Made by a program: the position numbers and the translations under genes | Assembly: GCA_030426245.1 (NCBI GenBank) | Contig: JAUHYZ010000001.1 | Span: forward strand, 186,001 to 250,000 | Reading direction: 5' to 3' | Length of the DNA: 64,000 nt | Source: Alphaproteobacteria bacterium | Lineage (GTDB): Bacteria > Pseudomonadota > Alphaproteobacteria > Sphingomonadales > Sphingomonadaceae | Shown: piece after piece, positions 1 to 64,000 of the stretch | Layout of the letters: the number at the start of each line of letters is the position of its first letter | How positions within the stretch are numbered: the first letter of the stretch is position 1 | The notes under the pieces: model-generated | What the model was told of the DNA's origin: nothing | Seen by the model: the letters and a program-made list of their open reading frames with translations, nothing else | The model's database searches: none

Positions 1-288
1 GATCTCGAGCAGGGATTTCGAATGATCCTCCTGCTCCTTCGCTGCATTCACGGCGAAGCGCTCGATCATCATCAGCGGCAAGGTCGCGCGATAAAGCCAT
101 CTGGCAGAGGGAAGGGGGGAAATGCCGGAGCCGAGCTTGCGCAAGAGCGGGACGCCCAGTGCACCTTCAAGGGACTTCAAGCTGGTGCTCAGCGTGGAAG
201 AGGCGATCCCGATATGCTTGGCTGCAACTCCAAGGTTCTCGTGTTCGCAAGCTACAAGAAAATAACGTAAGTCTCTAAAATCTATCAT
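1..288 (-). CDS. LysR-family transcriptional regulator, N-terminal HTH part (truncated by window start)
   Basis: Reverse-strand reading from ATG at 288 gives MIDFRDLRYFLVACEHENLGVAAKHIGIASSTLSTSLKSLEGALGVPLLRKLGSGISPLPSA..., a LysR winged-HTH pattern. Open to the window edge, so absent from the ORF track. Divergent from the FMO gene. Confidence 0.85.
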   Translation of the reverse strand, partial: MIDFRDLRYFLVACEHENLGVAAKHIGIASSTLSTSLKSLEGALGVPLLRKLGSGISPLPSARWLYRATLPLMMIERFAVNAAKEQEDHSKSLLEI

Positions 289-639
289 TAATTTGTGCCA
301 AAATGCCTGTGAGAGGCACCTCGGTGGACAAGGCGCCCTTGATGCAAAATTGCCTCTCGGGACTTTTTTTTGATTCTGAATAAACAATATGCCGAACATG
401 TGGCCTGACTGCAAGCCTTGTGTTGCAATGCAGCACTCCAAATTGACCAATGCAGTTTCAAATCGGGACTGAAACTGCCTCTGGCGCGCGCGTGGATGCG
501 ACTTGCGCGTGCGTTTTCCATCCGGCGTGTCGGATGTGCCGGCTGCCTCAGCAAGAACTGGACATATAAGATAGGCTGACTAGTTAGGTTCCCGAATCTT
601 AGATGATGCCGGCGGCTACACGCCTTTGGGAGCAGGAAA

Positions 640-2427
640 ATGAACGAACAGAGCAACCCGCTTTCCGGCTGGCTCAAGCAATTTGGTACCGCTCTCAACG
701 CGCCGCAGGATGCCGACTGGAGCGAGCTGTTCGTTGAGGACTGCTACTGGCGCGATTTCGTGGCCTTCAGCTGGAATATCGTGACAGTGGAAGGCGTTAA
801 GGGGATCGCGGATATGGCGATGGCCCAGGCAGAGGCGATTGGCGTGCATGCGCTGGAGCCTGACGATCCCGATCTTCCGATGACGGACGAAACGCAGGGA
901 TGGTTCACGTTCGAGACGAGAACCGCGCGTTGCCGCGGCCATGTGCTGTTCGAAGGGGAAAAGGCCAAGGTCCTGTTCACGGCCATTGTCGAGTTGATCG
1001 GCTTCGAAGAACCGGCTGGTAAGCGGCGGCCCTTGGGGGTCGAGCACAAGGCGAAGAAGGGCCGCACCTTCTGGCCGGACCACCGGGCGGAAGAAATCCG
1101 TACACTTGGCCATACCGAGCAGCCTTATTGCCTGATCGTGGGCGGCGGACAGAATGGCCTGCAATTGGCCGCGCGAATGAAGCGCCTCAACGTCCCGACT
1201 CTGGTGGTGGACGCCTTGCCCAATGTCGGGGATTGTTGGCGCGTGCGCTACAAGTCGCTCTATCTTCACGATGCGATTTACATGGATCATTTCCCCTATT
1301 TGCCGTTCCCGGACCACTGGCCGCTTTACACGCCAACCGGCAAGATGGGCGACTGGCTGGAAATCTACGCGAAGGTCATGGAACTGAATGTGTGGAACAG
1401 CACCGTTTGCACCGGCGCCCATTATGGCGAGGCAGCCGGCGAATGGGAGGTGACAGTCGTCAGGGATGGCAAGGAAACGACCTTGCGGCCCAAGCAGCTA
1501 GTGCTGGCAACCGGCCTTTCCGGGGCAAAAAACATGCCGAAGATAAAGGGGATGGAACGCTTCAAAGGGCAGCTCTGCCATTCCGCGGACCACGATTCAG
1601 ACAGCGACGTCGCCGGCAAGAAAGTGGTCGTAATCGGCGCCAACAATTCGGCCCACGATATCTGCACGGATATGTGGGAAGGCGATGCGGACGTCACCAT
1701 GATCCAACGCTCGCCCACGATCATCGTGCGGGCGGAGACCATGCGCGGCTTTTCCGGACAATTGCCATATGCCAATCCGGACATTCCCAGCGAGTTCGGC
1801 GACCTCATGCTGGCGACCACGCCATTCCGCATGCGCTATGAAAGCGAGACGGCGATGACCGAAGCGCTCAAGGAGATCGATGCCGATTTCTACGATCGCC
1901 TGGAAAAGAGCGGTTTCATGCTCAGCCATGGCGAGGACGGCACCGGCTTCCTGATGGCCTATCATCGCCGCGCCGCCGGCTATTACATCGATGTCGGCGG
2001 CTCCGAATTGATTGCCAATGGCGATGTAAAGCTTGCCCAGGGCGAAATCGAGGAGATCACCGAAGACGGTGTGCAGATGGAAGACGGCACCTTCCTTCCG
2101 GCCGATATCATCGTATGCGCCACGGGCTATCGCCCGATGAACGAATTCGTCGGCAGGCTGATCTCTCCCGAAGTGGAAGACAAGGTTGGCCTTTGCTGGG
2201 GCCTGGGTTCCGACACGGAAGGCGATCCCGGCCCATGGGAGGGCGAACTGCGCAACATGTGGAAGCCCACTGCGCAGGAAGGCCTATGGTTCCAGGGCGG
2301 CAATCTCATGCAGTCACGCATCCATTCGCTTCATCTGGGTCTGCAGATCAAGGCACGGATGGAAGGTTTGGAGACGCCGGTCTATCAGCCCGACTTCGCC
2401 AAGCAGCGCGAACCAGCGATCGCCTGA
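640..2427 (+). CDS. Flavin-containing monooxygenase / BVMO-like NAD(P)/FAD oxidoreductase with N-terminal NTF2/SnoaL-like extension
   Basis: GGGQNGLQLA Rossmann motif, FKGQLCHSADH FMO-type signature, GANNSAHD second Rossmann motif, ATGY motif. The first ~125 aa (WSELFVEDCYWRDFVAFSWNIVTVEG) resemble an NTF2-like domain. RBS-like GGAGCAGG upstream. Confidence 0.88.
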   Translation: MNEQSNPLSGWLKQFGTALNAPQDADWSELFVEDCYWRDFVAFSWNIVTVEGVKGIADMAMAQAEAIGVHALEPDDPDLPMTDETQGWFTFETRTARCRGHVLFEGEKAKVLFTAIVELIGFEEPAGKRRPLGVEHKAKKGRTFWPDHRAEEIRTLGHTEQPYCLIVGGGQNGLQLAARMKRLNVPTLVVDALPNVGDCWRVRYKSLYLHDAIYMDHFPYLPFPDHWPLYTPTGKMGDWLEIYAKVMELNVWNSTVCTGAHYGEAAGEWEVTVVRDGKETTLRPKQLVLATGLSGAKNMPKIKGMERFKGQLCHSADHDSDSDVAGKKVVVIGANNSAHDICTDMWEGDADVTMIQRSPTIIVRAETMRGFSGQLPYANPDIPSEFGDLMLATTPFRMRYESETAMTEALKEIDADFYDRLEKSGFMLSHGEDGTGFLMAYHRRAAGYYIDVGGSELIANGDVKLAQGEIEEITEDGVQMEDGTFLPADIIVCATGYRPMNEFVGRLISPEVEDKVGLCWGLGSDTEGDPGPWEGELRNMWKPTAQEGLWFQGGNLMQSRIHSLHLGLQIKARMEGLETPVYQPDFAKQREPAIA

Positions 2428-2486
2428 CGCACCCCTTCCGATCGTTCAGGCGATGGCCCCAATGGGCCAGGTATTCGCCGCTAAGC

Positions 2487-3041
2487 CTATTCGGGATCGA
2501 ACACGCCTTCCGCCATGCGCTTCGCCCATTCCTCGGGTGAAGGCATCAGCGTGATATCGTTGCGTTGGAGGATCTTCCATTTGCCATCCATCCGAACGAA
2601 TTCGTCTTCGTACTGGCCACTAAGCACGGGCGTGGGGCTGCCGTTCCTGCCCCTGATAATGGAGAGCTGGCGCGATTTGGCCGATGCGCGGTCTCCGTCC
2701 AACTCGATCTGGATGTTGGAGACCAGCATGTAGCTGTCTTCATTGACGTAGTCTGCCGGAGTGTCCGGAAACATGTCGACCAGCATGGCCCGTATTTCGG
2801 CCCTTCCGTTCTTGACGATGTCGCCGTTCCGCCACGTACCCTCAGGTGCAAATAGCGCGACATAACCGTCAAAATCGCGGGACGTCAGCCGCACGGCGTA
2901 TTCCTGGATAATGTCCCTGATGGCGGCTTCGTCTTCCAGCCGCTGCAGGCGTTGTTCGACCGTGAGCCGATCATCTTCTGCCTGTGCTGCAATTGGCGTT
3001 ACGATGATTGCGGCGGCAATCAGGCTGCACAGCTTTTTCAT
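2487..3041 (-). CDS. Exported SnoaL/NTF2-like protein
   Basis: MKKLCSLIAAAIIVTPIAAQAEDD signal peptide, then RLQRLEDEAAIRDIIQEYAVRLTSRDFDGYVALFAPEGTW, typical SnoaL_4-type. The ORF extends to 3092, but ATG at 3041 gives the signal peptide. Confidence 0.85.
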   Translation of the reverse strand: MKKLCSLIAAAIIVTPIAAQAEDDRLTVEQRLQRLEDEAAIRDIIQEYAVRLTSRDFDGYVALFAPEGTWRNGDIVKNGRAEIRAMLVDMFPDTPADYVNEDSYMLVSNIQIELDGDRASAKSRQLSIIRGRNGSPTPVLSGQYEDEFVRMDGKWKILQRNDITLMPSPEEWAKRMAEGVFDPE

Positions 3042-3292
3042 ATCTTCTCTCCATTCTTGCCATCGGCTTGGGGCTCTCCGGTGGGTTTTCATCGTGATGC
3101 CCTCGGAGGCGCAAAAGGCGGCATTCTGCGCCAGGCAATTAACGCCCGCTTCGATCCGCTCGCCAGAGCGTTTCCAACATAGTCAAAAAAGAAAGGCAGA
3201 ATGGATCAATCCTATTCCGCTGCCAATGCCATAGTCTGCCCTCCAATGAGAGCGCCGACAGCGCCATCGACATTGGGAAGAGGAATCCGAGC

Positions 3293-5104
3293 ATGCATCT
3301 GGTCAAATCTGTATTGATGGCGGCAAGCGCTGCAACGGCGATTGCCGCGGTCCCTGCGAGCGCACAGCAGGCCGATCAGGAAAGCGCGTTCTACGACGAA
3401 AGCTGCGACCGGGAATGCCTGCTGGGCGTGCTGAAGCAATTCACCGATGCCTTGCGGGCCGGATCGCCATCCGCCGTTCCACTGGCGGACAATTACCGCT
3501 TCACCGAAAACAATGTCGAACTTCCGATCGAGAAGGGGCTGTGGGCAACAATCGACGACCTCTCCGCCGATGCCATGACGGCCGCGGATCCGCAGAGCCA
3601 GAATGCTGCATGGTTCGGTTGGGCGACGGAGAACGGCGATCCCGTGCTCTATGCGGCCAGAATCCATGTTGCGGACGGCAAGATCGACCAGATCGAAACA
3701 GTCGTGCACCGTTATTCGGAAGAACTGCGCGCGCCCTTCGGTGATGTCGAAAAAATGGTTCACGACCCTGCCTGGAACGAAATTCTTCCGCCCGAAGAGC
3801 GCCGTTCCAGAGCGCGCCTCCGTGCGATTGCCGATGCTTATTTCAGCACCGTAGAAATGAATGACGGTGAGGTTTTTGCGCCCTTCGCCGAGGACTGCGG
3901 GCGGCTGGAAAACGGCTTCAGCACAACGACGACCAGTGCCGATACCGGCGGCGAGTCCAACTATGTCGATGGCTGCGAAGAGCAGTTCAAAATGGGTTAT
4001 TACCGGATCAACAAGCGCATCCGGGAACGCCGTTATCCGCTGATCGACGAAGAGCGGGGCATCGTTGTATCCACTGCCTTCTTTGACCATGCGAATGAGT
4101 TCGACCGTTTCCAGCTTACCGACGGGAGCTGGATGGAAACCTGGCTCAAATGGCCCAACTCGATTACCCTGCTAGAAGCCTTTCTTATCAAGGACGGCGA
4201 GATCAGCCGGATCGAGGCGACATTCACTTATGTGCCCTATGCGATGCACAACCCCTGGTTCGGAGAGGCTTCGCGTCCGCCCGAAACCGCTTCCTCGCCC
4301 GAAGAGTGCAACGCAGCCTGCCTCTCCAGCCTCACCGGCCAAGTGATGCAGGCATATGTCAATCGCGGCGAATACAAGTCGCTACCTTGGGCCGATAAGG
4401 TTGGCTACGAGGAAAACAGCGTGGGTATGCAGCTCAACGAAGGCATCTGGGGCTCGACTACAGCGATCGACCAATCGCCCCTCGTGATCGCGGACGAGAC
4501 GCTTGGCCGCGCACTTTGGATCGGCCGGATCGAAGAGCACGGCGCGCCGGCATGGGCCGCCGTCACGGTAAGCGCCGATGGCGACAAGATCGGCCGGATC
4601 GAATCCGTCATCCGCCGAAAGGAATATCTCGGCCCCTATGCCGAACCGGTGACGGCGCCATCATTCGCTCCGCTCTCCGATGCGCAGCGCACTTCGCGGG
4701 TCGACATGCTCGCCGCCGTCGACCGTTTCTACCTCGCAATTGCGGCGGAGAACGGGAGCGCGCCGGCGGATCTTGCAGCAGACTGCAAGTGGGCAGTGAA
4801 CGGGCTCGAATTGTCCGCTTGCGAAGTGCCTTTTTCCAACATGCTTCTTCAGGGGCTGGAGCAGGTGCGAGACCGCAAGGTCATCGCCGTCGATGAAGCG
4901 CGCGGCCTGGTAGCCATTTCCGCTTATGATGACTTCACTGCGCAGCAGCAGGAATTCACGGATGCGCAGGGCAATACTTATGAGGATACGATGCCTTTCC
5001 CGCGCACTTTGCAGGTCGTGGAACTGTTCAGGATCGTGAACGGAAAGATCGCGCGGATCGAAGGCTTCACCTCCGAACTGCCATACGGGATGGGACCGCG
5101 CTGA
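3293..5104 (+). CDS. Exported protein of two ~300-aa homologous units, each probably two NTF2-like domains (di-Cys/FTENN subfamily)
   Basis: Signal peptide ending ASAQQ. Internal repeat CDRECL...FTENNVELPIEKGLWA...AAWFG versus CNAACL...YEENSVGMQLNEGIWGS...ALWIG. Paralogous to 5137-6942. Confidence 0.8.
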   Translation: MHLVKSVLMAASAATAIAAVPASAQQADQESAFYDESCDRECLLGVLKQFTDALRAGSPSAVPLADNYRFTENNVELPIEKGLWATIDDLSADAMTAADPQSQNAAWFGWATENGDPVLYAARIHVADGKIDQIETVVHRYSEELRAPFGDVEKMVHDPAWNEILPPEERRSRARLRAIADAYFSTVEMNDGEVFAPFAEDCGRLENGFSTTTTSADTGGESNYVDGCEEQFKMGYYRINKRIRERRYPLIDEERGIVVSTAFFDHANEFDRFQLTDGSWMETWLKWPNSITLLEAFLIKDGEISRIEATFTYVPYAMHNPWFGEASRPPETASSPEECNAACLSSLTGQVMQAYVNRGEYKSLPWADKVGYEENSVGMQLNEGIWGSTTAIDQSPLVIADETLGRALWIGRIEEHGAPAWAAVTVSADGDKIGRIESVIRRKEYLGPYAEPVTAPSFAPLSDAQRTSRVDMLAAVDRFYLAIAAENGSAPADLAADCKWAVNGLELSACEVPFSNMLLQGLEQVRDRKVIAVDEARGLVAISAYDDFTAQQQEFTDAQGNTYEDTMPFPRTLQVVELFRIVNGKIARIEGFTSELPYGMGPR

Positions 5105-5136
5105 ACGAGCGGCCGAGCAAGGCCGGGGAGAGGATC

Positions 5137-6942
5137 ATGCATCGGCATGGGATGCTGGCATTGGCCGGTCTACTGGCGTTGGCCGCCTCTCCTCTTGCGG
5201 CGCAGCAGCCTGGGCAGAGCAGTGCGGTCTACACCTTTGCCTGCGATCGTGATTGCCTGATCGGCAAGCTGGGCGAGTATATGGACGCATTGGCCGCTCG
5301 CAGCCCTTCCGCGGTCTCCGCGGCGCCGGATATCGTCTTTACCGAGAACAACGTTGTGCTTGAGCTGGGCGAGGGGATCTGGGGCACGGTCACCGGCGTG
5401 GATGATGTCGGGCTTGAAGTGGCCGATCCGCAGACGGGAAATGCCGCGTGGTTCGGTTCGGTGATGGAAAACGGACGCCAGCGAATGTTCGGCTTGCGAA
5501 TTCATGTGACCGATGGCGAAATCGACGAGGCCGAGACCATCGTTGTGCGTTCCATGGATCTCACGCGCCCGTCCCGTCCGGCGGTCCAGTTGCAGCACGA
5601 TCCTGCCTTTTTTGAGATTCTTCCGCCCGCAGAGCGCCGCTCGCGCGAGAGACTGCAACGAATCGCTGACGCTTATTTCGACACCGTGGAACTGAACGAC
5701 GGGCTCGTCTTTGCGCCTTTCGACGAGGATTGCGGAAGACTGGAGAATGGCCGCAGTACCACCAGCAAGGCAGACCCCAATGGCTCTTTCGGCGCCGTGT
5801 CGATCGTCGAGGGGTGCGAGGCACAGTTCGAACTCGGCATCTACCGGATCAACAAGCGTGTCCGCGAACGCCGCTTTCCATTGATCGACACTGAGCGGGG
5901 AATCGTTGTCGCGACGGCATTCTTCGACCATGCCAACGAGTTCGATCGGTATCTGCTGACCGACGGGCGCGAAATGGAGACGGCGCTGAAATGGCCAAAT
6001 TCCGTTACGCTGCTAGAAGCCTTTCGCATAAGGGACGCCAAGATCCACCGGATTGAAGCGGTGTTCACCTATGCCCCCTATTTCATGCACAACCCGTTTG
6101 CTGGGCCTGCAGCTCCCTTGCCTCAGCACGCGCCGAAGCCTGAGAAGTGCGGCGATGCCTGTCTTGCCGCTCTGACCGAGCAGGTGATGGCAGCCTACGT
6201 CTCGAAGGATTGGCAATCGCTCCCCTGGGCCGAAAACGTGGCCTATAGCGATGAGAATGTCGGGCTGCAGGTGGGCGAGGGTATCTGGGGCACGATCACC
6301 GCGATAGACGACAAGCCGCTGATTGTCGCCGACGGCCAAACGGGCAAGTCGGTCTGGTTCGGGAGAATCGAGGAACACGGCCAGCCGGCCTGGGCAGCCA
6401 TTGCTGTGCAGGGAGCGGGCGAGAGAATCGGCGGAATCGATACGCTGGTCCACCGCAAGGAATACGGCGTGCCCTATGTCGAGCCGGGCTCTATGCCGTC
6501 CTTTTCCGTCCTGTCGGAGGCCAGGCGCACCTCGCGCGGCGAGATGTTGGCGGCAGTCGATGCCTTCTACGCAGCCGTCAACAGTCATGACGGCACGGTG
6601 CCTGCTGCGATCGGCGGCGATTGCCGCTGGGTCGTGAATGGGCAGGATTTGAACCAGTGCACCGCGCCCTTCGCGGGCAACCTGCTTCAGTCGATCAAGG
6701 AAGTGCGCGATCTCGACGTGCTCGCGGTCGATGAGGAGCGCGGACTGGTGGTCGCAACCGGTTTCAAGGATTGCCCGGCGAACCCGCTCGAATTCACCGA
6801 CAGTTCGGGCAAGGCCTATCGTGATCGGGCCGAAGCGCCGCGCACCTTGAGGTTTGTCGAACTTTTCCGGTTCGAAGCGGGCAGAATTCGCCATGTCGAG
6901 GGATACACGTTGCAGCTGCCATACGGCATGCCTCCGCGATAG
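5137..6942 (+). CDS. Exported paralogue of the preceding gene (two ~300-aa units)
   Basis: Shared CDRDCL, FTENNVVLELGEGIWG, AAWFG, LENGRST, YRINKRVRERRFPLID, ERGIVVATAFFDHANEFD, LKWPNSVTLLEAF and PYGMPPR motifs. Confidence 0.8.
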   Translation: MHRHGMLALAGLLALAASPLAAQQPGQSSAVYTFACDRDCLIGKLGEYMDALAARSPSAVSAAPDIVFTENNVVLELGEGIWGTVTGVDDVGLEVADPQTGNAAWFGSVMENGRQRMFGLRIHVTDGEIDEAETIVVRSMDLTRPSRPAVQLQHDPAFFEILPPAERRSRERLQRIADAYFDTVELNDGLVFAPFDEDCGRLENGRSTTSKADPNGSFGAVSIVEGCEAQFELGIYRINKRVRERRFPLIDTERGIVVATAFFDHANEFDRYLLTDGREMETALKWPNSVTLLEAFRIRDAKIHRIEAVFTYAPYFMHNPFAGPAAPLPQHAPKPEKCGDACLAALTEQVMAAYVSKDWQSLPWAENVAYSDENVGLQVGEGIWGTITAIDDKPLIVADGQTGKSVWFGRIEEHGQPAWAAIAVQGAGERIGGIDTLVHRKEYGVPYVEPGSMPSFSVLSEARRTSRGEMLAAVDAFYAAVNSHDGTVPAAIGGDCRWVVNGQDLNQCTAPFAGNLLQSIKEVRDLDVLAVDEERGLVVATGFKDCPANPLEFTDSSGKAYRDRAEAPRTLRFVELFRFEAGRIRHVEGYTLQLPYGMPPR

Positions 6943-7422
6943 GCGCCTTTTCGCCTAATTCACTGTCTTTCATAGGAAGTATTCGGCTGGGCCGACCGAG
7001 CGTGGCCGAGCGGCACTGACGATTGGCCATCCAGTCCACTCAAGGCGCAAAACCACTTCGCGATCCTCCTGGACCACCGCCACTGCGCATCATCGTTGAC
7101 TAGTTCTGGAAGTGGCGGCGATGCCACACTCTTCCAAAAAGCGCGCGTTTGTTTCCAACTCCGACAAATCGGCTATCCATATAGGTCAAGGCAATGTTGG
7201 TTTCCTAACTGTATTGAAACCTTATCGCAGTGAAAGCCTTAGCCAGCTTGATGAATGGAGGGGCATCAAAGTGGTTTTCCGAGCAATAGCCCTGGAAATT
7301 TGGGATCGGCGAGTTGCGCTCGCCAGGTTTCAAAAGTCCATTCCACACTGCGCCGCCAGCAGAAGGCATCTGTGAATTTTTGACTGGAATGCCCGTTACC
7401 ATCGGGATGAGGAGCATAAGTA

Positions 7423-9942
7423 ATGAAAATATCAGGGAGCATGGGCCGCCATCGGTCTCGTTTGGCGTTGATGTCCGTGACTGGAATTGCCACTGTCATG
7501 ACGGCAACGCCCGCAATCGCGCAAGACGAAGCCAACGACGGTAACATTATCGTTGTGACCGCTCAGATGCGTGAGCAGGATGTTCAGGACATTCCGCTGT
7601 CCATTACCGCAGTCAGTGGCGAGATGCTGGAAGCCCGCGGGCAGACGCGCCTCGACGACATCAGTGCGCAGGTTCCGAACGTTCTGCTGCAGCAGAACCC
7701 GCCCGGATCGGGTAACTCGATGCGTGCGTATATCCGCGGCGTCGGACAGGGCGACTTGAGCCCGTCCGTTGAACCGGGCGTCGGCATTTACGTCGATGAC
7801 ATCTATTTTGGTACGGTGACGGCTTCCGCGTTCGACCTGACTGACCTTGAGCGTGTTGAAGTTCTTCGCGGTCCGCAAGGCACGCTCGCGGGCATGAACT
7901 CGCTGGGCGGTGCAATTAAGCTGTATTCGAAGAAGCCGCGAGGCGAAGGCGGCTATGTCGAAATCACTGCCGGCTCTCTTGGCCGCCGTGATATCAAGGC
8001 CAGCGCCGACTTTACGATTGTCGAAGACGCTGTCTTTGCTCGCGTCACGGGTGTGACGCGGAACAGAGACGGCTATGTGACGATGTATGACTATGCCTGC
8101 GTCAATCCGGACGATCCTTATGTCCAGCCGGGCACGAGCATCATAGCCGAGGGCCAGTCCGCAATCCCGAGGCTGTCTTCGGGTGGCGATTGTAAAATTG
8201 GCGAGCTGGGCGACCAGAGAATGTACGCGGTGCGTGGTACTTTGAGTATCGCACCTGTTGGAAGCCCGCTCGAAATCAATGTGACCGCCGACTATACGAA
8301 GGACACTTCGGCCACGCAGGCTTCGACGCTGATTGCCAGTGCCGAACTCACTGGTCTTGAGAACAACCCCGTTGCATATCAAGGGGCCCCTTATGACGAT
8401 CGCTTCGTCACCTACGGCCAATATCGTCGGCCAGGTGCGGCGCTCAACGATCCCTTTGCGACATACGCAAACTTCTATGATCCGGGTGTGACCTACAGGG
8501 CTGCGGATGCCGGATCTGGTCCGCCTACCACAGTGACTCCGGGTGCGCCGAATGGCCCGCTCATCTCCGAACCTGGCAGTCAGGTTGAAGGCTGGGGTAT
8601 CGCCGGTACGATTGACTACGAGTTGAGCGACCAGCTCGCGCTCAAGTCGATCACTGGCTATCGGACCTATGATTCCTATAGCTCGAGCGACAACGACAAC
8701 TCACCGATCGCCTTTATCGGCGGTGCTCCGTCGCTGTTTTACCATAACCAGTTCAGTCAGGAAGTCCGGCTGAGCGGGAATCTTATGGAAGATACGGTGC
8801 ACTTCACGGTTGGCGGCATCTACTACGATGCAGACACTCGTTACGATGCTCTGATCCATACGCCGTTCTCAGGCTTCTCCAGCGACCCTGCGAAGCCAAC
8901 CTTCTCCTTCATCAACGACGACACAGCGAGCCTCACCGCCAAGGCGGGCTTCGGTAATGTCGCATGGGACGTGACCGAGCAGCTCACCATTGAGGGCGGT
9001 ATCCGCGTTACTCATGAGAAGAAGGATTATCTGTACAAGCGTCTGAACCCGGATGGCGATGGCGAGTACCTGCCGCTCAGCAATCCGCTGAATCCTCTCA
9101 CTGGCCAAGTTGGTACCTATGAAGAGACTGTCACCGACTATCGCGGTGTCGTTTCCTACAAGGTTACGCCGGATGTGATGTTCTATGCGCAGTATGCAAC
9201 CGGGTTCAAAGGCGGCGGTGTCTCACCGCGTCCATATAGCTTCTATCAGATCCGCTCCTTCCCGGCCGAGAAGCTGAAAGCCTACGAAGCAGGCTTCAAG
9301 GCAGACGTTCTGGACCGTCGTGTGCGGATCAACGGCTCTGCGTTCTACATGGACTATATCGACTATCAGGGTACGCCGAATGTCTGCATTGGCGACGACG
9401 GCAATCCGTTGCCTGTCGATCAGGGCGGTGTCCCGGGCCTCTGCGGCCAGTACCTGAATGTCGGCGACGCTCGTGTGCAAGGCTTCGAGCTTGAAGTCTT
9501 CCTCGAGCCAGTTGACGGCTTCAACATTGACGGTGCGCTTAGCCTTACCGACTTCGAGTTTACCTCGACCAACTACAACACCAATGAAATCCAGGTCGGG
9601 TCAAGCCGTCCGGGTATCGGTGATTGGAAGTGGAGCATTGGCGCTCAATATGAGGCCGATCTTGGTAACGCCGGGTCTCTGACCCCTCGTTTCGACGTTG
9701 CTTATACGCCTGGCTATTGCGGTGACTTCGCGTGTACTCCTGTTGCGATCAACGATAGTCACACGATCGCCAATGCCAAGCTTACCTATCAGACATTGGA
9801 CAAGGACTGGACTGCGTCTCTCGAAGTCCGGAATGTGTTCGATAACTTCTATTATATCAACAAGTTCACCAATCGCTGGTATGCAACGGGTCAACCCGGC
9901 ATGCCGCGCACTTGGGCGGTTTCGGTGCGGCGCAATTTCTGA
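7423..9942 (+). CDS. TonB-dependent outer-membrane receptor
   Basis: Signal peptide, TonB-box-like IIVVTAQ, plug domain (RLDDISAQVPNVLLQQ...YIRGVGQG...VEVLRGPQGTLAGMNSLGGAI), C-terminal ...WAVSVRRNF. Confidence 0.95.
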   Translation: MKISGSMGRHRSRLALMSVTGIATVMTATPAIAQDEANDGNIIVVTAQMREQDVQDIPLSITAVSGEMLEARGQTRLDDISAQVPNVLLQQNPPGSGNSMRAYIRGVGQGDLSPSVEPGVGIYVDDIYFGTVTASAFDLTDLERVEVLRGPQGTLAGMNSLGGAIKLYSKKPRGEGGYVEITAGSLGRRDIKASADFTIVEDAVFARVTGVTRNRDGYVTMYDYACVNPDDPYVQPGTSIIAEGQSAIPRLSSGGDCKIGELGDQRMYAVRGTLSIAPVGSPLEINVTADYTKDTSATQASTLIASAELTGLENNPVAYQGAPYDDRFVTYGQYRRPGAALNDPFATYANFYDPGVTYRAADAGSGPPTTVTPGAPNGPLISEPGSQVEGWGIAGTIDYELSDQLALKSITGYRTYDSYSSSDNDNSPIAFIGGAPSLFYHNQFSQEVRLSGNLMEDTVHFTVGGIYYDADTRYDALIHTPFSGFSSDPAKPTFSFINDDTASLTAKAGFGNVAWDVTEQLTIEGGIRVTHEKKDYLYKRLNPDGDGEYLPLSNPLNPLTGQVGTYEETVTDYRGVVSYKVTPDVMFYAQYATGFKGGGVSPRPYSFYQIRSFPAEKLKAYEAGFKADVLDRRVRINGSAFYMDYIDYQGTPNVCIGDDGNPLPVDQGGVPGLCGQYLNVGDARVQGFELEVFLEPVDGFNIDGALSLTDFEFTSTNYNTNEIQVGSSRPGIGDWKWSIGAQYEADLGNAGSLTPRFDVAYTPGYCGDFACTPVAINDSHTIANAKLTYQTLDKDWTASLEVRNVFDNFYYINKFTNRWYATGQPGMPRTWAVSVRRNF

Positions 9943-9976
9943 TTTCAGAATTGACTGAAACAGCGAAACAGTCGGT

Positions 9977-10000
9977 GGGGAGAAGGGCAACCTTCTCCCC
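9977..10000. terminator. Terminator-like hairpin downstream of the TonB receptor
   Basis: GGGGAGAAGG-GCAA-CCTTCTCCCC: perfect 10-bp stem with a GCAA tetraloop. No clear U-tract follows. Confidence 0.55.
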
Positions 10001-10035
10001 ATTGCATTTGGAATGATGTGAAACGAGAGAGGGCT

Positions 10036-11034
10036 ATGAAGACATACAACAGATACTTGCTTGCATCCCTGCTTCCGCTGGCAGCATTGGCGGCTTGCAG
10101 CGGTGGAGACGAAGCAGCCGGTGAAGCAGAGGCGCAGCAGTCTGGCGGGCTCGATCCCGATGTGATCGCGCAATCGGCCGCACAGTATATCGAAGATGGG
10201 CAGGCGCCAGACAGTATTGGCACGGGCCCGTATCCGGCCAAGAAAGGCCAATATGACAGTCTGCCGGATTTCGTGGTCTATCAGCCTGCGGATCTCGCAG
10301 GGCTCGGCAATGTTGAAATGCCGATCTACGTTTTTGGAAATGGTGCCTGTTCCGAAGACGCCGCCTCGTCTCGCCAACATCTGCTCGAAATAGCATCCCA
10401 TGGCTATCTGGTGATCGCGCCTGGCGGAATTTATAGCGGCCCGGATATAGAGATGACTCCGGAAAGCTGGGCCAGCCATCGCGACAAGACCCACTACCAA
10501 GAATTGGGTCAGGCAATTGACTGGGCCATTGCCGAGAATGGCAGGGAGGGAAGTCCCTTCGCCGGCAAGATCGATACCGATCGCGTGGCCGTTTCAGGAT
10601 ATTCCTGCGGCGGTATCCAGGCTCTCAAATATGCAGGCGATCCGCGAGTCAGCACTTTCGTGATCATGAATAGCGGTATTCTCGGCGAGGATGTTCCCAA
10701 CAGTTCCGGGGAAATGGCGGCTGAGAAGAGCTTGCTGCGCGATATCACCAAGCCGATCATTTATGTCCTGGGGGGCGAGGAAGACATCGCCTATGAAAAC
10801 GGGATGGATGACTATTCTCGTCTAACGCACGTGCCTTCGGCGGTCATCAATATCGATGCAACGCATGACGGGACATACGCGGAGCCCAATGGCGGCAAAG
10901 CCGCGCAGGCCGTGGTCGCCTGGCTGGAATGGCAATTGCGGGGAAGCGAGGATGCAGCAAAGTGGTTCATCGGGGACGACTGCAAGCTTTGTACTGATCC
11001 CGAATGGACAATCGAAAGCCGCAATCTCTCCTGA
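10036..11034 (+). CDS. Lipoprotein-type alpha/beta hydrolase
   Basis: MKTYNRYLLASLLPLAALAACSGGD lipobox (LAAC). Nucleophile elbow GYSCGGIQAL, consistent with a dienelactone-hydrolase/PET-hydrolase-like fold. Start at ATG 10036 (ORF opens at 10018). Confidence 0.8.
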   Translation: MKTYNRYLLASLLPLAALAACSGGDEAAGEAEAQQSGGLDPDVIAQSAAQYIEDGQAPDSIGTGPYPAKKGQYDSLPDFVVYQPADLAGLGNVEMPIYVFGNGACSEDAASSRQHLLEIASHGYLVIAPGGIYSGPDIEMTPESWASHRDKTHYQELGQAIDWAIAENGREGSPFAGKIDTDRVAVSGYSCGGIQALKYAGDPRVSTFVIMNSGILGEDVPNSSGEMAAEKSLLRDITKPIIYVLGGEEDIAYENGMDDYSRLTHVPSAVINIDATHDGTYAEPNGGKAAQAVVAWLEWQLRGSEDAAKWFIGDDCKLCTDPEWTIESRNLS

Positions 11035-11184
11035 GCTTGAAAGGTTGCCGGGATCGCACGAATTGTGTGGTCCCGGTGACCTGACTGGCGCGCTGAACCG
11101 AAGCGATCTTCTGCTCCGGCAGTTCAGACGATCCGGATTTGCTCTGACAATGCAGAGTGGAAATTCCATCTGAACTGAGACGAA

Positions 11185-11217
11185 GGCGGGCCCGGCTCTT
11201 GAAAGGCCGGACCCGCC
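11185..11217. terminator. Hairpin between convergent genes (possible bidirectional terminator)
   Basis: GGCGGG-C-CCGGC...GCCGG-A-CCCGCC: interrupted 11-bp stem with a 9-nt loop. Confidence 0.5.
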
Positions 11218-11223
11218 CCTCGC

Positions 11224-12150
11224 TTACTCCCAAGGAGTGGGCATGTTGACCGGAACGAAGGTCACGACGCCTTCGGCATCCATGACCGTGTCCCCTTCGA
11301 TGCGGACGAGTTCGGCAACCAGCCGGCTCATCGGATAGGGGCGCTTCAAGTCCACCTCTGTACCGTCGGTCGCGAAGAAGCTCGCTTCTTTGGCCGGAAG
11401 ATCCTGGACGCTGATGGCGACGACCAGTCCGCGTTCGGTGTCGACCACAGGGAAGCGCCGGTCACGAATACGCTCGACCGGTGCGAACAGCCCGGCGCTG
11501 AAGACGGAAGCGCAATCCTTCTGTGCCGGATCGATTTCTCCTTCTGCGGAGGATATCTGCACGCCGTTCTCCAGCATTTTGCAGTCTTCGTCGAACTCGG
11601 CCAGCAGAGTGCCGTTATTGCGCTGTTTGGTCGCGAGATAGTTGTCGGCGATATCGATCAGCCTTTCGCGAGAGCGGCGATCGGATGCTGCCACATTCCC
11701 GGTCATGTCTTGGGAGATTGCGAAAGCGCGCGGATCGCCGAAAGGCATGGGCCAGGGCGTGCGTCCGGCAATCACTTCGATCTCGCTGATCTCGCCGTCC
11801 GGCGCTTTGATCCGCACTGCACCGAAGGAGGGTTCGTCGTGGTCCCATATCGTGCCGAACCACATGACGTTGCCGGTGGTTTCATCCGCGACCGCCAACG
11901 CCTTCGAGCCGACAGTCTCGCCGACCGAGCCCCACCAGGCGTCACCGATCGTCAGTGAAACATTGTTCTCGGTAAAATAGACGGGATCGGGATCGACCCA
12001 GGGCAGACGCTGATAGTCGTGCTCGGCAATGGCGACCGTGAATTCGTCTGCAAGTTTCAGCAGGCAGGCTTCGTCGCAGCTCCCGGCAGAAGCGGGGCTG
12101 GCGGCCAAAGCGATGGCACTCGCGGTGATAAGGCTGGCAAGTGCGCGCAT
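11224..12150 (-). CDS. Exported di-Cys/NTF2-like protein, single unit resembling the C-terminal half of the ~600-aa paralogues
   Basis: MRALASLITASAIALAASPASA signal peptide. CDEACL...RLPWVD...FTENNVSLTIGDAWWGSV...VADETTGNVMWFGTIWDHDEPSFGAV. ATG overlaps the stop of the upstream gene (TAATG). Confidence 0.8.
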   Translation of the reverse strand: MRALASLITASAIALAASPASAGSCDEACLLKLADEFTVAIAEHDYQRLPWVDPDPVYFTENNVSLTIGDAWWGSVGETVGSKALAVADETTGNVMWFGTIWDHDEPSFGAVRIKAPDGEISEIEVIAGRTPWPMPFGDPRAFAISQDMTGNVAASDRRSRERLIDIADNYLATKQRNNGTLLAEFDEDCKMLENGVQISSAEGEIDPAQKDCASVFSAGLFAPVERIRDRRFPVVDTERGLVVAISVQDLPAKEASFFATDGTEVDLKRPYPMSRLVAELVRIEGDTVMDAEGVVTFVPVNMPTPWE

Positions 12151-13124
12151 TATTGGTCTCCCTCTTCGGCCCAGGGCGAATGCATGCCGTAGGGCACGTA
12201 ATCGAAACTCGCTTCGATGGTGAAAATCTTGCCGTCGATGATCTTGAAGGCTTCCATGATCGACAGTGAATTGGGCCATTTCAGAAGCGTCTTCATGGTT
12301 CGGCCATCGGTCAGTTCGTATTCGTCGAAATAGTTTGCGTGATCGAAGAAGGTGGTGCCAACCACGATCCCGCGCTCCACGTCGATTATCGGGAAGAGCC
12401 GCTCGCGCAGCTGCTTGTTGATCCGGTATATGCCCAGTTTGAACTGCTCTTCGCAGCCCTGAGCGACGGATGCGGAGTTATTGGAATTCTCCGTAGGCGC
12501 TGTGGTGCTGATACCGTTTTCGAGCCGCGAGCAATCATCTGTGAAATGGGCGAAGACCTGCCCGTCATTATATTCGACGGTGTTGAAATAGGAATCCGCG
12601 ATGGCGCGTAGCCTGGCGCGCGGTTTGGCGAGTTCTTCCGGGACGGCCTGCGTCCAGGCCGGGTGATGCGGCTCTTCGCCGGTGCCGAAGATCAGTGGCA
12701 TGCCGGTTACGCGAGAGACCACAGTTTCAGCCTCGTCGATCTCGCCGGCGCGGCTGACATGCAGCCGTATGGCCAGGAAAACGAGATTGCCGTGCTCGTA
12801 GGCATGGCCGAACCAGGCGACATTGCCGGTCACGACGTCGGCCGGCATCATGCCATCGGCAGGGTCCGCCGCGCTGACCGAGCCCCACAGGCCTTCGCCG
12901 ATCGGCATTTCGACACTGTTCTCGGTGAAGCGGACATCTTCGGCGAAGGGTGCCCGCGAGGGATCCTTTGCATTCAGCGCCTCGACATAGGAGAGCGCGA
13001 AACCTTCCAGGCAAGCTCTATCGCAATTGCTGCGCGGAAGCGCCGTCTCTTCGCCATAAGCCTGCGCGCAGACGGGCGCCGCCGCAACCAGGCAGATTGC
13101 CCCAAGGGCACTGCGGATCATCAT
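12150..13124 (-). CDS. Exported di-Cys/NTF2-like protein, single unit resembling the N-terminal half of the ~600-aa paralogues
   Basis: CDRACL...FTENSVEMPIGEGLWGSV...VAWFG...LENGISTT...GCEEQFKLGIYRINKQLRERLFPIIDVERGIVVGTTFFDHANYFD...LKWPNS. Start ATGATG after GGGAGAGGA. Confidence 0.8.
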   Translation of the reverse strand: MMIRSALGAICLVAAAPVCAQAYGEETALPRSNCDRACLEGFALSYVEALNAKDPSRAPFAEDVRFTENSVEMPIGEGLWGSVSAADPADGMMPADVVTGNVAWFGHAYEHGNLVFLAIRLHVSRAGEIDEAETVVSRVTGMPLIFGTGEEPHHPAWTQAVPEELAKPRARLRAIADSYFNTVEYNDGQVFAHFTDDCSRLENGISTTAPTENSNNSASVAQGCEEQFKLGIYRINKQLRERLFPIIDVERGIVVGTTFFDHANYFDEYELTDGRTMKTLLKWPNSLSIMEAFKIIDGKIFTIEASFDYVPYGMHSPWAEEGDQ

Positions 13125-13321
13125 TCCTCTCCCATTGTTCCTTGCCGGCAAGGTGGCAGCGGGCAATGCGGCTGTCATTGTTCGAATTGTCTTGCCGGCT
13201 TGGCTCACATGGAAGCGGCATTGCGCTTGAGGGTATCGTACAACTAGGTTTCTGCCGCGTAATCACACCCTGGGCGATTGGGCGGTAACGGCCCGAAGCA
13301 TCGAGAATGGAGACGGATGAA

Positions 13322-13906
13322 ATGCGAAAAACTGTTTTGGCAGTGCCTCTTGCAATGGCCGCGGCTATGGCATTCCCGGTATTGGCTGCACACGCGGAAG
13401 ATCATGAGGAACTCACCTTGGAGCAGCGGGTGGACCGGCTGGAATCGGAGAAGCAAATCCGCGAGGCCATCATCGAATATGGCGAATATCTCGATGCCCG
13501 TGACTATGCCGGCTATGCTTCTCTTTTCGCCAGCGACGGGACCTGGACCGGCGGCTTCGGCAGCGCAACTGGCCCTGCGGCCATTCAAAAGATGCTGGAA
13601 GACAATCTGGGCGTGCCGGAAGAGGGCTTCATCAACAAAGACAATTTCCACCAGAACACTACGATCGTCGTCGAAGTCCATGGCGAAACGGCCAAGGCCC
13701 GGTCCCGCTACATGTTCTTTACCCGAACTGAAGACAATCGCCCGCATCCGCTGCTGGCGGGCCGCTATTTCGATGAATTCGTTCGTGAGAATGGCGAATG
13801 GAAGATCAAGACCCGCCATTCTCACGGCGTGATCCCCTATCGCGACGGGAACGCACCGCCGCCGGACGCACCGCCCCCGGGGGTTCAGGATGTTATGAAG
13901 AACTAG
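13322..13906 (+). CDS. Exported SnoaL/NTF2-like protein
   Basis: MRKTVLAVPLAMAAAMAFPVLAAHAE signal peptide, then RVDRLESEKQIREAIIEYGEYLDARDYAGYASLFASDGTW. Confidence 0.85.
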   Translation: MRKTVLAVPLAMAAAMAFPVLAAHAEDHEELTLEQRVDRLESEKQIREAIIEYGEYLDARDYAGYASLFASDGTWTGGFGSATGPAAIQKMLEDNLGVPEEGFINKDNFHQNTTIVVEVHGETAKARSRYMFFTRTEDNRPHPLLAGRYFDEFVRENGEWKIKTRHSHGVIPYRDGNAPPPDAPPPGVQDVMKN

Positions 13907-13936
13907 GCTTGCCGGACTGAAGAGCCCAGCAATCGA

Positions 13937-14365
13937 TCATGCTTCAGGCACTGGGAGGTCCAAGGCGACGTCCCTGCGCCTGAAGCGCCATCCTTCCGAT
14001 AGCTTGACCAAGTCGTCGGAATAGCTCCCGGCGAGAGCGGGCCGGATTCCATCTGCACCTTGTTCGAGCAGAAGCCAGCGGGACCAGCAGCTTGCGGTTG
14101 CACCGTCACTGGCAATGGTGATCGAGAAATTGCTGAAGATGTGTACGCAGGGCGGCGTACCTGCGAATTCTCTGGCGACGAAATCGGCCAGGGCAGGGCG
14201 CCCGGAGATAACGCCATATTGATCGCCACCAGTCCATTCGCCATCTGTTGCGAACAGGGAAGCCCAGCCCAAGGCATCGCGCAGGTCGAGAAGACGTCCA
14301 TATTCGGCCATCAGGCGCCGGATGGCTTCTGTGTTTTCGCAATTGCACGTTGAAGGCTGATTCAT
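13937..14365 (-). CDS. SnoaL/NTF2-like protein, no signal peptide
   Basis: MNQPSTCNCENTEAIRRLMAEYGRLLDLRDALGWASLFATDGEWTGG..., typical SnoaL_4 pattern. Confidence 0.78.
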   Translation of the reverse strand: MNQPSTCNCENTEAIRRLMAEYGRLLDLRDALGWASLFATDGEWTGGDQYGVISGRPALADFVAREFAGTPPCVHIFSNFSITIASDGATASCWSRWLLLEQGADGIRPALAGSYSDDLVKLSEGWRFRRRDVALDLPVPEA

Positions 14366-14567
14366 GGGTGTATCCGGAGTTCCCTCGCTGTTTGAGCGGG
14401 CTGGATACCGCGCGATTGCAGGGTTGCCAAAGTACGCGGCCAATCCGGTCTACCTGCGTAGCCAGATCGGTCTACCGGAAACCGGGAAATCCCGGTTTAT
14501 TGAGCAGCAACGGCGAACTACATCAGAATAAGCCAGCCGGCTGCAATTCAGCCGCGTGGGAGAGAAC

Positions 14568-15086
14568 ATGTCCGATGAAGCAAGACCGCCCCACTCGGGG
14601 GCGGCACAATCCATTGAAGAACGCCTGCGCGCACTGGAAGACGAGCGCGAGATTCGCGATCTCATCATCACCTATGCGCAGCGGCTCGATGCCCGCGACC
14701 ACAAGGGATACGCGCAGCTTTTTGCGCAGGAAGGGCGCTGGTCCGGACGGATGGGAGACGCGACCGGCCCCGAGGCGATCGAGGAGATGCTGGTCGAAGG
14801 GTTCGGCCCCACGCCCGAGAATTTCGTCAACACCCAGAACTTTCACCTGATGAGCAACATCGTCATCGAAGTGGATGGAGACCGTGCAAAGGCGGAATCC
14901 CGCCTCGTCTATTTCGTGCGCACGGCCGAAGCGAAGCCGACGGCCATGCTTGCCGGTCGGTATTACGATGAGCTGGTGCGCGAAGACGGGCGTTGGCGCT
15001 TTTCCTATCGCCGCGTGGTCGGCGAGATACCGACCCGCGAAGAACGCCCAGTCAGAACACCGGAGGAAGATGGACATGTCCGCTGA
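14568..15086 (+). CDS. SnoaL/NTF2-like protein (cytosolic)
   Basis: MSDEARPP...RLRALEDEREIRDLIITYAQRLDARDHKGYAQLFAQEGRWSG; RBS GGGAGAGAAC. Confidence 0.85.
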   Translation: MSDEARPPHSGAAQSIEERLRALEDEREIRDLIITYAQRLDARDHKGYAQLFAQEGRWSGRMGDATGPEAIEEMLVEGFGPTPENFVNTQNFHLMSNIVIEVDGDRAKAESRLVYFVRTAEAKPTAMLAGRYYDELVREDGRWRFSYRRVVGEIPTREERPVRTPEEDGHVR

Positions 15087-15729
15087 GCGGCAAGAACGTA
15101 TCGAAGCGCGCATCGCGCAGCTGAATGCAGAGATGCAGAAGCGCGAGGACTACCAGGCAATCATACGCCTGCAGAGGGCCTACGGCTTTTACATCGACAA
15201 GGGATATTGGCGGGAGGCCAGCGACCTTTTCACCGAAGACGCCACTTACGAACAGGGCGTCGATGGCGTCTTTATCGGCCGCGAACGAATCCACCAGGTT
15301 ATCGTAAAGCTCTCCGGCGGCAATCCCGGTCCGGGGCTGCCTTTCGGCCAGCTATACGAGCGCTTTCAGCTTCAGCCGGTGATCACGGTCTCCGATGACG
15401 GCCAGAGTGCCTTTGGCCGCTGGCACGAACTTGCGATGCTTGGCCAGTATGGCGAACATGCCGAATGGGGGGAGGGCGTCTACGAAAACCGTTATCGTAA
15501 GGAAGGTGGCGTCTGGAAGATCTCCGCGTTGCACTACTTTCCCAACTTCGTGGCCCCGTATGAAGGCGGCTGGGCAGTGCTCAAGCCGGTCGAAGGTGAC
15601 TGGCGCTCACCTGAATTGGCCGACTTTCCACCCGATGCACCGCCCACGGTGAACTACAAGCCATTTCCGGACCAATTCACGGTGCCGTTCCACTATCCCC
15701 ATCCCGTGACCGGAAAGGCGGTGGCGTAA
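15070..15729 (+). CDS. SnoaL/NTF2-like protein, PNPVTG subfamily (cytosolic)
   Basis: MDMSAERQERIEARIAQLNAEMQKREDYQAIIRLQRAYGFYIDKGYWREASDLFTEDATYEQG...FHYPHPVTGKAVA. Overlaps the upstream CDS end. Confidence 0.85.
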   Translation: MDMSAERQERIEARIAQLNAEMQKREDYQAIIRLQRAYGFYIDKGYWREASDLFTEDATYEQGVDGVFIGRERIHQVIVKLSGGNPGPGLPFGQLYERFQLQPVITVSDDGQSAFGRWHELAMLGQYGEHAEWGEGVYENRYRKEGGVWKISALHYFPNFVAPYEGGWAVLKPVEGDWRSPELADFPPDAPPTVNYKPFPDQFTVPFHYPHPVTGKAVA

Positions 15730-17066
15730 TGAGTGAACATCTGCTCGACGCGCTGGAAGCGCATCTCGATTCCATCGAGCTCAGGATCGCCCGCCAGGCC
15801 TCTCACGAGGCGATAGAGCGGCTTCAGCGCTCATACTGCTATTTCATCGACAAAGGGCTCTGGACGGCCGCCTCAGACCTTTTCGCAGACGATGCGACGG
15901 GGGAATGGGGGCAGAGCGGTGTATACAGGGGCAAGGAACGCATTCGCTCCTATCTCGCCCTGCGCGGGCCGGAAGGCCTCGGTCAAGGCGAGCTCAATAC
16001 CCATATCACATGTCAGGCAATCATTACCGTTGCCGATGACAACATGTCTGCCAAGGCGCGCTGGCGCAGTGACAATATGCATTGCACCGATGGCACTGGC
16101 AGTTGGAGCGAAGGGACCTACGAAAATATCTACGTCAACGATGGCGGTGTCTGGAAGATCGCTTCCATGCACTATTACGTCACGCTGATCTGCGATTACG
16201 ACAAGGGATGGATCGCTGGCGATATTCCCATGGACCCGCCCAGCGAAACGCTGCCGCCGGATGCCCCGCCGACGGAGGTTTATGAATCACTGCCTGGGGC
16301 CTATTTGCCGGCCTACCATTATCCCAATCCCGTGACCGGCGAACAGCCGAAGAAGCCCGACCTTCCCGAATTGCCGGAAAGCGGCGAGGACACGCTGGCC
16401 GATGCAGTTGCGGCGCTTTCCACCAGGGTCGAACGGCTCGAAGATCAGCGGGCCTGCGAGAAGCTTCAGCGCAGCTATGGCTTCTATGTCGACAAAGCGA
16501 TGTGGAACGATGTGTCCGATCTCTTCGTCGATGATTCAACGCTGGAAATCGGTGGCCGCGGCGTATTCCTGGGCAAGAAGCGCGTGCTTGAATATATGGG
16601 CATCGGCCTGGGCCCCACGGGTCCGCAACGCGAACAGGTCATCAACCACCAGCAGTTTCAGGGCATCGTCACCGTTGCCGAAGACGGCAAGACTGCACGC
16701 GGGCGTTGGCGCGCATTCGTCATTGGCGGCAGCTCATGGGCGCCGGTCAATTGGGGCGATTGCCTGTATGAGAACCATTACAAGAAGGTGGACGGCGTCT
16801 GGGTCATGGACAAGCTCCATGCCCCCTTCACAATGTACACGCTCTATACAGACGGATGGCACAAGGCGACCACGCCTAATACGCGGCCCGAGAGTTTCCC
16901 GCCGCCACCCGATCTTGCGCCCACAGTGGTCTATCTGACCTATCCCAACTATTATTGTGAGCCGTTCCATTATCCTAACCCGGTGACTGGAAAGGAAGCG
17001 CCGCCGCCCAATCCTGCAGCGGGAGGAGTGGCCAATATGGCGGACTTCGCCAGCGAAGAGAGTTGA
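15729..17066 (+). CDS. Tandem two-domain SnoaL/NTF2-like protein, PNPVTG subfamily (cytosolic)
   Basis: Two copies of LQRSYxFYxDKxxW...DLFxDD...ending YHYPNPVTGEQ and FHYPNPVTGKE. TAATG overlap with the preceding gene. Confidence 0.85.
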   Translation: MSEHLLDALEAHLDSIELRIARQASHEAIERLQRSYCYFIDKGLWTAASDLFADDATGEWGQSGVYRGKERIRSYLALRGPEGLGQGELNTHITCQAIITVADDNMSAKARWRSDNMHCTDGTGSWSEGTYENIYVNDGGVWKIASMHYYVTLICDYDKGWIAGDIPMDPPSETLPPDAPPTEVYESLPGAYLPAYHYPNPVTGEQPKKPDLPELPESGEDTLADAVAALSTRVERLEDQRACEKLQRSYGFYVDKAMWNDVSDLFVDDSTLEIGGRGVFLGKKRVLEYMGIGLGPTGPQREQVINHQQFQGIVTVAEDGKTARGRWRAFVIGGSSWAPVNWGDCLYENHYKKVDGVWVMDKLHAPFTMYTLYTDGWHKATTPNTRPESFPPPPDLAPTVVYLTYPNYYCEPFHYPNPVTGKEAPPPNPAAGGVANMADFASEES

Positions 17067-17072
17067 ACGGGA

Positions 17073-18449
17073 GTGAGCTCTCCCCCGGACTTTTCGGTCA
17101 AAGCCGCTGAGACGTCAGGCAATGTCGACGCGCTGATCGATCTGCCGCGGCTGACCGGGCTGCAGATCGGACTGTTCCTGATTTGTGCTTTCGTGCTGTT
17201 CGCCGAAGGCTACGATTTGCAGGCGCTGGCGCTAGCTGTGCCGCAGATTTCCGGCGAGTTCGGCATTCCGCCGGAGGATTTCAGCCTGGCCCTTTCCGCC
17301 AGCCTGCTGGGCATGGCGCTGGGCGGGGCAGGCTTCGCGCCTATGGGTGACAGGATCGGGCGAAAGCCGATGCTGATCCTGGCCATGGTGCTGACGGGCG
17401 GGAGCACGCTGGGTGCGCTGATCTATCCGACCACCTATTGGATCGCCTTTTGCCGGCTGATCACAGGGATCGGGCTGGGTATCACCACGGTCAATGCATC
17501 GGCTATCATGAGCGATTATGCGCCAGCCAGATGGCGGTTCATGATCATGACGGTCGTCAATTGCTCGGTTCCGCTCGGTGCTTTCAGCGCGGCCATGATC
17601 GCTCCGGACATTATCGAGCATATGGGATGGCGCGGCATCTTCTGGATCGGCGGCTGGGTTCCGCTGGTGGCGGCAGCGGTCGTCTGGCTGGTAATGCCGG
17701 AATCGCTCAAATGGCTCGTTGCCGTGCGCCCCGGCGATCGGCGCATCGCGCGGATTGCCCGCTCCATTGCGCCGGGCATCGATCCTGCGCGGCTGTTCCT
17801 CTCCGAACGCGAGGAGCATACCCGTCAATCGGTACTCGGCCTGATGTCCCCCAATCACCGCATCCGGACCCTGGTTGCGTGGCTTGGCACTGCGGCAGGC
17901 GCCTTCTGCCTCTACATGATGATTTCCTGGCTGCCGACCGTACTGCGTGAAGCGCAATGGAGCACAACCGACGCCTTGCGCGGAACCGCAGCAGTCCAGC
18001 TGGGCGGTATCTTCGGCGGGTTGCTGATCGCCTGGGCGATCGACCGGCGTTGGCTCGTGGCGGCAATTGTGGCCGGTTATGGCGTATCCTCGCTCGGCTT
18101 GCTCAGCATCGGTCTGCTGCCAGAAAGCGTGCTTGGCTGGCAGTTCCTGCTGTTGCTTGTCGGGGCGGGCATATCCGGCATGCAGGGGATATGGATGTCG
18201 ATCGCGGTCGGTCTCTATCCGCTCGAATTGAGGGCGACCAGTGCCGGCTGGATGGCGGCTATCAGCCGTATCGGAGCCGTATCGGCACCCTTCGCCGGGG
18301 GATTGGCGGTTGCCGCGAGTATGGAGGCCAGAAACCTGTTGATGGCGTTGGTTGTCCCGATCGGGGCAACCGTCATCGCAGTGGTGCTGGCGCGCAAACA
18401 TTTCGTTCCGCCGCCGCCGGTGGTGGAAGAAGGAGATAAAGCCGAATGA
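17073..18449 (+). CDS. MFS transporter, aromatic acid:H+ symporter-like
   Basis: About 12 hydrophobic segments. FAEGYDLQALALAVPQI near the first TM, GDRIGRKPMLI MFS loop motif. GTG start. Confidence 0.88.
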   Translation: MSSPPDFSVKAAETSGNVDALIDLPRLTGLQIGLFLICAFVLFAEGYDLQALALAVPQISGEFGIPPEDFSLALSASLLGMALGGAGFAPMGDRIGRKPMLILAMVLTGGSTLGALIYPTTYWIAFCRLITGIGLGITTVNASAIMSDYAPARWRFMIMTVVNCSVPLGAFSAAMIAPDIIEHMGWRGIFWIGGWVPLVAAAVVWLVMPESLKWLVAVRPGDRRIARIARSIAPGIDPARLFLSEREEHTRQSVLGLMSPNHRIRTLVAWLGTAAGAFCLYMMISWLPTVLREAQWSTTDALRGTAAVQLGGIFGGLLIAWAIDRRWLVAAIVAGYGVSSLGLLSIGLLPESVLGWQFLLLLVGAGISGMQGIWMSIAVGLYPLELRATSAGWMAAISRIGAVSAPFAGGLAVAASMEARNLLMALVVPIGATVIAVVLARKHFVPPPPVVEEGDKAE

Positions 18450-19012
18450 ATGAACAGGAAATGGCGGCGTTGGCGGCCGATATCCGCTATCTCAGGGATC
18501 GGGCAGACATTCTCGATTGCATGAACCGATATACGCGCGGCGCGGATCGGCTCGACCGCGATCTTCTGCTGTCCGCCTATCATCCAGACGCCACCGACGA
18601 TCGCGGCGCGTTTACGGGCGGCCCCGAAGCACGGGTCGACTGGTTGCTGGCCTATCTCAGAACTCTCGATCACACGACCCACCACATCACCAATTTCACT
18701 TTCGATATCGATGGCGATGTCGCGCACTGCGAAAGCTATGTCCTCACCACCCTGCTGCCAGCCGGATCGAAGGAGGCCACGATCGGCTGTGCACGCTATA
18801 TCGACCGGTTCGAGCGGCGCTCCGGCGAATGGAAGATCGCCCACCGCGAAGCGGTGATGGACTTCAACTTCACTGTGCCCACAAGTGAGCTTCCGCCCAA
18901 AGTGCTCAGCGGTGCCAGGGACCGAACCGACAGGTCCTATGCCCGGCCGCTGGAACTCTCCGCCGAAGGGCTGGCCAGGATGCAGGCAGGGCTCAATTCG
19001 CCTGCGGACTGA
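18446..19012 (+). CDS. SnoaL/NTF2-like protein
   Basis: IRYLRDRADILDCMNRYTRGADRLDRDLLLSAYHPDATDDRGAFTGGPEARVDWL, SnoaL_4-like. ATGA overlap with the MFS gene. Confidence 0.85.
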   Translation: MNEQEMAALAADIRYLRDRADILDCMNRYTRGADRLDRDLLLSAYHPDATDDRGAFTGGPEARVDWLLAYLRTLDHTTHHITNFTFDIDGDVAHCESYVLTTLLPAGSKEATIGCARYIDRFERRSGEWKIAHREAVMDFNFTVPTSELPPKVLSGARDRTDRSYARPLELSAEGLARMQAGLNSPAD

Positions 19013-19236
19013 GGATCGCGATTGCGCATTCCACAACAATCGGTCTGACCGCGAACAGGGCGATTCGCACATCGAATCATGTTAAAAGTGAATGTTTTTA
19101 GCTATTAGGATGCGAAGCACATTGGCCACACTCCGGCGCTCGTTTTCGCGCGAGCGTGTACAAGGCTTGCCTATTGCCGCTGCGTTCCATATCCAGTTCG
19201 ATCAAAGTGAGCGTAGACTGACTTGGAGGAGAGGCC

Positions 19237-20196
19237 TTGTCGCAAGTCACAGATAGACCTTGCGAATTTCTGCGTCCCCTTGTCGATTTGAGCAATGTCG
19301 AACAAGGTGACCGGGCGCTGACGTGGGACGTCGCGGTTCGCAATACATTTCCCGGATTATCGGTAAAGCTGGAGAGCGGCGGCGTTTCTTTCGGCTCGAT
19401 CAACTGTATGCCGATTGGATCCGGTCAGCTTTTCCAGATCGATTCCGAGCCTGCGCTTGTCAGTTTCCGTCCTCCCAAGATGGAAACGATTGTCCCGCAT
19501 TTCTCGCTGATGGTTCAGTCCAAAGGCACGATGGTCGCAAGCCAGGCGGGCCAGGTCTGCATGTTGGGCGAGGGCGACCTTTGCATGATCGACGAGGCGA
19601 AGGCGTTTCGCCTGACTGGCGAGGAACGGACCGAGTTTCTGCTGCTGAGGTTGCCGCGCGCTGCGGTGCTCAGCCGGTATCCGCATCTTGAACGCGTGAT
19701 CGCCAGCACTCTTTCCGGCCACGAACCGGGAACCAAGCTGCTCAGCGAAACATTGCTGCGCCTGGCCAGCGAGGCGGGTCTGCTGCAGGACCTTCAGCGA
19801 AGTGCGATGATGAATGCCATCATTCACATGCTGGGCGTGGCGGAACCCTTCCTGGGTCTGCCTGCCGGTGCAGATTGGCGTGTGCGCCGCGCGCTCGACT
19901 ATATCGAGCTCAATCTGTCGGTTGCCGGCCTGACGGCGGAAGTCGTGGCTCAGGACCAGCATATCAGCCGCCGCCGGTTGGACCAGTTGATGCACGATGC
20001 TTTCGGCCATTCCATCGCAAGCCATCTTTGGAGCCGAAGGCTGGAGCAAGCGGCTGCAGATTTGCGCGATCCCCACCGTTCGGACTTGTCGATTGCACAA
20101 ATAGCCTTCGCGAACGGCTTCGAGGATGCGGCCCATTTTACACGGGCTTTCAAGCGCAAATATCGCATCACACCGGGGCAATGGCGCCTGAACTGA
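19237..20196 (+). CDS. AraC-family transcriptional regulator
   Basis: C-terminal HTH: LTAEVVAQDQHISRRRLDQLMHDAFGHSIASHLWSRRLEQAAADLRDPHRSDLSIAQIAFANGFEDAAHFTRAFKRKYRITPGQWR. TTG start after GGAGGAGA. Confidence 0.9.
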   Translation: MSQVTDRPCEFLRPLVDLSNVEQGDRALTWDVAVRNTFPGLSVKLESGGVSFGSINCMPIGSGQLFQIDSEPALVSFRPPKMETIVPHFSLMVQSKGTMVASQAGQVCMLGEGDLCMIDEAKAFRLTGEERTEFLLLRLPRAAVLSRYPHLERVIASTLSGHEPGTKLLSETLLRLASEAGLLQDLQRSAMMNAIIHMLGVAEPFLGLPAGADWRVRRALDYIELNLSVAGLTAEVVAQDQHISRRRLDQLMHDAFGHSIASHLWSRRLEQAAADLRDPHRSDLSIAQIAFANGFEDAAHFTRAFKRKYRITPGQWRLN

Positions 20197-20340
20197 CGGG
20201 AAAGCCGTGAGACTTGGCGAGGGCTCACACGGTCAAGCCGTGATTCCAGTTTGGTCCATTCAAAGGGGTGTTCAGACAAATCAGCGCGCCTATCATGTCC
20301 CAAAGGCTGCAAGAATGCAGTGCTGATACGAAGAGGACTG

Positions 20341-21096
20341 ATGAGGCATTCAACTCTCGCATCCACGGGATTGCTCCGGGCTGCTCTCGCTCCGATCAAG
20401 ATCGCGGCGCTCGCTGCACCCGCCTTCCTGCTGGCGCCCCAAGCCGCCCATGCGCAAAGCGCCATCGATCAGGAAATCGACGCACTGACGACGCGTGTCG
20501 AAGTGCTTGAAGGCAATCGCGCAGTGAAGAAGCTGCAGCGCGCCTTCGGTTTCTATGTCGACCGCGGGCTTTGGGGCGAAGCTGCCGACTTGTTCGCCGA
20601 CAATGGCACGATCGAGATCGGGCTGGACGGCGTCTATGTTGGCAAGGACCGGATCGAGGAATATCTGCGCCGCCTGCATGGCGGGCAGGAGGGGCTCATC
20701 TACGGCCAGCTCAACGAATGGGTGACGCTGCAGCCGGCCATTTCTGTGGCTGCCGATGGCCGCTCCGCAACTGCGCGCTGGCGCGACAATGGCATGCTTG
20801 GCCAGTACAAGGAGCATGCCGAATGGCGCGATGGCATCTACGAAAATACCTATGTGAAGGAAGACGGGATATGGAAAATCCAGTCCCTGCACCTCTACGT
20901 GAATTTCCTGGCGCCCTTTGAAGAGGGCTGGGCGCGCCTTGAGCCGGGCGAAGGGCTTAAGCCGAGCGAAACCTCCAAGTCGTTCCCGCCCGATCGCGGG
21001 CCCAGTGTAAACTACAAGCCGTTTCCCGATGTGCAGATTCCGCCGTTCCAGGCGCCCAATCCGGTGACCGGCCAACCTGTGAAAGGAGCGATGTGA
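20341..21096 (+). CDS. Exported SnoaL/NTF2-like protein, PNPVTG subfamily
   Basis: Signal peptide ...APQAAHAQS; LQRAFGFYVDRGLWGEAADLFADNGTIEIGLDGVYVGKDRI...QAPNPVTGQPV. Confidence 0.85.
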   Translation: MRHSTLASTGLLRAALAPIKIAALAAPAFLLAPQAAHAQSAIDQEIDALTTRVEVLEGNRAVKKLQRAFGFYVDRGLWGEAADLFADNGTIEIGLDGVYVGKDRIEEYLRRLHGGQEGLIYGQLNEWVTLQPAISVAADGRSATARWRDNGMLGQYKEHAEWRDGIYENTYVKEDGIWKIQSLHLYVNFLAPFEEGWARLEPGEGLKPSETSKSFPPDRGPSVNYKPFPDVQIPPFQAPNPVTGQPVKGAM

Positions 21097-21863
21097 TGCG
21101 CACAGGCAAAAAGCTCCTGCAGCTTTGCTGCATTGCCGCGGTAGGGCTGACGCCGCTGACACTTGCGGCGCCTGCCACGGCCCAATCTGTGGAGGCACGC
21201 CTTGCGGCCTATCGTGAACGTGTCGAGCGTTTGGAGGACCAGGCAGCGATCGAAAATCTCCAGGCGAGCTTCGGCTATTATTTCGACAAGGGCCTGTGGG
21301 ATGAAGCAGCCTCACTGTTCGCCGATAACGGCACCTACGAATATGAGCAGCAAGGCGTCTATGTCGGCAAGGATCGTATCCAGCGTGCAATGTTGCTCCT
21401 GGGGCCGCAAGGACTGGCGCCGGGCTATCTCAACAATCACATGATGCTGCAGAACGTCATTATCGTCGACGATGACGGGCAAACGGCGACTGGACGCTGG
21501 CAGGGGCCGATCCAGCTTGCCGAACCGGGGGCCAATGGCGAATGGGCAGTCGGCATCTATGAGAACGAATATGTGAAGGAAGGCGGCGTCTGGAAGATTT
21601 CCAAGCTGCACTTCTATCTGACCGCGAAAACGGACTACGATCGGCCCTATTCCACCGGGGCACTGCCGATGCAGGGACAGAGCGCTCTGTTCCCGCCCGA
21701 TCGTCCGCCAAGCGAAGTCTATCGCAGCTTCCCGGCCGCCTACATTCCACCGTTCAGCTTCAAGCATCCGGTGACGGGTGAGCCGCTGACCGGCCTGCCG
21801 ATGGCAGGCGACGATGTCGTGGGGCGTGCGCCGATCGAATTCGAAGACGAAGCGGGCGAATGA
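21093..21863 (+). CDS. Exported SnoaL/NTF2-like protein, PVTG subfamily
   Basis: Signal peptide ...APATAQS; LQASFGYYFDKGLWDEAASLFADNGTYEYEQQGVYVGKDRI...FKHPVTGEPL. GTGATG start overlapping the upstream stop. Confidence 0.85.
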   Translation: MMRTGKKLLQLCCIAAVGLTPLTLAAPATAQSVEARLAAYRERVERLEDQAAIENLQASFGYYFDKGLWDEAASLFADNGTYEYEQQGVYVGKDRIQRAMLLLGPQGLAPGYLNNHMMLQNVIIVDDDGQTATGRWQGPIQLAEPGANGEWAVGIYENEYVKEGGVWKISKLHFYLTAKTDYDRPYSTGALPMQGQSALFPPDRPPSEVYRSFPAAYIPPFSFKHPVTGEPLTGLPMAGDDVVGRAPIEFEDEAGE

Positions 21864-22663
21864 TGCTTCGCAGGATTGCTTCTGCCGCATCTCGCGCTGC
21901 GCTTGCAGCCCCCTTGCTGCTTCTCGCTGCGCCTGCGGCCGCGCAGTCGGCGAGCGAGCGCCTCGACGAGCTGGATGCGCGAATATCCCGTCTGGAGGAT
22001 ATGAACCAGATCGAGCGGGTTCAGCGCACCTACGGATATTTCGTCGACAAGGGGCAATGGACCCCCTTGGCCGAACTGTTCACTGAAGATGCCACGCTGG
22101 AAATCGGAGGAAAAGGCATCTTTCTGGGGCGTGACCGCGTGCTGGAATATATGCAGACCGCATTCGGTAAGGATGGCGCGGGCGAGGGGCGCCTGGGCAA
22201 CCACATGCAGTTCCAGCCCATCCCAGACATCTCGCCGGACGGTGAAACCGGATGGATCCGATCGCGAGCCTACGTGATGAGCGTCGGCTGGGGACTGCCG
22301 CTTTACGAAAATGAATATGAGAAGGGCGAAGACGGCAAATGGCGGATCAGCCGTCTGACCGGGCCCTTCACGATGTACACAAGCTGGGAAGGCTGGGGCA
22401 AATGGGCCATGAACAACACCTGGCCCGACAAATTCGATCCGCCGCCGGATCTGCCGCCGTCGGTCGTCTATCTGACCTATCCGTCCTATTACATCATCCC
22501 ATTCCATTATCCGAACCCGGTGACGGGGGAGCCCTTCATTCCCGATACGGGAGAAGTCGGGGCCTATCACCGGCCGCCCGGTAATGCGGAACAGGCCGCG
22601 TCGCTTAATGTGGCACGCACGGTCAACGGGACTCAACCGATCGCCGAACCTCCAAGGGACTGA
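21860..22663 (+). CDS. Exported SnoaL/NTF2-like protein, PNPVTG subfamily
   Basis: Signal peptide ...AAPAAAQS; VQRTYGYFVDKGQWTPLAELFTEDATLEIGGKGIFLGRDRV...FHYPNPVTGEPF. Confidence 0.87.
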   Translation: MMLRRIASAASRAALAAPLLLLAAPAAAQSASERLDELDARISRLEDMNQIERVQRTYGYFVDKGQWTPLAELFTEDATLEIGGKGIFLGRDRVLEYMQTAFGKDGAGEGRLGNHMQFQPIPDISPDGETGWIRSRAYVMSVGWGLPLYENEYEKGEDGKWRISRLTGPFTMYTSWEGWGKWAMNNTWPDKFDPPPDLPPSVVYLTYPSYYIIPFHYPNPVTGEPFIPDTGEVGAYHRPPGNAEQAASLNVARTVNGTQPIAEPPRD

Positions 22664-23464
22664 GTGATGGCCAGGAACAGACTTTTTTCCGGTTTGGGAA
22701 CTGCGGCAATGCTGGCGGTAGCTGCAATGCCCGCGCAGGCGCAAACTGCTGGCGAGAGACTTGATGCGCTCAATGAGCGGATCGAGCGGCTCGAAGGCAT
22801 GAACCAGATCGAGCGCCTGCAGCGGACCTATGGCTATTTCGTCGACAAGGCGCAGTGGTCCCAGCTTGCCGAGCTATTCACGGAAGACGCGACGTTGGAA
22901 ATCGGCGGCAAAGGACTGTTCGTCGGCAAGGACCGAGTGCTTGCCTATATGCAGGAATCCTTTGGCAAGGACGGCATCCGGCCCGGCGTGCTCATCAATC
23001 ACATGCAGTTTCAGCCGATCCCCGATATCTCGGCCGATGGTAACACCGGCTGGCTGCGCCAGCGCGCCTATGTGATGGCGAATGGCGGCTGGGGCTTGCC
23101 GCTCTACGAAAACGAATATGAGAAGGGTGAGGATGGCATCTGGCGCATCAGCCGGTTGACCGGACCTTTCACCATGTACACGAACTGGGAAGGGTGGGGG
23201 AAGAACGCCACGAATAACACCTGGCCGGACAAGTTCGGGCCACCACCGGATTTGCCGCCATCGGTCGTCTATCTGACCTATCCAGGCTATTATATTGTTC
23301 CGTTTCATTATCCCAATCCCGTTACCGGCAAGGCCTTCATCCCCGATACCGGCGAAGTGGGCGCCTATCACAGGCCCCCCGGCACTGCGGAACAGGAAGC
23401 CGCGTTGAAGGTTGGGCGTACGGTGCATGGCACGCAGCCGATCATGGAACCACCACGGGATTGA
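22664..23464 (+). CDS. Exported SnoaL/NTF2-like protein, close paralogue of the preceding gene
   Basis: Near-collinear with 21860-22663: NQIERLQRTYGYFVDKAQWSQLAELFTEDATLEIGGKGLFVGKDRV...FHYPNPVTGKAFIPDTGEVGAYHRPPG. Confidence 0.87.
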   Translation: MMARNRLFSGLGTAAMLAVAAMPAQAQTAGERLDALNERIERLEGMNQIERLQRTYGYFVDKAQWSQLAELFTEDATLEIGGKGLFVGKDRVLAYMQESFGKDGIRPGVLINHMQFQPIPDISADGNTGWLRQRAYVMANGGWGLPLYENEYEKGEDGIWRISRLTGPFTMYTNWEGWGKNATNNTWPDKFGPPPDLPPSVVYLTYPGYYIVPFHYPNPVTGKAFIPDTGEVGAYHRPPGTAEQEAALKVGRTVHGTQPIMEPPRD

Positions 23465-23664
23465 TAGCCGGCGGCGGTTTCGCATGGTGCGGACAAGCCA
23501 GCTGAATCACACGGCTTTGCGGATTTTATAGCCAAGCTTGGACCGAGCACGTTACCAGCGTGCGATATCGGGATTTGCCTGCCCCAATAAAGGGGTGTGC
23601 AAATCGGTGCAGGATGGCGATATGTTGCAGCGCACCCGAAGCCGGACAGGATTTGCTGCCAGAC

Positions 23665-24612
23665 ATGACTGAATTTTCGGTCGTCATTCCCCTTTACAAC
23701 AAGGCCGAGCATATCGCCGAGACCTTGCGCAGCGCCTTGGCCCAGGAGCACAGGCCGGTGGAGATCATCGTCGTCGACGACGGTTCGACCGATGGCGGCG
23801 TGGAGATCGCGGAATCCTACGACGATCCGATGGTGAAAGTCTTTCGGCGTTCTCCGCCGGGGCCGGGGGGCTATGCGGCCCGCAATCTGGGCGTCGAGAA
23901 GGCCAAAGGCGAATGGATCGCGTTTCTCGATGCAGACGATATCTGGACACCCACGCACTTGACGGGGCTGACTGAGGCCATTCGCCGGGCAGGCGGATCA
24001 GAAGCGGTTGGCGGTGCCTTTTCACGCTTGAGCAAGTTCTCCGAAGAGGGGGAGGAAGCCTATTCGATCGCTGAAGAGCTGATCGCGCCGGGCAAGCCAT
24101 TGGATGCGAATGTCGTCATCCAGGCGTGGCTACGTACGCGGCATTGCCCCCTATGGACTGGTGCGGTGGCCTTCAGGCGGCAGTTGCTGTTCGATGTGGG
24201 CGGTTTTCCGGCCGGTAAGGCCCGGCGCGGCGGTGACAAGGATCTTTGGCTCAGGGCAATGCTCCGTGAACCGTTGGCATTCTCACCGCAAATCAGTGCG
24301 AAGTTCCGCCAGGACGCTGTCAACAGAGTTACGCACGGCACTGCGCATACGGACATTCCCATTGTCGTCACGACAATTGCCGAGCATTTGCCGACCGGAG
24401 ATGCTGAGCGCGACCGCTTGCTCCAATTGCTCTCCAATCAGGAACTGGCACTTTACGCCCGCCACTCGGCAGGCCGGGGCACGCCTGTCGGCAAGGAGTT
24501 TTTCCGCTGGGTTCAGCCGGAACGGAAGATGTTGACCGCTGCGCGGATTCTGCTTTTTATGTCGATTGCGCATGTAATGCAGCTGTGGCGGCCGAAACGG
24601 CGCCACACTTGA
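23665..24612 (+). CDS. Glycosyltransferase family 2
   Basis: FSVVIPLYNKAEHIAETLRSALAQEHRPVEIIVVDDGSTDGG...WIAFLDADDIW. Confidence 0.9.
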   Translation: MTEFSVVIPLYNKAEHIAETLRSALAQEHRPVEIIVVDDGSTDGGVEIAESYDDPMVKVFRRSPPGPGGYAARNLGVEKAKGEWIAFLDADDIWTPTHLTGLTEAIRRAGGSEAVGGAFSRLSKFSEEGEEAYSIAEELIAPGKPLDANVVIQAWLRTRHCPLWTGAVAFRRQLLFDVGGFPAGKARRGGDKDLWLRAMLREPLAFSPQISAKFRQDAVNRVTHGTAHTDIPIVVTTIAEHLPTGDAERDRLLQLLSNQELALYARHSAGRGTPVGKEFFRWVQPERKMLTAARILLFMSIAHVMQLWRPKRRHT

Positions 24613-24766
24613 GCGCTTATTGGCGGCAATTCCTCGGTGTGCTTGCCGGGGAGCGAATGAAGCGCTCATGTTGCCTTAAGCTGAGTACGCTCAAGAAGGG
24701 CGCCTTAACTGAATCGGGAACGGATCGCCGGCTGACTGGCCGCCTTTTTCGACTGGAGACGCCGTG

Positions 24767-25678
24767 ATGACTAGATCAGCGCCTAAGACAAGCAACAGGC
24801 AACACACAGTGCGCCGGAGAGCCGCATTTGCAGCAACATCGGCAGTTTTCGCCGCAGGTTCGTTGCTGTTCGCAAGCGGCGTGAGCGGGAAGGCCATCAC
24901 CTTGAAGGGAGCTGTTCCTGAACGTGAGATCGGCCCTGTCAGCCAGAGCGGTTTCTACCGACTGATCGAATCCGCCAAGAACGCCAAGATCGGCCATTTG
25001 CGGATCTTCGACATCAAGGGCGTCGACGCAACGCGCAGCGGGATACGCATTCGCGGGCAGGTTGACCGGGTTGAGATGCAGAATGTCGACATCTCGCATG
25101 CGGCCGAGCCGAATAAACGGCCTGATTTGCCGATCGGGATACATCTGCAGAACGGCAATGTCATTTCGATAGAGCGTGCCAGCCTCAGTGGATTCCAGAT
25201 GGACGTTGGGGCGGACGAATATGCCAACGGAGACGGGATCGCCGCAGAACGCGGTGTCAACACATTGATACTCCGTGACATTTCCGTGCGTGACAACAGC
25301 GATGGCGGCTTCGACCTTAAGGCGAAATCTACGCGAGGCGACAATCTTTTCGCCAGCGGCAATGGGCGCAATTACCGGATCTGGGATCGCACCAAATTCA
25401 CAGCGGGGACTTTGGAGAGCGTTACGCCTTATGTGCGATCAGGGAATTCGGGCAGTGCCCATTTCTGGGTCAAGGGCAATGACGCTGGCCCTCCAAGCAT
25501 CACCATCGATCATTTGGTAGTACGCTCTGATAACACTGCTCCCATTTTCTGGGTTCAGGATGGCGGTGCCAATATCCGGATCGGTCGCTGCACACTCGAT
25601 GTGCCCAACGGCACCACATTCGTGCGAGGTGGGTCGAAGAACATCAATGTCAAAGCCGGGCCGGGCTGCTCCACCTGA
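24767..25678 (+). CDS. Exported right-handed parallel beta-helix-like protein
   Basis: Twin-Arg-rich N-terminus and hydrophobic segment, then repetitive short strands (IHLQNGNVISIERASLSGFQ, VNTLILRDISVRDNSDGGFDLKA, SITIDHLVVRSDN, IRIGRCTLDVPN). Confidence 0.6.
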   Translation: MTRSAPKTSNRQHTVRRRAAFAATSAVFAAGSLLFASGVSGKAITLKGAVPEREIGPVSQSGFYRLIESAKNAKIGHLRIFDIKGVDATRSGIRIRGQVDRVEMQNVDISHAAEPNKRPDLPIGIHLQNGNVISIERASLSGFQMDVGADEYANGDGIAAERGVNTLILRDISVRDNSDGGFDLKAKSTRGDNLFASGNGRNYRIWDRTKFTAGTLESVTPYVRSGNSGSAHFWVKGNDAGPPSITIDHLVVRSDNTAPIFWVQDGGANIRIGRCTLDVPNGTTFVRGGSKNINVKAGPGCST

Positions 25679-25683
25679 CCTCT

Positions 25684-26559
25684 TCAGGAACGCTGCGCCG
25701 ATCCTCCCATGGCGAGACGCACCAGTTCGCCGGAATAGGCCGCCCAGATTTTCAGTGCCAGCAAGGAGACCGGCAATTTGCGCCGCAGCTGCACGCCCGG
25801 TGCTGCCCAGATCGCGCCCCATTTGCGTAGCAAGTCAACAGCCGCGCGGCGTTGAAGGCGGATAAACCCTGCCGGGCCTGCCTGCTTATGCCAATTGCCG
25901 CCGGCAACGCGCTTCCGCTTGCCAATCAGCTCATTGGTGCTGGATCTGGCCGGATGGCGCACATGGGCTTTCTCGCAATAGACAACCGGATAGCCCGCCG
26001 CCGCGATTTCTTCTGCCAAGGCCCAATCGCCGCCGGATTTGAGTTCCGCGTCGAAAGGGCCGACTTCCTTCAGTACCGCAGCGGGGCTGGCCCAATTGGC
26101 TGTCACGCATTGGTTGCGCGAAGCCAGCGTCTGCTGGCGGAATGCGAACAGGGAATCGAAGATGGCCGCATCAGTCATCGGGCCATCGGTAAAGGTGCTG
26201 ATCCGCCCTGCAATCACTCCGGCACGCGGTTTTTGCGCAAGGGCTTCGACAATGCGTTCCAGCCATTCGGGATCGGGAATGCAATCGGCATCCGTAAAAG
26301 CAATGATGTCGCCGCTGGCATGGCGCAGACCGAGGTTTCGCGCGGCATAGGAGCCGGGGGCTGTTTCGGACAGCAGCATGCAGCCGGGAAACGAGCGGAT
26401 GATCGACGTCGTGTCGTCGGTCGAACCGTTGTCGATTACCAGAACTTGCGTCAGCTCCGCCGGATAGGTTTGTGCCTCGATCGCTCGCAGGCATTTCCCA
26501 ATCGTGGCTTGTCCATTCCAGACAGGGATGATCACCGAAACGCTCGGTTGTTCCGACAT
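25684..26559 (-). CDS. Glycosyltransferase family 2
   Basis: VSVIIPVWNGQATIGKCLRAIEAQTYPAELTQVLVIDNGSTDDTTSII...IIAFTDADCIPDPEWLE. Confidence 0.9.
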   Translation of the reverse strand: MSEQPSVSVIIPVWNGQATIGKCLRAIEAQTYPAELTQVLVIDNGSTDDTTSIIRSFPGCMLLSETAPGSYAARNLGLRHASGDIIAFTDADCIPDPEWLERIVEALAQKPRAGVIAGRISTFTDGPMTDAAIFDSLFAFRQQTLASRNQCVTANWASPAAVLKEVGPFDAELKSGGDWALAEEIAAAGYPVVYCEKAHVRHPARSSTNELIGKRKRVAGGNWHKQAGPAGFIRLQRRAAVDLLRKWGAIWAAPGVQLRRKLPVSLLALKIWAAYSGELVRLAMGGSAQRS

Positions 26560-26714
26560 CTTGGCTCGCTAGAAGTTTGTCCGGGTTGCGAGTTCTATCA
26601 GTTTGGGATCGCAGGTCGAGCCCGATGCAACGGTTCGTCCCGCAATTGCGTCAGATCGGGATATAGAATGTTGCGCTGCAACCTTAGCATTGCGCACGAT
26701 GTTGTATAGGCGAT

Positions 26715-27623
26715 ATGCCCCGTGAGGTAATGCAGAACTGCTATTTTATCTTGTCCTTGAAGTCCTCCGGGTCCAGTATCGTTCAGCGCAAGCTGGCGGA
26801 GTTCCCCGGCATGCAGCCGCTGACGGCGACCATGCATAGCGAGAGCGAGACGCTGTTCTGGACCAAGGCCGCGTCCATGCTCGGACTTCCGCAGAATCAA
26901 ATGGAGAACAGCGAGGTCCCGATGTCCGCGGAGAGGGCGGAGCAGTCGCTGCGGTCCTTTCTGCGCCAAAACGGTCTGCCCGACGATATGCCGCTAAAGT
27001 CAGAAAGCGATTTCTTTGCGGCATTCTCCGCCTTGGTGAAGCGGTTGCCGGGCCATTTCGTGGAGAAGACGCCGCACCACTTATACCAGCCCAGCTGCAT
27101 TGCCCTGATGGAGCGCTACGCCAATCAGAGCAAATCTTCCGGAATCCATTGTCATTTCATTGGCCTGGTCCGAAATCCGATCGACACGCTGTACAGCAGC
27201 TGGCGGCGTTTCGGTGTGCGGCCGTCGCGGGAGGCTAAGCATTGGCTCACGGCCTACCGAGAATTGCGCGCTCTGTCCGAACGAAGCGAGGATGTGCACA
27301 TCATACGTTACGAGGATCTGGTTTCTGGTCGCGCGGATTTGTCCCATCTGACAAGCATCGAGCCAGGAGAGAATGGTGGAGAGCGATTTGTCAGCAGTTC
27401 GGTGCAAAAATGGCGCAGCGATCCGAAGTTCAGCTATCAATTGTCGGATGAGTGTCGCGAACTTGCCCTGGACTATGGCTACGGCGAAGAAGAGCTCAGC
27501 AACGACAATTGCCGTCCGTGGCCGATCGCCAACGAAATTCGTGCGGGCGCATGGCAGTGCTTTTCACGGTTGCCGTTTGCCTGGCAGTCACGGGCCAAGC
27601 AAGTCGCCAAGCGGTTCCTATAG
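26715..27623 (+). CDS. Sulfotransferase family protein
   Basis: N-terminal PAPS-loop-like LKSSGSSIVQRKLAEF, FVEKTPHHLY, GLVRNPIDTLYSSWRRFG (3'-PB-like), IIRYEDLVS. Confidence 0.8.
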   Translation: MPREVMQNCYFILSLKSSGSSIVQRKLAEFPGMQPLTATMHSESETLFWTKAASMLGLPQNQMENSEVPMSAERAEQSLRSFLRQNGLPDDMPLKSESDFFAAFSALVKRLPGHFVEKTPHHLYQPSCIALMERYANQSKSSGIHCHFIGLVRNPIDTLYSSWRRFGVRPSREAKHWLTAYRELRALSERSEDVHIIRYEDLVSGRADLSHLTSIEPGENGGERFVSSSVQKWRSDPKFSYQLSDECRELALDYGYGEEELSNDNCRPWPIANEIRAGAWQCFSRLPFAWQSRAKQVAKRFL

Positions 27624-27748
27624 CCGGTCTTCGCCGAGATGATGATCGCCTCCCTAAAGCGAGCTGCAATCCGGCCATTCGTGCACTGCACCGCGCAAGG
27701 CCGCCGTGTACGTGCGGCCGTCCTTTACTGCGCCGGACAATTCCGCTG

Positions 27749-28864
27749 ATGTCCTCGCAAAAGCCTATCCGGATCGCAGTGATTGGTCTGCGCGGCATTC
27801 CAGGAATAATGGGCGGTGTCGAAACGCATTGTGAGGAATTGCTGCCCCGTATTGCGGCAAAGGCGAGCGATTTCGAAATCGAGATCTACGGGCGCGCGCC
27901 CTATATGGGCAACGAAGAGAAGGAAGTGGGCGGCGTGCGTGTCGTGCCTCTGCCGTCGCCAACGGGCAAATCGACCGAAGCTTTCGTATCGACGCTGCTC
28001 GCCGTTCTCCACGCGCGGCGCAGGCGTGCCGATCTCGTCCATATCCACGCGATCGGGCCTGCTCTCCTCGTACCTCTGGCCCGACTATTGGGCATGCCGG
28101 TCATACTGACGCATCACGGCGCGGACTATAATCGTGCCAAGTGGAACGGATTTGCCAAGCAGATGCTCAAACTCGGCGAGAATCTGGGTGTACGGTTCGC
28201 CAAACGCATCATTTGCGTTTCTCCATCCTTGCGTGACAATTTGGCCCAGCGTGTCCCCAAGCGAGCGGATCGTCTGCAATTCGTTCCCAATGGCGCCGCC
28301 ACGATCCCGCAGCCGGAAAAGCCAGACTCGGAAATATTGAATGAAATGGGGTTGGTGCAGGGCAACTTTCTCTTGGCCGTGGCGAGGCTGGTGCCTGAAA
28401 AGGGGTTGGATTACCTGATCGATGCCCACAGGAATGCCCCCAATGCGCCGCCATTGGTTATTGCCGGGGCCGAGCAACATCAGGACGGTCATGCCGATCT
28501 GCTCCGGCGCAAGGCAGACGAACGCGTGATCTTTGCCGGAGCTTTGCCGCGTGACCGGCTGGGAGTTCTCTACCGGAATTGCGGACTCTTCGTGATGCCA
28601 TCGTTTCACGAAGGACTGCCGATTGCTGCTTTGGAGGCAATGGGAAGCAAGGCGCCCATTCTTCTCAGCGATATTCAGCCCAATCTCGATCTGGGGCTGC
28701 CTTCAGGCAACTACTTCCCGGTCGGAGACGCCGCGGCGCTGGCGGAGGCCATAGACGGTCCACTGAATCGCTTCGACACCAATGCAACGACCGCCAACGC
28801 CCAGTTCGACTGGGACGCGATTGCCACCCGCACTGCAGAGATTTACCGGGAAGTCGCCGGCTGA
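27749..28864 (+). CDS. Glycosyltransferase family 4/1 (GT-B)
   Basis: MSSQKPIRIAVIGLRGIPGIMGGVETHCEELLPRI...GLFVMPSFHEGLPIAALEAMGSKAPILLSD. Confidence 0.9.
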   Translation: MSSQKPIRIAVIGLRGIPGIMGGVETHCEELLPRIAAKASDFEIEIYGRAPYMGNEEKEVGGVRVVPLPSPTGKSTEAFVSTLLAVLHARRRRADLVHIHAIGPALLVPLARLLGMPVILTHHGADYNRAKWNGFAKQMLKLGENLGVRFAKRIICVSPSLRDNLAQRVPKRADRLQFVPNGAATIPQPEKPDSEILNEMGLVQGNFLLAVARLVPEKGLDYLIDAHRNAPNAPPLVIAGAEQHQDGHADLLRRKADERVIFAGALPRDRLGVLYRNCGLFVMPSFHEGLPIAALEAMGSKAPILLSDIQPNLDLGLPSGNYFPVGDAAALAEAIDGPLNRFDTNATTANAQFDWDAIATRTAEIYREVAG

Positions 28865-28906
28865 GTATCCGCAGACGGGTGAGGCCGATCATGCGCAAAT
28901 AGCCGT

Positions 28907-30118
28907 TTAGCTGTGCAATTGTTCGAATTTGGTGATCCGGTTGCGCTTGTATTCAACCGCTATGCTGGATTTGGCCGCCGCATTTACCGGGAAGCCGCCG
29001 GGAAGGTCTTTCGCAGATTTCCAGCCCATCACATGGCAATAGTCGCGGTTCCCGCAAATATCGTCCATCGCCTGCCTCTGCTCGCTACGGCTCATCTCCG
29101 CATTCAGCAGCACGATATAGACGCCGCCGTTGGGATGGGAGGAGCGCAGCTCGTAAGGTGGCAAGGGCTTCATATTCAGGCCAGCCACCATGAAGTCGGA
29201 AGGTGACGCGACAAGTTCGTTGCTTTCGTTTGTACGCGCGTCATCGCTGACGACCAAGACTTCCTCGCCGTCCTGATGGGCCAGATCCGCAAAAGAGAAT
29301 TCACCGATCGCCGGTTCGTTGCCGCGATATCTTTGCGAAAACCCGCGGCTTGTGCCCATGCCTCCCTTCCATTGAAAGAAGAGGTGGGTCTCCACGACGG
29401 CGACCTTGTCCAGGCTTGCGCTCCAATCCGGGTGAACCCAATCGGTGTGGTAATGCGTCGCGAGTCCGACTTTCGAAAATACTGCGCCGTGCAAGGCCTC
29501 TTCGGCCACCTTTTCTGCAGCATTTACTGCCTGCATACTATAGCGCCGCTGCAAGGAACCATCACAGGTGAAAGTGAACTGACAGCCCGTCACGCGCTCA
29601 ATCCCCTGAGCGACCACGCCGCAAACCGTATTTGGGAAGACCGGATGGCGGACCCGGTTGAGAATGACCTGGGCAACCGCACGCTGGCCCTCAACGTCAC
29701 GGCCGGCCTCATAGAGCTGCGCCATCGTAAGACATGCACGTGCCCGTTCCCAGTCGCGGTCCGAACCGCGCCAGGCAAAGGCCTTGGCCTGGTGCAATTT
29801 ACCCGAAGCAAATGGGATGGAATTGTTAAGCGCGGCCGCAGTCTGCCGAGCGGCTTGCGCACTATCTGAATCAGACGGCAAAGCTGTACCATCCGGCCCC
29901 AAATTCGCCAGCTGAAGGGTTGCCGGAGGAACCGAAGCGCCTGTCTTGCTCTCTTCGTCTCGCTGAAAAGCTGCGCTGGCATCGCCAGGTATCATTACGA
30001 AAGCCAGCAGCGCCGAGCCAATCACGAGGATCAACAAATAAGGCACGATGCTGATCACTGTCCACGCGGCCGAAGACGGCAGGTTCGCAAAGCGGAGGTT
30101 CGTGGAGTGAATTGCCAT
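28907..30118 (-). CDS. Cell wall hydrolase, SleB/CwlJ-like
   Basis: N-terminal TM; LTMAQLYEAGRDVEGQRAVAQVILNRVRHPVFPNTVCGVVAQG...CQFTFTCDG...ATHYHTDWVHPDWSASLDKVAVVETHLFFQWKGG. Confidence 0.85.
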   Translation of the reverse strand: MAIHSTNLRFANLPSSAAWTVISIVPYLLILVIGSALLAFVMIPGDASAAFQRDEESKTGASVPPATLQLANLGPDGTALPSDSDSAQAARQTAAALNNSIPFASGKLHQAKAFAWRGSDRDWERARACLTMAQLYEAGRDVEGQRAVAQVILNRVRHPVFPNTVCGVVAQGIERVTGCQFTFTCDGSLQRRYSMQAVNAAEKVAEEALHGAVFSKVGLATHYHTDWVHPDWSASLDKVAVVETHLFFQWKGGMGTSRGFSQRYRGNEPAIGEFSFADLAHQDGEEVLVVSDDARTNESNELVASPSDFMVAGLNMKPLPPYELRSSHPNGGVYIVLLNAEMSRSEQRQAMDDICGNRDYCHVMGWKSAKDLPGGFPVNAAAKSSIAVEYKRNRITKFEQLHS

Positions 30119-30415
30119 ACTGCATTGCAGCATACGGGATGCGCAGCGATTCGAATAGTTAATTTCTCGTTGATCGATTGTCCCGGACCTTGCCGGATAG
30201 GCCTTGGCGGCCACCGCATGCCGTGTCGTGCAACGGCTGTTTCAAGCTTCCTGAAATGCTGGCGGCGAAAGGCGGTAACTGCTTAGGAGGGCTTTCTCTA
30301 TCCACGCCGGGAAGAAAAAACGTGTGAAACAAGGGCTTCTGGCGACGTTCGACATATGATATACAGTAAAAAAAGAATTCAGCTTGTACTGGAGAGATTG
30401 TTCGGAGGGGTCGCA

Positions 30416-30586
30416 GTGAAAAGAGAAGTGTTCGATGTGGGAAAGGTGCAGCCGATCGATGCGGTCGGTTTCTGTCCAGCCATCTATGAGGGCGGTATGG
30501 AGTCTTTCGTTCGGGTTGTTTCCAGAATAGCCGGTATCATCGCACTGCCAGTTGCGATTATCGGCTTGATCTGGATCCTGAGCTGA
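30416..30586 (+). CDS. Small single-TM protein (56 aa), putative
   Basis: GTG start 5 nt after GGAGGGG; VKREVFDVGKVQPIDAVGFCPAIYEGGMESFVRVVSRIAGIIALPVAIIGLIWILS with a C-terminal TM helix. Confidence 0.4.
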   Translation: MKREVFDVGKVQPIDAVGFCPAIYEGGMESFVRVVSRIAGIIALPVAIIGLIWILS

Positions 30587-30783
30587 CCTCCCAGTTTGCC
30601 ATTCCGCATTAAGAGCTACGGAAACCATTGATTCGGGGCCGCTCCGGCTCCCTCGTGCTCGTCTGTCGTACGAATTCGGCAGGCTGTGCTTTTTTTGCGA
30701 ACTCCAAACTGCCCTTAAAACTCCCTCTTTCGGCGAATTTGCGCAGGCCGAAATCGGCTGGGCAGACGCTATTGAAGAGGGCA

Positions 30784-30812
30784 TTGAGAGCCTGCTGAAC
30801 GAATTTTATAAT
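30784..30812 (+). promoter_or_regulatory. Sigma70-type promoter upstream of the polyprenyl glycosylphosphotransferase gene
   Basis: TTGAGA (30784-30789), 17-nt spacer, TATAAT (30807-30812), in a local AT-rich patch. Confidence 0.5.
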
Positions 30813-31076
30813 GCAAAATTATCAAATTAATTCAGTTGCTTGACTGTCTGCAGGCGAGGCATTCGCCATTGCGTTTCGATGGCCTTGTCCGATGTCCCGC
30901 GTTCGGATAGTCAGCCTCAGCTCGAGCGGACGATGCCGAAAACCGCTCCATTCCGGCACAGAACTAAGCCTTTCGGGCTATTGGACCATCAAGGGTCTTG
31001 AGATAATAAAAGAGCGCATCCGTGCCGTATGCGATGACGTCTAACCGGCCCCAAGGCCTGCCTTATCGCGGGAAGC

Positions 31077-32480
31077 GTGAGCATGAACAAGCGGTTCCAA
31101 GCGAACAGAGCAACAATCGGTATCGATTCCCCTTTCAATGTGACTGTTCAGTCCAAGACCGCGCTGCGGTTGCGTATGTACGGTTACTTCCTGCTGATGG
31201 ACGTTGCGTCCATTTTTGGCGGGTTTCTGGTGGCCAGCCTTTTCATCAATTCGTCGAAGTCGTTCGTTGAGGGCCTCAGCTCCGCTACGATCTTCGCTGT
31301 CATCTATCTTTTCGGTGCTTTCTCCGGGAACCTGTACAACAGGGCGGCGCTCGAAATGCCGCGGAAGAACTTTTATAAGGCGGTCAATTATTTTCTGATC
31401 GCAACGCTATCCACCGGTCTGATCCTGATCGTTGCGCGTCCGCCATCCTTTCTTTTCGACATACGCCACATTCTGGGTGCCGGTTTCGCAGCAATCCCGT
31501 TTGCTCTCTTCAGGCACCTCTACGCGCAATACATCACAAGCCTGCCGATCGGAGTGGTGCTCAACACCTTGCTGATTGTGGATGACGAAGACGTGGGCTT
31601 CCATGGGGCTGAGCACTACACTCATATGGACAGGATCGGCATTTCGCTGCAGCTCGACAATCCCGGCATGCTGGAAGCGATTGGCGTGTTGATAGCCAAT
31701 TTCGATCGTGTGGTCGTTTCATGTTCTCGCGAGCGCAGACCATCATGGACGTTGTTGCTGCGGGCGGCGAACATCCAGGGCGAATTCGTAGAGACGACAC
31801 CGCATGCGGAAGAAGTGATCGGCGTCGCGGAATTTTGCGGTTGGCCGACGCGCGTTGTTTCCGAAGGGCCGCTGAACCTTGCTGATCGCGCGAAGAAACG
31901 GATGCTCGATCTTGCCTTGACCGTTCCGCTACTGGTCATCCTTGCGCCGCTGCTGGCCATTACGGCAATTGCCATCAAGCTTGAGTCTCGCGGTCCTGTG
32001 CTGTTCCGCCAGGACCGCCTCGGCAGGGGCAACCGTCTCTTCAAGATCCTAAAGTTTCGGAGCATGCGCGTTGAGGACAGCGACGAGCGTGGCGACCGCT
32101 CGACCAGCCGCTGTGACGAGCGGGTTACCCGGGTAGGGCGCTTCATCCGGAAAACCAGCATCGATGAGCTACCGCAATTGATCAATGTGCTCTTGGGCGA
32201 CATGAGTCTGGTCGGCCCGCGTCCACACGCATTGGGTTCGACGGCGGAAGAGAAGCTGTTCTGGCAAATCGACAAGCGGTATTGGCTGCGTCACGCCTTG
32301 AAACCAGGAATTACCGGTCTTGCGCAGGTCCGCGGTTTCAGGGGAGCGACCGAGAGTAAGACCGATCTCACAGATCGGCTGGCAGCCGACCTTGAATATC
32401 TCAACAACTGGAACATGGTAGCGGAGATTGGGATATTATTCCGCACTGTAGCCGTGTTGTTCCATAGGAATGCTTACTAG
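31077..32480 (+). CDS. Exopolysaccharide biosynthesis polyprenyl glycosylphosphotransferase (GumD/WcaJ-like)
   Basis: N-terminal TM segments; C-terminal KRMLDLALTVPLLVILAPLLAITAIAIKLESRGPVLFRQDRLGRGNRLFKILKFRSM...DELPQLINVLLGDMSLVGPRPHA. Confidence 0.93.
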   Translation: MSMNKRFQANRATIGIDSPFNVTVQSKTALRLRMYGYFLLMDVASIFGGFLVASLFINSSKSFVEGLSSATIFAVIYLFGAFSGNLYNRAALEMPRKNFYKAVNYFLIATLSTGLILIVARPPSFLFDIRHILGAGFAAIPFALFRHLYAQYITSLPIGVVLNTLLIVDDEDVGFHGAEHYTHMDRIGISLQLDNPGMLEAIGVLIANFDRVVVSCSRERRPSWTLLLRAANIQGEFVETTPHAEEVIGVAEFCGWPTRVVSEGPLNLADRAKKRMLDLALTVPLLVILAPLLAITAIAIKLESRGPVLFRQDRLGRGNRLFKILKFRSMRVEDSDERGDRSTSRCDERVTRVGRFIRKTSIDELPQLINVLLGDMSLVGPRPHALGSTAEEKLFWQIDKRYWLRHALKPGITGLAQVRGFRGATESKTDLTDRLAADLEYLNNWNMVAEIGILFRTVAVLFHRNAY

Positions 32481-32525
32481 CCAGCTTCTGTCCGAGCGCA
32501 TTGGTGGACTTACTGGGCAAGCCGG

Positions 32526-33086
32526 TCAGAAATAGCGTTCTCCGATCCGCAATTGATCCCCGGGATGGACTAGAATGTCGCTGTCGATTGCAACGCGGAT
32601 TTCCTTGTCGAAGCCTTTCCGCCAGAGAAATGCGTAAGTCTCATTGGCCCGATAGGAAAATCCGCCCGCAATCGCCACCGCCTGAAGCACCGTGACGCTG
32701 TCTTTTAAAGTGTAGCGGCCGGGATTTTCGACTTCGCCAACGATTGAAAAAGGCTCTGTGGTCCGCAGCTCGATTGTCACTTGCGGTTGAGCGAGATAAC
32801 CATCGGAAAGCCGGTCGATCATCGACAGCCGCAATTGCTCAGTTGTGCGGTTTCCAGCAGGAATTCTGCCAAGAAGAGGGAAAGAAATGTCTCCCTGGTC
32901 ATCCAAAGCGTAAACACCGTTGAGCTGTTCTTCGCCGAATACGGAAATATAGACTTCATCACCCGGCGCGAGCAGCTGTGCGGTCTGTACCCCCGGGAAC
33001 TGTTCGTTGGTGTAGGCCGTTGGAATTGCGCACGAAGCAGCCAGAAATGCCGCAGCCATCCCAGCCGCTCGAATGGAATTACGCAC
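32526..33086 (-). CDS. Polysaccharide export protein (short Wza-like lipoprotein)
   Basis: Lipobox LAASC; LAPGDEVYISVFGEEQLNGVYALDDQGDISFPLLGRI...GEVENPGRYTLKDSVTVLQAVAIAGGF...GDQLRIGERYF. Confidence 0.9.
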   Translation of the reverse strand: MRNSIRAAGMAAAFLAASCAIPTAYTNEQFPGVQTAQLLAPGDEVYISVFGEEQLNGVYALDDQGDISFPLLGRIPAGNRTTEQLRLSMIDRLSDGYLAQPQVTIELRTTEPFSIVGEVENPGRYTLKDSVTVLQAVAIAGGFSYRANETYAFLWRKGFDKEIRVAIDSDILVHPGDQLRIGERYF

Positions 33087-33254
33087 TGAGAATCACTCCT
33101 TTTCGCCCAGGCGGGATACGGCGCGACCATAACGAGATGAACAGCGTTTTGTACCACAACAACCCGATTGCAAGAAGCTCATGCTTGGTTAGTCCCGGAG
33201 TGCGGAAAAATTGCTTCTCCTTTTTCTTGGCCTGGCAGGATAGGGTGTTCGGCA

Positions 33255-34388
33255 ATGCATAAAAGTCGAATACTGTTCGTTATCAACTCGCTTGCCGGAG
33301 GCGGAGCGGAGCGGGTCTTCAGTCGCATACTTCGGGAATCTGTAAGCCGCAGCGAAGAATACGAGATCGCGGTCGCTTTGCTCGATCAAGATCCGCCGGC
33401 CTATGGGTTGCCAGAGCACTTCACGCTTTTTCAATTGGACGCACGGCAAAGCCTGATCCGCAGCCTCATTTCACTGCGCAAGACGATAGACGAGTTCGAT
33501 CCAGATCTGGGCGTAGCTTTTCTTACGCGGGCGAATCTCGCGACTGCAGGGCTTATGCGACTGAAGGGGCGTCCCTCCATTATCAGCGAACGGGTCAATA
33601 CGGCCGCGCATTTGTCGACTGGCCGGCTGGCCGGTGTGACGCGCGCAATGGTGAAGTGGGGGTACCCCATGGCTAGCGAGATATTGGCCGTGTCGGAAGG
33701 AGTGCGACAAGGATTGATCGAAGACTTCGCGATCTCATCCGATAAGATCAGCGTTTTTTACAATCCGGTCGATACGCAGAGTATTGCCGAAAGCGCGAAG
33801 GCTTCCGCCGATTTCGAAGTGCGATCCAGCGACATTGTCGCGATGGGGCGCCTTGTCCCGAACAAGAACTTCGCGCTTGCCATCCGCGCATTTGCGCGGA
33901 GTGGCTGGCAAGGCCGTTTGCTGATCCTGGGCGAGGGGCCGTTGCGTGAGGATCTGACTGCGCTGGCGGAAGAATTGGGCGTTGCGGACCGAGTCTGCCT
34001 GCCGGGCTTCGTTGCCAACCCATATGCGGTGCTTGCGCGGGCCGGTCTCTTCCTCTTGAGCTCCAATGCGGAAGGGTTTCCCAACGCGCTGGTTGAAGCG
34101 ATGGCTTTGGGCCTGCCCTGCGTCGCGACCGACTGCCGCTCTGGCCCTGCGGAGATCCTTCGGGCCGCACATCCGGCGCCAGGCAGTTTCGCAGAAGGGG
34201 CAGGGGGGCTGCTCGTCCCTTGCAATGACGCATCGGCAATGGCTGAAGCAATCGGTGCTTTGTGCGATCATCAGCGAGCTGCGCAATTCTCGCAGTCGGG
34301 GCTTCAGCGGGTACAAGACTTTTCCGTTGCGCGCTGTGTTGAATCGCTTTGGCAGTCCGTTGAGCGTCAGCTACCGAGTGAACGATAG
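33255..34388 (+). CDS. Glycosyltransferase family 4/1
   Basis: RILFVINSLAGGGAERVFSRIL...GRLVPNKNFALAIRAFA...LFLLSSNAEGFPNALVEAMALGLPCVATDCRSGPAEIL. Confidence 0.92.
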   Translation: MHKSRILFVINSLAGGGAERVFSRILRESVSRSEEYEIAVALLDQDPPAYGLPEHFTLFQLDARQSLIRSLISLRKTIDEFDPDLGVAFLTRANLATAGLMRLKGRPSIISERVNTAAHLSTGRLAGVTRAMVKWGYPMASEILAVSEGVRQGLIEDFAISSDKISVFYNPVDTQSIAESAKASADFEVRSSDIVAMGRLVPNKNFALAIRAFARSGWQGRLLILGEGPLREDLTALAEELGVADRVCLPGFVANPYAVLARAGLFLLSSNAEGFPNALVEAMALGLPCVATDCRSGPAEILRAAHPAPGSFAEGAGGLLVPCNDASAMAEAIGALCDHQRAAQFSQSGLQRVQDFSVARCVESLWQSVERQLPSER

Positions 34389-34401
34389 GTAGAGCGTTTG
34401 C

Positions 34402-34743
34402 TCAACCGAATATCGAAATCGCCGAGGCGATAATCGCAGCCCAACCGATCAAAGAACTGCCAACGATGATGGCCACACGCAGTGCACCCGGCAGCAGGTG
34501 GTCGTTGTTGCTGTCCTGCCCGGGATATGACTGCAAAATCGCGCTCTCCAGGGCGAGTTGCTGTTGCCGTGCTGGTGAAAAGCTATCAGTTGCGGGGAAA
34601 GACGCAACGTCTAGATCGCGAAGCGTCCGCGGTTGTGCACTGGCATTTCCACTTGCGTTGTGATTGCGCGCGGTTGCAGCGCGGTCGGTATTTGCCGTTT
34701 GGCTTGCCGTCGCTGGCGCCGTGGCGGCCTGAATATTCGACAT
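34402..34743 (-). CDS. Hypothetical small protein with C-terminal TM helix
   Basis: MSNIQAATAPATASQTANTDRAAT...LLPGALRVAIIVGSSLIGWAAIIASAISIFG; Ala/Thr-rich N-terminus. Confidence 0.5.
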   Translation of the reverse strand: MSNIQAATAPATASQTANTDRAATARNHNASGNASAQPRTLRDLDVASFPATDSFSPARQQQLALESAILQSYPGQDSNNDHLLPGALRVAIIVGSSLIGWAAIIASAISIFG

Positions 34744-34911
34744 TTCCGTTCCCCTGTGTCCGGAGACTTTCAATACCGGGCCAAGGTTAAAAGAAGATTT
34801 TGTTTTGACTGAAATTGGGGGCAGCGGTAGATTTACTTTTGTCAGCGTACGAAGATTTCGCCTGTCATATTCAAAATCAATTGCTAGCGCACAACGGCGT
34901 CTGCCACAGCC

Positions 34912-35508
34912 ATGGGACGATCAATGATCGATGTGACCATCGAATTTTTCCGCCGGTTCTTCTTCCCGTTATTGCTCGGTTTCAGCATAGCCGCCTGTTC
35001 CACCGGAGGAATCCCGCCACTGCCTGCCGAGACGGCAGCGCGGACGACGGATGCCTATCGCTTGGGGCTAGGCGACAAATTGCGGATCAATATCTATGAT
35101 GAGCCGGATTTGAGCGGAGAATTCCAGGTTTCCGGGACCGGCGTGGTGAATATGCCGCTCATCGGGTCGGTGTCCGCTTCCGGCCTTACTGCCAGCGAAC
35201 TCGAGCAGGCGCTCGTCGAAGCCTTTAGTCAGGGTTACATCAAGAATCCAAGGATCGCTGTGGAAGTGTTCGACTTCCGGCCATATTACGTACTCGGCGA
35301 AGTCAACAAGCCCGGGCAGTATCCGGCCCAGGAAGCACTGACCATTCAAGCTGCAATCGCCACAGCAGGCGACTTTACCTATCGCGCGGACCGCAGTCGG
35401 ATATTCCTTCGTCCAGCTGGTGAGAACCAGGAATACGAAGTCCCGATTGAGCGTCCAATCCGTATCTTGCCAGGGGACACCATTAGAGTGGGCGAGCGGG
35501 CTTTCTAG
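34912..35508 (+). CDS. Polysaccharide export protein (second short Wza-like)
   Basis: Lipobox IAAC; LGLGDKLRINIYDEPDLSGEFQVSGTGVVNMPLIGSV...LGEVNKPGQYPAQEALTIQAAIATAGDFTYRAD...GDTIRVGERAF. Confidence 0.92.
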   Translation: MGRSMIDVTIEFFRRFFFPLLLGFSIAACSTGGIPPLPAETAARTTDAYRLGLGDKLRINIYDEPDLSGEFQVSGTGVVNMPLIGSVSASGLTASELEQALVEAFSQGYIKNPRIAVEVFDFRPYYVLGEVNKPGQYPAQEALTIQAAIATAGDFTYRADRSRIFLRPAGENQEYEVPIERPIRILPGDTIRVGERAF

Positions 35509-35541
35509 CATTCTTTTGGGGGCAATTTAGGGGGCAATCCA

Positions 35542-37017
35542 ATGGCCAAGCGAAGCAATTCCCGCACTATGAATCTGGCTGCGCTGGGCACGTGCCTGCT
35601 CCTCGGAACCCTGCAGCCCCAGCCTGCGGCGGCCCAGGCGGATGAGGACGGGCTGACCATCGGCAATAACGCAGACGATCCGACGGCTGTCGACGATCCG
35701 ATGGCAGTGGACGTAACACGGCCGGATGCTGCTCCGGTGGAAGTGCCGGCCGAGCAGGCCGACACGCGTCCGCTCAAATTGCCGCAGCCGGAAAGTTACT
35801 CTGTCACCTCGCCCGAGCTTCGAACCACACGTAGTCTGCGTTCGCAAAGTGCGCGCGGAAACACGGTATCAGGGCGGGCCCGCCGTGAATATGACCCCGT
35901 CGGCATCCGGGCCGGCAGCTTCCTGGTCTATCCATCGGTTAGCTCGAGTACGAACGGCACAACAAATTTGTATCGCCAGCCCACAGGCGATGCTGACGTG
36001 TTCTGGAGGGGTCAGGGCGCGATCGAGGCCATTTCGCAGTGGTCTCGCCACGAACTGAATCTTACAGCATCTGCTGGCCACAGCATCTATGTGCAAAACT
36101 CGACGGAAGACGCGACCACCGCTTTCGCGGGTGCTGGATGGCGCTTTGACGTCAATCGAGACATCGCATTGGAAGCGGGGGGATCATACGAACACGGTGT
36201 GTCCAGCCGCAATGCCGTGGATGAGGTGCAGGCGTTCTTGTTTCCCACAGAGTGGGACGAGATCAAGGCGGATGCCACTCTCAGGCGCAGTACCGAGCGC
36301 TGGGAGAGTAGCCTGTCCTTCGGCTTCCGCGACCGGCAGTTCAACAGCAATACCTTGCTGGATGGAACCCCGGTTTCATTCGATGACCGCGAGTTCCAAG
36401 TTTACCAGATCGGCGGCCAAGTCGCCTATGGCTTCAGTGGTGGCCGGCAGATCTTTGTCAGCGGATCGTGGAGCAAGCGAAATTTCGATGTGGTCTCGGT
36501 TCCTCGCCGCGACGTCAGGATCGCCGAGGTTCTGGCTGGCCTTGAGAGCCAGATCACGCCGCTGCTGCACGGTCGCTTCGGCGCGGGCTATGTGAACAGC
36601 AATTTCAAGGATCCAACTGTAAGAACCCGTGAGAGCTTGGCTCTCGACGTCGACTTAGACTATCTGTTGAGCGAATTGACGACGCTTTCCCTTCAGGCAC
36701 GCCGCACGCTGGGAGGCGTGGCCGACGTCAACTCGGTTGGGTTCACACAGACATATGTCCGTGCCGGGGCCGACCATGAATTTCTGCGCAATCTGATATT
36801 CTCGCTCTACTCCACTTACACCAAGGCGGACTATTTCGGTGCCAATAACGGCGATATCGATCTTTACAGTGCGGACTTCTCCGCCCGTTGGCTGGTCAAT
36901 CAGAAGATGGAATTCGATCTGTTGGTGGAATACACCAAGCGTGATGAGGCAGTCATTCAGCCGAACAACGACATCGACACGCTGTTCGGCTCCGTAGGCG
37001 TCACATATAACTTTTGA
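35542..37017 (+). CDS. Outer-membrane beta-barrel protein (EPS-locus type)
   Basis: Signal peptide, alternating amphipathic strands, C-terminal DTLFGSVGVTYNF. Directly downstream of a wza-like gene. Confidence 0.75.
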   Translation: MAKRSNSRTMNLAALGTCLLLGTLQPQPAAAQADEDGLTIGNNADDPTAVDDPMAVDVTRPDAAPVEVPAEQADTRPLKLPQPESYSVTSPELRTTRSLRSQSARGNTVSGRARREYDPVGIRAGSFLVYPSVSSSTNGTTNLYRQPTGDADVFWRGQGAIEAISQWSRHELNLTASAGHSIYVQNSTEDATTAFAGAGWRFDVNRDIALEAGGSYEHGVSSRNAVDEVQAFLFPTEWDEIKADATLRRSTERWESSLSFGFRDRQFNSNTLLDGTPVSFDDREFQVYQIGGQVAYGFSGGRQIFVSGSWSKRNFDVVSVPRRDVRIAEVLAGLESQITPLLHGRFGAGYVNSNFKDPTVRTRESLALDVDLDYLLSELTTLSLQARRTLGGVADVNSVGFTQTYVRAGADHEFLRNLIFSLYSTYTKADYFGANNGDIDLYSADFSARWLVNQKMEFDLLVEYTKRDEAVIQPNNDIDTLFGSVGVTYNF

Positions 37018-37090
37018 TTGAAGTCGGTCGCTGGCCGTCCGATGCCGCAGCGGGAAGTTGCCCGCTGCGGCGCGTAGCGCAAGCTTCGTA

Positions 37091-39226
37091 TCAATCTACG
37101 GAGTCATACCGCTCATAATAGAGATACTCACTGCCGGATTCTGAACGATCGCGTATGTCGACAAGCGACAAGATGCATCCATCGACATTGGCATCTACGC
37201 TATTCAGCGCGTCGAGCGCCAATTCCACGGCCGATGTCGGGGTTTTTCGCCACCGCACGATCAGCAGTACGGAATCCGCCATGGCTGAAATCGCTCGTGA
37301 CTCGGCAACGGGAATGACCGGTGCTGTATCCAGGATGATGAGATCGTAGAGGCTCTTCAGATGGCTTAGCAGCTTTTCCATGGCTGGTGAGCCAGCCAAT
37401 GAATAGTTCAAGCTGCCGCCGCCGCGCTGCGGCAGCACATGCGCACCCGATGCCGGATCCATCACGATGGCATTTTCCACCGATGCTTCGCCGTTCAGAA
37501 CATCGCGCAGCCCATATTCGATATTTTCGAGAAGCGCCCGGCTGACCGCGCGGCGCCTTACGTCGCAGTCGATGATCAACGTGCGCAGACCCATGTTGGC
37601 TGCAGTGCGCGCCAGGCAGATAGAGCTGGTTGTCTTGCCTTCCGATGCCAGTGATGAGGTCAGCGCAACGGTTTTCGGCGCAGTGGGAGCCATGCCTATG
37701 CCAAGGGCCGTGATGATCGATCGGAAGGACTCCCCAAAGACGGATTCCGGATCCTCCAATAGATAATTTGCGAGCTCGAGTGGCGCTTCGGTCGCCACTT
37801 GAGTCTCCGACATCGTAGCAACATCCGGGATGGCTGCGATCACACGCACGTCCAGGGCGTCTTCCACTGCACGGCGGGAACGGAACCCTTTTTCGTTGGC
37901 TTCGAAACCTATCGCGGTCAGCGTACCGGCCAGCAAGGCCGCAAGCAGGCCGCCCAGGCCAAAGGCCGGAAGGCTCGGGAAAGACGGAACGATCGGCAGG
38001 GAGGCTTCGGCGATCACATATGCGTTGCTGCGTTCAGTTCCCTGCGCAGCACTTGCGAGCCGGTATCGATCGAGAAAAGCCTGATAGAGTTGCCGCGTAC
38101 TTTCCGCTTCTCGTTCCAGCTCGGCGAGCCTGACAGACGCATTGTTGCCCGCCATCAATTCGCCTTCGGCGCGGTTCAGCGAAGATCTGATCGACTGAAC
38201 GCGATTTTGCGCAGCCCTTGCTTCGGCCACGACCGCAGCCTGGATATTGGCACGTTCCGAATTCAAGTTGGCTTGCTCAGCCGCGAGGCTGCGGTTGATC
38301 GCGTCGAGCTGGTTTTCGATGTTGATGATCGTAGGGTGCTTCTCGCCATAGCGGGCCATCAGGCTTTGCTGCTGGGCCAAAAGACGAGCGCGTTGTTCGC
38401 GCAGCTGGTTTACCACGGGGCTGGTAACGACATTCGAAATGGCGCCTTGACGCGCAGCTTCCGCACGTGCCTGAGCGGCGGCGGCTTCGGCCTGAGCGTT
38501 GGCCAACTGCGTGCCGAGCACCGACAGCTCTTGCTGCGCGGCCGTGCTGTCACCCTTAATGTCAACGAGATTGGTGGACGCTCGATAACGAGCGACCTCA
38601 GTTTCAGCGGCCAGCAATTCCTCTTTTAGATTCTTGATCCGATCTGCCAGGAAATCGATTTCTTCGGAACGCTGTTCACCCTTGTCGCTCTGCTGGCCAC
38701 CAATATAGGCCGCGACGATGGCTTGAGTGATCTTATGAGCCATCTCGGGATCGCTGTCGGTATATTGCAGCGTGATTGCGTAGGATTCGCCCTCACGGGT
38801 GACTTCCGTATTCGCAATCAGTGTGTTGGTCGCACGCACAATCGAAGGTTCGTCGTCTTCGTCTCCGCCGTCTTCCGGCAATCCGTAGCCGGGCTTGTTC
38901 GCCAGACCGAGTTCCTCTGCGGCTCGGCGCATAACTTCTGGCGATTCCAGAATATGGACTTCGGTGTCGACCGATGGCGAATCGGTCGTCAATTCCCTTC
39001 CGCCACTATTGGTATCAACCAAGTCGGTGTTCTGACGTTCGACCGCAATTCGCGCAATCGACGTGAATTGCTTCTCCTGAAGGAGATAGAGAATCGCCGT
39101 CAGTGCGAGCACGATTGCAACGGCAATCAAAATCGGCCGCTTATGGCGGACGAAGACGACTACAATTTCACGCGCATCGAACAGCTTTGGTTGGCTTGAA
39201 TCAGAAGCAGTATTCTGGCCGGTCAT
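37091..39226 (-). CDS. Wzz/Wzc-like polysaccharide co-polymerase with tyrosine autokinase domain
   Basis: Wzz N-terminus, coiled coil, PSFPSLPAFGLGG, Walker A-like SSLASEGKTTSS, LIIDCDVRR, DLIILDTAPV, Tyr-rich tail SEYLYYERYDSVD. Confidence 0.92.
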   Translation of the reverse strand: MTGQNTASDSSQPKLFDAREIVVVFVRHKRPILIAVAIVLALTAILYLLQEKQFTSIARIAVERQNTDLVDTNSGGRELTTDSPSVDTEVHILESPEVMRRAAEELGLANKPGYGLPEDGGDEDDEPSIVRATNTLIANTEVTREGESYAITLQYTDSDPEMAHKITQAIVAAYIGGQQSDKGEQRSEEIDFLADRIKNLKEELLAAETEVARYRASTNLVDIKGDSTAAQQELSVLGTQLANAQAEAAAAQARAEAARQGAISNVVTSPVVNQLREQRARLLAQQQSLMARYGEKHPTIINIENQLDAINRSLAAEQANLNSERANIQAAVVAEARAAQNRVQSIRSSLNRAEGELMAGNNASVRLAELEREAESTRQLYQAFLDRYRLASAAQGTERSNAYVIAEASLPIVPSFPSLPAFGLGGLLAALLAGTLTAIGFEANEKGFRSRRAVEDALDVRVIAAIPDVATMSETQVATEAPLELANYLLEDPESVFGESFRSIITALGIGMAPTAPKTVALTSSLASEGKTTSSICLARTAANMGLRTLIIDCDVRRRAVSRALLENIEYGLRDVLNGEASVENAIVMDPASGAHVLPQRGGGSLNYSLAGSPAMEKLLSHLKSLYDLIILDTAPVIPVAESRAISAMADSVLLIVRWRKTPTSAVELALDALNSVDANVDGCILSLVDIRDRSESGSEYLYYERYDSVD

Positions 39227-39375
39227 ATGAATTCCCTTTCGGTCCCTTCACGTGCCAACCCTCTCTTATCGTGTTCTATTATCGGCAATTTATGCATGTC
39301 AGGAATTTTGTCCATTCGTATCACAGAGCTGCGCATGTTTTGTGTTCCGAAACAAGACATTTGTTGTGCATTTGA

Positions 39376-40710
39376 TCATGTCGGACGTACGGAGTGGCGT
39401 CGCTGCCTATGCGTTTGCTTCGACTTGGTGACTTGTGAAAGACGGTAGCTCCCGAACCCGCACAAAATACCATAGAACAGCAATCCTTCCACGATCCAGA
39501 ATGGCATGGTCGACATCGACAATATGAAGAACGAGAGATGGCCTGCGATTGCAATGTTGTGTCGCGAGCGCAAGGCCAGCCAAAATTGCCAGCCCCAAAG
39601 AACTATCAGGGCTGCCAGCCCGATAATGCCATACTCATAGAGCGTCGAAACCGCCGTATTGTGGGCATATAACTCAAACTCTTCGCTCCAGCTTTCAGGG
39701 CCGTAGCCGACCAGTTGCTGGATGGGAGAACCCCTGCTGTAGGAATCGATGTACCTGCTCCAAATGTATGCTCGGCCGGAAAAGACTGATCTTTGCTCGG
39801 CCGTAAAACTCCTGGGATCGCGGATCAGTTCCGTCTCGGGATCCAGCGCGGTCGCAATGTCGGAAAAGCGCTCCTGATTGGGCAGGATGAAAGCGGCCGC
39901 CATGCCGGCAATCAGCATCGGCATGAGTATGGTCAGGGACCAGCGCTGATTGGGGCGGAAGCTTTGCAGCAACCACACGAAAACCGCCATCCCGATCAGC
40001 GGTGCCATTGCGATAATGGTCGTGCGGTAGTTCGCCAACACAAGGGCAGCAAAGCCAATCGCGAGGCCTATTAGTCTGACAGACAATCGCATGTCTCGGA
40101 TCAGGCAGAGCACAAGCAGACCGCATGCGAGCGCAACAGAAAATCCGGCCTCGTGACTGAAACCGCCGATGAAGCTCTGTGAACCGTCACTCTCGCCCAT
40201 CTTGCTGACGTTCAACGCCAAGGATACCAGCTGATAGGCAAATGGGATGCTCATCGGCAGCAGCAGCATTTTGAGCGTTCGATTTGCCCCTACGTCTTTG
40301 CACGCATCGACAAAGGCCAGCATCACGATCGCGAGATAGCCAAACTTGGCGAGCACTTCGATCGCGTCCATAGGCACGCCGTTGATTAGGGCGCTGAGCG
40401 CAATGACAACGGCATATATTATGATCGGCATCAAAGCCGGATCGACCAGCCTCTCTCGTCGAATAAGCAATAGTCCCACACCGATCACCGCGATCGTGGC
40501 CAGCGCGCTGTAGGACACGCCGAATGGCGATGCACCGAATGTAAAAACGTGGAACTCCGCGACCACAAATCGGATCGTCACTGCGAAAATAAGGAACCGC
40601 AGGGCCCCGCTTCTAATGGTCCGGCATTGCAGGAATGCAAGAACGAGATAGGCAATTGCAATCGGTGCCGATGCCCAGAGGGGTAGCGGCGGGCTGAGTA
40701 TGCTATCCAT
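39376..40710 (-). CDS. O-antigen ligase/Wzy-type polymerase family membrane protein
   Basis: Polytopic; GFSHEAGFSVALACGLLVL...RTTIIAMAPLIGMAVF...GYGPESWSEEFELYAHNTAVSTLYEYGIIGLA. Confidence 0.82.
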   Translation of the reverse strand: MDSILSPPLPLWASAPIAIAYLVLAFLQCRTIRSGALRFLIFAVTIRFVVAEFHVFTFGASPFGVSYSALATIAVIGVGLLLIRRERLVDPALMPIIIYAVVIALSALINGVPMDAIEVLAKFGYLAIVMLAFVDACKDVGANRTLKMLLLPMSIPFAYQLVSLALNVSKMGESDGSQSFIGGFSHEAGFSVALACGLLVLCLIRDMRLSVRLIGLAIGFAALVLANYRTTIIAMAPLIGMAVFVWLLQSFRPNQRWSLTILMPMLIAGMAAAFILPNQERFSDIATALDPETELIRDPRSFTAEQRSVFSGRAYIWSRYIDSYSRGSPIQQLVGYGPESWSEEFELYAHNTAVSTLYEYGIIGLAALIVLWGWQFWLALRSRHNIAIAGHLSFFILSMSTMPFWIVEGLLFYGILCGFGSYRLSQVTKSKQTHRQRRHSVRPT

Positions 40711-40842
40711 CGCTTAGAGCCCCTTGAGCGGTCATGCCGGTTCCAATGCCGGGCTGCAACGCGTACGCCCGGCCATTGCGCAAATGTGGCGTCGCCGCCA
40801 GACCGGCAAAGCAGTTCACTTCATTTCCCAGCCATATTTGGG

Positions 40843-42048
40843 TCACAGATTGCTTCTCGGTGAACTGCCGGGGCCATTTGCGGATGGAGCTAGTGCAGGG
40901 GACCTCTGCGCACTATTCTCGTCCGCGCCTGCAGCGCCAGGCGTCTCTGACGCGGACAAGGGTAAGTCCAATTCGACATCGTCAAGGCGGGTCAGGTCGC
41001 AAACCTGCGCTGACTGCGTTAGTGGATCTGCGGCGCATTGCTGCATCATCCTGGCTTGGAAATCGAAGGTTCGCGCGAATTGCTGTTCCAGCAAAGACTT
41101 CTGCGTGCGAACGTCATTTGGTCCGAGTGCCTGATCGGCGAGGGCACATTCCGCAAATGAGAAATTATATCCTGCAGGAATGTAAGGCTCATAAAAATAG
41201 GTGTCATTGCGTGCGGACTTGTACTCTTCGCTTGTGACGTAATCCAAAGCCCGTTCGAGAGTGTCAGATCCCCAGAACGGGCTGTTTGGGTAGTTCCGAC
41301 GCAGGATTGCCAAACCGTATAGATTGAACGCGTGGTACGCGATCTCCTTCAGGTGAAGTTTGTTTCGCGCTTCCCGTCCCATGCGCCATTCGCGCAGCTG
41401 GCGGCGCAAGGCGGCGGACAAACCCCTGCGCGCGGCAGCGTGCCTGATACGCCCATTTGGACGCAGAATCATCGTATGGTGTAGAGAATCGACAAAAGTC
41501 TCAACGTTCTTGGGCATAGCCAAGCCTTGGACAGAGTAAACGATCGAAACCGCCGCGACGAAACGGATCTGATGATTGATCGTCCAGTCGATCCCAGGCA
41601 GGCTGCCGTCGACCTCCCGGATCGTAAAAAGATTGAGGTTCTCGTCGAAGGGGCACATTTGTGCCAGCTCCATCGCGAGCTCCAAGGCGTCTGGCCGTGA
41701 TAGCCTTTTACCGGCTTCAGCCAGTGCCTCCATATTGAATGCGGGCCCGATCAGCCCATTGCACTTGTCTTTCCCGGCTTTTCCTCTCTGCTCGAAGGTG
41801 TGCTCCAGCCGATGTTTACCTGAGGCAAGGAGATAGTCGAGCGCGCGGTTGGCTGCCGCTGCAAAGCGCGGATCGCCGGTCTTCTCGAACGCAAAGCTCC
41901 AGGTGACGAGCCAATGGCTAGTGTTACGCGCCGGTGTTTCCGGATCATGATATGGTCCGTTATGTCCAGCGGGCGTGCTCCCGTTCGCACCCTGAATATC
42001 CAGGCCGGCCTCTGCTGACTCGATTAGCAAGGAGTGGAGGCTTGTCAC
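40843..42048 (-). CDS. Hypothetical protein, possible alpha/alpha-toroid polysaccharide-active enzyme
   Basis: Helical repeat-like text with conserved-looking TSHWLVTWSFAFEKTGD, LIGPAFNMEALAEAG, IDWTINHQIRFVAAVS. Overlaps wzx by ATGA. Confidence 0.55.
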   Translation of the reverse strand: MTSLHSLLIESAEAGLDIQGANGSTPAGHNGPYHDPETPARNTSHWLVTWSFAFEKTGDPRFAAAANRALDYLLASGKHRLEHTFEQRGKAGKDKCNGLIGPAFNMEALAEAGKRLSRPDALELAMELAQMCPFDENLNLFTIREVDGSLPGIDWTINHQIRFVAAVSIVYSVQGLAMPKNVETFVDSLHHTMILRPNGRIRHAAARRGLSAALRRQLREWRMGREARNKLHLKEIAYHAFNLYGLAILRRNYPNSPFWGSDTLERALDYVTSEEYKSARNDTYFYEPYIPAGYNFSFAECALADQALGPNDVRTQKSLLEQQFARTFDFQARMMQQCAADPLTQSAQVCDLTRLDDVELDLPLSASETPGAAGADENSAQRSPALAPSANGPGSSPRSNL

Positions 42049-43571
42049 TGCGCACCTTTCGTGGGTTGTTTGGTCCGGGTGTTGAACGCAGGCCAGGCAT
42101 GGCTGCGAAATTTCCGGACAAGCAGCAATGTGCCTGCATAGGCAACAAGGCCCAAGGCAATTGCCGCGATAGCTCGCACTACCAAATCGACCGGGACAAA
42201 TTCCATCACGAGAAGCCAGACGGCTACGATCGGGACTTGCACTAGAAGCGATCCTGCCAGCGACAATGCAACCAGGGGAAGGGTCGATCCGATTTCCCGG
42301 TCAAGCACGAGCTGCCGGATGATCGTTCCAAACAGCTTGTTCAGTGCGATCGCCCAGGCTGCCCCGGCGACGCCTGCCCACAACACGCCGAAAATCAACA
42401 TTGGCAACAGAAGCACGACCGACGTGATAATGAACAGGGTTAGGTCCAAACCCGGACGGCCGATTGCCTTGTAGAGCGTTGAAGTCGTTCCGCCTGCGGC
42501 ATGCGCCATAACTGCTAGTGCCAGGGCTTGAAGCGGTACGCCCATATCCGTCCATGCTTCGCCAAGAAAGAATGGCAGAAGCCCCGGACCGGCAAGAATA
42601 ATGGAGATCATCAGCGGGAAGATCGCCAACGTGTTCCATGAAATGGTTTTGACGTAATTTTCTCGGATCGCATCGAAGTCGTTTTGAATGGAGGAATAGT
42701 GCGTGAACATCACGCGGTTAAGAACCGTCATCAATTGCATGCGGACCGTGTCGGTGAGATAAAACGCAAGCGAGTAAAGGCCAACCTGAGATTGGCTGAG
42801 CATGCGCCCCAGAGTGAAGACGTCGAAATTCTTCGCTGTCGACACCATGATGTCGTTCAGGAACACGAGCCCGCTAAAGCCGAAAATCTCGGAAAAAGTC
42901 CCGCGATCGAGATTCAGTCTCGGCTTCCAATCACCAGCAGCATAGAGAGCAATGGCCAAGACCAATTGAGCGGTGACGATTTGCACCACGAAGACCCACA
43001 CATCGGTTGAAATCAGCAGATATGCGATTGCCGCCAGGATGCTGACGGCCGAAGAGATAATGCGGGCGGTCGTCGCGGCGCGATAGCGCCTCTGACGGAA
43101 CAGAATGGCCCGGCCAATGCTCGCTACAGGTGTGAAAAGCAGTGTCACGCCGATAACGGCAGTGACTTCTCCCACCGTGACACTGTCATAGAACCACGCC
43201 GCCAATGGCGCGACGGCGAACATATTGACCAGAAACAGGGTAATCGAGACGATGACGGACGCCGAAAAGGCGGTGTTCACGACATCGACCGAGAACTTCT
43301 CTTCCGGTCGTTGAATGACAGCTGCCGCGAGACCGAAATCGGTCATGACCTTGACGATCGTGTAAGTCGTCAGGGCCATTGCGATCATGCCGAAATCGGA
43401 CGGTGCCAATATTCGGGCCAATACAAGGCGGAAAAGGAATGTGACGCCGCCATTGATGAAGACGTCGAGCCCGGTCCACAAGACATCCCGCTTGAGGGAG
43501 ACTTTGCTCGGCGCAGCAAGAGACCCCTCGGCCGTGGCCGGCGTCTGTTTTGCGGACATGCGTGAGGCCAT
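42045..43571 (-). CDS. Wzx-type oligosaccharide flippase
   Basis: Polytopic; VLWTGLDVFINGGVTFLFRLVLARILAPSDFGMIAMALTTYTIVKVMTDFGLAAAVIQR, PST-family pattern. Confidence 0.9.
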   Translation of the reverse strand: MASRMSAKQTPATAEGSLAAPSKVSLKRDVLWTGLDVFINGGVTFLFRLVLARILAPSDFGMIAMALTTYTIVKVMTDFGLAAAVIQRPEEKFSVDVVNTAFSASVIVSITLFLVNMFAVAPLAAWFYDSVTVGEVTAVIGVTLLFTPVASIGRAILFRQRRYRAATTARIISSAVSILAAIAYLLISTDVWVFVVQIVTAQLVLAIALYAAGDWKPRLNLDRGTFSEIFGFSGLVFLNDIMVSTAKNFDVFTLGRMLSQSQVGLYSLAFYLTDTVRMQLMTVLNRVMFTHYSSIQNDFDAIRENYVKTISWNTLAIFPLMISIILAGPGLLPFFLGEAWTDMGVPLQALALAVMAHAAGGTTSTLYKAIGRPGLDLTLFIITSVVLLLPMLIFGVLWAGVAGAAWAIALNKLFGTIIRQLVLDREIGSTLPLVALSLAGSLLVQVPIVAVWLLVMEFVPVDLVVRAIAAIALGLVAYAGTLLLVRKFRSHAWPAFNTRTKQPTKGAQ

Positions 43572-44326
43572 TCACCCGAGCCTTGAATTTGCGTCGCGGC
43601 GCATCAGGAAGTTATGCTGCACTGCATTATAGGTGGCAAGCAACTCACCGCAAGTGGCTCGCTGCCCAAGGCCCAAACTCGGACACTATCGCGCATAGCG
43701 TTCAGTTTTGGAGCCATAATATATTGTAAGATAATATAAAATTGGGGGTCATGGATGGAGAGCTCGTCAACGGAGATGAGGATTTCTGGGTTTCGCAAGC
43801 GCTGAACCAGCTTGATTAGCTCTGGAAAGCATGACCGTTGCAATTCCCCGTAATCGAACGAACCGATTCGCCCTAGATCGAAGCGGATTGAGTTGTACCG
43901 CTGGTTCCGTGCGCTCTTGAAGGCCTGGTCTCGCTGGAGCGCCGACACTTCGAAGGCACACAATGGGCAAGGCTTCTTCCTTCTGCCTTTCGACTGGCGC
44001 CCATATCTATTGGCGAATAATATCCCCAATAGAGCGCGCCCCATTCTTGGGCGCTATGAGCCAAAGGAAGAAATCCTCAATTATTATCAGCGCTTAACGA
44101 TCTCCAACTGATTGCTATTCGGTTGGAGAAGCAAATGTTGTTCTTGCGGGGCGCGATCTATTCGATGCTGGGCGAGTGAGGTGAGGCGAAAACTTATTTG
44201 TGTTCGAATGCCCCTAATAAGGACGATCGCAAAACAAGATGGTGAATCCGGCCTTCACCTCGGGAAAAATATGTTAACAGCGATTTCGTTCACGCAAGAG
44301 TCGTTTGCAGATCGAAGGGGGCTCGA

Positions 44327-45376
44327 ATGGGCGGCGTTTATGCTGTGGTGCTGACCTACAACCGCAGCGAATTACTTGAGCAATGCCTCAATGCCATTGC
44401 CAAGCAGACAGTTCCGATCGACACGGTGCTTGTCATCGATAACGGCAGCACGGATGGCACAACCGAAATGCTCAGGGAGGAATATCCCTGGGTCGAGGTC
44501 TGCCAAGCTGCCGAGAATAGCGGCGCGGCTGGCGGATTCAATTTGGCGATGCGTGTCGCTGTCGCTGCCGGTGCCGATTTTGCGTGGGTCATGGATGACG
44601 ACGTGATCCCGGAAGTGGACGCGCTGGAGCGGCTTCAGGAATCCTTTGAATTCGTGGAAGAGGCAGCGGAAGCTCCGCCCTTCGTTGTATCGACTGCCCG
44701 GGCGCCGAACGGCGAATTTACAAATGTCCCGGATATCGATCAGTCGCGCAACTCGCTGAAATACCCGAATTGGCCAATCTTCCTTGAAAAAGGCCTCATC
44801 CCTGTTCGCCGCGCGACTTTCGTCTCCATTCTTCTGCCGCGCACCACGTTTCTCAGTTACGGTTATCCACTCAGTTCCATGTTCATCTGGGGAGAGGATA
44901 GCGAATTCACTATGCGGATCACCAAGAAGTCCCCCGGTTTCATGTGCGGTGCGAGCAGAGTCGTTCACCTCAGAGCGCTTGCCGGCCGGCTCGACATTCG
45001 CTCGGAAACGAAGACCTCGCGGCTCAAATGGCACCGCTATTTCGTCCGCAATGGCCTATATACGAGAAAGCGGCATGCATCGAAGGCAGCCGCGATGAAA
45101 TATGCAGGCACCAAACTTCTGGAAGCGCTTCACCTCTTTGTTGAAGGACGCTTCGTTAAATCCACCTTACTTGTACAGGGCGTCTTTCAGGGCTTGTTTT
45201 TCAACCCAAACGAAAGTCGTTTCATCGAAGCTATTGATGACAGCGGTATCAGTTTCATGACTGACAGTTTGCATTCGCGCCTGACGGCCAGAACTTTCGA
45301 AAAGGCGTTATCACAAAAGCAACATGATCAAGATAGGTCGAACACAGTCGTCAAATTGAGAGCAGGCAACGACTAA
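44327..45376 (+). CDS. Glycosyltransferase family 2 (galactofuranosyl/rhamnosyltransferase-like)
   Basis: MGGVYAVVLTYNRSELLEQCLNAIAKQTVPIDTVLVIDNGSTDGT...DFAWVMDDDVIPEVDALERL...FIWGEDSEFTMRI. Confidence 0.9.
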   Translation: MGGVYAVVLTYNRSELLEQCLNAIAKQTVPIDTVLVIDNGSTDGTTEMLREEYPWVEVCQAAENSGAAGGFNLAMRVAVAAGADFAWVMDDDVIPEVDALERLQESFEFVEEAAEAPPFVVSTARAPNGEFTNVPDIDQSRNSLKYPNWPIFLEKGLIPVRRATFVSILLPRTTFLSYGYPLSSMFIWGEDSEFTMRITKKSPGFMCGASRVVHLRALAGRLDIRSETKTSRLKWHRYFVRNGLYTRKRHASKAAAMKYAGTKLLEALHLFVEGRFVKSTLLVQGVFQGLFFNPNESRFIEAIDDSGISFMTDSLHSRLTARTFEKALSQKQHDQDRSNTVVKLRAGND

Positions 45377-46443
45377 TGCGCATCCTGATTGCTGGTAATA
45401 TGGGTTATGTCGGGCCTGCAGTTGTTCGGCAGCTTCGAGGGAAATGGCCGCAGGCCGAGATCATTGGCTTGGACTCCGGTTATTTTGCCCACTGTCTGAC
45501 GGCTGCCGAACGGCTGCCGGAGAGCGAATTGAACGCGCAGATATTTGGCGACGTTCGTGACGGACCGCCAATGTCTCTTGAGGGCTTCGACGCCGTTGTC
45601 CAGTTGGCGGCGGTTTCAAATGACCCGATGGGCGATGCCTACAGCGCGGCGACAAAAGCCATCAATCAAGATTCTTCGCTCGCACTCGCGCGGCTCGCTG
45701 CTGCTGCGGGCGTCGGCAATTTTGTCTTCGCTTCCAGCTGCAGTGTTTATGGTGTGGCCGATGGCCCTGCGCGGACAGAGCAGGATCCGCTCAACCCGAT
45801 CACTGCCTATGCAAGATCAAAGATCGGCACCGAGGAAGGTTTGGCAGAGTTTGGCGGCGACATGACGATCACTTGCCTGCGCTTCGCCACTGCTTGCGGC
45901 ATGTCCGACCGTTTGCGATTGGATCTCGTCCTCAACGACTTTGTCGCCTGTGCGCTCTCGACCGGGCGCATTACGGTACTCAGCGATGGGAGCCCATGGC
46001 GGCCGCTGATCGACACGGCCGACATGGCACGGGCAATCGAATGGGCTGTGGCGCGGCCTGCATCGGCAGGTGGGCGCTATCTTGCAGTCAATGTCGGGCG
46101 CGATGAGGCCAACTACCAGGTCGCACAGCTTGCCAAGACAGTCGCTGAAGCTTTGCCAGGGACGGAAGTCTCGATCAATCACGATGCGCCGGCAGACAGC
46201 CGCTCTTACCGGGTGGATTTCGGTCTCTACAAACGCCTTGCACCGGATCACCAGCCGCAAGTGACATTGCGCCAGTCGATTGACGAATTGATCGCCGGAT
46301 TGCAGTCAATGGAATTTGCGGACGCCGATTTCCGTACCTCGCAGATGATGCGTTTGAAGGTACTCGAACGGCATCGCCAATCCGGCCGGTTGAATGATGA
46401 ATTGCGTTGGCAAGGGACGGCAAGCAGCCGGGCTGCAGCATGA
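45376..46443 (+). CDS. NAD-dependent epimerase/dehydratase (extended SDR)
   Basis: GNMGYVG (GxxGxxG), SSCSVYG, YARSK. TAATG coupling with the preceding CDS. Confidence 0.88.
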   Translation: MRILIAGNMGYVGPAVVRQLRGKWPQAEIIGLDSGYFAHCLTAAERLPESELNAQIFGDVRDGPPMSLEGFDAVVQLAAVSNDPMGDAYSAATKAINQDSSLALARLAAAAGVGNFVFASSCSVYGVADGPARTEQDPLNPITAYARSKIGTEEGLAEFGGDMTITCLRFATACGMSDRLRLDLVLNDFVACALSTGRITVLSDGSPWRPLIDTADMARAIEWAVARPASAGGRYLAVNVGRDEANYQVAQLAKTVAEALPGTEVSINHDAPADSRSYRVDFGLYKRLAPDHQPQVTLRQSIDELIAGLQSMEFADADFRTSQMMRLKVLERHRQSGRLNDELRWQGTASSRAAA

Positions 46444-47213
46444 AAGTTGCAATTCTTGCCGGCGGCTTCGGTACCCGGTTGAGTGAGGAAACGGCAGTCA
46501 AGCCGAAGCCGATGGTTGAAATCGGTGGGCGCCCGATCCTGTGGCATATCATGAAGATATACGGACATTACGGCTTTCGTGATTTCGTGATCCTGGGTGG
46601 ATACAAGGTCGAATATATTCGCGACTATTTTCTAAGCTACCAAGCCAACAACTGCGACTTCACCATCGATCTGGCGAGCGGTTCGATCGAATGGGAAAAC
46701 GCTGTCGCGGAAGACTGGCGGGTTACCGTCCTCAATACTGGCGGAGACTCGATGACCGGCGGCCGTATCCGCCGTGCGCGCGACTATCTTTCGGACGGGA
46801 CCTTCTGCCTCACTTATGGCGATGGCCTGTCTGACGTGAAAATCCTTGATGTGGTGGAATCGCACCGAAAATCGGGCGCACTGTGCACCATGACTGCCAT
46901 CGTTCAGCCGGGGCGCTACGGCGCGTTGCGGCTCAGCGAGGATGGGCGCCACGTTCTCGGTTTCAGGGAAAAGGGTGCCACCGATGGCGGCCTGATCAAT
47001 GGCGGTTTCTTCGTATGCGAACCGGAGATGCTCGATCTGATCGACGGTGACGATACCGTGTTCGAAGCCGAACCGATTGAGCGGATGGTAAGTATGGGCA
47101 AGCTTGGCAGCTATCCGCATCTCGGCTTTTGGCAGAGCATGGACTCGCTGCGCGACCGCAACATCCTTGAGGAACATTGGGCCGGTTCGCCCCCTTGGAA
47201 AGTCTGGGACTGA
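46440..47213 (+). CDS. rfbF: Glucose-1-phosphate cytidylyltransferase-like nucleotidyltransferase
   Basis: MKVAILAGGFGTRLSEETAVKPKPMVEIGGRPILWHIMKIYGHYGFRDFVILGGYKVEYIRDYF...LTYGDGLSDV. Confidence 0.92.
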   Translation: MKVAILAGGFGTRLSEETAVKPKPMVEIGGRPILWHIMKIYGHYGFRDFVILGGYKVEYIRDYFLSYQANNCDFTIDLASGSIEWENAVAEDWRVTVLNTGGDSMTGGRIRRARDYLSDGTFCLTYGDGLSDVKILDVVESHRKSGALCTMTAIVQPGRYGALRLSEDGRHVLGFREKGATDGGLINGGFFVCEPEMLDLIDGDDTVFEAEPIERMVSMGKLGSYPHLGFWQSMDSLRDRNILEEHWAGSPPWKVWD

Positions 47214-47217
47214 TACT

Positions 47218-48555
47218 GTGATTATTGTCGATACTGCGCTGGCAAAGCGCGAAGCAGAAGGTCGGCCGATCGGCGTTGCCGTGGTCGGAGCGGGATTTCA
47301 GGGCGCTGCAATCGTTCGGCAGATTTCAAATTCTGTCGCCGGCATGCGCGTTGTAGGCGTCGCCAATCGACATTTGCAGAAGGCGCAAGACGCACTGCAA
47401 GAGGCGGGTTGCGATCTTGCTCGGGTCGAAGGCGCTGGCGCCATTGCAGAGACCATCGCCTCCGGGAAGGCTGCTGCCACCGAAGATGTGCTGGCGTTGG
47501 TTCAGGCCGAAGGCGTTGACGCCGTGATCGAGGTCACGGGCTCGATCGAATATGGTGCCAGGGCCGTTCTCGCTGCCATCGAGGCGGGCAAACATGTCGT
47601 GCACATGAATGCAGAACTCGACGGTACGGTTGGCCCGATCCTGAAGGACTATGCCGATCGCGCCGGCGTTCTTTACACTTTCTCCGACGGGGACCAGCCC
47701 GGCGTGCAGATGAATCTCATCCGCTTCGTGCGCGGATTGGGCGTCGTCCCTCGATTGGCAGGCAACATTAAGGGATTGCACGATCCCTATCGCAATCCTG
47801 AAACCCAGCGGGCCTTTGCCGAGCGTTGGGGGCAAAAGCCCGCCATGGTGGCCAGCTTTGCCGACGGTACGAAGATTTCCTTCGAACAGGCGATTGTGGC
47901 CAATGGCTGCGATTTCCGTGTTGCCAGGCGCGGCATGCTCGGCCCCGATTTTTCCGGTGGGGATCCCACGGCTCCGCTCGTCCCGCTTGAAGATACGGTT
48001 GAGGCCTTCCAGGACGCGCTCGATTCCAGTGGCCCCGGGCTTGTGGACTATGTCGTCGGTGCGCGTCCAGGTCCGGGCGTGTTCGTGCTCGGCACTCATG
48101 ACGACCCGCGCCAACAGCATTTCCTGGAGCTCTACAAGCTCGGCAAGGGGCCTTACTACTGTTTCTACACTCCCTACCATCTCTGTCATTTCGAAGTGCC
48201 GAACTCGGTCGCACGGGCAGTGCTCTTCGCGGATCCGGTGTTGACGCCGGAAGCGGGTCCGAAAGTGGGCGTTGTCGGTGCAGCCAAGAAAGACCTGGCG
48301 CCCGGCGATGAAATCACCGAATTCGGCGGTTTCGAGGCCTATGGCGTGGCCGAAAATCAGGACGTGATCGACCGGGATGACTTGTTGCCCATGGGAATCG
48401 CTGTCGGTGCGCGGCTCTGCCGGCCCGTGGCCAAGGATGCAGCCCTAACCTTCGCCGATGTCGAGTTTCCGAAAGATCGTCTTGTCGATCGGCTCTATGC
48501 CGAGCAGCGGCAGAAATGGGGTCAGTCTTCCAATACGCATGAGGTGGTCGCATGA
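47218..48555 (+). CDS. NAD(P)-dependent oxidoreductase with C-terminal SAF-like domain
   Basis: GVAVVGAGFQGAAIVRQI; homoserine-dehydrogenase/Gfo-like core; VIEVTGSIEYGARAVLAAIEAGKHVVHMNAELDGTVG; C-terminal LPMGIAVGARLCRPVAKDAALTFADVEFP. GTG start. Confidence 0.85.
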   Translation: MIIVDTALAKREAEGRPIGVAVVGAGFQGAAIVRQISNSVAGMRVVGVANRHLQKAQDALQEAGCDLARVEGAGAIAETIASGKAAATEDVLALVQAEGVDAVIEVTGSIEYGARAVLAAIEAGKHVVHMNAELDGTVGPILKDYADRAGVLYTFSDGDQPGVQMNLIRFVRGLGVVPRLAGNIKGLHDPYRNPETQRAFAERWGQKPAMVASFADGTKISFEQAIVANGCDFRVARRGMLGPDFSGGDPTAPLVPLEDTVEAFQDALDSSGPGLVDYVVGARPGPGVFVLGTHDDPRQQHFLELYKLGKGPYYCFYTPYHLCHFEVPNSVARAVLFADPVLTPEAGPKVGVVGAAKKDLAPGDEITEFGGFEAYGVAENQDVIDRDDLLPMGIAVGARLCRPVAKDAALTFADVEFPKDRLVDRLYAEQRQKWGQSSNTHEVVA

Positions 48556-49115
48556 TCATTCACAAGACCGATCTGGAAGATGCCAGACTGATTGAGTTGG
48601 AAGAGCGTGGCGATGCCCGCGGAATGTTCGCGCGTACATTTTGCGTCGATGAATTTGCCGCTGAAGGGCTCTGCACGCAGTTCGTTCAGCAGAATATGTC
48701 GATTTCGGCAGAGAAGGGCACGGTGCGCGGCATGCATCTGCAGGATGCGCCGCATGGCGAAGTGAAACTGATCCGTTGCGTTCGTGGCGGTATCCTGGAT
48801 GTAATCGTCGACCTGCGGAAGGATTCACCGACCTTTTTGAAACATGCCGGCTTTGAATTGACGGCTTCCAATCGCCGTCAGCTCTACGTCCCGGCAGGCT
48901 TCGCGCACGGCTTCCAGACGCTCACCGAGAATGTGGAAGTTAGCTATCTGGTGTCTTCGGCCTATGCGCCGCATGCGGAGATGGGCCTTCGGCACAATGA
49001 TCCCAAGCTGGGCATTGAGTGGCCGCTTCCAGTTTCCGAGATTTCGGAAAAGGATGCCAGCTGGCCCTTGCTGGAAGACCTTGATAACGATCCTCGCTTC
49101 CAAATGCGGGGTTAG
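48552..49115 (+). CDS. dTDP-4-dehydrorhamnose 3,5-epimerase family (RmlC-like)
   Basis: DARGMFARTFCVDEFAAEGL...QQNMSISAEKGTVRGMHLQDAPHGEVKLIRCVRGGILDVIVDLRKDSPTF...YVPAGFAHGFQTL. Confidence 0.92.
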   Translation: MIIHKTDLEDARLIELEERGDARGMFARTFCVDEFAAEGLCTQFVQQNMSISAEKGTVRGMHLQDAPHGEVKLIRCVRGGILDVIVDLRKDSPTFLKHAGFELTASNRRQLYVPAGFAHGFQTLTENVEVSYLVSSAYAPHAEMGLRHNDPKLGIEWPLPVSEISEKDASWPLLEDLDNDPRFQMRG

Positions 49116-49401
49116 TATATCCCCATCGACAACTAGATCGGACACATGTTTGAGCAACGCAAGTTTCTCCATGGACGACCTTTTTAGAGTCTTTGCCTGG
49201 ATGCCCTTATTGGAAGGGTATTTGGCCTGATTTCATGCACGGATCGTCATAAGTCTCATCCCCTTGGTAGCCGCTGTCGCTTGCTTCGAAAGATTTATCC
49301 GAAAGAAGTGGTTGCGAGTTGCTCGCAGAAGTCGGATGACCGGTGCTATGGCATCGACCGGCCGAATGACCGGTTTTCTCGTTTTTCGATGAGGTTACAC
49401 A

Positions 49402-50400
49402 TTGGATTACAAGTCCTACGCGGATCTCATTCTCGCGATTCAGCGTAATGCTCACCGCATACCGTCCGATATCGATCTGATCGTTGGCATCCCGAGAAGC
49501 GGGATGCTGGCGGCCAGCGTATTGTCGCTGCATTTGAACAGGCCCCTATTGGACGTCGATTCATTCCTCGAAGGGAAGGGCGGATGGTTTGGCCAGACCG
49601 TCCAGCGCATGGTCGATATGAACGGTGATGCGAATGCCGGCCATGTCCTGGTCATGGATGACAGTATTCGAACGGGCGGCTCAATGCGCGAAGTCCGTGA
49701 AAGGATCGAAGAAGAGATGCCCGGGCAGAAGGCGACTTATTGTTGCGTTTATGCGGCGAAGTCCGAGCATCCCGAAGTCGATATTGCCTTCGAAGTGACG
49801 GGTCTGCCGCGCTTTTTCGAATGGAATATGCTCCGGCACAGGATCATGAATAGCGCGTGCTTCGATATTGACGGCGTCCTTTGCCATGATCCCGACAAAG
49901 CGGTGAACGATGACGGCCCGCTTTACGGACAGTTTCTGCAAGATGCCAAGGCACTTCATCTGCCGCATGTCAAAGTGGGGGCCGTTGTTACCAGCCGTTT
50001 GGAGAAATACCGGGTTCAGACCCGGGAATGGCTCGCGAAGCATGGTATCGAGTACGATACTCTCCATATGCTCGACCTCGCGACGGCGGAAGAGAGACAG
50101 CGCCTGAAGCGGCATGCCGCGCACAAGGCGGAATTCTATCGCAACAGTGACTACCGCATTTTCATTGAAAGCGATTATGCGCAGGCGGTTGAAATCGCGA
50201 ATTTGAGCAAGAAACCTGTTCTCTCAATCGAGCATTCGACACTGCTTGAAGGCGACACAACTGCATCCTTGATAGAAAGCCTGCCTAATTCGATGAAAAG
50301 CAGTTCGACGGCACGGCGTTGGATCGGTGCATTCGGGCGCAAGGTCTTGGGGCAGGACCTTTATCATCGCATTCGCTTTGGCAAGCCCTTGAACGAGTAG
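49402..50400 (+). CDS. Fusion of type-I phosphoribosyltransferase and HAD-like phosphatase domain
   Basis: PRPP-binding loop VLVMDDSIRTGGSM; second half begins CFDIDGVLCHDP (HAD motif I) with VVTSRLEKYR and IFIESDYAQA. TTG start. Confidence 0.75.
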   Translation: MDYKSYADLILAIQRNAHRIPSDIDLIVGIPRSGMLAASVLSLHLNRPLLDVDSFLEGKGGWFGQTVQRMVDMNGDANAGHVLVMDDSIRTGGSMREVRERIEEEMPGQKATYCCVYAAKSEHPEVDIAFEVTGLPRFFEWNMLRHRIMNSACFDIDGVLCHDPDKAVNDDGPLYGQFLQDAKALHLPHVKVGAVVTSRLEKYRVQTREWLAKHGIEYDTLHMLDLATAEERQRLKRHAAHKAEFYRNSDYRIFIESDYAQAVEIANLSKKPVLSIEHSTLLEGDTTASLIESLPNSMKSSSTARRWIGAFGRKVLGQDLYHRIRFGKPLNE

Positions 50401-50558
50401 GCACGCGCGCTGTGCACGCAACGATTTCTTTGGGGTGCATCAGCAGGACCGCGTAGGAGGGCGTGAGAGCCGTAGAGCCTGCCTGAGGGGCAAGATAAGG
50501 CCAAAGCGGCAGAGCAGGCCTGCAATTCCCACCTGCTCTGCACGCGCTTTGAAGGCGA

Positions 50559-52031
50559 TCAAGCGAAGTAGATCGTCTTCGTTTCCATATAGGTTTCCAG
50601 GCCTTCAATTCCGCCTTCACGCCCAAGGCCCGATTGCTTGAAGCCGCCAAACGGCATTTCGATATCGACCACCATTCCGTTCACCGTAACGCTGCCGGTC
50701 CGGTATTCCCTGGCGATTTGATAACCGCGCTCTGGATCCTGTGTGTAGACCGCACCATGCAAGCCATAATCAGAATGGTTGGCCTTCGCGATCATGTCTT
50801 CTTCGTCACTATATTCAATGAAACTGACAACCGGCCCAAATATCTCTTCGCGGGCGATCGTCATGTCGGGATCGACATCGGTGAAAATCGTCGGTTCGAC
50901 GAAGAAGCCGCGGTTTAGATCGGCAGGGCGCCCGCCGCCCAGCGCCAGTTTGGCGCCTTCGGCCTTGCCTTTTTCAATATAGCCGAGAACCCGGTCGAGC
51001 TGCCGCTTCATCGCCAATGGCCCCATGCCGCTATCGGCAGCAAATGGATCGCCGACTTTCACCTTGGAGACTGCGTCGCGATAGGCATCCACCATTTCGT
51101 CCTTGCGTTTGCTGGGGACCAGTACACGGGTCAGGGAAAAGCAGACCTGTCCAGTGATGGGCATGGAATAGGGGACGAGGCTGGGCAGGACCTGGGACAT
51201 GTCGGCATCGTCAAGCAGCAGCGCGGCGCTCTTGCCTCCGAGCTCCAGGCTGACGCGGGCCAGCCGTTCCGCAGCAACGCCCGCAATATGCTTGCCTGCT
51301 GCAGTGGAGCCGGTGAAGCTGATTTTGTCGATGCCCGGATGGCGGATCAAATAGTCGCCGACTTCGCGCCCAGCGGGCAGCATATTGAATACGCCCTTCG
51401 GCAGCCCGGCTTCGGCTATGCACTCGGCCAGTATGTGGGCGTCGATCGGTGTCTCCGGGCTAGGCTTGGCAACAAATGTACATCCTGCCGCCAGTCCGGC
51501 CGAAACCTTGTAAATCAGCAGAACAAGCGGCGCATTCCACGGCGTAACCGCTGCAGTCACGCCAGCAGGTTCTTGCACCACTCTCACTTTGCCGCCCGCA
51601 GAGCGGGTGCGTTCGTCAACAAAGGGATATGTCGAGCAAAGGTCGCCGTAAAACTGGAACAGACCGGGGCATTGGTAGCTGGCCTTGCTCGTGAATCCGA
51701 TCACGGCACCGACCTGCGCAGTCCAGGCTTCCGCGAGTTCAGGCATGCGGGCGGTCAGCAGTTCTGCGATCTTTTTCAAGTATACGCCGCGCTCTTCGGG
51801 GGCCATGCGAGGCCAGGGGCCCTTGTCGAATGCTTCCCGTGCAGCCGCGACCGCGGCGTCGACATCGTCGGTGCTGGGCTCCGAATAGGTTAGCACTTCC
51901 TCTTCATTATGGGGGGTAATGACGGACAGCCGCTCGCGGGCTCCAGTGCTGGGCCGCCATTCTCCATTGATGAAGATATGGTCGGCTCCGCGGGCCTTGA
52001 TGCCTTCCAAGGTTTTGACGAACTGTTCCAA
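50559..52031 (-). CDS. Aldehyde dehydrogenase family protein
   Basis: FINGEWRPS, TPWNAPLVLLIYKVSAGLAAGCTFVAKPSPETPIDAHILAE, SFTGSTAAGKHI, LELGGKSA, GQVCFSLTRVLV, EEIFGPVVSFIEY, PFGGFKQSGLGREGG. Confidence 0.96.
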   Translation of the reverse strand: MEQFVKTLEGIKARGADHIFINGEWRPSTGARERLSVITPHNEEEVLTYSEPSTDDVDAAVAAAREAFDKGPWPRMAPEERGVYLKKIAELLTARMPELAEAWTAQVGAVIGFTSKASYQCPGLFQFYGDLCSTYPFVDERTRSAGGKVRVVQEPAGVTAAVTPWNAPLVLLIYKVSAGLAAGCTFVAKPSPETPIDAHILAECIAEAGLPKGVFNMLPAGREVGDYLIRHPGIDKISFTGSTAAGKHIAGVAAERLARVSLELGGKSAALLLDDADMSQVLPSLVPYSMPITGQVCFSLTRVLVPSKRKDEMVDAYRDAVSKVKVGDPFAADSGMGPLAMKRQLDRVLGYIEKGKAEGAKLALGGGRPADLNRGFFVEPTIFTDVDPDMTIAREEIFGPVVSFIEYSDEEDMIAKANHSDYGLHGAVYTQDPERGYQIAREYRTGSVTVNGMVVDIEMPFGGFKQSGLGREGGIEGLETYMETKTIYFA

Positions 52032-52316
52032 CGATTTTCCCTTTCAGTGTTTTCGCCCAATTGGGCTCCCATTCAATGCCGCGAGGCCGGCCAAACTCCA
52101 GCAACGCATGCTTTGCGTGCTATCTTTAGCAGAATACCTAGCATCGTCACCATCCGGCCAGGACTGAATTTGACGCGACCGAATCCGTTGAGGGGATGGC
52201 CTTTCATAATGCGGCTCTTTAGGGCACGTTCGGACGATCCAGCCGATTTGCCCGGCATCTGACGTATCGGGCGGCGAAGGCGCTTGTTGAACCAGTTTGC
52301 AGGAAGATTGCCGTAA

Positions 52317-53318
52317 ATGCGTGTCCTCATCACCGGCGCTGCCGGCTTTATCGGCGCTTCGCTTGCGCGTGCACTGCTGGCACGAGGCGACACGGTCATC
52401 GGTATCGACAACCTCAACGACTATTACGCCGTTTCGCTAAAGGAGGATCGCCGCGATCTTCTGAAGCAGGCAGGCGGCAATCGCTTCACCTTCATTCACC
52501 AGGATTTTTCGGACAAGGATGCACTGGCCGAGCAATTGCGCGGTCTGGAATTCGACCGGATCGTGCATCTCGGTGCGCAAGCAGGCGTCCGCTATTCGAT
52601 CGAAAATCCGCATTCATATGTCCAGGCCAATTTGGTCGGTCATCTGAACCTGCTGGAAGTCGCTCGTCATCGAGAGATCGAGCACATGGTCTATGCCAGT
52701 TCCAGCTCCGTCTATGGTGGCAATACGAAGCTTCCCTTTTCAGTCGAAGACAGAGTGGATCACCCGCTTTCGCTCTACGCCGCGACCAAAAAGGCGGATG
52801 AGTTGATGAGCGAGACATATGCCCACCTTTACCGCATGCCCCTGACAGGATTGCGCTTTTTTACGGTGTATGGGCCATGGGGGAGGCCCGACATGATGAT
52901 GTGGATCTTCACACGCAAGATTCTCGCCGGCGAGAGACTGCCGGTCTTCAATCACGGCAATATGCACCGTGACTTCACCTATATCGACGACATTATCGCC
53001 GGCGTCATTGCCTGCCTGGACAATCCACCTGCTGACGACGGCGAGATCAAGGCTGGGGGCAGCGCCGCACCGCACAGGCTTTACAACATTGGCAATCATC
53101 GCTCGGAATCGCTGATGCAGGTCATCGCCTTGCTGGAAGAGCATTGCGGACGAAAGGCGGAGCTCGAGATGCTGCCAATGCAACCGGGGGATGTGGAACG
53201 AACCTTTGCCGATATCGATGCAATCCACCAAGACTTGGGATACGAGCCGAAGACTGCGATCGATGTCGGTGTGCCGGCATTTGTCGAATGGTATAAAACC
53301 TATCATGGAATTGCATAA
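52317..53318 (+). CDS. NAD-dependent epimerase, UDP-glucuronate 4-epimerase-like
   Basis: MRVLITGAAGFIGASLARALLARGDTVIGIDNLNDYYAVSLKEDRRDLL...SSSSVYGGNTKLPFSVEDRVDHPLSLYAATKKADELMSETYAHLY. Confidence 0.92.
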   Translation: MRVLITGAAGFIGASLARALLARGDTVIGIDNLNDYYAVSLKEDRRDLLKQAGGNRFTFIHQDFSDKDALAEQLRGLEFDRIVHLGAQAGVRYSIENPHSYVQANLVGHLNLLEVARHREIEHMVYASSSSVYGGNTKLPFSVEDRVDHPLSLYAATKKADELMSETYAHLYRMPLTGLRFFTVYGPWGRPDMMMWIFTRKILAGERLPVFNHGNMHRDFTYIDDIIAGVIACLDNPPADDGEIKAGGSAAPHRLYNIGNHRSESLMQVIALLEEHCGRKAELEMLPMQPGDVERTFADIDAIHQDLGYEPKTAIDVGVPAFVEWYKTYHGIA

Positions 53319-53551
53319 TCAACTGCGTGCAGGTGATTTGATGCCAGCCACCCATTGCGAGAGTGGCGATGCAAATTTGTCCACTCCCGGCGACCGACTG
53401 AGTCTTGTCGCGGGAAATGACAGAAAATATGGATAGCGATAATAGGGGAAAGTCCGCGTCGACAGGAGGCTTACCGTTCTGTTAAGTGTTAGTAAGCTAT
53501 TAGCTATATTACCTCGTGTTCGGTCTATGGCATTTGGATTGGTCGTGAAAA

Positions 53552-54511
53552 TTGAATGTAATTAATAAGATTGAGAGCCTAAGGGCCATAATTAAGGACG
53601 CTCTCGAGGCTGAAGCATCGGCTATCTCGAGATTTTGTCGCTATGGCACCGAAGACGTTCACACTGCCATAGAAATGATTACCGAGAATAAGGGGCTGCT
53701 CGTCGTCGCCGGCATCGGGAAGAGCGGCTATATTGCCCGCAAGATTGCTTCAACTTTCCGGTCGCTCGGACGCAAATCCGTGTTTGTGCATCCCGCGGAA
53801 GCCGGCCATGGCGATCTCGGCCTGATAGAAGATAGCGGCGTCGTTCTGGCGCTTTCCAACTCGGGCGAGACGACCGAACTCGGCGACCTCATTCAGTTCT
53901 GCCAGGCCCATCGCATTCCGTTGATTTCGATCACGACATGCCGGACGAGTACTTTGGGGCGCGCCTCCGACATCTGTATCGCTTATGGCGAAGTCGACGA
54001 AGTTTGCGTTGCCGGGCTTGCGCCCACTACTTCCACTACGCTCGCGCTTGCGATCGGCGACGCCCTGGCAGTCGGTGTCAGCCACCTTGCCAATCTCACG
54101 GCAGAAGATTTTCGCCGTTATCACCCCGGCGGCAAGCTTGGCGCACGCCTTCGGCGGGTGGGGGATGTCATGCATAGCGGCGACAAGTTGCCAATCATCG
54201 GTCTTGATGCATCTATGGGACACGCCGTGGCGGAGATTGCCGAAAAATCGCTTGGCTGCGTGCTGATCAAGGATGGCGGTCAATTCCTGGGAATTATCAC
54301 CGATGGCGATATCCGGCGCCATGTCCATCGGCTCTTGAGCCTCGAGCCCATAGAGATCGCTACGCGAACACCTGTGACGATCGGATCGGCGCTGACACTC
54401 GAAGACGCGGCGGCCGTGCTTACGAAAGCGAAAGTATCCGTTGGCGTTGTGCGCGACAGTGGCGACGAGATTTGCGGATTGATTCATCTCCACCAGTGCG
54501 TCGCCCAATAG
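53552..54511 (+). CDS. kdsD: KpsF/GutQ-type sugar-phosphate isomerase (arabinose-5-phosphate isomerase), SIS + CBS
   Basis: VVAGIGKSGYIARKIASTFRSLGRKSVFVHPAEAGHGDLGLI, ALSNSGETTEL, RRYHPGGKLGARL, C-terminal CBS pair. TTG start. Confidence 0.9.
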   Translation: MNVINKIESLRAIIKDALEAEASAISRFCRYGTEDVHTAIEMITENKGLLVVAGIGKSGYIARKIASTFRSLGRKSVFVHPAEAGHGDLGLIEDSGVVLALSNSGETTELGDLIQFCQAHRIPLISITTCRTSTLGRASDICIAYGEVDEVCVAGLAPTTSTTLALAIGDALAVGVSHLANLTAEDFRRYHPGGKLGARLRRVGDVMHSGDKLPIIGLDASMGHAVAEIAEKSLGCVLIKDGGQFLGIITDGDIRRHVHRLLSLEPIEIATRTPVTIGSALTLEDAAAVLTKAKVSVGVVRDSGDEICGLIHLHQCVAQ

Positions 54512-54515
54512 TGCT

Positions 54516-55328
54516 GTGGGTGAGGCAATCATCATCATTCCGGCGCGATATGCCTCTTCGCGCTATCCTGGAAAACCGCTCGCACTGATCTGCGGGAGTG
54601 ACGGCGAACGCCGCAGCCTGATCGAGCGGAGCTGGCACGCGGCCAAGGCGGTCAGGAATGTGGCTGCCGTTTATGTTGCTACCGATGACGAGCATATTGC
54701 CGAACATGTGCGCGGTTTTGGCGGCACATGCATCTTGACTTCTACCGATTGCGCCAATGGGACAGAGCGCTGCGCGGAAGCGCTTTCTCAGCTTCCGCAG
54801 GAGCCCGACATTGTCGTCAATCTCCAAGGGGACGCGCCGTTGACTCCGGCATGGTTTGTCGAAGAACTGGTGTCCGCGCTGGAAGCGCAGCCAGAGATGG
54901 GCATGGCCACTCCCGTACTGCGCTGCGATCAGGAAGCGTGGGAAGCATTCCGAGCCGACAGGCATGCCGGGCGCGTGGGCGGAACGACAGCCGTTTTTGC
55001 CGGCAACATGCAGGCACTCTATTTTTCCAAGGAAGTCATTCCCTATGTCGATCCTGGAAAGATCGCGACCTTGCCTGAGGTTCCGATCTTCCATCATGTC
55101 GGGGTCTATGCCTATCGGCCGAATGTGCTCCGTGCCTATCGAACATGGCCGGTCGGGCCCCTGGAGCAGCTTGAGGGGCTGGAGCAGCTGCGTTTTCTCG
55201 AAAATGGCCGGAAGGTGCTATGTGTCCTTTGCGACGCACGTGGCCGCGTGTTTTGGGAGCTTAACAATCCGGAAGATATCGAGCGGATCGAAAAGGCGTT
55301 GCAGGCAGAGGCGGGGCTGGTCGTATGA
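54516..55328 (+). CDS. kdsB: 3-deoxy-manno-octulosonate cytidylyltransferase
   Basis: [21 protein letters not shown]...[14 protein letters not shown]...[12 protein letters not shown]...[36 protein letters not shown]. Confidence 0.93.
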
Positions 55329-56164
55329 GCAATAAGCGCGAACCTTTGTTGAACCAGCCACATATCGAAATCGGCGGGATCAAGATCGGAAATGATCTGC
55401 CATTCGTTTTGATCGCCGGCCCCTGCCAGATCGAAGGCCGCGATCACGCATTGATGATGGCCGAACGGATCGCCAGGGCATGTGAAGCCGCTGGGCGCCA
55501 ATTCATTTACAAGTCGAGCTACGACAAGGCCAATCGCTCTAGCCTCTCAACGGCACGCGGCGTCGGCATGGATGAGGGGCTGAATATCCTCCAGGAAGTC
55601 AAGGATACCTTCGGCTGTCCGGTGCTGACGGATGTGCACGACGCGGCCCAATGCGCTCCGGTGGCGGAAACCGTGGACGTTCTGCAGATCCCCGCTTTTC
55701 TTTGCCGCCAAACAGACTTGTTGGTTGCCGCAGCCAAAACCGGACGCGCGGTCAATGTTAAGAAGGGGCAATTTCTCGCGCCCTGGGACATGTGGAATGT
55801 GGCGGAGAAGATCATCGGATCCGGTAACGACAGAGTGATGCTGTGCGAGCGTGGAACCAGTTTTGGTTATAACACGCTGGTAAGCGATTTCCGTGCCCTA
55901 CCGATCATGGCCGAGACGGGATGTCCGGTCGTGTTCGATGCTACCCACTCGGTGCAGCAGCCTGGCGGGCAGGGCACGACTTCAGGCGGCGAGCGCCGCT
56001 TCGTGGCGCCATTGGCCCGCGCGGCCCTCGCGATAGGTTGTGCGGCCCTTTTCGTGGAAACACATGAGGATCCGGATAGAGCGCCATCCGATGGCCCCAA
56101 TATGGTGCCAGTGGATGAGCTGGAAGGGCTGCTTTGCAGCCTTGCGAAACTGGAACACGGATAA
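55325..56164 (+). CDS. kdsA: 3-deoxy-8-phosphooctulonate synthase
   Basis: [23 protein letters not shown]...[28 protein letters not shown]...[59 protein letters not shown]...[19 protein letters not shown]. Confidence 0.97.
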
Positions 56165-56177
56165 TCGGGCGAGGGGT

Positions 56178-59135
56178 ATGTCACCATTCAGGCGAAAATT
56201 GCGGAAGCTGAGGCGCAATCCCAAGGCGTTCTTTCGGGATATGTCGGTAAAGCGCATCGAAAAGCCCAATGTTGTTCACAATGCAATGACCTATGCGAAT
56301 CCCAACAAACGTTGGAGGGGGAGGCATAAATTTGTAGTAATTTCGGCTGTCTATAATGTTGAAAAATATCTCGACGCCTACTTCCGATCGATTGTTCGGC
56401 AATCATTAGATTTCAAGCGGAATATCAAGATCGTTCTGGTGGATGATGGGTCGGAAGACTCGTCGGCTGAGATCATCAACATGTGGGCGCACAAATATCC
56501 GGACAACATCTTCTACCTCCGGAAGGAGAACGGGGGGCAGGCAAGCGCCCGGAATGTCGGGATCGATTTCGTCGAAGGTCGCCTGTTTGACACTGACTTT
56601 GTAACATTCATTGATCCGGACGATTTTGTCGAACTCAGCTATTTCCAGATCGTTGATGAGTTTGTTGCTGCCAAGAGAGGCCGTAAACGCATTCAAATGG
56701 TGAGCTGTAATCTCATATTCTACGATGAGCCAGTTGGACGTTTTCGTGATCAACACCCCTTACGATACAGATTCAAGGATGGCGACAGACTCTGCAAAAT
56801 ATCCAACCTCGGTCAGGATTTGCAGTTATCAACCAACTCTGCATTCTTTGGCCTCGGAGTTATTGTGCAGAATCGGCTCCGCTTTCGAGAGGATATTAGG
56901 CCAAGCTTCGAGGATGCACATTTCGTTGCGCGTTACATCGCAGTTGCTGGGGCGGGCCAAGCTGCATTCCTGCAGAGCGCTCGATACTTCTATCGTAAGC
57001 GAGAAGATGGAAGTTCAACTCTCGATCAGTCGGTCGAAGAAAAAGGTTTATTCCTTGATGTTTTGATAAATGGCTGCCTAGACTTAATTGGTGATTATAA
57101 ATCTCGGGGCCTTCAAGTTCCTCTGTATTTACAGCGGACAATTCTTTACCATTGCTGCAATTATTTTATTTGGAATACGCTGATAGATCGTCCGGAGAGG
57201 GTGGGATTCCTGAGTTCTTCGGAAAAAAAGTTGTTCCTATCCTATCTCGATGAAGTGTTTGAATCTATTGATGTGGATACAATTGTTTCTTTCGAATTGG
57301 CTGGCGTATGGTTTTACCACAAGGTTGGTTTATTGAGTTGCTTTAAGGACGAGGAGCCACCTTTTCAGACTGTTTATATTGAAGATTTGGACCAAGTTAA
57401 AAATCAAATTCTAGTTAAATATTTTTGCATGGAACGTAGTTTGGAGAAATTCCAAATTGGCGGCAAGGACATTTCGCCTGTTTTTGGTAAAACCATCCGG
57501 CACGATTTTTTGGATCGTACTTTTGTCTTGGAGCGACGGGTCTGGTTGCCACTAGGCTCGGCGGACGAGAATTTGACTGTTGGAGTTTGTATAGGCAGGG
57601 ACGGCATGGAAACCCGGTTGTCGCTTGGTGGTAAGTGGCACCCAGAGCCGTTGAGTTTGGCCAAAATCAAAGACCATTTTGGTAGAACGCTCAAGTCGCA
57701 AACTGGCATAAATTCCGGTGTTGGACGCTGGCTTTTGATGGATCGCGATACGCAGGCAGACGACAACGCAGAACATTTGTATCGCCATATACGCGAGCGA
57801 AGGCCGCGCCAACCTATCAGCTTTGTGCTGCATCCTGACTCTCATGACTGGAGTCGCTTGGAGGCCGACGGTTTCGATTTGTTGGCGTATGGGTCGTTAG
57901 AGCATGAGCAAGCGTTACGTGATTGCTCGAAGATTATAAGCTCGCACGTTGATAGATATGTTGTTGATTACTTCCGCGACTCCTCTCTCGATACGAAAGA
58001 TTTTATTTTTCTTCAACATGGAATTACCAAAGATGACTTGTCGGCTTGGCTGAACAGAAAAAATATTAATTGTTTTGTCACATCGTCAACGGAAGAATAT
58101 CGAGCCATCGTGGGCGACGGTACGCGCTATAAGTTCACAAAGAAGGAGGTGCTTCTTACAGGGTTCCCTCGACATGACAGTCTGATCGCAGCGCAGGCAA
58201 ATTTAACCACAGACAAGGTTATCTTGGTGATGCCGACCTGGCGTGAATCGCTGGTCGGTAAATCCGGGAACGGAAATTCGAGATTGAAGAATCCCGATTT
58301 TATGAACAGCGCGTACGCCGTTGCATGGGGCAATTTTATTAGAAGTGAACGCCTCAAGCAGTTGGCCGAAAAGGCCGGGTACTCAGTTGTTTTCTTCCCT
58401 CATGTAAATGTTCATCAGTACATCGGTGAGTTTGATATACCTAATTACATTAAAGTAATAGGTCATGATGAATGTAGAATTCAAGAAATATTTTGCAAGT
58501 CATCTTTACTTGTTACTGATTATTCGTCAGTAGCATTCGAAATGGCTTATCTTGAAAAAGAGACTATTTATTACCAATTCGATAAAGCGAATATTTTTGG
58601 AAGAGATCACTTTTATCAAAAAGGTTACTTTGATTACGTAAGGGACGGCTTTGGTCCGGTCTGCGAAAGTGAAGACGAAGTCTTCAGTGAATTGGAGAAT
58701 TTGTTGGCGCAGGACGCGAAGCCGGACCTGGAATATTTTAGGCGGATGGAATCTTTTTTTGCATTTCGCGATGGAGGGAGCTGTGAGCGCGTGCTCCAAG
58801 CCATCCTCGCCTTGGATGATCCAGATGAGATTGCGTTTGATCTAGGCGCGATGCAGGATCACGCAATGTCTGCCGAGATGGCAGGCCGTTGGGATCTTGC
58901 CGAGGCCCGTTGGCGTACGGTGCTTGCTCATATTGACGAGAATACCCCTAACCATATCAAGGATTTTGCTCAGCACAGGATGGTTTATGCAGTCGCCATG
59001 CAAGGGGGCAGCCTTTTGGATGACCTTCGCGCGGGCATGCAGTCCTTTGACGGGGGCTCTGCGAAGATAATTGATTTGCGGCAGCAACAGCAATTAAGCA
59101 ATGGCGCTGCCGAGAGCCGAAAATGGTCGCTGTAA
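56178..59135 (+). CDS. GT2 glycosyltransferase fused to CDP-glycerol glycerophosphotransferase (TagF/TagB)-like domain
   Basis: N-terminal KFVVISAVYNVEKYLDAYFRSIV...VLVDDGSEDSSAEII...FIDPDDF; C-terminal FIFLQHGITKDDLSAWLNRKNINCFVTSS...LLTGFPRHDSL...VILVMPTWRESL...LLVTDYSSVAFEMAYLEKETIYYQFD. Confidence 0.87.
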   Translation: MSPFRRKLRKLRRNPKAFFRDMSVKRIEKPNVVHNAMTYANPNKRWRGRHKFVVISAVYNVEKYLDAYFRSIVRQSLDFKRNIKIVLVDDGSEDSSAEIINMWAHKYPDNIFYLRKENGGQASARNVGIDFVEGRLFDTDFVTFIDPDDFVELSYFQIVDEFVAAKRGRKRIQMVSCNLIFYDEPVGRFRDQHPLRYRFKDGDRLCKISNLGQDLQLSTNSAFFGLGVIVQNRLRFREDIRPSFEDAHFVARYIAVAGAGQAAFLQSARYFYRKREDGSSTLDQSVEEKGLFLDVLINGCLDLIGDYKSRGLQVPLYLQRTILYHCCNYFIWNTLIDRPERVGFLSSSEKKLFLSYLDEVFESIDVDTIVSFELAGVWFYHKVGLLSCFKDEEPPFQTVYIEDLDQVKNQILVKYFCMERSLEKFQIGGKDISPVFGKTIRHDFLDRTFVLERRVWLPLGSADENLTVGVCIGRDGMETRLSLGGKWHPEPLSLAKIKDHFGRTLKSQTGINSGVGRWLLMDRDTQADDNAEHLYRHIRERRPRQPISFVLHPDSHDWSRLEADGFDLLAYGSLEHEQALRDCSKIISSHVDRYVVDYFRDSSLDTKDFIFLQHGITKDDLSAWLNRKNINCFVTSSTEEYRAIVGDGTRYKFTKKEVLLTGFPRHDSLIAAQANLTTDKVILVMPTWRESLVGKSGNGNSRLKNPDFMNSAYAVAWGNFIRSERLKQLAEKAGYSVVFFPHVNVHQYIGEFDIPNYIKVIGHDECRIQEIFCKSSLLVTDYSSVAFEMAYLEKETIYYQFDKANIFGRDHFYQKGYFDYVRDGFGPVCESEDEVFSELENLLAQDAKPDLEYFRRMESFFAFRDGGSCERVLQAILALDDPDEIAFDLGAMQDHAMSAEMAGRWDLAEARWRTVLAHIDENTPNHIKDFAQHRMVYAVAMQGGSLLDDLRAGMQSFDGGSAKIIDLRQQQQLSNGAAESRKWSL

Positions 59136-60091
59136 CGGTCGTCACGCCGCTCGACCTCTCGCGGCGTCCCGATGGTCTGATTACAAGGTTGGTTGCGCTC
59201 GCAGATGCAATTGCCGCCGCTGATTGGCAATTAGTTGTTGGGCATGCAGATAGCAATTCAGTGCATGATAATTGGCTGAAGGCCGAGTTCGATAACAAGG
59301 CAGGTATTGAGCTCGCATCCATCAAGGTGCGTAAGGGTGTTGCCAACTTGGCGCGGCTGCGAAACGTTGCTGTCGAAAAAGCTGCTAATTCAATCCTGTT
59401 GTTCTTGGACGCAGACATCCATCCTGACGTCGCACTATTCAGAAGACTGGCCGAGCAAGCGTCGGATGGTCTTCCGCTTGCAATGGCTCCTTGCGTCTAT
59501 TTGTCCGATGCGGGAACACAGTTTCTCAGTGATGGGGGAAAGCTAGAAGAAATTGTTGAAAGCGCTCTTTCATTCGAACCCAAATATGTGATGCATTGGG
59601 CCATGCCGTCTTCAGTGATGGCACTTTCGACCGAAGACTATCGAGCGATCGGCGGATTCGACGAGCGGTATGAAGGGCACGGTTACGAGGACCTCGATTT
59701 CATGCTGCGCTTTGCTCTTACCAAAGGCATGGTCGAAGAAAGCCCCGATTTACTGGTTGACCGCACATATCGCGCTCCGCTCTTGTCTGAAGGTTTCCGA
59801 AGCGCCCTGTCACCAATCTGTATGGACAACCTTCTTGAAGGTAACGTCGCCCTCCACCTGTTCCACGGTAAGGACAAGGAAGAACCTTATCACCGGCGCA
59901 GGGAGGACAACGCGTCTGTGTTCCAGGAGCATTTCAGTTATCTCAACGATTGTACCGGGCCATCCGTAGGTGCGCCGCAATTGGTCGCCGAATTTTACGG
60001 TGCCTGTGAGCGGCTTGGAAAAGACCCATCGGATTTCTTCGCGCTCTTCGATGCACGGCCGCGAAATATGCTGAAGCGCAATTTGCTCTAG
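59123..60091 (+). CDS. Glycosyltransferase (GT2/GT-A, galactosyltransferase-like)
   Basis: VTVVTPLDLSRRPDGLITRLVALADAI...NLARLRNVAVEKAANSILLFLDADIHPD...AIGGFDERYEGHGYEDLDFMLRF. Confidence 0.82.
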   Translation: MVAVTVVTPLDLSRRPDGLITRLVALADAIAAADWQLVVGHADSNSVHDNWLKAEFDNKAGIELASIKVRKGVANLARLRNVAVEKAANSILLFLDADIHPDVALFRRLAEQASDGLPLAMAPCVYLSDAGTQFLSDGGKLEEIVESALSFEPKYVMHWAMPSSVMALSTEDYRAIGGFDERYEGHGYEDLDFMLRFALTKGMVEESPDLLVDRTYRAPLLSEGFRSALSPICMDNLLEGNVALHLFHGKDKEEPYHRRREDNASVFQEHFSYLNDCTGPSVGAPQLVAEFYGACERLGKDPSDFFALFDARPRNMLKRNLL

Positions 60092-60166
60092 GTTTGACTT
60101 CAGTATCGATTAACGCCGAAAGTGAGAAGAACGCTCACTTGGAACTGCTGGCATAAAAGAGAAAGA

Positions 60167-62206
60167 ATGAACCTTCGCAGGATCCGTAGCGGCATACGCG
60201 GCACGTGGCTGTTTCTCACGATGAGAACGGTCGATGTCGCGGCGACGTCTCCGACATTGGCGACCGATCCCACGCTCAACGCACTGCTGGATACCAAACC
60301 GAGATATTTCGGTGGGAAGGGCCCTCTTCGCGCGCGGATGATCGTTGGCTGGGGTTACAAGGCTTCCGGTCAGAAGGTCATGAGGTTCAAGCACCAGGCC
60401 GAGGATTACGGGATCCTCGAAGACGGATTTCTTCGCTCCGTCGGCCGGCGCGACGATGCCTTTTCGATCGTCTTCGATCGTGATGGTATCTATTACGACG
60501 CCCGTTCGGACAGCCGGCTCTTCGCCTTGATCCGTCAGCCGCTGGGCGAACAAGAAACGGATCGGGCTCAAGCGATCTGTTCGGCTTGGCGCAGTTCCCG
60601 GATCTCGAAGTACAATGACGGAACGAAGCCGAGCTTCGCGCTGCCCGAGCGTTATGTCCTGGTCATCGACCAGGTCAGAGAGGACCTGTCGATTTCCTTT
60701 GGACTGGCGGATGAAAACACGTTCCGGTCTATGCTGGATGCGGCCCTGGCGCAGAACCCCGAATGCACGGTTCTGGTGAAGATCCATCCAGACAGCGTCG
60801 AGAAGCCGGAGAAGAGACATTTCGATATCGAGCGACTGAAAGAAAATCCCCGGATCCTCGTAGTGTCGGAGCCGTGCCATGTCGTTGATCTGATTGAACA
60901 GGCTGAGGCGGTCTATACGGCAACGTCGCAAGTCGGCTTCGAGGCGCTGATCTGGGGCAAGCCTGTGCGTTGTTTCGGAATGCCGTTCTATGCCGGATGG
61001 GGTCTGACGGAAGATGTGCTGGAGCGCCCGATGGGCAGGGAGGATGTGCCGCTTGAGCAGCTGGTCCACGCCGCCCTGGTCGACTACCCGCGATACTGGA
61101 ACCCGGTACTGCAGCAAGAAGGCACCGTTGAAGAGATCATCGCGCTTACTGCGCTCAATCGTGATCTTCGGCTGGCGCTGCCCGGAACAATCTATGCAAT
61201 TGGCTTCTCGCGGTGGAAGAAGTCGTTTCTGCGCGATTTCCTGTCAGGTTCCGAAGTCCACTTCGTCGATCAAGTTGACGAGGTTCCGCATGGCGGGGCG
61301 TTGGTTGTCTGGGGAAACGCTGCTCACGCCGAAGATCGACCCGATTTGACCGTTTTGAGGGCAGAGGACGGTTTTCTGCGCTCTTCCGGCCTCGGCGCCG
61401 ATCTCGTCCGGCCATTCTCGCTGGTGATCGACGATGTCGGGATCTATTACGATGCGACCACCCCGTCTCGGCTTGAAAACATTCTCGTGGAAAGGGATTT
61501 TTCCGAGGAAGACAGGCGCAGGGGAAGGGCGCTTCGTGAGCGGATCGTCAGCTCCGGAATCAACAAGTACAATCTGGGGGGACGGGAATGGCACCGCCCG
61601 GAGGGCAGGGAGCGTGTGATTCTCGTCGTCGGCCAGGTCGAATCCGATGCCTCAATTCGTTTTGGGTCTCCTGAGGTCAAATCAAATCTCGAGCTCCTAA
61701 GGCGGGTTCGAGAGAGCTGCCCCGACGCATATATCCTCTATAAACCTCATCCGGATGTCGTTGCCGGGCTGCGAGAGCCAGGCTCTGATGAAAGCCAGGC
61801 ATCTGAGATTTGCGATGAAGTTCTGGTCGACATGGATAGCAACCATCTGCTCACACAGGTCGACGAGGTGCATACAATGACTTCTCTGTTGGGCTTTGAG
61901 GCATTGCTCCGCGGAGTTCCTGTGACCTGTTATGGCCTGCCCTTCTATGCGGGCTGGGGGCTTACTAGCGATCGTAGTGTCTGTGAAAGGCGTGGTCGGC
62001 GTCTGGAGCTCGACGAGCTCGTTTATGCGACCCTGGTCGCATATCCTCGCTATTTCAGCCCGAGAGGGAAATTGTTTGCGCAGCCAGAAGATATCCTGCT
62101 TGAGCTGGCCGAAATTGCAGCCACCAAGCCAGCGACCAGATCGCTGCCCCGCAAACTTCTCAGATGGGGCATCGTTGTGACTTCCAAGCTGCGCGGTAAG
62201 AAATAG
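60167..62206 (+). CDS. kpsC: Capsular polysaccharide beta-Kdo transferase, KpsC-like (duplicated domains)
   Basis: Two repeats: ILEDGFLRSVGR...DGIYYDARSDSRL...GFEALIWGKPVRCFGMPFYAGWGLT and RAEDGFLRSSGLGADLVRPFSLVIDDVGIYYDATTPSRLE...GFEALLRGVPVTCYGLPFYAGWGLT. Confidence 0.93.
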   Translation: MNLRRIRSGIRGTWLFLTMRTVDVAATSPTLATDPTLNALLDTKPRYFGGKGPLRARMIVGWGYKASGQKVMRFKHQAEDYGILEDGFLRSVGRRDDAFSIVFDRDGIYYDARSDSRLFALIRQPLGEQETDRAQAICSAWRSSRISKYNDGTKPSFALPERYVLVIDQVREDLSISFGLADENTFRSMLDAALAQNPECTVLVKIHPDSVEKPEKRHFDIERLKENPRILVVSEPCHVVDLIEQAEAVYTATSQVGFEALIWGKPVRCFGMPFYAGWGLTEDVLERPMGREDVPLEQLVHAALVDYPRYWNPVLQQEGTVEEIIALTALNRDLRLALPGTIYAIGFSRWKKSFLRDFLSGSEVHFVDQVDEVPHGGALVVWGNAAHAEDRPDLTVLRAEDGFLRSSGLGADLVRPFSLVIDDVGIYYDATTPSRLENILVERDFSEEDRRRGRALRERIVSSGINKYNLGGREWHRPEGRERVILVVGQVESDASIRFGSPEVKSNLELLRRVRESCPDAYILYKPHPDVVAGLREPGSDESQASEICDEVLVDMDSNHLLTQVDEVHTMTSLLGFEALLRGVPVTCYGLPFYAGWGLTSDRSVCERRGRRLELDELVYATLVAYPRYFSPRGKLFAQPEDILLELAEIAATKPATRSLPRKLLRWGIVVTSKLRGKK

Positions 62207-62214
62207 CCTGTCCG

Positions 62215-63591
62215 CTATGCCAGTTTGGCTGTGTGTTTCACTGCTGCTGTCTGATTTGTCGCCTCGGCTGTGTTGACAGGTTTGGGACGCAGAGCTTCAC
62301 CGCTCACCTGCAACAGGCGCCGAGTCAGATGACGGGCGCCAATCCGCATCGCATGCGGCACGTAGAAATCGCCCGGAATTAGCGAGTGGCTCCTTAGGAA
62401 GAGCAGATAGGATGTGCGAAATTCGTCCTCGGCTGCCCAGCGCTTATAGAAAAAATCGTCAATATCGTTCTCGCTCGAGCCGCACATGACCAGCTTGTCG
62501 TTGCGAAACACCGCTTTCCCCAGAACAAGCAACGGAATGCCGTGGTGTATGGCTGAAATCCCAGAGGTCGAATTCACGATAATCATGCCGGCGGCATGCT
62601 GACTCAGTTTGGATATGGAGCCGGTATGAAGCACGATTACGTCGTCAACCAGGCCCAGCCGCTTTGCCGTACGCTTGATGCGGCGTTCTCTTGCCAAAGC
62701 ATCGCCATCGAGAGGGTGGAGTTTGAAGACCAGTTTCTTGACCGAGCGGTTACATGCATAACTTTTCAGCGCTGCATCGATCAAGCGGTCTACCGTCCAG
62801 CCGTTCGCCGCTTCGCGCATTTGGCTGTCGCTGGGCAACTGGAGCGGGACGATTATGAAATCCTTGTCGACGCGCCTGATTAAGGAAGAAATTACAAAGG
62901 CCTCGGGAAGTTTTCTGAAGATTGTGCGCAGGGCATTTGCCATCCAGAAAAGCGTATCCTTCCAGGGCCCTTTGACCGCGATGTGATAGAGCTGCTTGTC
63001 GGTTTCCCGGGAGAACCACGATCTCCAGAGGTAATAGGTCATGCTCCACCAATTCATCCAGGCAAAGGTGGTTTGAAGCCTTAGTCCCTTCTGCTGGGAA
63101 TAGATTTCATCGTCGCCGGGAAGCTGGCCCATAATGGGAGACAAATCGTTGTTGCCGCCTTCTTCGCACGTGATGTAGCCCGTGCGCATATAGCCTTCTT
63201 CGAGCGAGACAGTCTTGATCCCGAGACGTTGAGCCAATCGTGCCGCGACGACATGGGCAGGGCGCTTGCAGCCGAAGAAAACGATTACGTCGGTGCGGTT
63301 ATTCGCGAGGTAATCCTGCAGCCAGGCTTCCCATTCCGGGGCGCTGCCGGAAAATCTGAAGCAGTCGCGGTTCAATGCATACAGTTCGTCAGCGGCATTG
63401 AAGAGAACGCGCTTTGCCTTGCCACCCTGCCGCTCAATCTCGAGCTGAAGTCGCTTGAAAAAAGTACTAGTGGGCCCCTGCAGCAAAAGCACACTGCGTT
63501 TCCCACCCAAATCTCCGCCAGCCCAAAGCTCGCGAATGTCAAAATCGTATGGCCGTACTGTCAAATGTCCAAACTTTCCCGGTTGGGTCAA
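62215..63591 (-). CDS. kpsS: Capsular polysaccharide Kdo transferase, KpsS-like
   Basis: LLLQGPTSTFFKRLQLEIERQGGKAKRVLFNAADE...FFGCKRPAHVVAARLAQRLGIKTVSLEEGYMRTGYITCEEGGNN...VNSTSGISAIHHGIPLLVLG. Confidence 0.88.
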   Translation of the reverse strand: MTQPGKFGHLTVRPYDFDIRELWAGGDLGGKRSVLLLQGPTSTFFKRLQLEIERQGGKAKRVLFNAADELYALNRDCFRFSGSAPEWEAWLQDYLANNRTDVIVFFGCKRPAHVVAARLAQRLGIKTVSLEEGYMRTGYITCEEGGNNDLSPIMGQLPGDDEIYSQQKGLRLQTTFAWMNWWSMTYYLWRSWFSRETDKQLYHIAVKGPWKDTLFWMANALRTIFRKLPEAFVISSLIRRVDKDFIIVPLQLPSDSQMREAANGWTVDRLIDAALKSYACNRSVKKLVFKLHPLDGDALARERRIKRTAKRLGLVDDVIVLHTGSISKLSQHAAGMIIVNSTSGISAIHHGIPLLVLGKAVFRNDKLVMCGSSENDIDDFFYKRWAAEDEFRTSYLLFLRSHSLIPGDFYVPHAMRIGARHLTRRLLQVSGEALRPKPVNTAEATNQTAAVKHTAKLA

Positions 63592-63654
63592 CGGAGCGCT
63601 TCCGCTCGACCTTGCGACCCTCCCCCCTGAACTAATCTACAGCCTCAGAACTTC

Positions 63655-64000
63655 CTACAGCCCCAAAACGACGCCTGCACTAACGGCAACTTGGTAAAGA
63701 ATCTGTGTCAGTTCTTTGAATATCTGTCGACCCTTAGTGTCTATAGCAGGCAAAACCATAATTTGGTCCCCTGGTTCGACCTGTCCACGGCTATCGCTCT
63801 TTGCCCGGATATAACTGCCATCTTGATGGGCAATTACAATGCGCGTTGAGCCTTCATTGCTCGAATATCCGCCAGCATTGTCAATATAGTCGCTTGGGCG
63901 CAAGCTCGGGTCATAGGCAACGGCGTTCGGGAACAGGACTTCTCCGGCGACGAGCACGAGGCCGTCGCGCGCCGGCACCACGATTCTGTCGCCATTCTCG
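63655..64000 (-). CDS. Polysaccharide export protein C-terminal part (SLBB-type; truncated by window end)
   Basis: Reverse frame open to the edge: ENGDRIVVPARDGLVLVAGEVLFPNAVAYDPSLRPSDYIDNAGGYSSNEGSTRIVIAHQDGSYIRAKSDSRGQVEPGDQIMVLPAIDTKGRQIFKELTQILYQVAVSAGVVLGL. The M at 63981 in the ORF track is an internal GTG. Confidence 0.78.
   Translation of the reverse strand, partial: ENGDRIVVPARDGLVLVAGEVLFPNAVAYDPSLRPSDYIDNAGGYSSNEGSTRIVIAHQDGSYIRAKSDSRGQVEPGDQIMVLPAIDTKGRQIFKELTQILYQVAVSAGVVLGL

Follow-up and report, generated by a model that had tools for sequence, protein, structure and literature searches.

A dense island of NTF2-type genes as the proposed core of an apparently undescribed, conserved degradation system in a sphingomonad

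Gene content of the island

The window, a stretch of 64,000 nucleotides (G000:C60:186001-250000), belongs to a Sphingomonadaceae genome of 3.0 Mb and 79% completeness, whose nearest named relatives are genomes labelled Altererythrobacter, Croceibacterium, Aurantiacibacter and Novosphingobium. Positions 289-23464 hold an island of NTF2-type genes (Table 1). Some 23 kb of DNA encode ~25 NTF2-type domains here, of which 12 are SnoaL_4 domains, 12 belong to an unnamed family and one is part of a flavin monooxygenase (FMO). The clustering is far from chance, as 12 of the 39 SnoaL_4 matches in the genome fall within 21 kb of its 3.0 Mb, where ~0.3 would be expected.

The original prediction named 15 coding sequences (CDSs) of the island as NTF2-like, and all 15 are: 11 match SnoaL_4 (PF13577) in a Pfam search (E-values 8e-20 to 1.5e-47, with two domains in 15729), and 3293, 5137, 11224 and 12150 follow from an AF2 model of 5137 and homology to it. 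A TonB receptor, a lipobox alpha/beta-hydrolase, an MFS permease and an AraC regulator had also been named and are all present, while the LysR regulator placed among them lies at C60:184423-185937, 63 bp to the left of the window. Four starts of the open reading frame list are to be moved (13307 to 13322, 14556 to 14568, 14875 to 15070 and 20251 to 20341).

Table 1. Genes of the island, with positions in the window.
Feature	Position	Strand	Evidence
Type II flavin monooxygenase, SnoaL-like N-terminal domain; edge gene	640..2427	+	8ACS E 4e-194; no ortholog in related loci
Exported short SnoaL_4 protein, without Asp-His dyad	2487..3092	-	PF13577 1.6e-23; alignment
Exported 600-aa quadruple-NTF2 protein D4, copy 1	3293..5104	+	56% to 5137; alignment
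Exported 600-aa quadruple-NTF2 protein D4, copy 2	5137..6942	+	AF2, Foldseek, neighbourhoods; homologues adjoin PQQ dehydrogenase
TonB-dependent receptor, conserved in system	7423..9942	+	Plug + barrel Pfam matches; linked 64-73% orthologs in relatives
Lipoprotein alpha/beta-hydrolase, PETase/lipase-like	10018..11034	+	2fx5 lipase 8.5e-16, PETases; 69-70% orthologs in L063/L065
Exported double-NTF2 protein d2; actual start probably close to 12150	11224..12279	-	37% to 5137 N-half; 67% ortholog in L057
Exported double-NTF2 protein d2	12150..13208	-	50% to 5137 N-half; 76-77% orthologs in L057/L058
Exported short SnoaL_4 protein	13307..13906	+	PF13577 2.7e-27
Leaderless short SnoaL_4 protein	13937..14443	-	PF13577 5.8e-24; no signal-like N-terminus
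Leaderless short SnoaL_4 protein, cytosolic block gene 1	14556..15086	+	PF13577 2.3e-29; block kept in L055, L056
A', LdpA type, leaderless, corresponds to A; Arg at His97 position	15070..15729	+	A+A' clade 100/99; profile scores
B' and C' fused; LdpA-type domains without leader, each with Asp-His dyad	15729..17066	+	Two SnoaL_4 matches; C'+C 100/99; B profile scores B' best
MFS permease nearest aromatic acid/H+ symport type	17073..18449	+	TIGR00895 251 bits, below cut-off 418
Leaderless short SnoaL_4 protein, cytosolic block end	18446..19012	+	PF13577 8.9e-21
AraC-family regulator, conserved near A-B-C	19237..20196	+	HTH_18 + AraC_binding_2; linked in relatives
A, exported LdpA-type subunit, Trp replaces His97	20341..21096	+	PF13577; His column
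B, LdpA-type subunit, exported, with Asp-His dyad	21093..21863	+	AF2 + Foldseek best match NaLdpA 8ABT E 1.3e-18
C (copy 1), LdpA-type subunit, exported, with dyad	21860..22663	+	PF13577; clade C
C (copy 2), LdpA-type subunit, exported, with dyad	22664..23464	+	PF13577; clade C

The FMO closely resembles JsFMO (8ACS), a type II FMO whose N-terminal domain has a solved SnoaL-like fold (PMC10028610). The match is full-length and includes the SnoaL N-domain, the positions of the catalytic residues His-216, Asp-217 and Tyr-458 are kept (the LHD and GYY motifs align with 8ACS, at an inferred numbering offset of 16), and we see no difference of kind between the two. The NTF2-like N-terminus ascribed to the FMO is thereby confirmed. 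Its place in the pathway is not: with no ortholog near the conserved genes in related loci, it stands outside the conserved neighbourhood and was dropped.

NTF2 folds and predicted export

No credible Pfam match is found for 3293, 5137, 11224 and 12150, even at E ≤ 10. The AF2 model of 5137, computed from an alignment with 20 homologues (pLDDT 82.6, pTM 0.82), reveals four units of helix plus curved sheet, at ~38-137, 170-313, 340-440 and 467-595. Taken singly, these units match polyketide cyclases, limonene epoxide hydrolase and ketosteroid isomerases in Foldseek. Identity to 5137 is 56% for 3293, 50% for 12150 and 37% for 11224. The quadruple-NTF2 family, D4, is rare across the phylum (6 of 399 sampled genomes at E ≤ 0.001) and occurs in 31 of 201 genomes of the host's own family. 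We note that a 2487-type gene adjoins a quadruple-NTF2 gene in locus L061 too, and that the short protein 14556 has Rv3472 and the scytalone-dehydratase-like 3EF8 as its best matches.

The cyclases and epoxide hydrolases matched by D4 might suggest a biosynthetic cluster with NTF2 polyketide cyclases. We consider this highly improbable, since no synthase is seen in the island or its flanks, and since a TonB receptor, exported enzymes and the PQQ dehydrogenases described below together point to uptake and breakdown.

By a hydropathy heuristic (not SignalP), which for 11224 and 12150 requires internal start codons, ten NTF2 CDSs have an exported-type N-terminus (2487, 3293, 5137, 11224, 12150, 13307, 20341, 21093, 21860 and 22664), that is, an 11-residue N-terminal stretch with a mean hydropathy of at least 1.96 followed by an A-x-A-like site. 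The other five (13937, 14556, 15070, 15729 and 18446) are leaderless, with a mean hydropathy of at most 1.08. This division matches conserved gene blocks, in agreement with the original proposal of import combined with NTF2 enzymes divided between periplasm and cytosol.

Three ancient paralogues and their leaderless counterparts

Judged from sequence, the island encodes three barrel-shaped paralogues of ancient origin, A (20341), B (21093) and C (21860/22664), which are related to the lignin-dimer lyase LdpA and predicted to be exported. In a tree of 77 SnoaL_4 domains, the LdpA-type proteins separate from the short ones, and A, B and C form deep clades within the LdpA type. Each of these clades covers many genera, and the three are therefore not recent tandem copies; the younger C pair is the only recent duplication among them. 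The order A-B-C is invariant in 21 other genomes.

The leaderless genes mirror this order, with 15070 as A' and domains 1 and 2 of 15729 as B' and C', respectively. The A+A' and C+C' clades are both supported at 100/99, while B+B' does not reach support and is not rejected (p-AU 0.43). A single group of the three cytosolic domains is rejected (p 1e-18). Similarly, profile scores of A, B and C against A', B' and C' follow a diagonal pattern in both directions. The cytosolic block 14556-15070-15729-MFS-18446 is kept in loci L055 and L056.

Sphingomonads carry dozens of uncharacterised NTF2-type homologues, 62 in SYK-6 alone (PMC12997858), and these numbers, together with the 39 SnoaL_4 matches of the host and the recent C duplication, are what a mere tandem expansion without joint action would also produce. 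As the whole story this is improbable, being opposed by the fixed order of A-B-C and PQQ2, by its mirror image in A'-B'-C' and by the deep orthologous clades, but it may hold for 2487, 13307 and 13937.

Exported relatives of 640-750 aa contain three SnoaL_4-type domains per chain. The domains of these 700-aa fusions could not be assigned one by one to the members of the trio: in most cases the middle domain scores best with B, and the profile scores of the others are ambiguous.

Likeness to LdpA and the Asp-His dyad

The nearest characterised relatives of the trio are LdpA, an erythro-diarylpropane gamma-formaldehyde lyase, and its homologue PcfL, from Novosphingobium and Sphingobium, which act on lignin dimers (PMC12997858, PMC11323797). 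The AF2 model of B has NaLdpA as its best Foldseek match (E 1.3e-18, 37% identity, TM 0.74 on target). In a sequence search, B finds LdpA at E 1e-29 and BaiE at 3e-6, with the NaLdpA and SpLdpA structures as best matches. All of A, B, C, A', B' and C' combine a SnoaL_4 domain with an LdpA-like C-terminal tail.

The Asp40-His97 dyad of NaLdpA follows a strict pattern. Asp40 is kept in 51 of 51 aligned rows, and the His97 position holds His in all 34 rows of B, C, B' and C'. In exported A, by contrast, this position is Trp or Phe (14 of 14 rows), with Asp40 kept, and in A' of the window (15070) it is Arg. The active-site set of LdpA amounts to 11 residues, by the count quoted in PMC11323797, and 8ABU is the H97Q mutant of NaLdpA with bound substrate.

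Contrary to LdpA and PcfL, the trio is predicted to be exported and forms an operon of three fixed paralogues, of which A lacks the His; in relatives it is linked to PQQ dehydrogenases. Its identity to LdpA, 34-41%, leaves the reaction of A, B and C unfixed.

BaiE, a bile acid 7alpha-dehydratase of the same domain family and a trimer in the crystal (PMC13101464), shares the SnoaL_4-type NTF2 fold with the trio, as does SteC, a steroid dehydratase; both are more distant, single-gene enzymes. BaiE is also the second-best PDB family for B, and the NTF2 proteins could in principle be dehydratases of this kind, serving steroid, bile acid or terpenoid breakdown. However, LdpA is clearly nearer to B, the one trio member searched, in both sequence and fold; the C-terminal tail is common to the trio and LdpA, whereas the BaiE match lacks it; and the linked loci scanned reveal no steroid ring-cleavage genes. 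By closest match and tail, B is not a BaiE-type dehydratase, and we regard steroid, bile acid or terpenoid breakdown as unlikely.

NTF2 pockets bind hydrophobic ligands, and the exported NTF2 proteins might accordingly be periplasmic carriers or chaperones rather than enzymes. Their large number would fit such a role, as would the missing catalytic His of exported A and 2487. Carriers, however, would have no use for the Asp-His dyad that all B, C, B' and C' sequences possess, and we hold a carrier role to be quite unlikely.

The conserved neighbourhood

Comparison of related loci reveals that linkage is kept. PQQ2, a quinohemoprotein alcohol dehydrogenase and as such an enzyme that would act outside the inner membrane, is the next system gene after C in 20 of the 20 loci that extend past C. 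In one further A-B-C-C run, located where contig G140:C15 begins with a break, the 8 kb read contain no PQQ2. The gene before A usually encodes a beta-propeller protein of the strictosidine-synthase/gluconolactonase kind and, in many loci, AraC, a TonB receptor and sometimes a hydrolase lie beyond it, followed by PQQ1 and D4. Among the 35 D4 loci of a genome-wide scan, 29 have D4 directly beside PQQ1, and five more have a PQQ dehydrogenase within ~10 kb. The linked loci include some from Proteobacteria other than sphingomonads (42-61% identity), which keep D4, propeller and PQQ in rearranged order.

In the host, these partners are located on the same contig as the island (186.6-209.5 kb), with PQQ1-D4 at 297-301 kb and propeller-PQQ2 at 332.7-335.8 kb; both PQQ dehydrogenases lie ~100-150 kb away. 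The conserved centre, two quinohemoprotein dehydrogenases and the propeller protein, was missing from the original prediction because it is encoded elsewhere in the genome. Host PQQ2 matches the type II quinohemoprotein alcohol dehydrogenases (1KV9, 1YIQ) end to end, including the cytochrome domain. What sets it apart from that kind is the linkage to NTF2 genes, a pairing that we did not find described, and its location outside the island.

The host genome also encodes three full-length proteins of the RPE65/lignostilbene-dioxygenase family; two of the genes are at most 3 kb from SnoaL_4 genes and none is in the island. The lignostilbene dioxygenases acting after LdpA belong to this family. 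In one proteobacterial locus, L082, D4 is immediately followed by an RPE65-family gene.

Proposed pathway

We propose, with a probability of roughly 45%, that the island encodes the transport and lyase functions of a catabolic system whose substrate is a multi-ring aromatic compound, probably of plant origin; substrate, reaction, trimer and order of steps are those we infer. The TonB receptor (7423) would bring the compound into the periplasm, as precedented by TonB receptors for lignin dimers in Sphingobium (PMC6874591). The lipoprotein hydrolase (10018) may release it from an ester, and PQQ1 and PQQ2 would oxidise a hydroxyl group, D4 presumably acting with PQQ1. A, B and C would then associate into a single mixed trimer, in which A is non-catalytic or altered, and carry out a cofactor-free elimination of the dehydration, deformylation or retro-aldol type via the Asp40-His97 dyad. 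The MFS permease (17073) would pass the product into the cell, where the leaderless trio, 15070 (A') and 15729 (B'-C'), could carry on the same chemistry.

Among the ligands of the original prediction, an aromatic multi-ring compound fits LdpA, the nearest solved relative, and the aromatic-acid-type permease, a fit by analogy in which the permease, at 251 bits against the TIGR00895 cut-off of 418, falls outside the aromatic acid/H+ symport family. We judge such a substrate to be more probable than a steroidal or terpenoid one. BaiE and LinA, also within reach, act on steroids and chlorinated rings, respectively, and count against a lignin-type reading. The location of the PQQ dehydrogenases outside the island in the host also weighs against the proposed pathway.

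LinA and scytalone dehydratase are trimers. Perhaps A, B and C form one heterotrimer, as the three fixed paralogues, the B'-C' fusion and the triple-domain relatives are the traces expected of one. Tentatively, and with more doubt than confidence, we go further and suggest that this heterotrimer is obligate and derived from a homotrimeric lyase, that A has degenerated to a non-catalytic subunit, that the module was copied whole to the cytosol (A' and B'-C'), with the 700-aa triple-domain proteins as existing relatives, and that the enzyme and quinohemoprotein dehydrogenases jointly process a compound taken up from outside.

Significance

In sum, the island is apparently the core of a conserved degradation system, more ordered than originally envisaged, in which a known kind of enzyme is part of a system apparently undescribed in the open-access literature, where we found no paper that links SnoaL or NTF2 proteins to PQQ and TonB genes. 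New here are the linkage of A-B-C to PQQ2, the leaderless A'-B'-C', the retention of His97 in every B and C as against its replacement in every exported A, and the linkage of D4 to PQQ1. NTF2-type lyases have only recently been shown to cleave lignin dimers, and a sorted, conserved set of them with named partners is now available, along with a clear catalytic prediction. Encoded by individual genes, partly fused and, in related proteins, fused threefold, these domains offer a possible case of a homotrimer becoming a heterotrimer. If true, the proposed pathway would place NTF2 lyase chemistry in the periplasm, coupled to PQQ dehydrogenases.

A′ and related proteins elsewhere

In A′, the leaderless counterpart of the exported LdpA-type paralogue A, the alignment column of LdpA His97 holds Arg, while its orthologs at loci L055 and L056 carry His. 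LdpA-type SnoaL_4 domains also occur as triplets in proteins of 640–750 aa, which have at least 12 relatives within the family and which, in G140, adjoin a TonB receptor. A 468-aa leaderless protein combines three short SnoaL_4 domains, and its gene is preceded by two FMO/Baeyer–Villiger-like genes. One Proteobacteria MAG carries an RPE65/lignostilbene-dioxygenase-family gene immediately behind a quad-NTF2 gene.

Coordinates of the features (L, locus; C, contig; G, genome)
Feature	Position
A′	window 15070-15729
Three-domain SnoaL_4 proteins	L101:2094-4199, L101:4204-6315 (G140); L117-L128
468-aa protein	L011:10558-11964 (C25)
RPE65-family gene	L082:12017-13453
Methylamine-type genes	L014 14252-17821; L009 526-5545
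Left flank	L009 (C60:166001-186000)
Surface-polysaccharide region	window 23560-63591

Flanking and other gene sets

A large surface-polysaccharide region starts on the right side of the island; its genes were called, by eye and from translations alone, as glycosyltransferases, a Wzc-like kinase and a flippase, together with KDO and capsule-export genes. Genes for a trimethylamine-monooxygenase-like FMO, a DUF1989/GCV_T fusion, and glutamate-synthase-like and glutamine-synthetase-like proteins, at L014 and L009, probably serve methylamine use. On the left, an operon-like set in L009 reaches up to the window edge, accompanied by an oligopeptide-type ABC transporter. Its luciferase-like monooxygenase, UbiD-like and UbiX-like decarboxylase pair, cyclic amidohydrolase, M20 amidohydrolase and divergent LysR gene look like a set for N-heterocycle breakdown.
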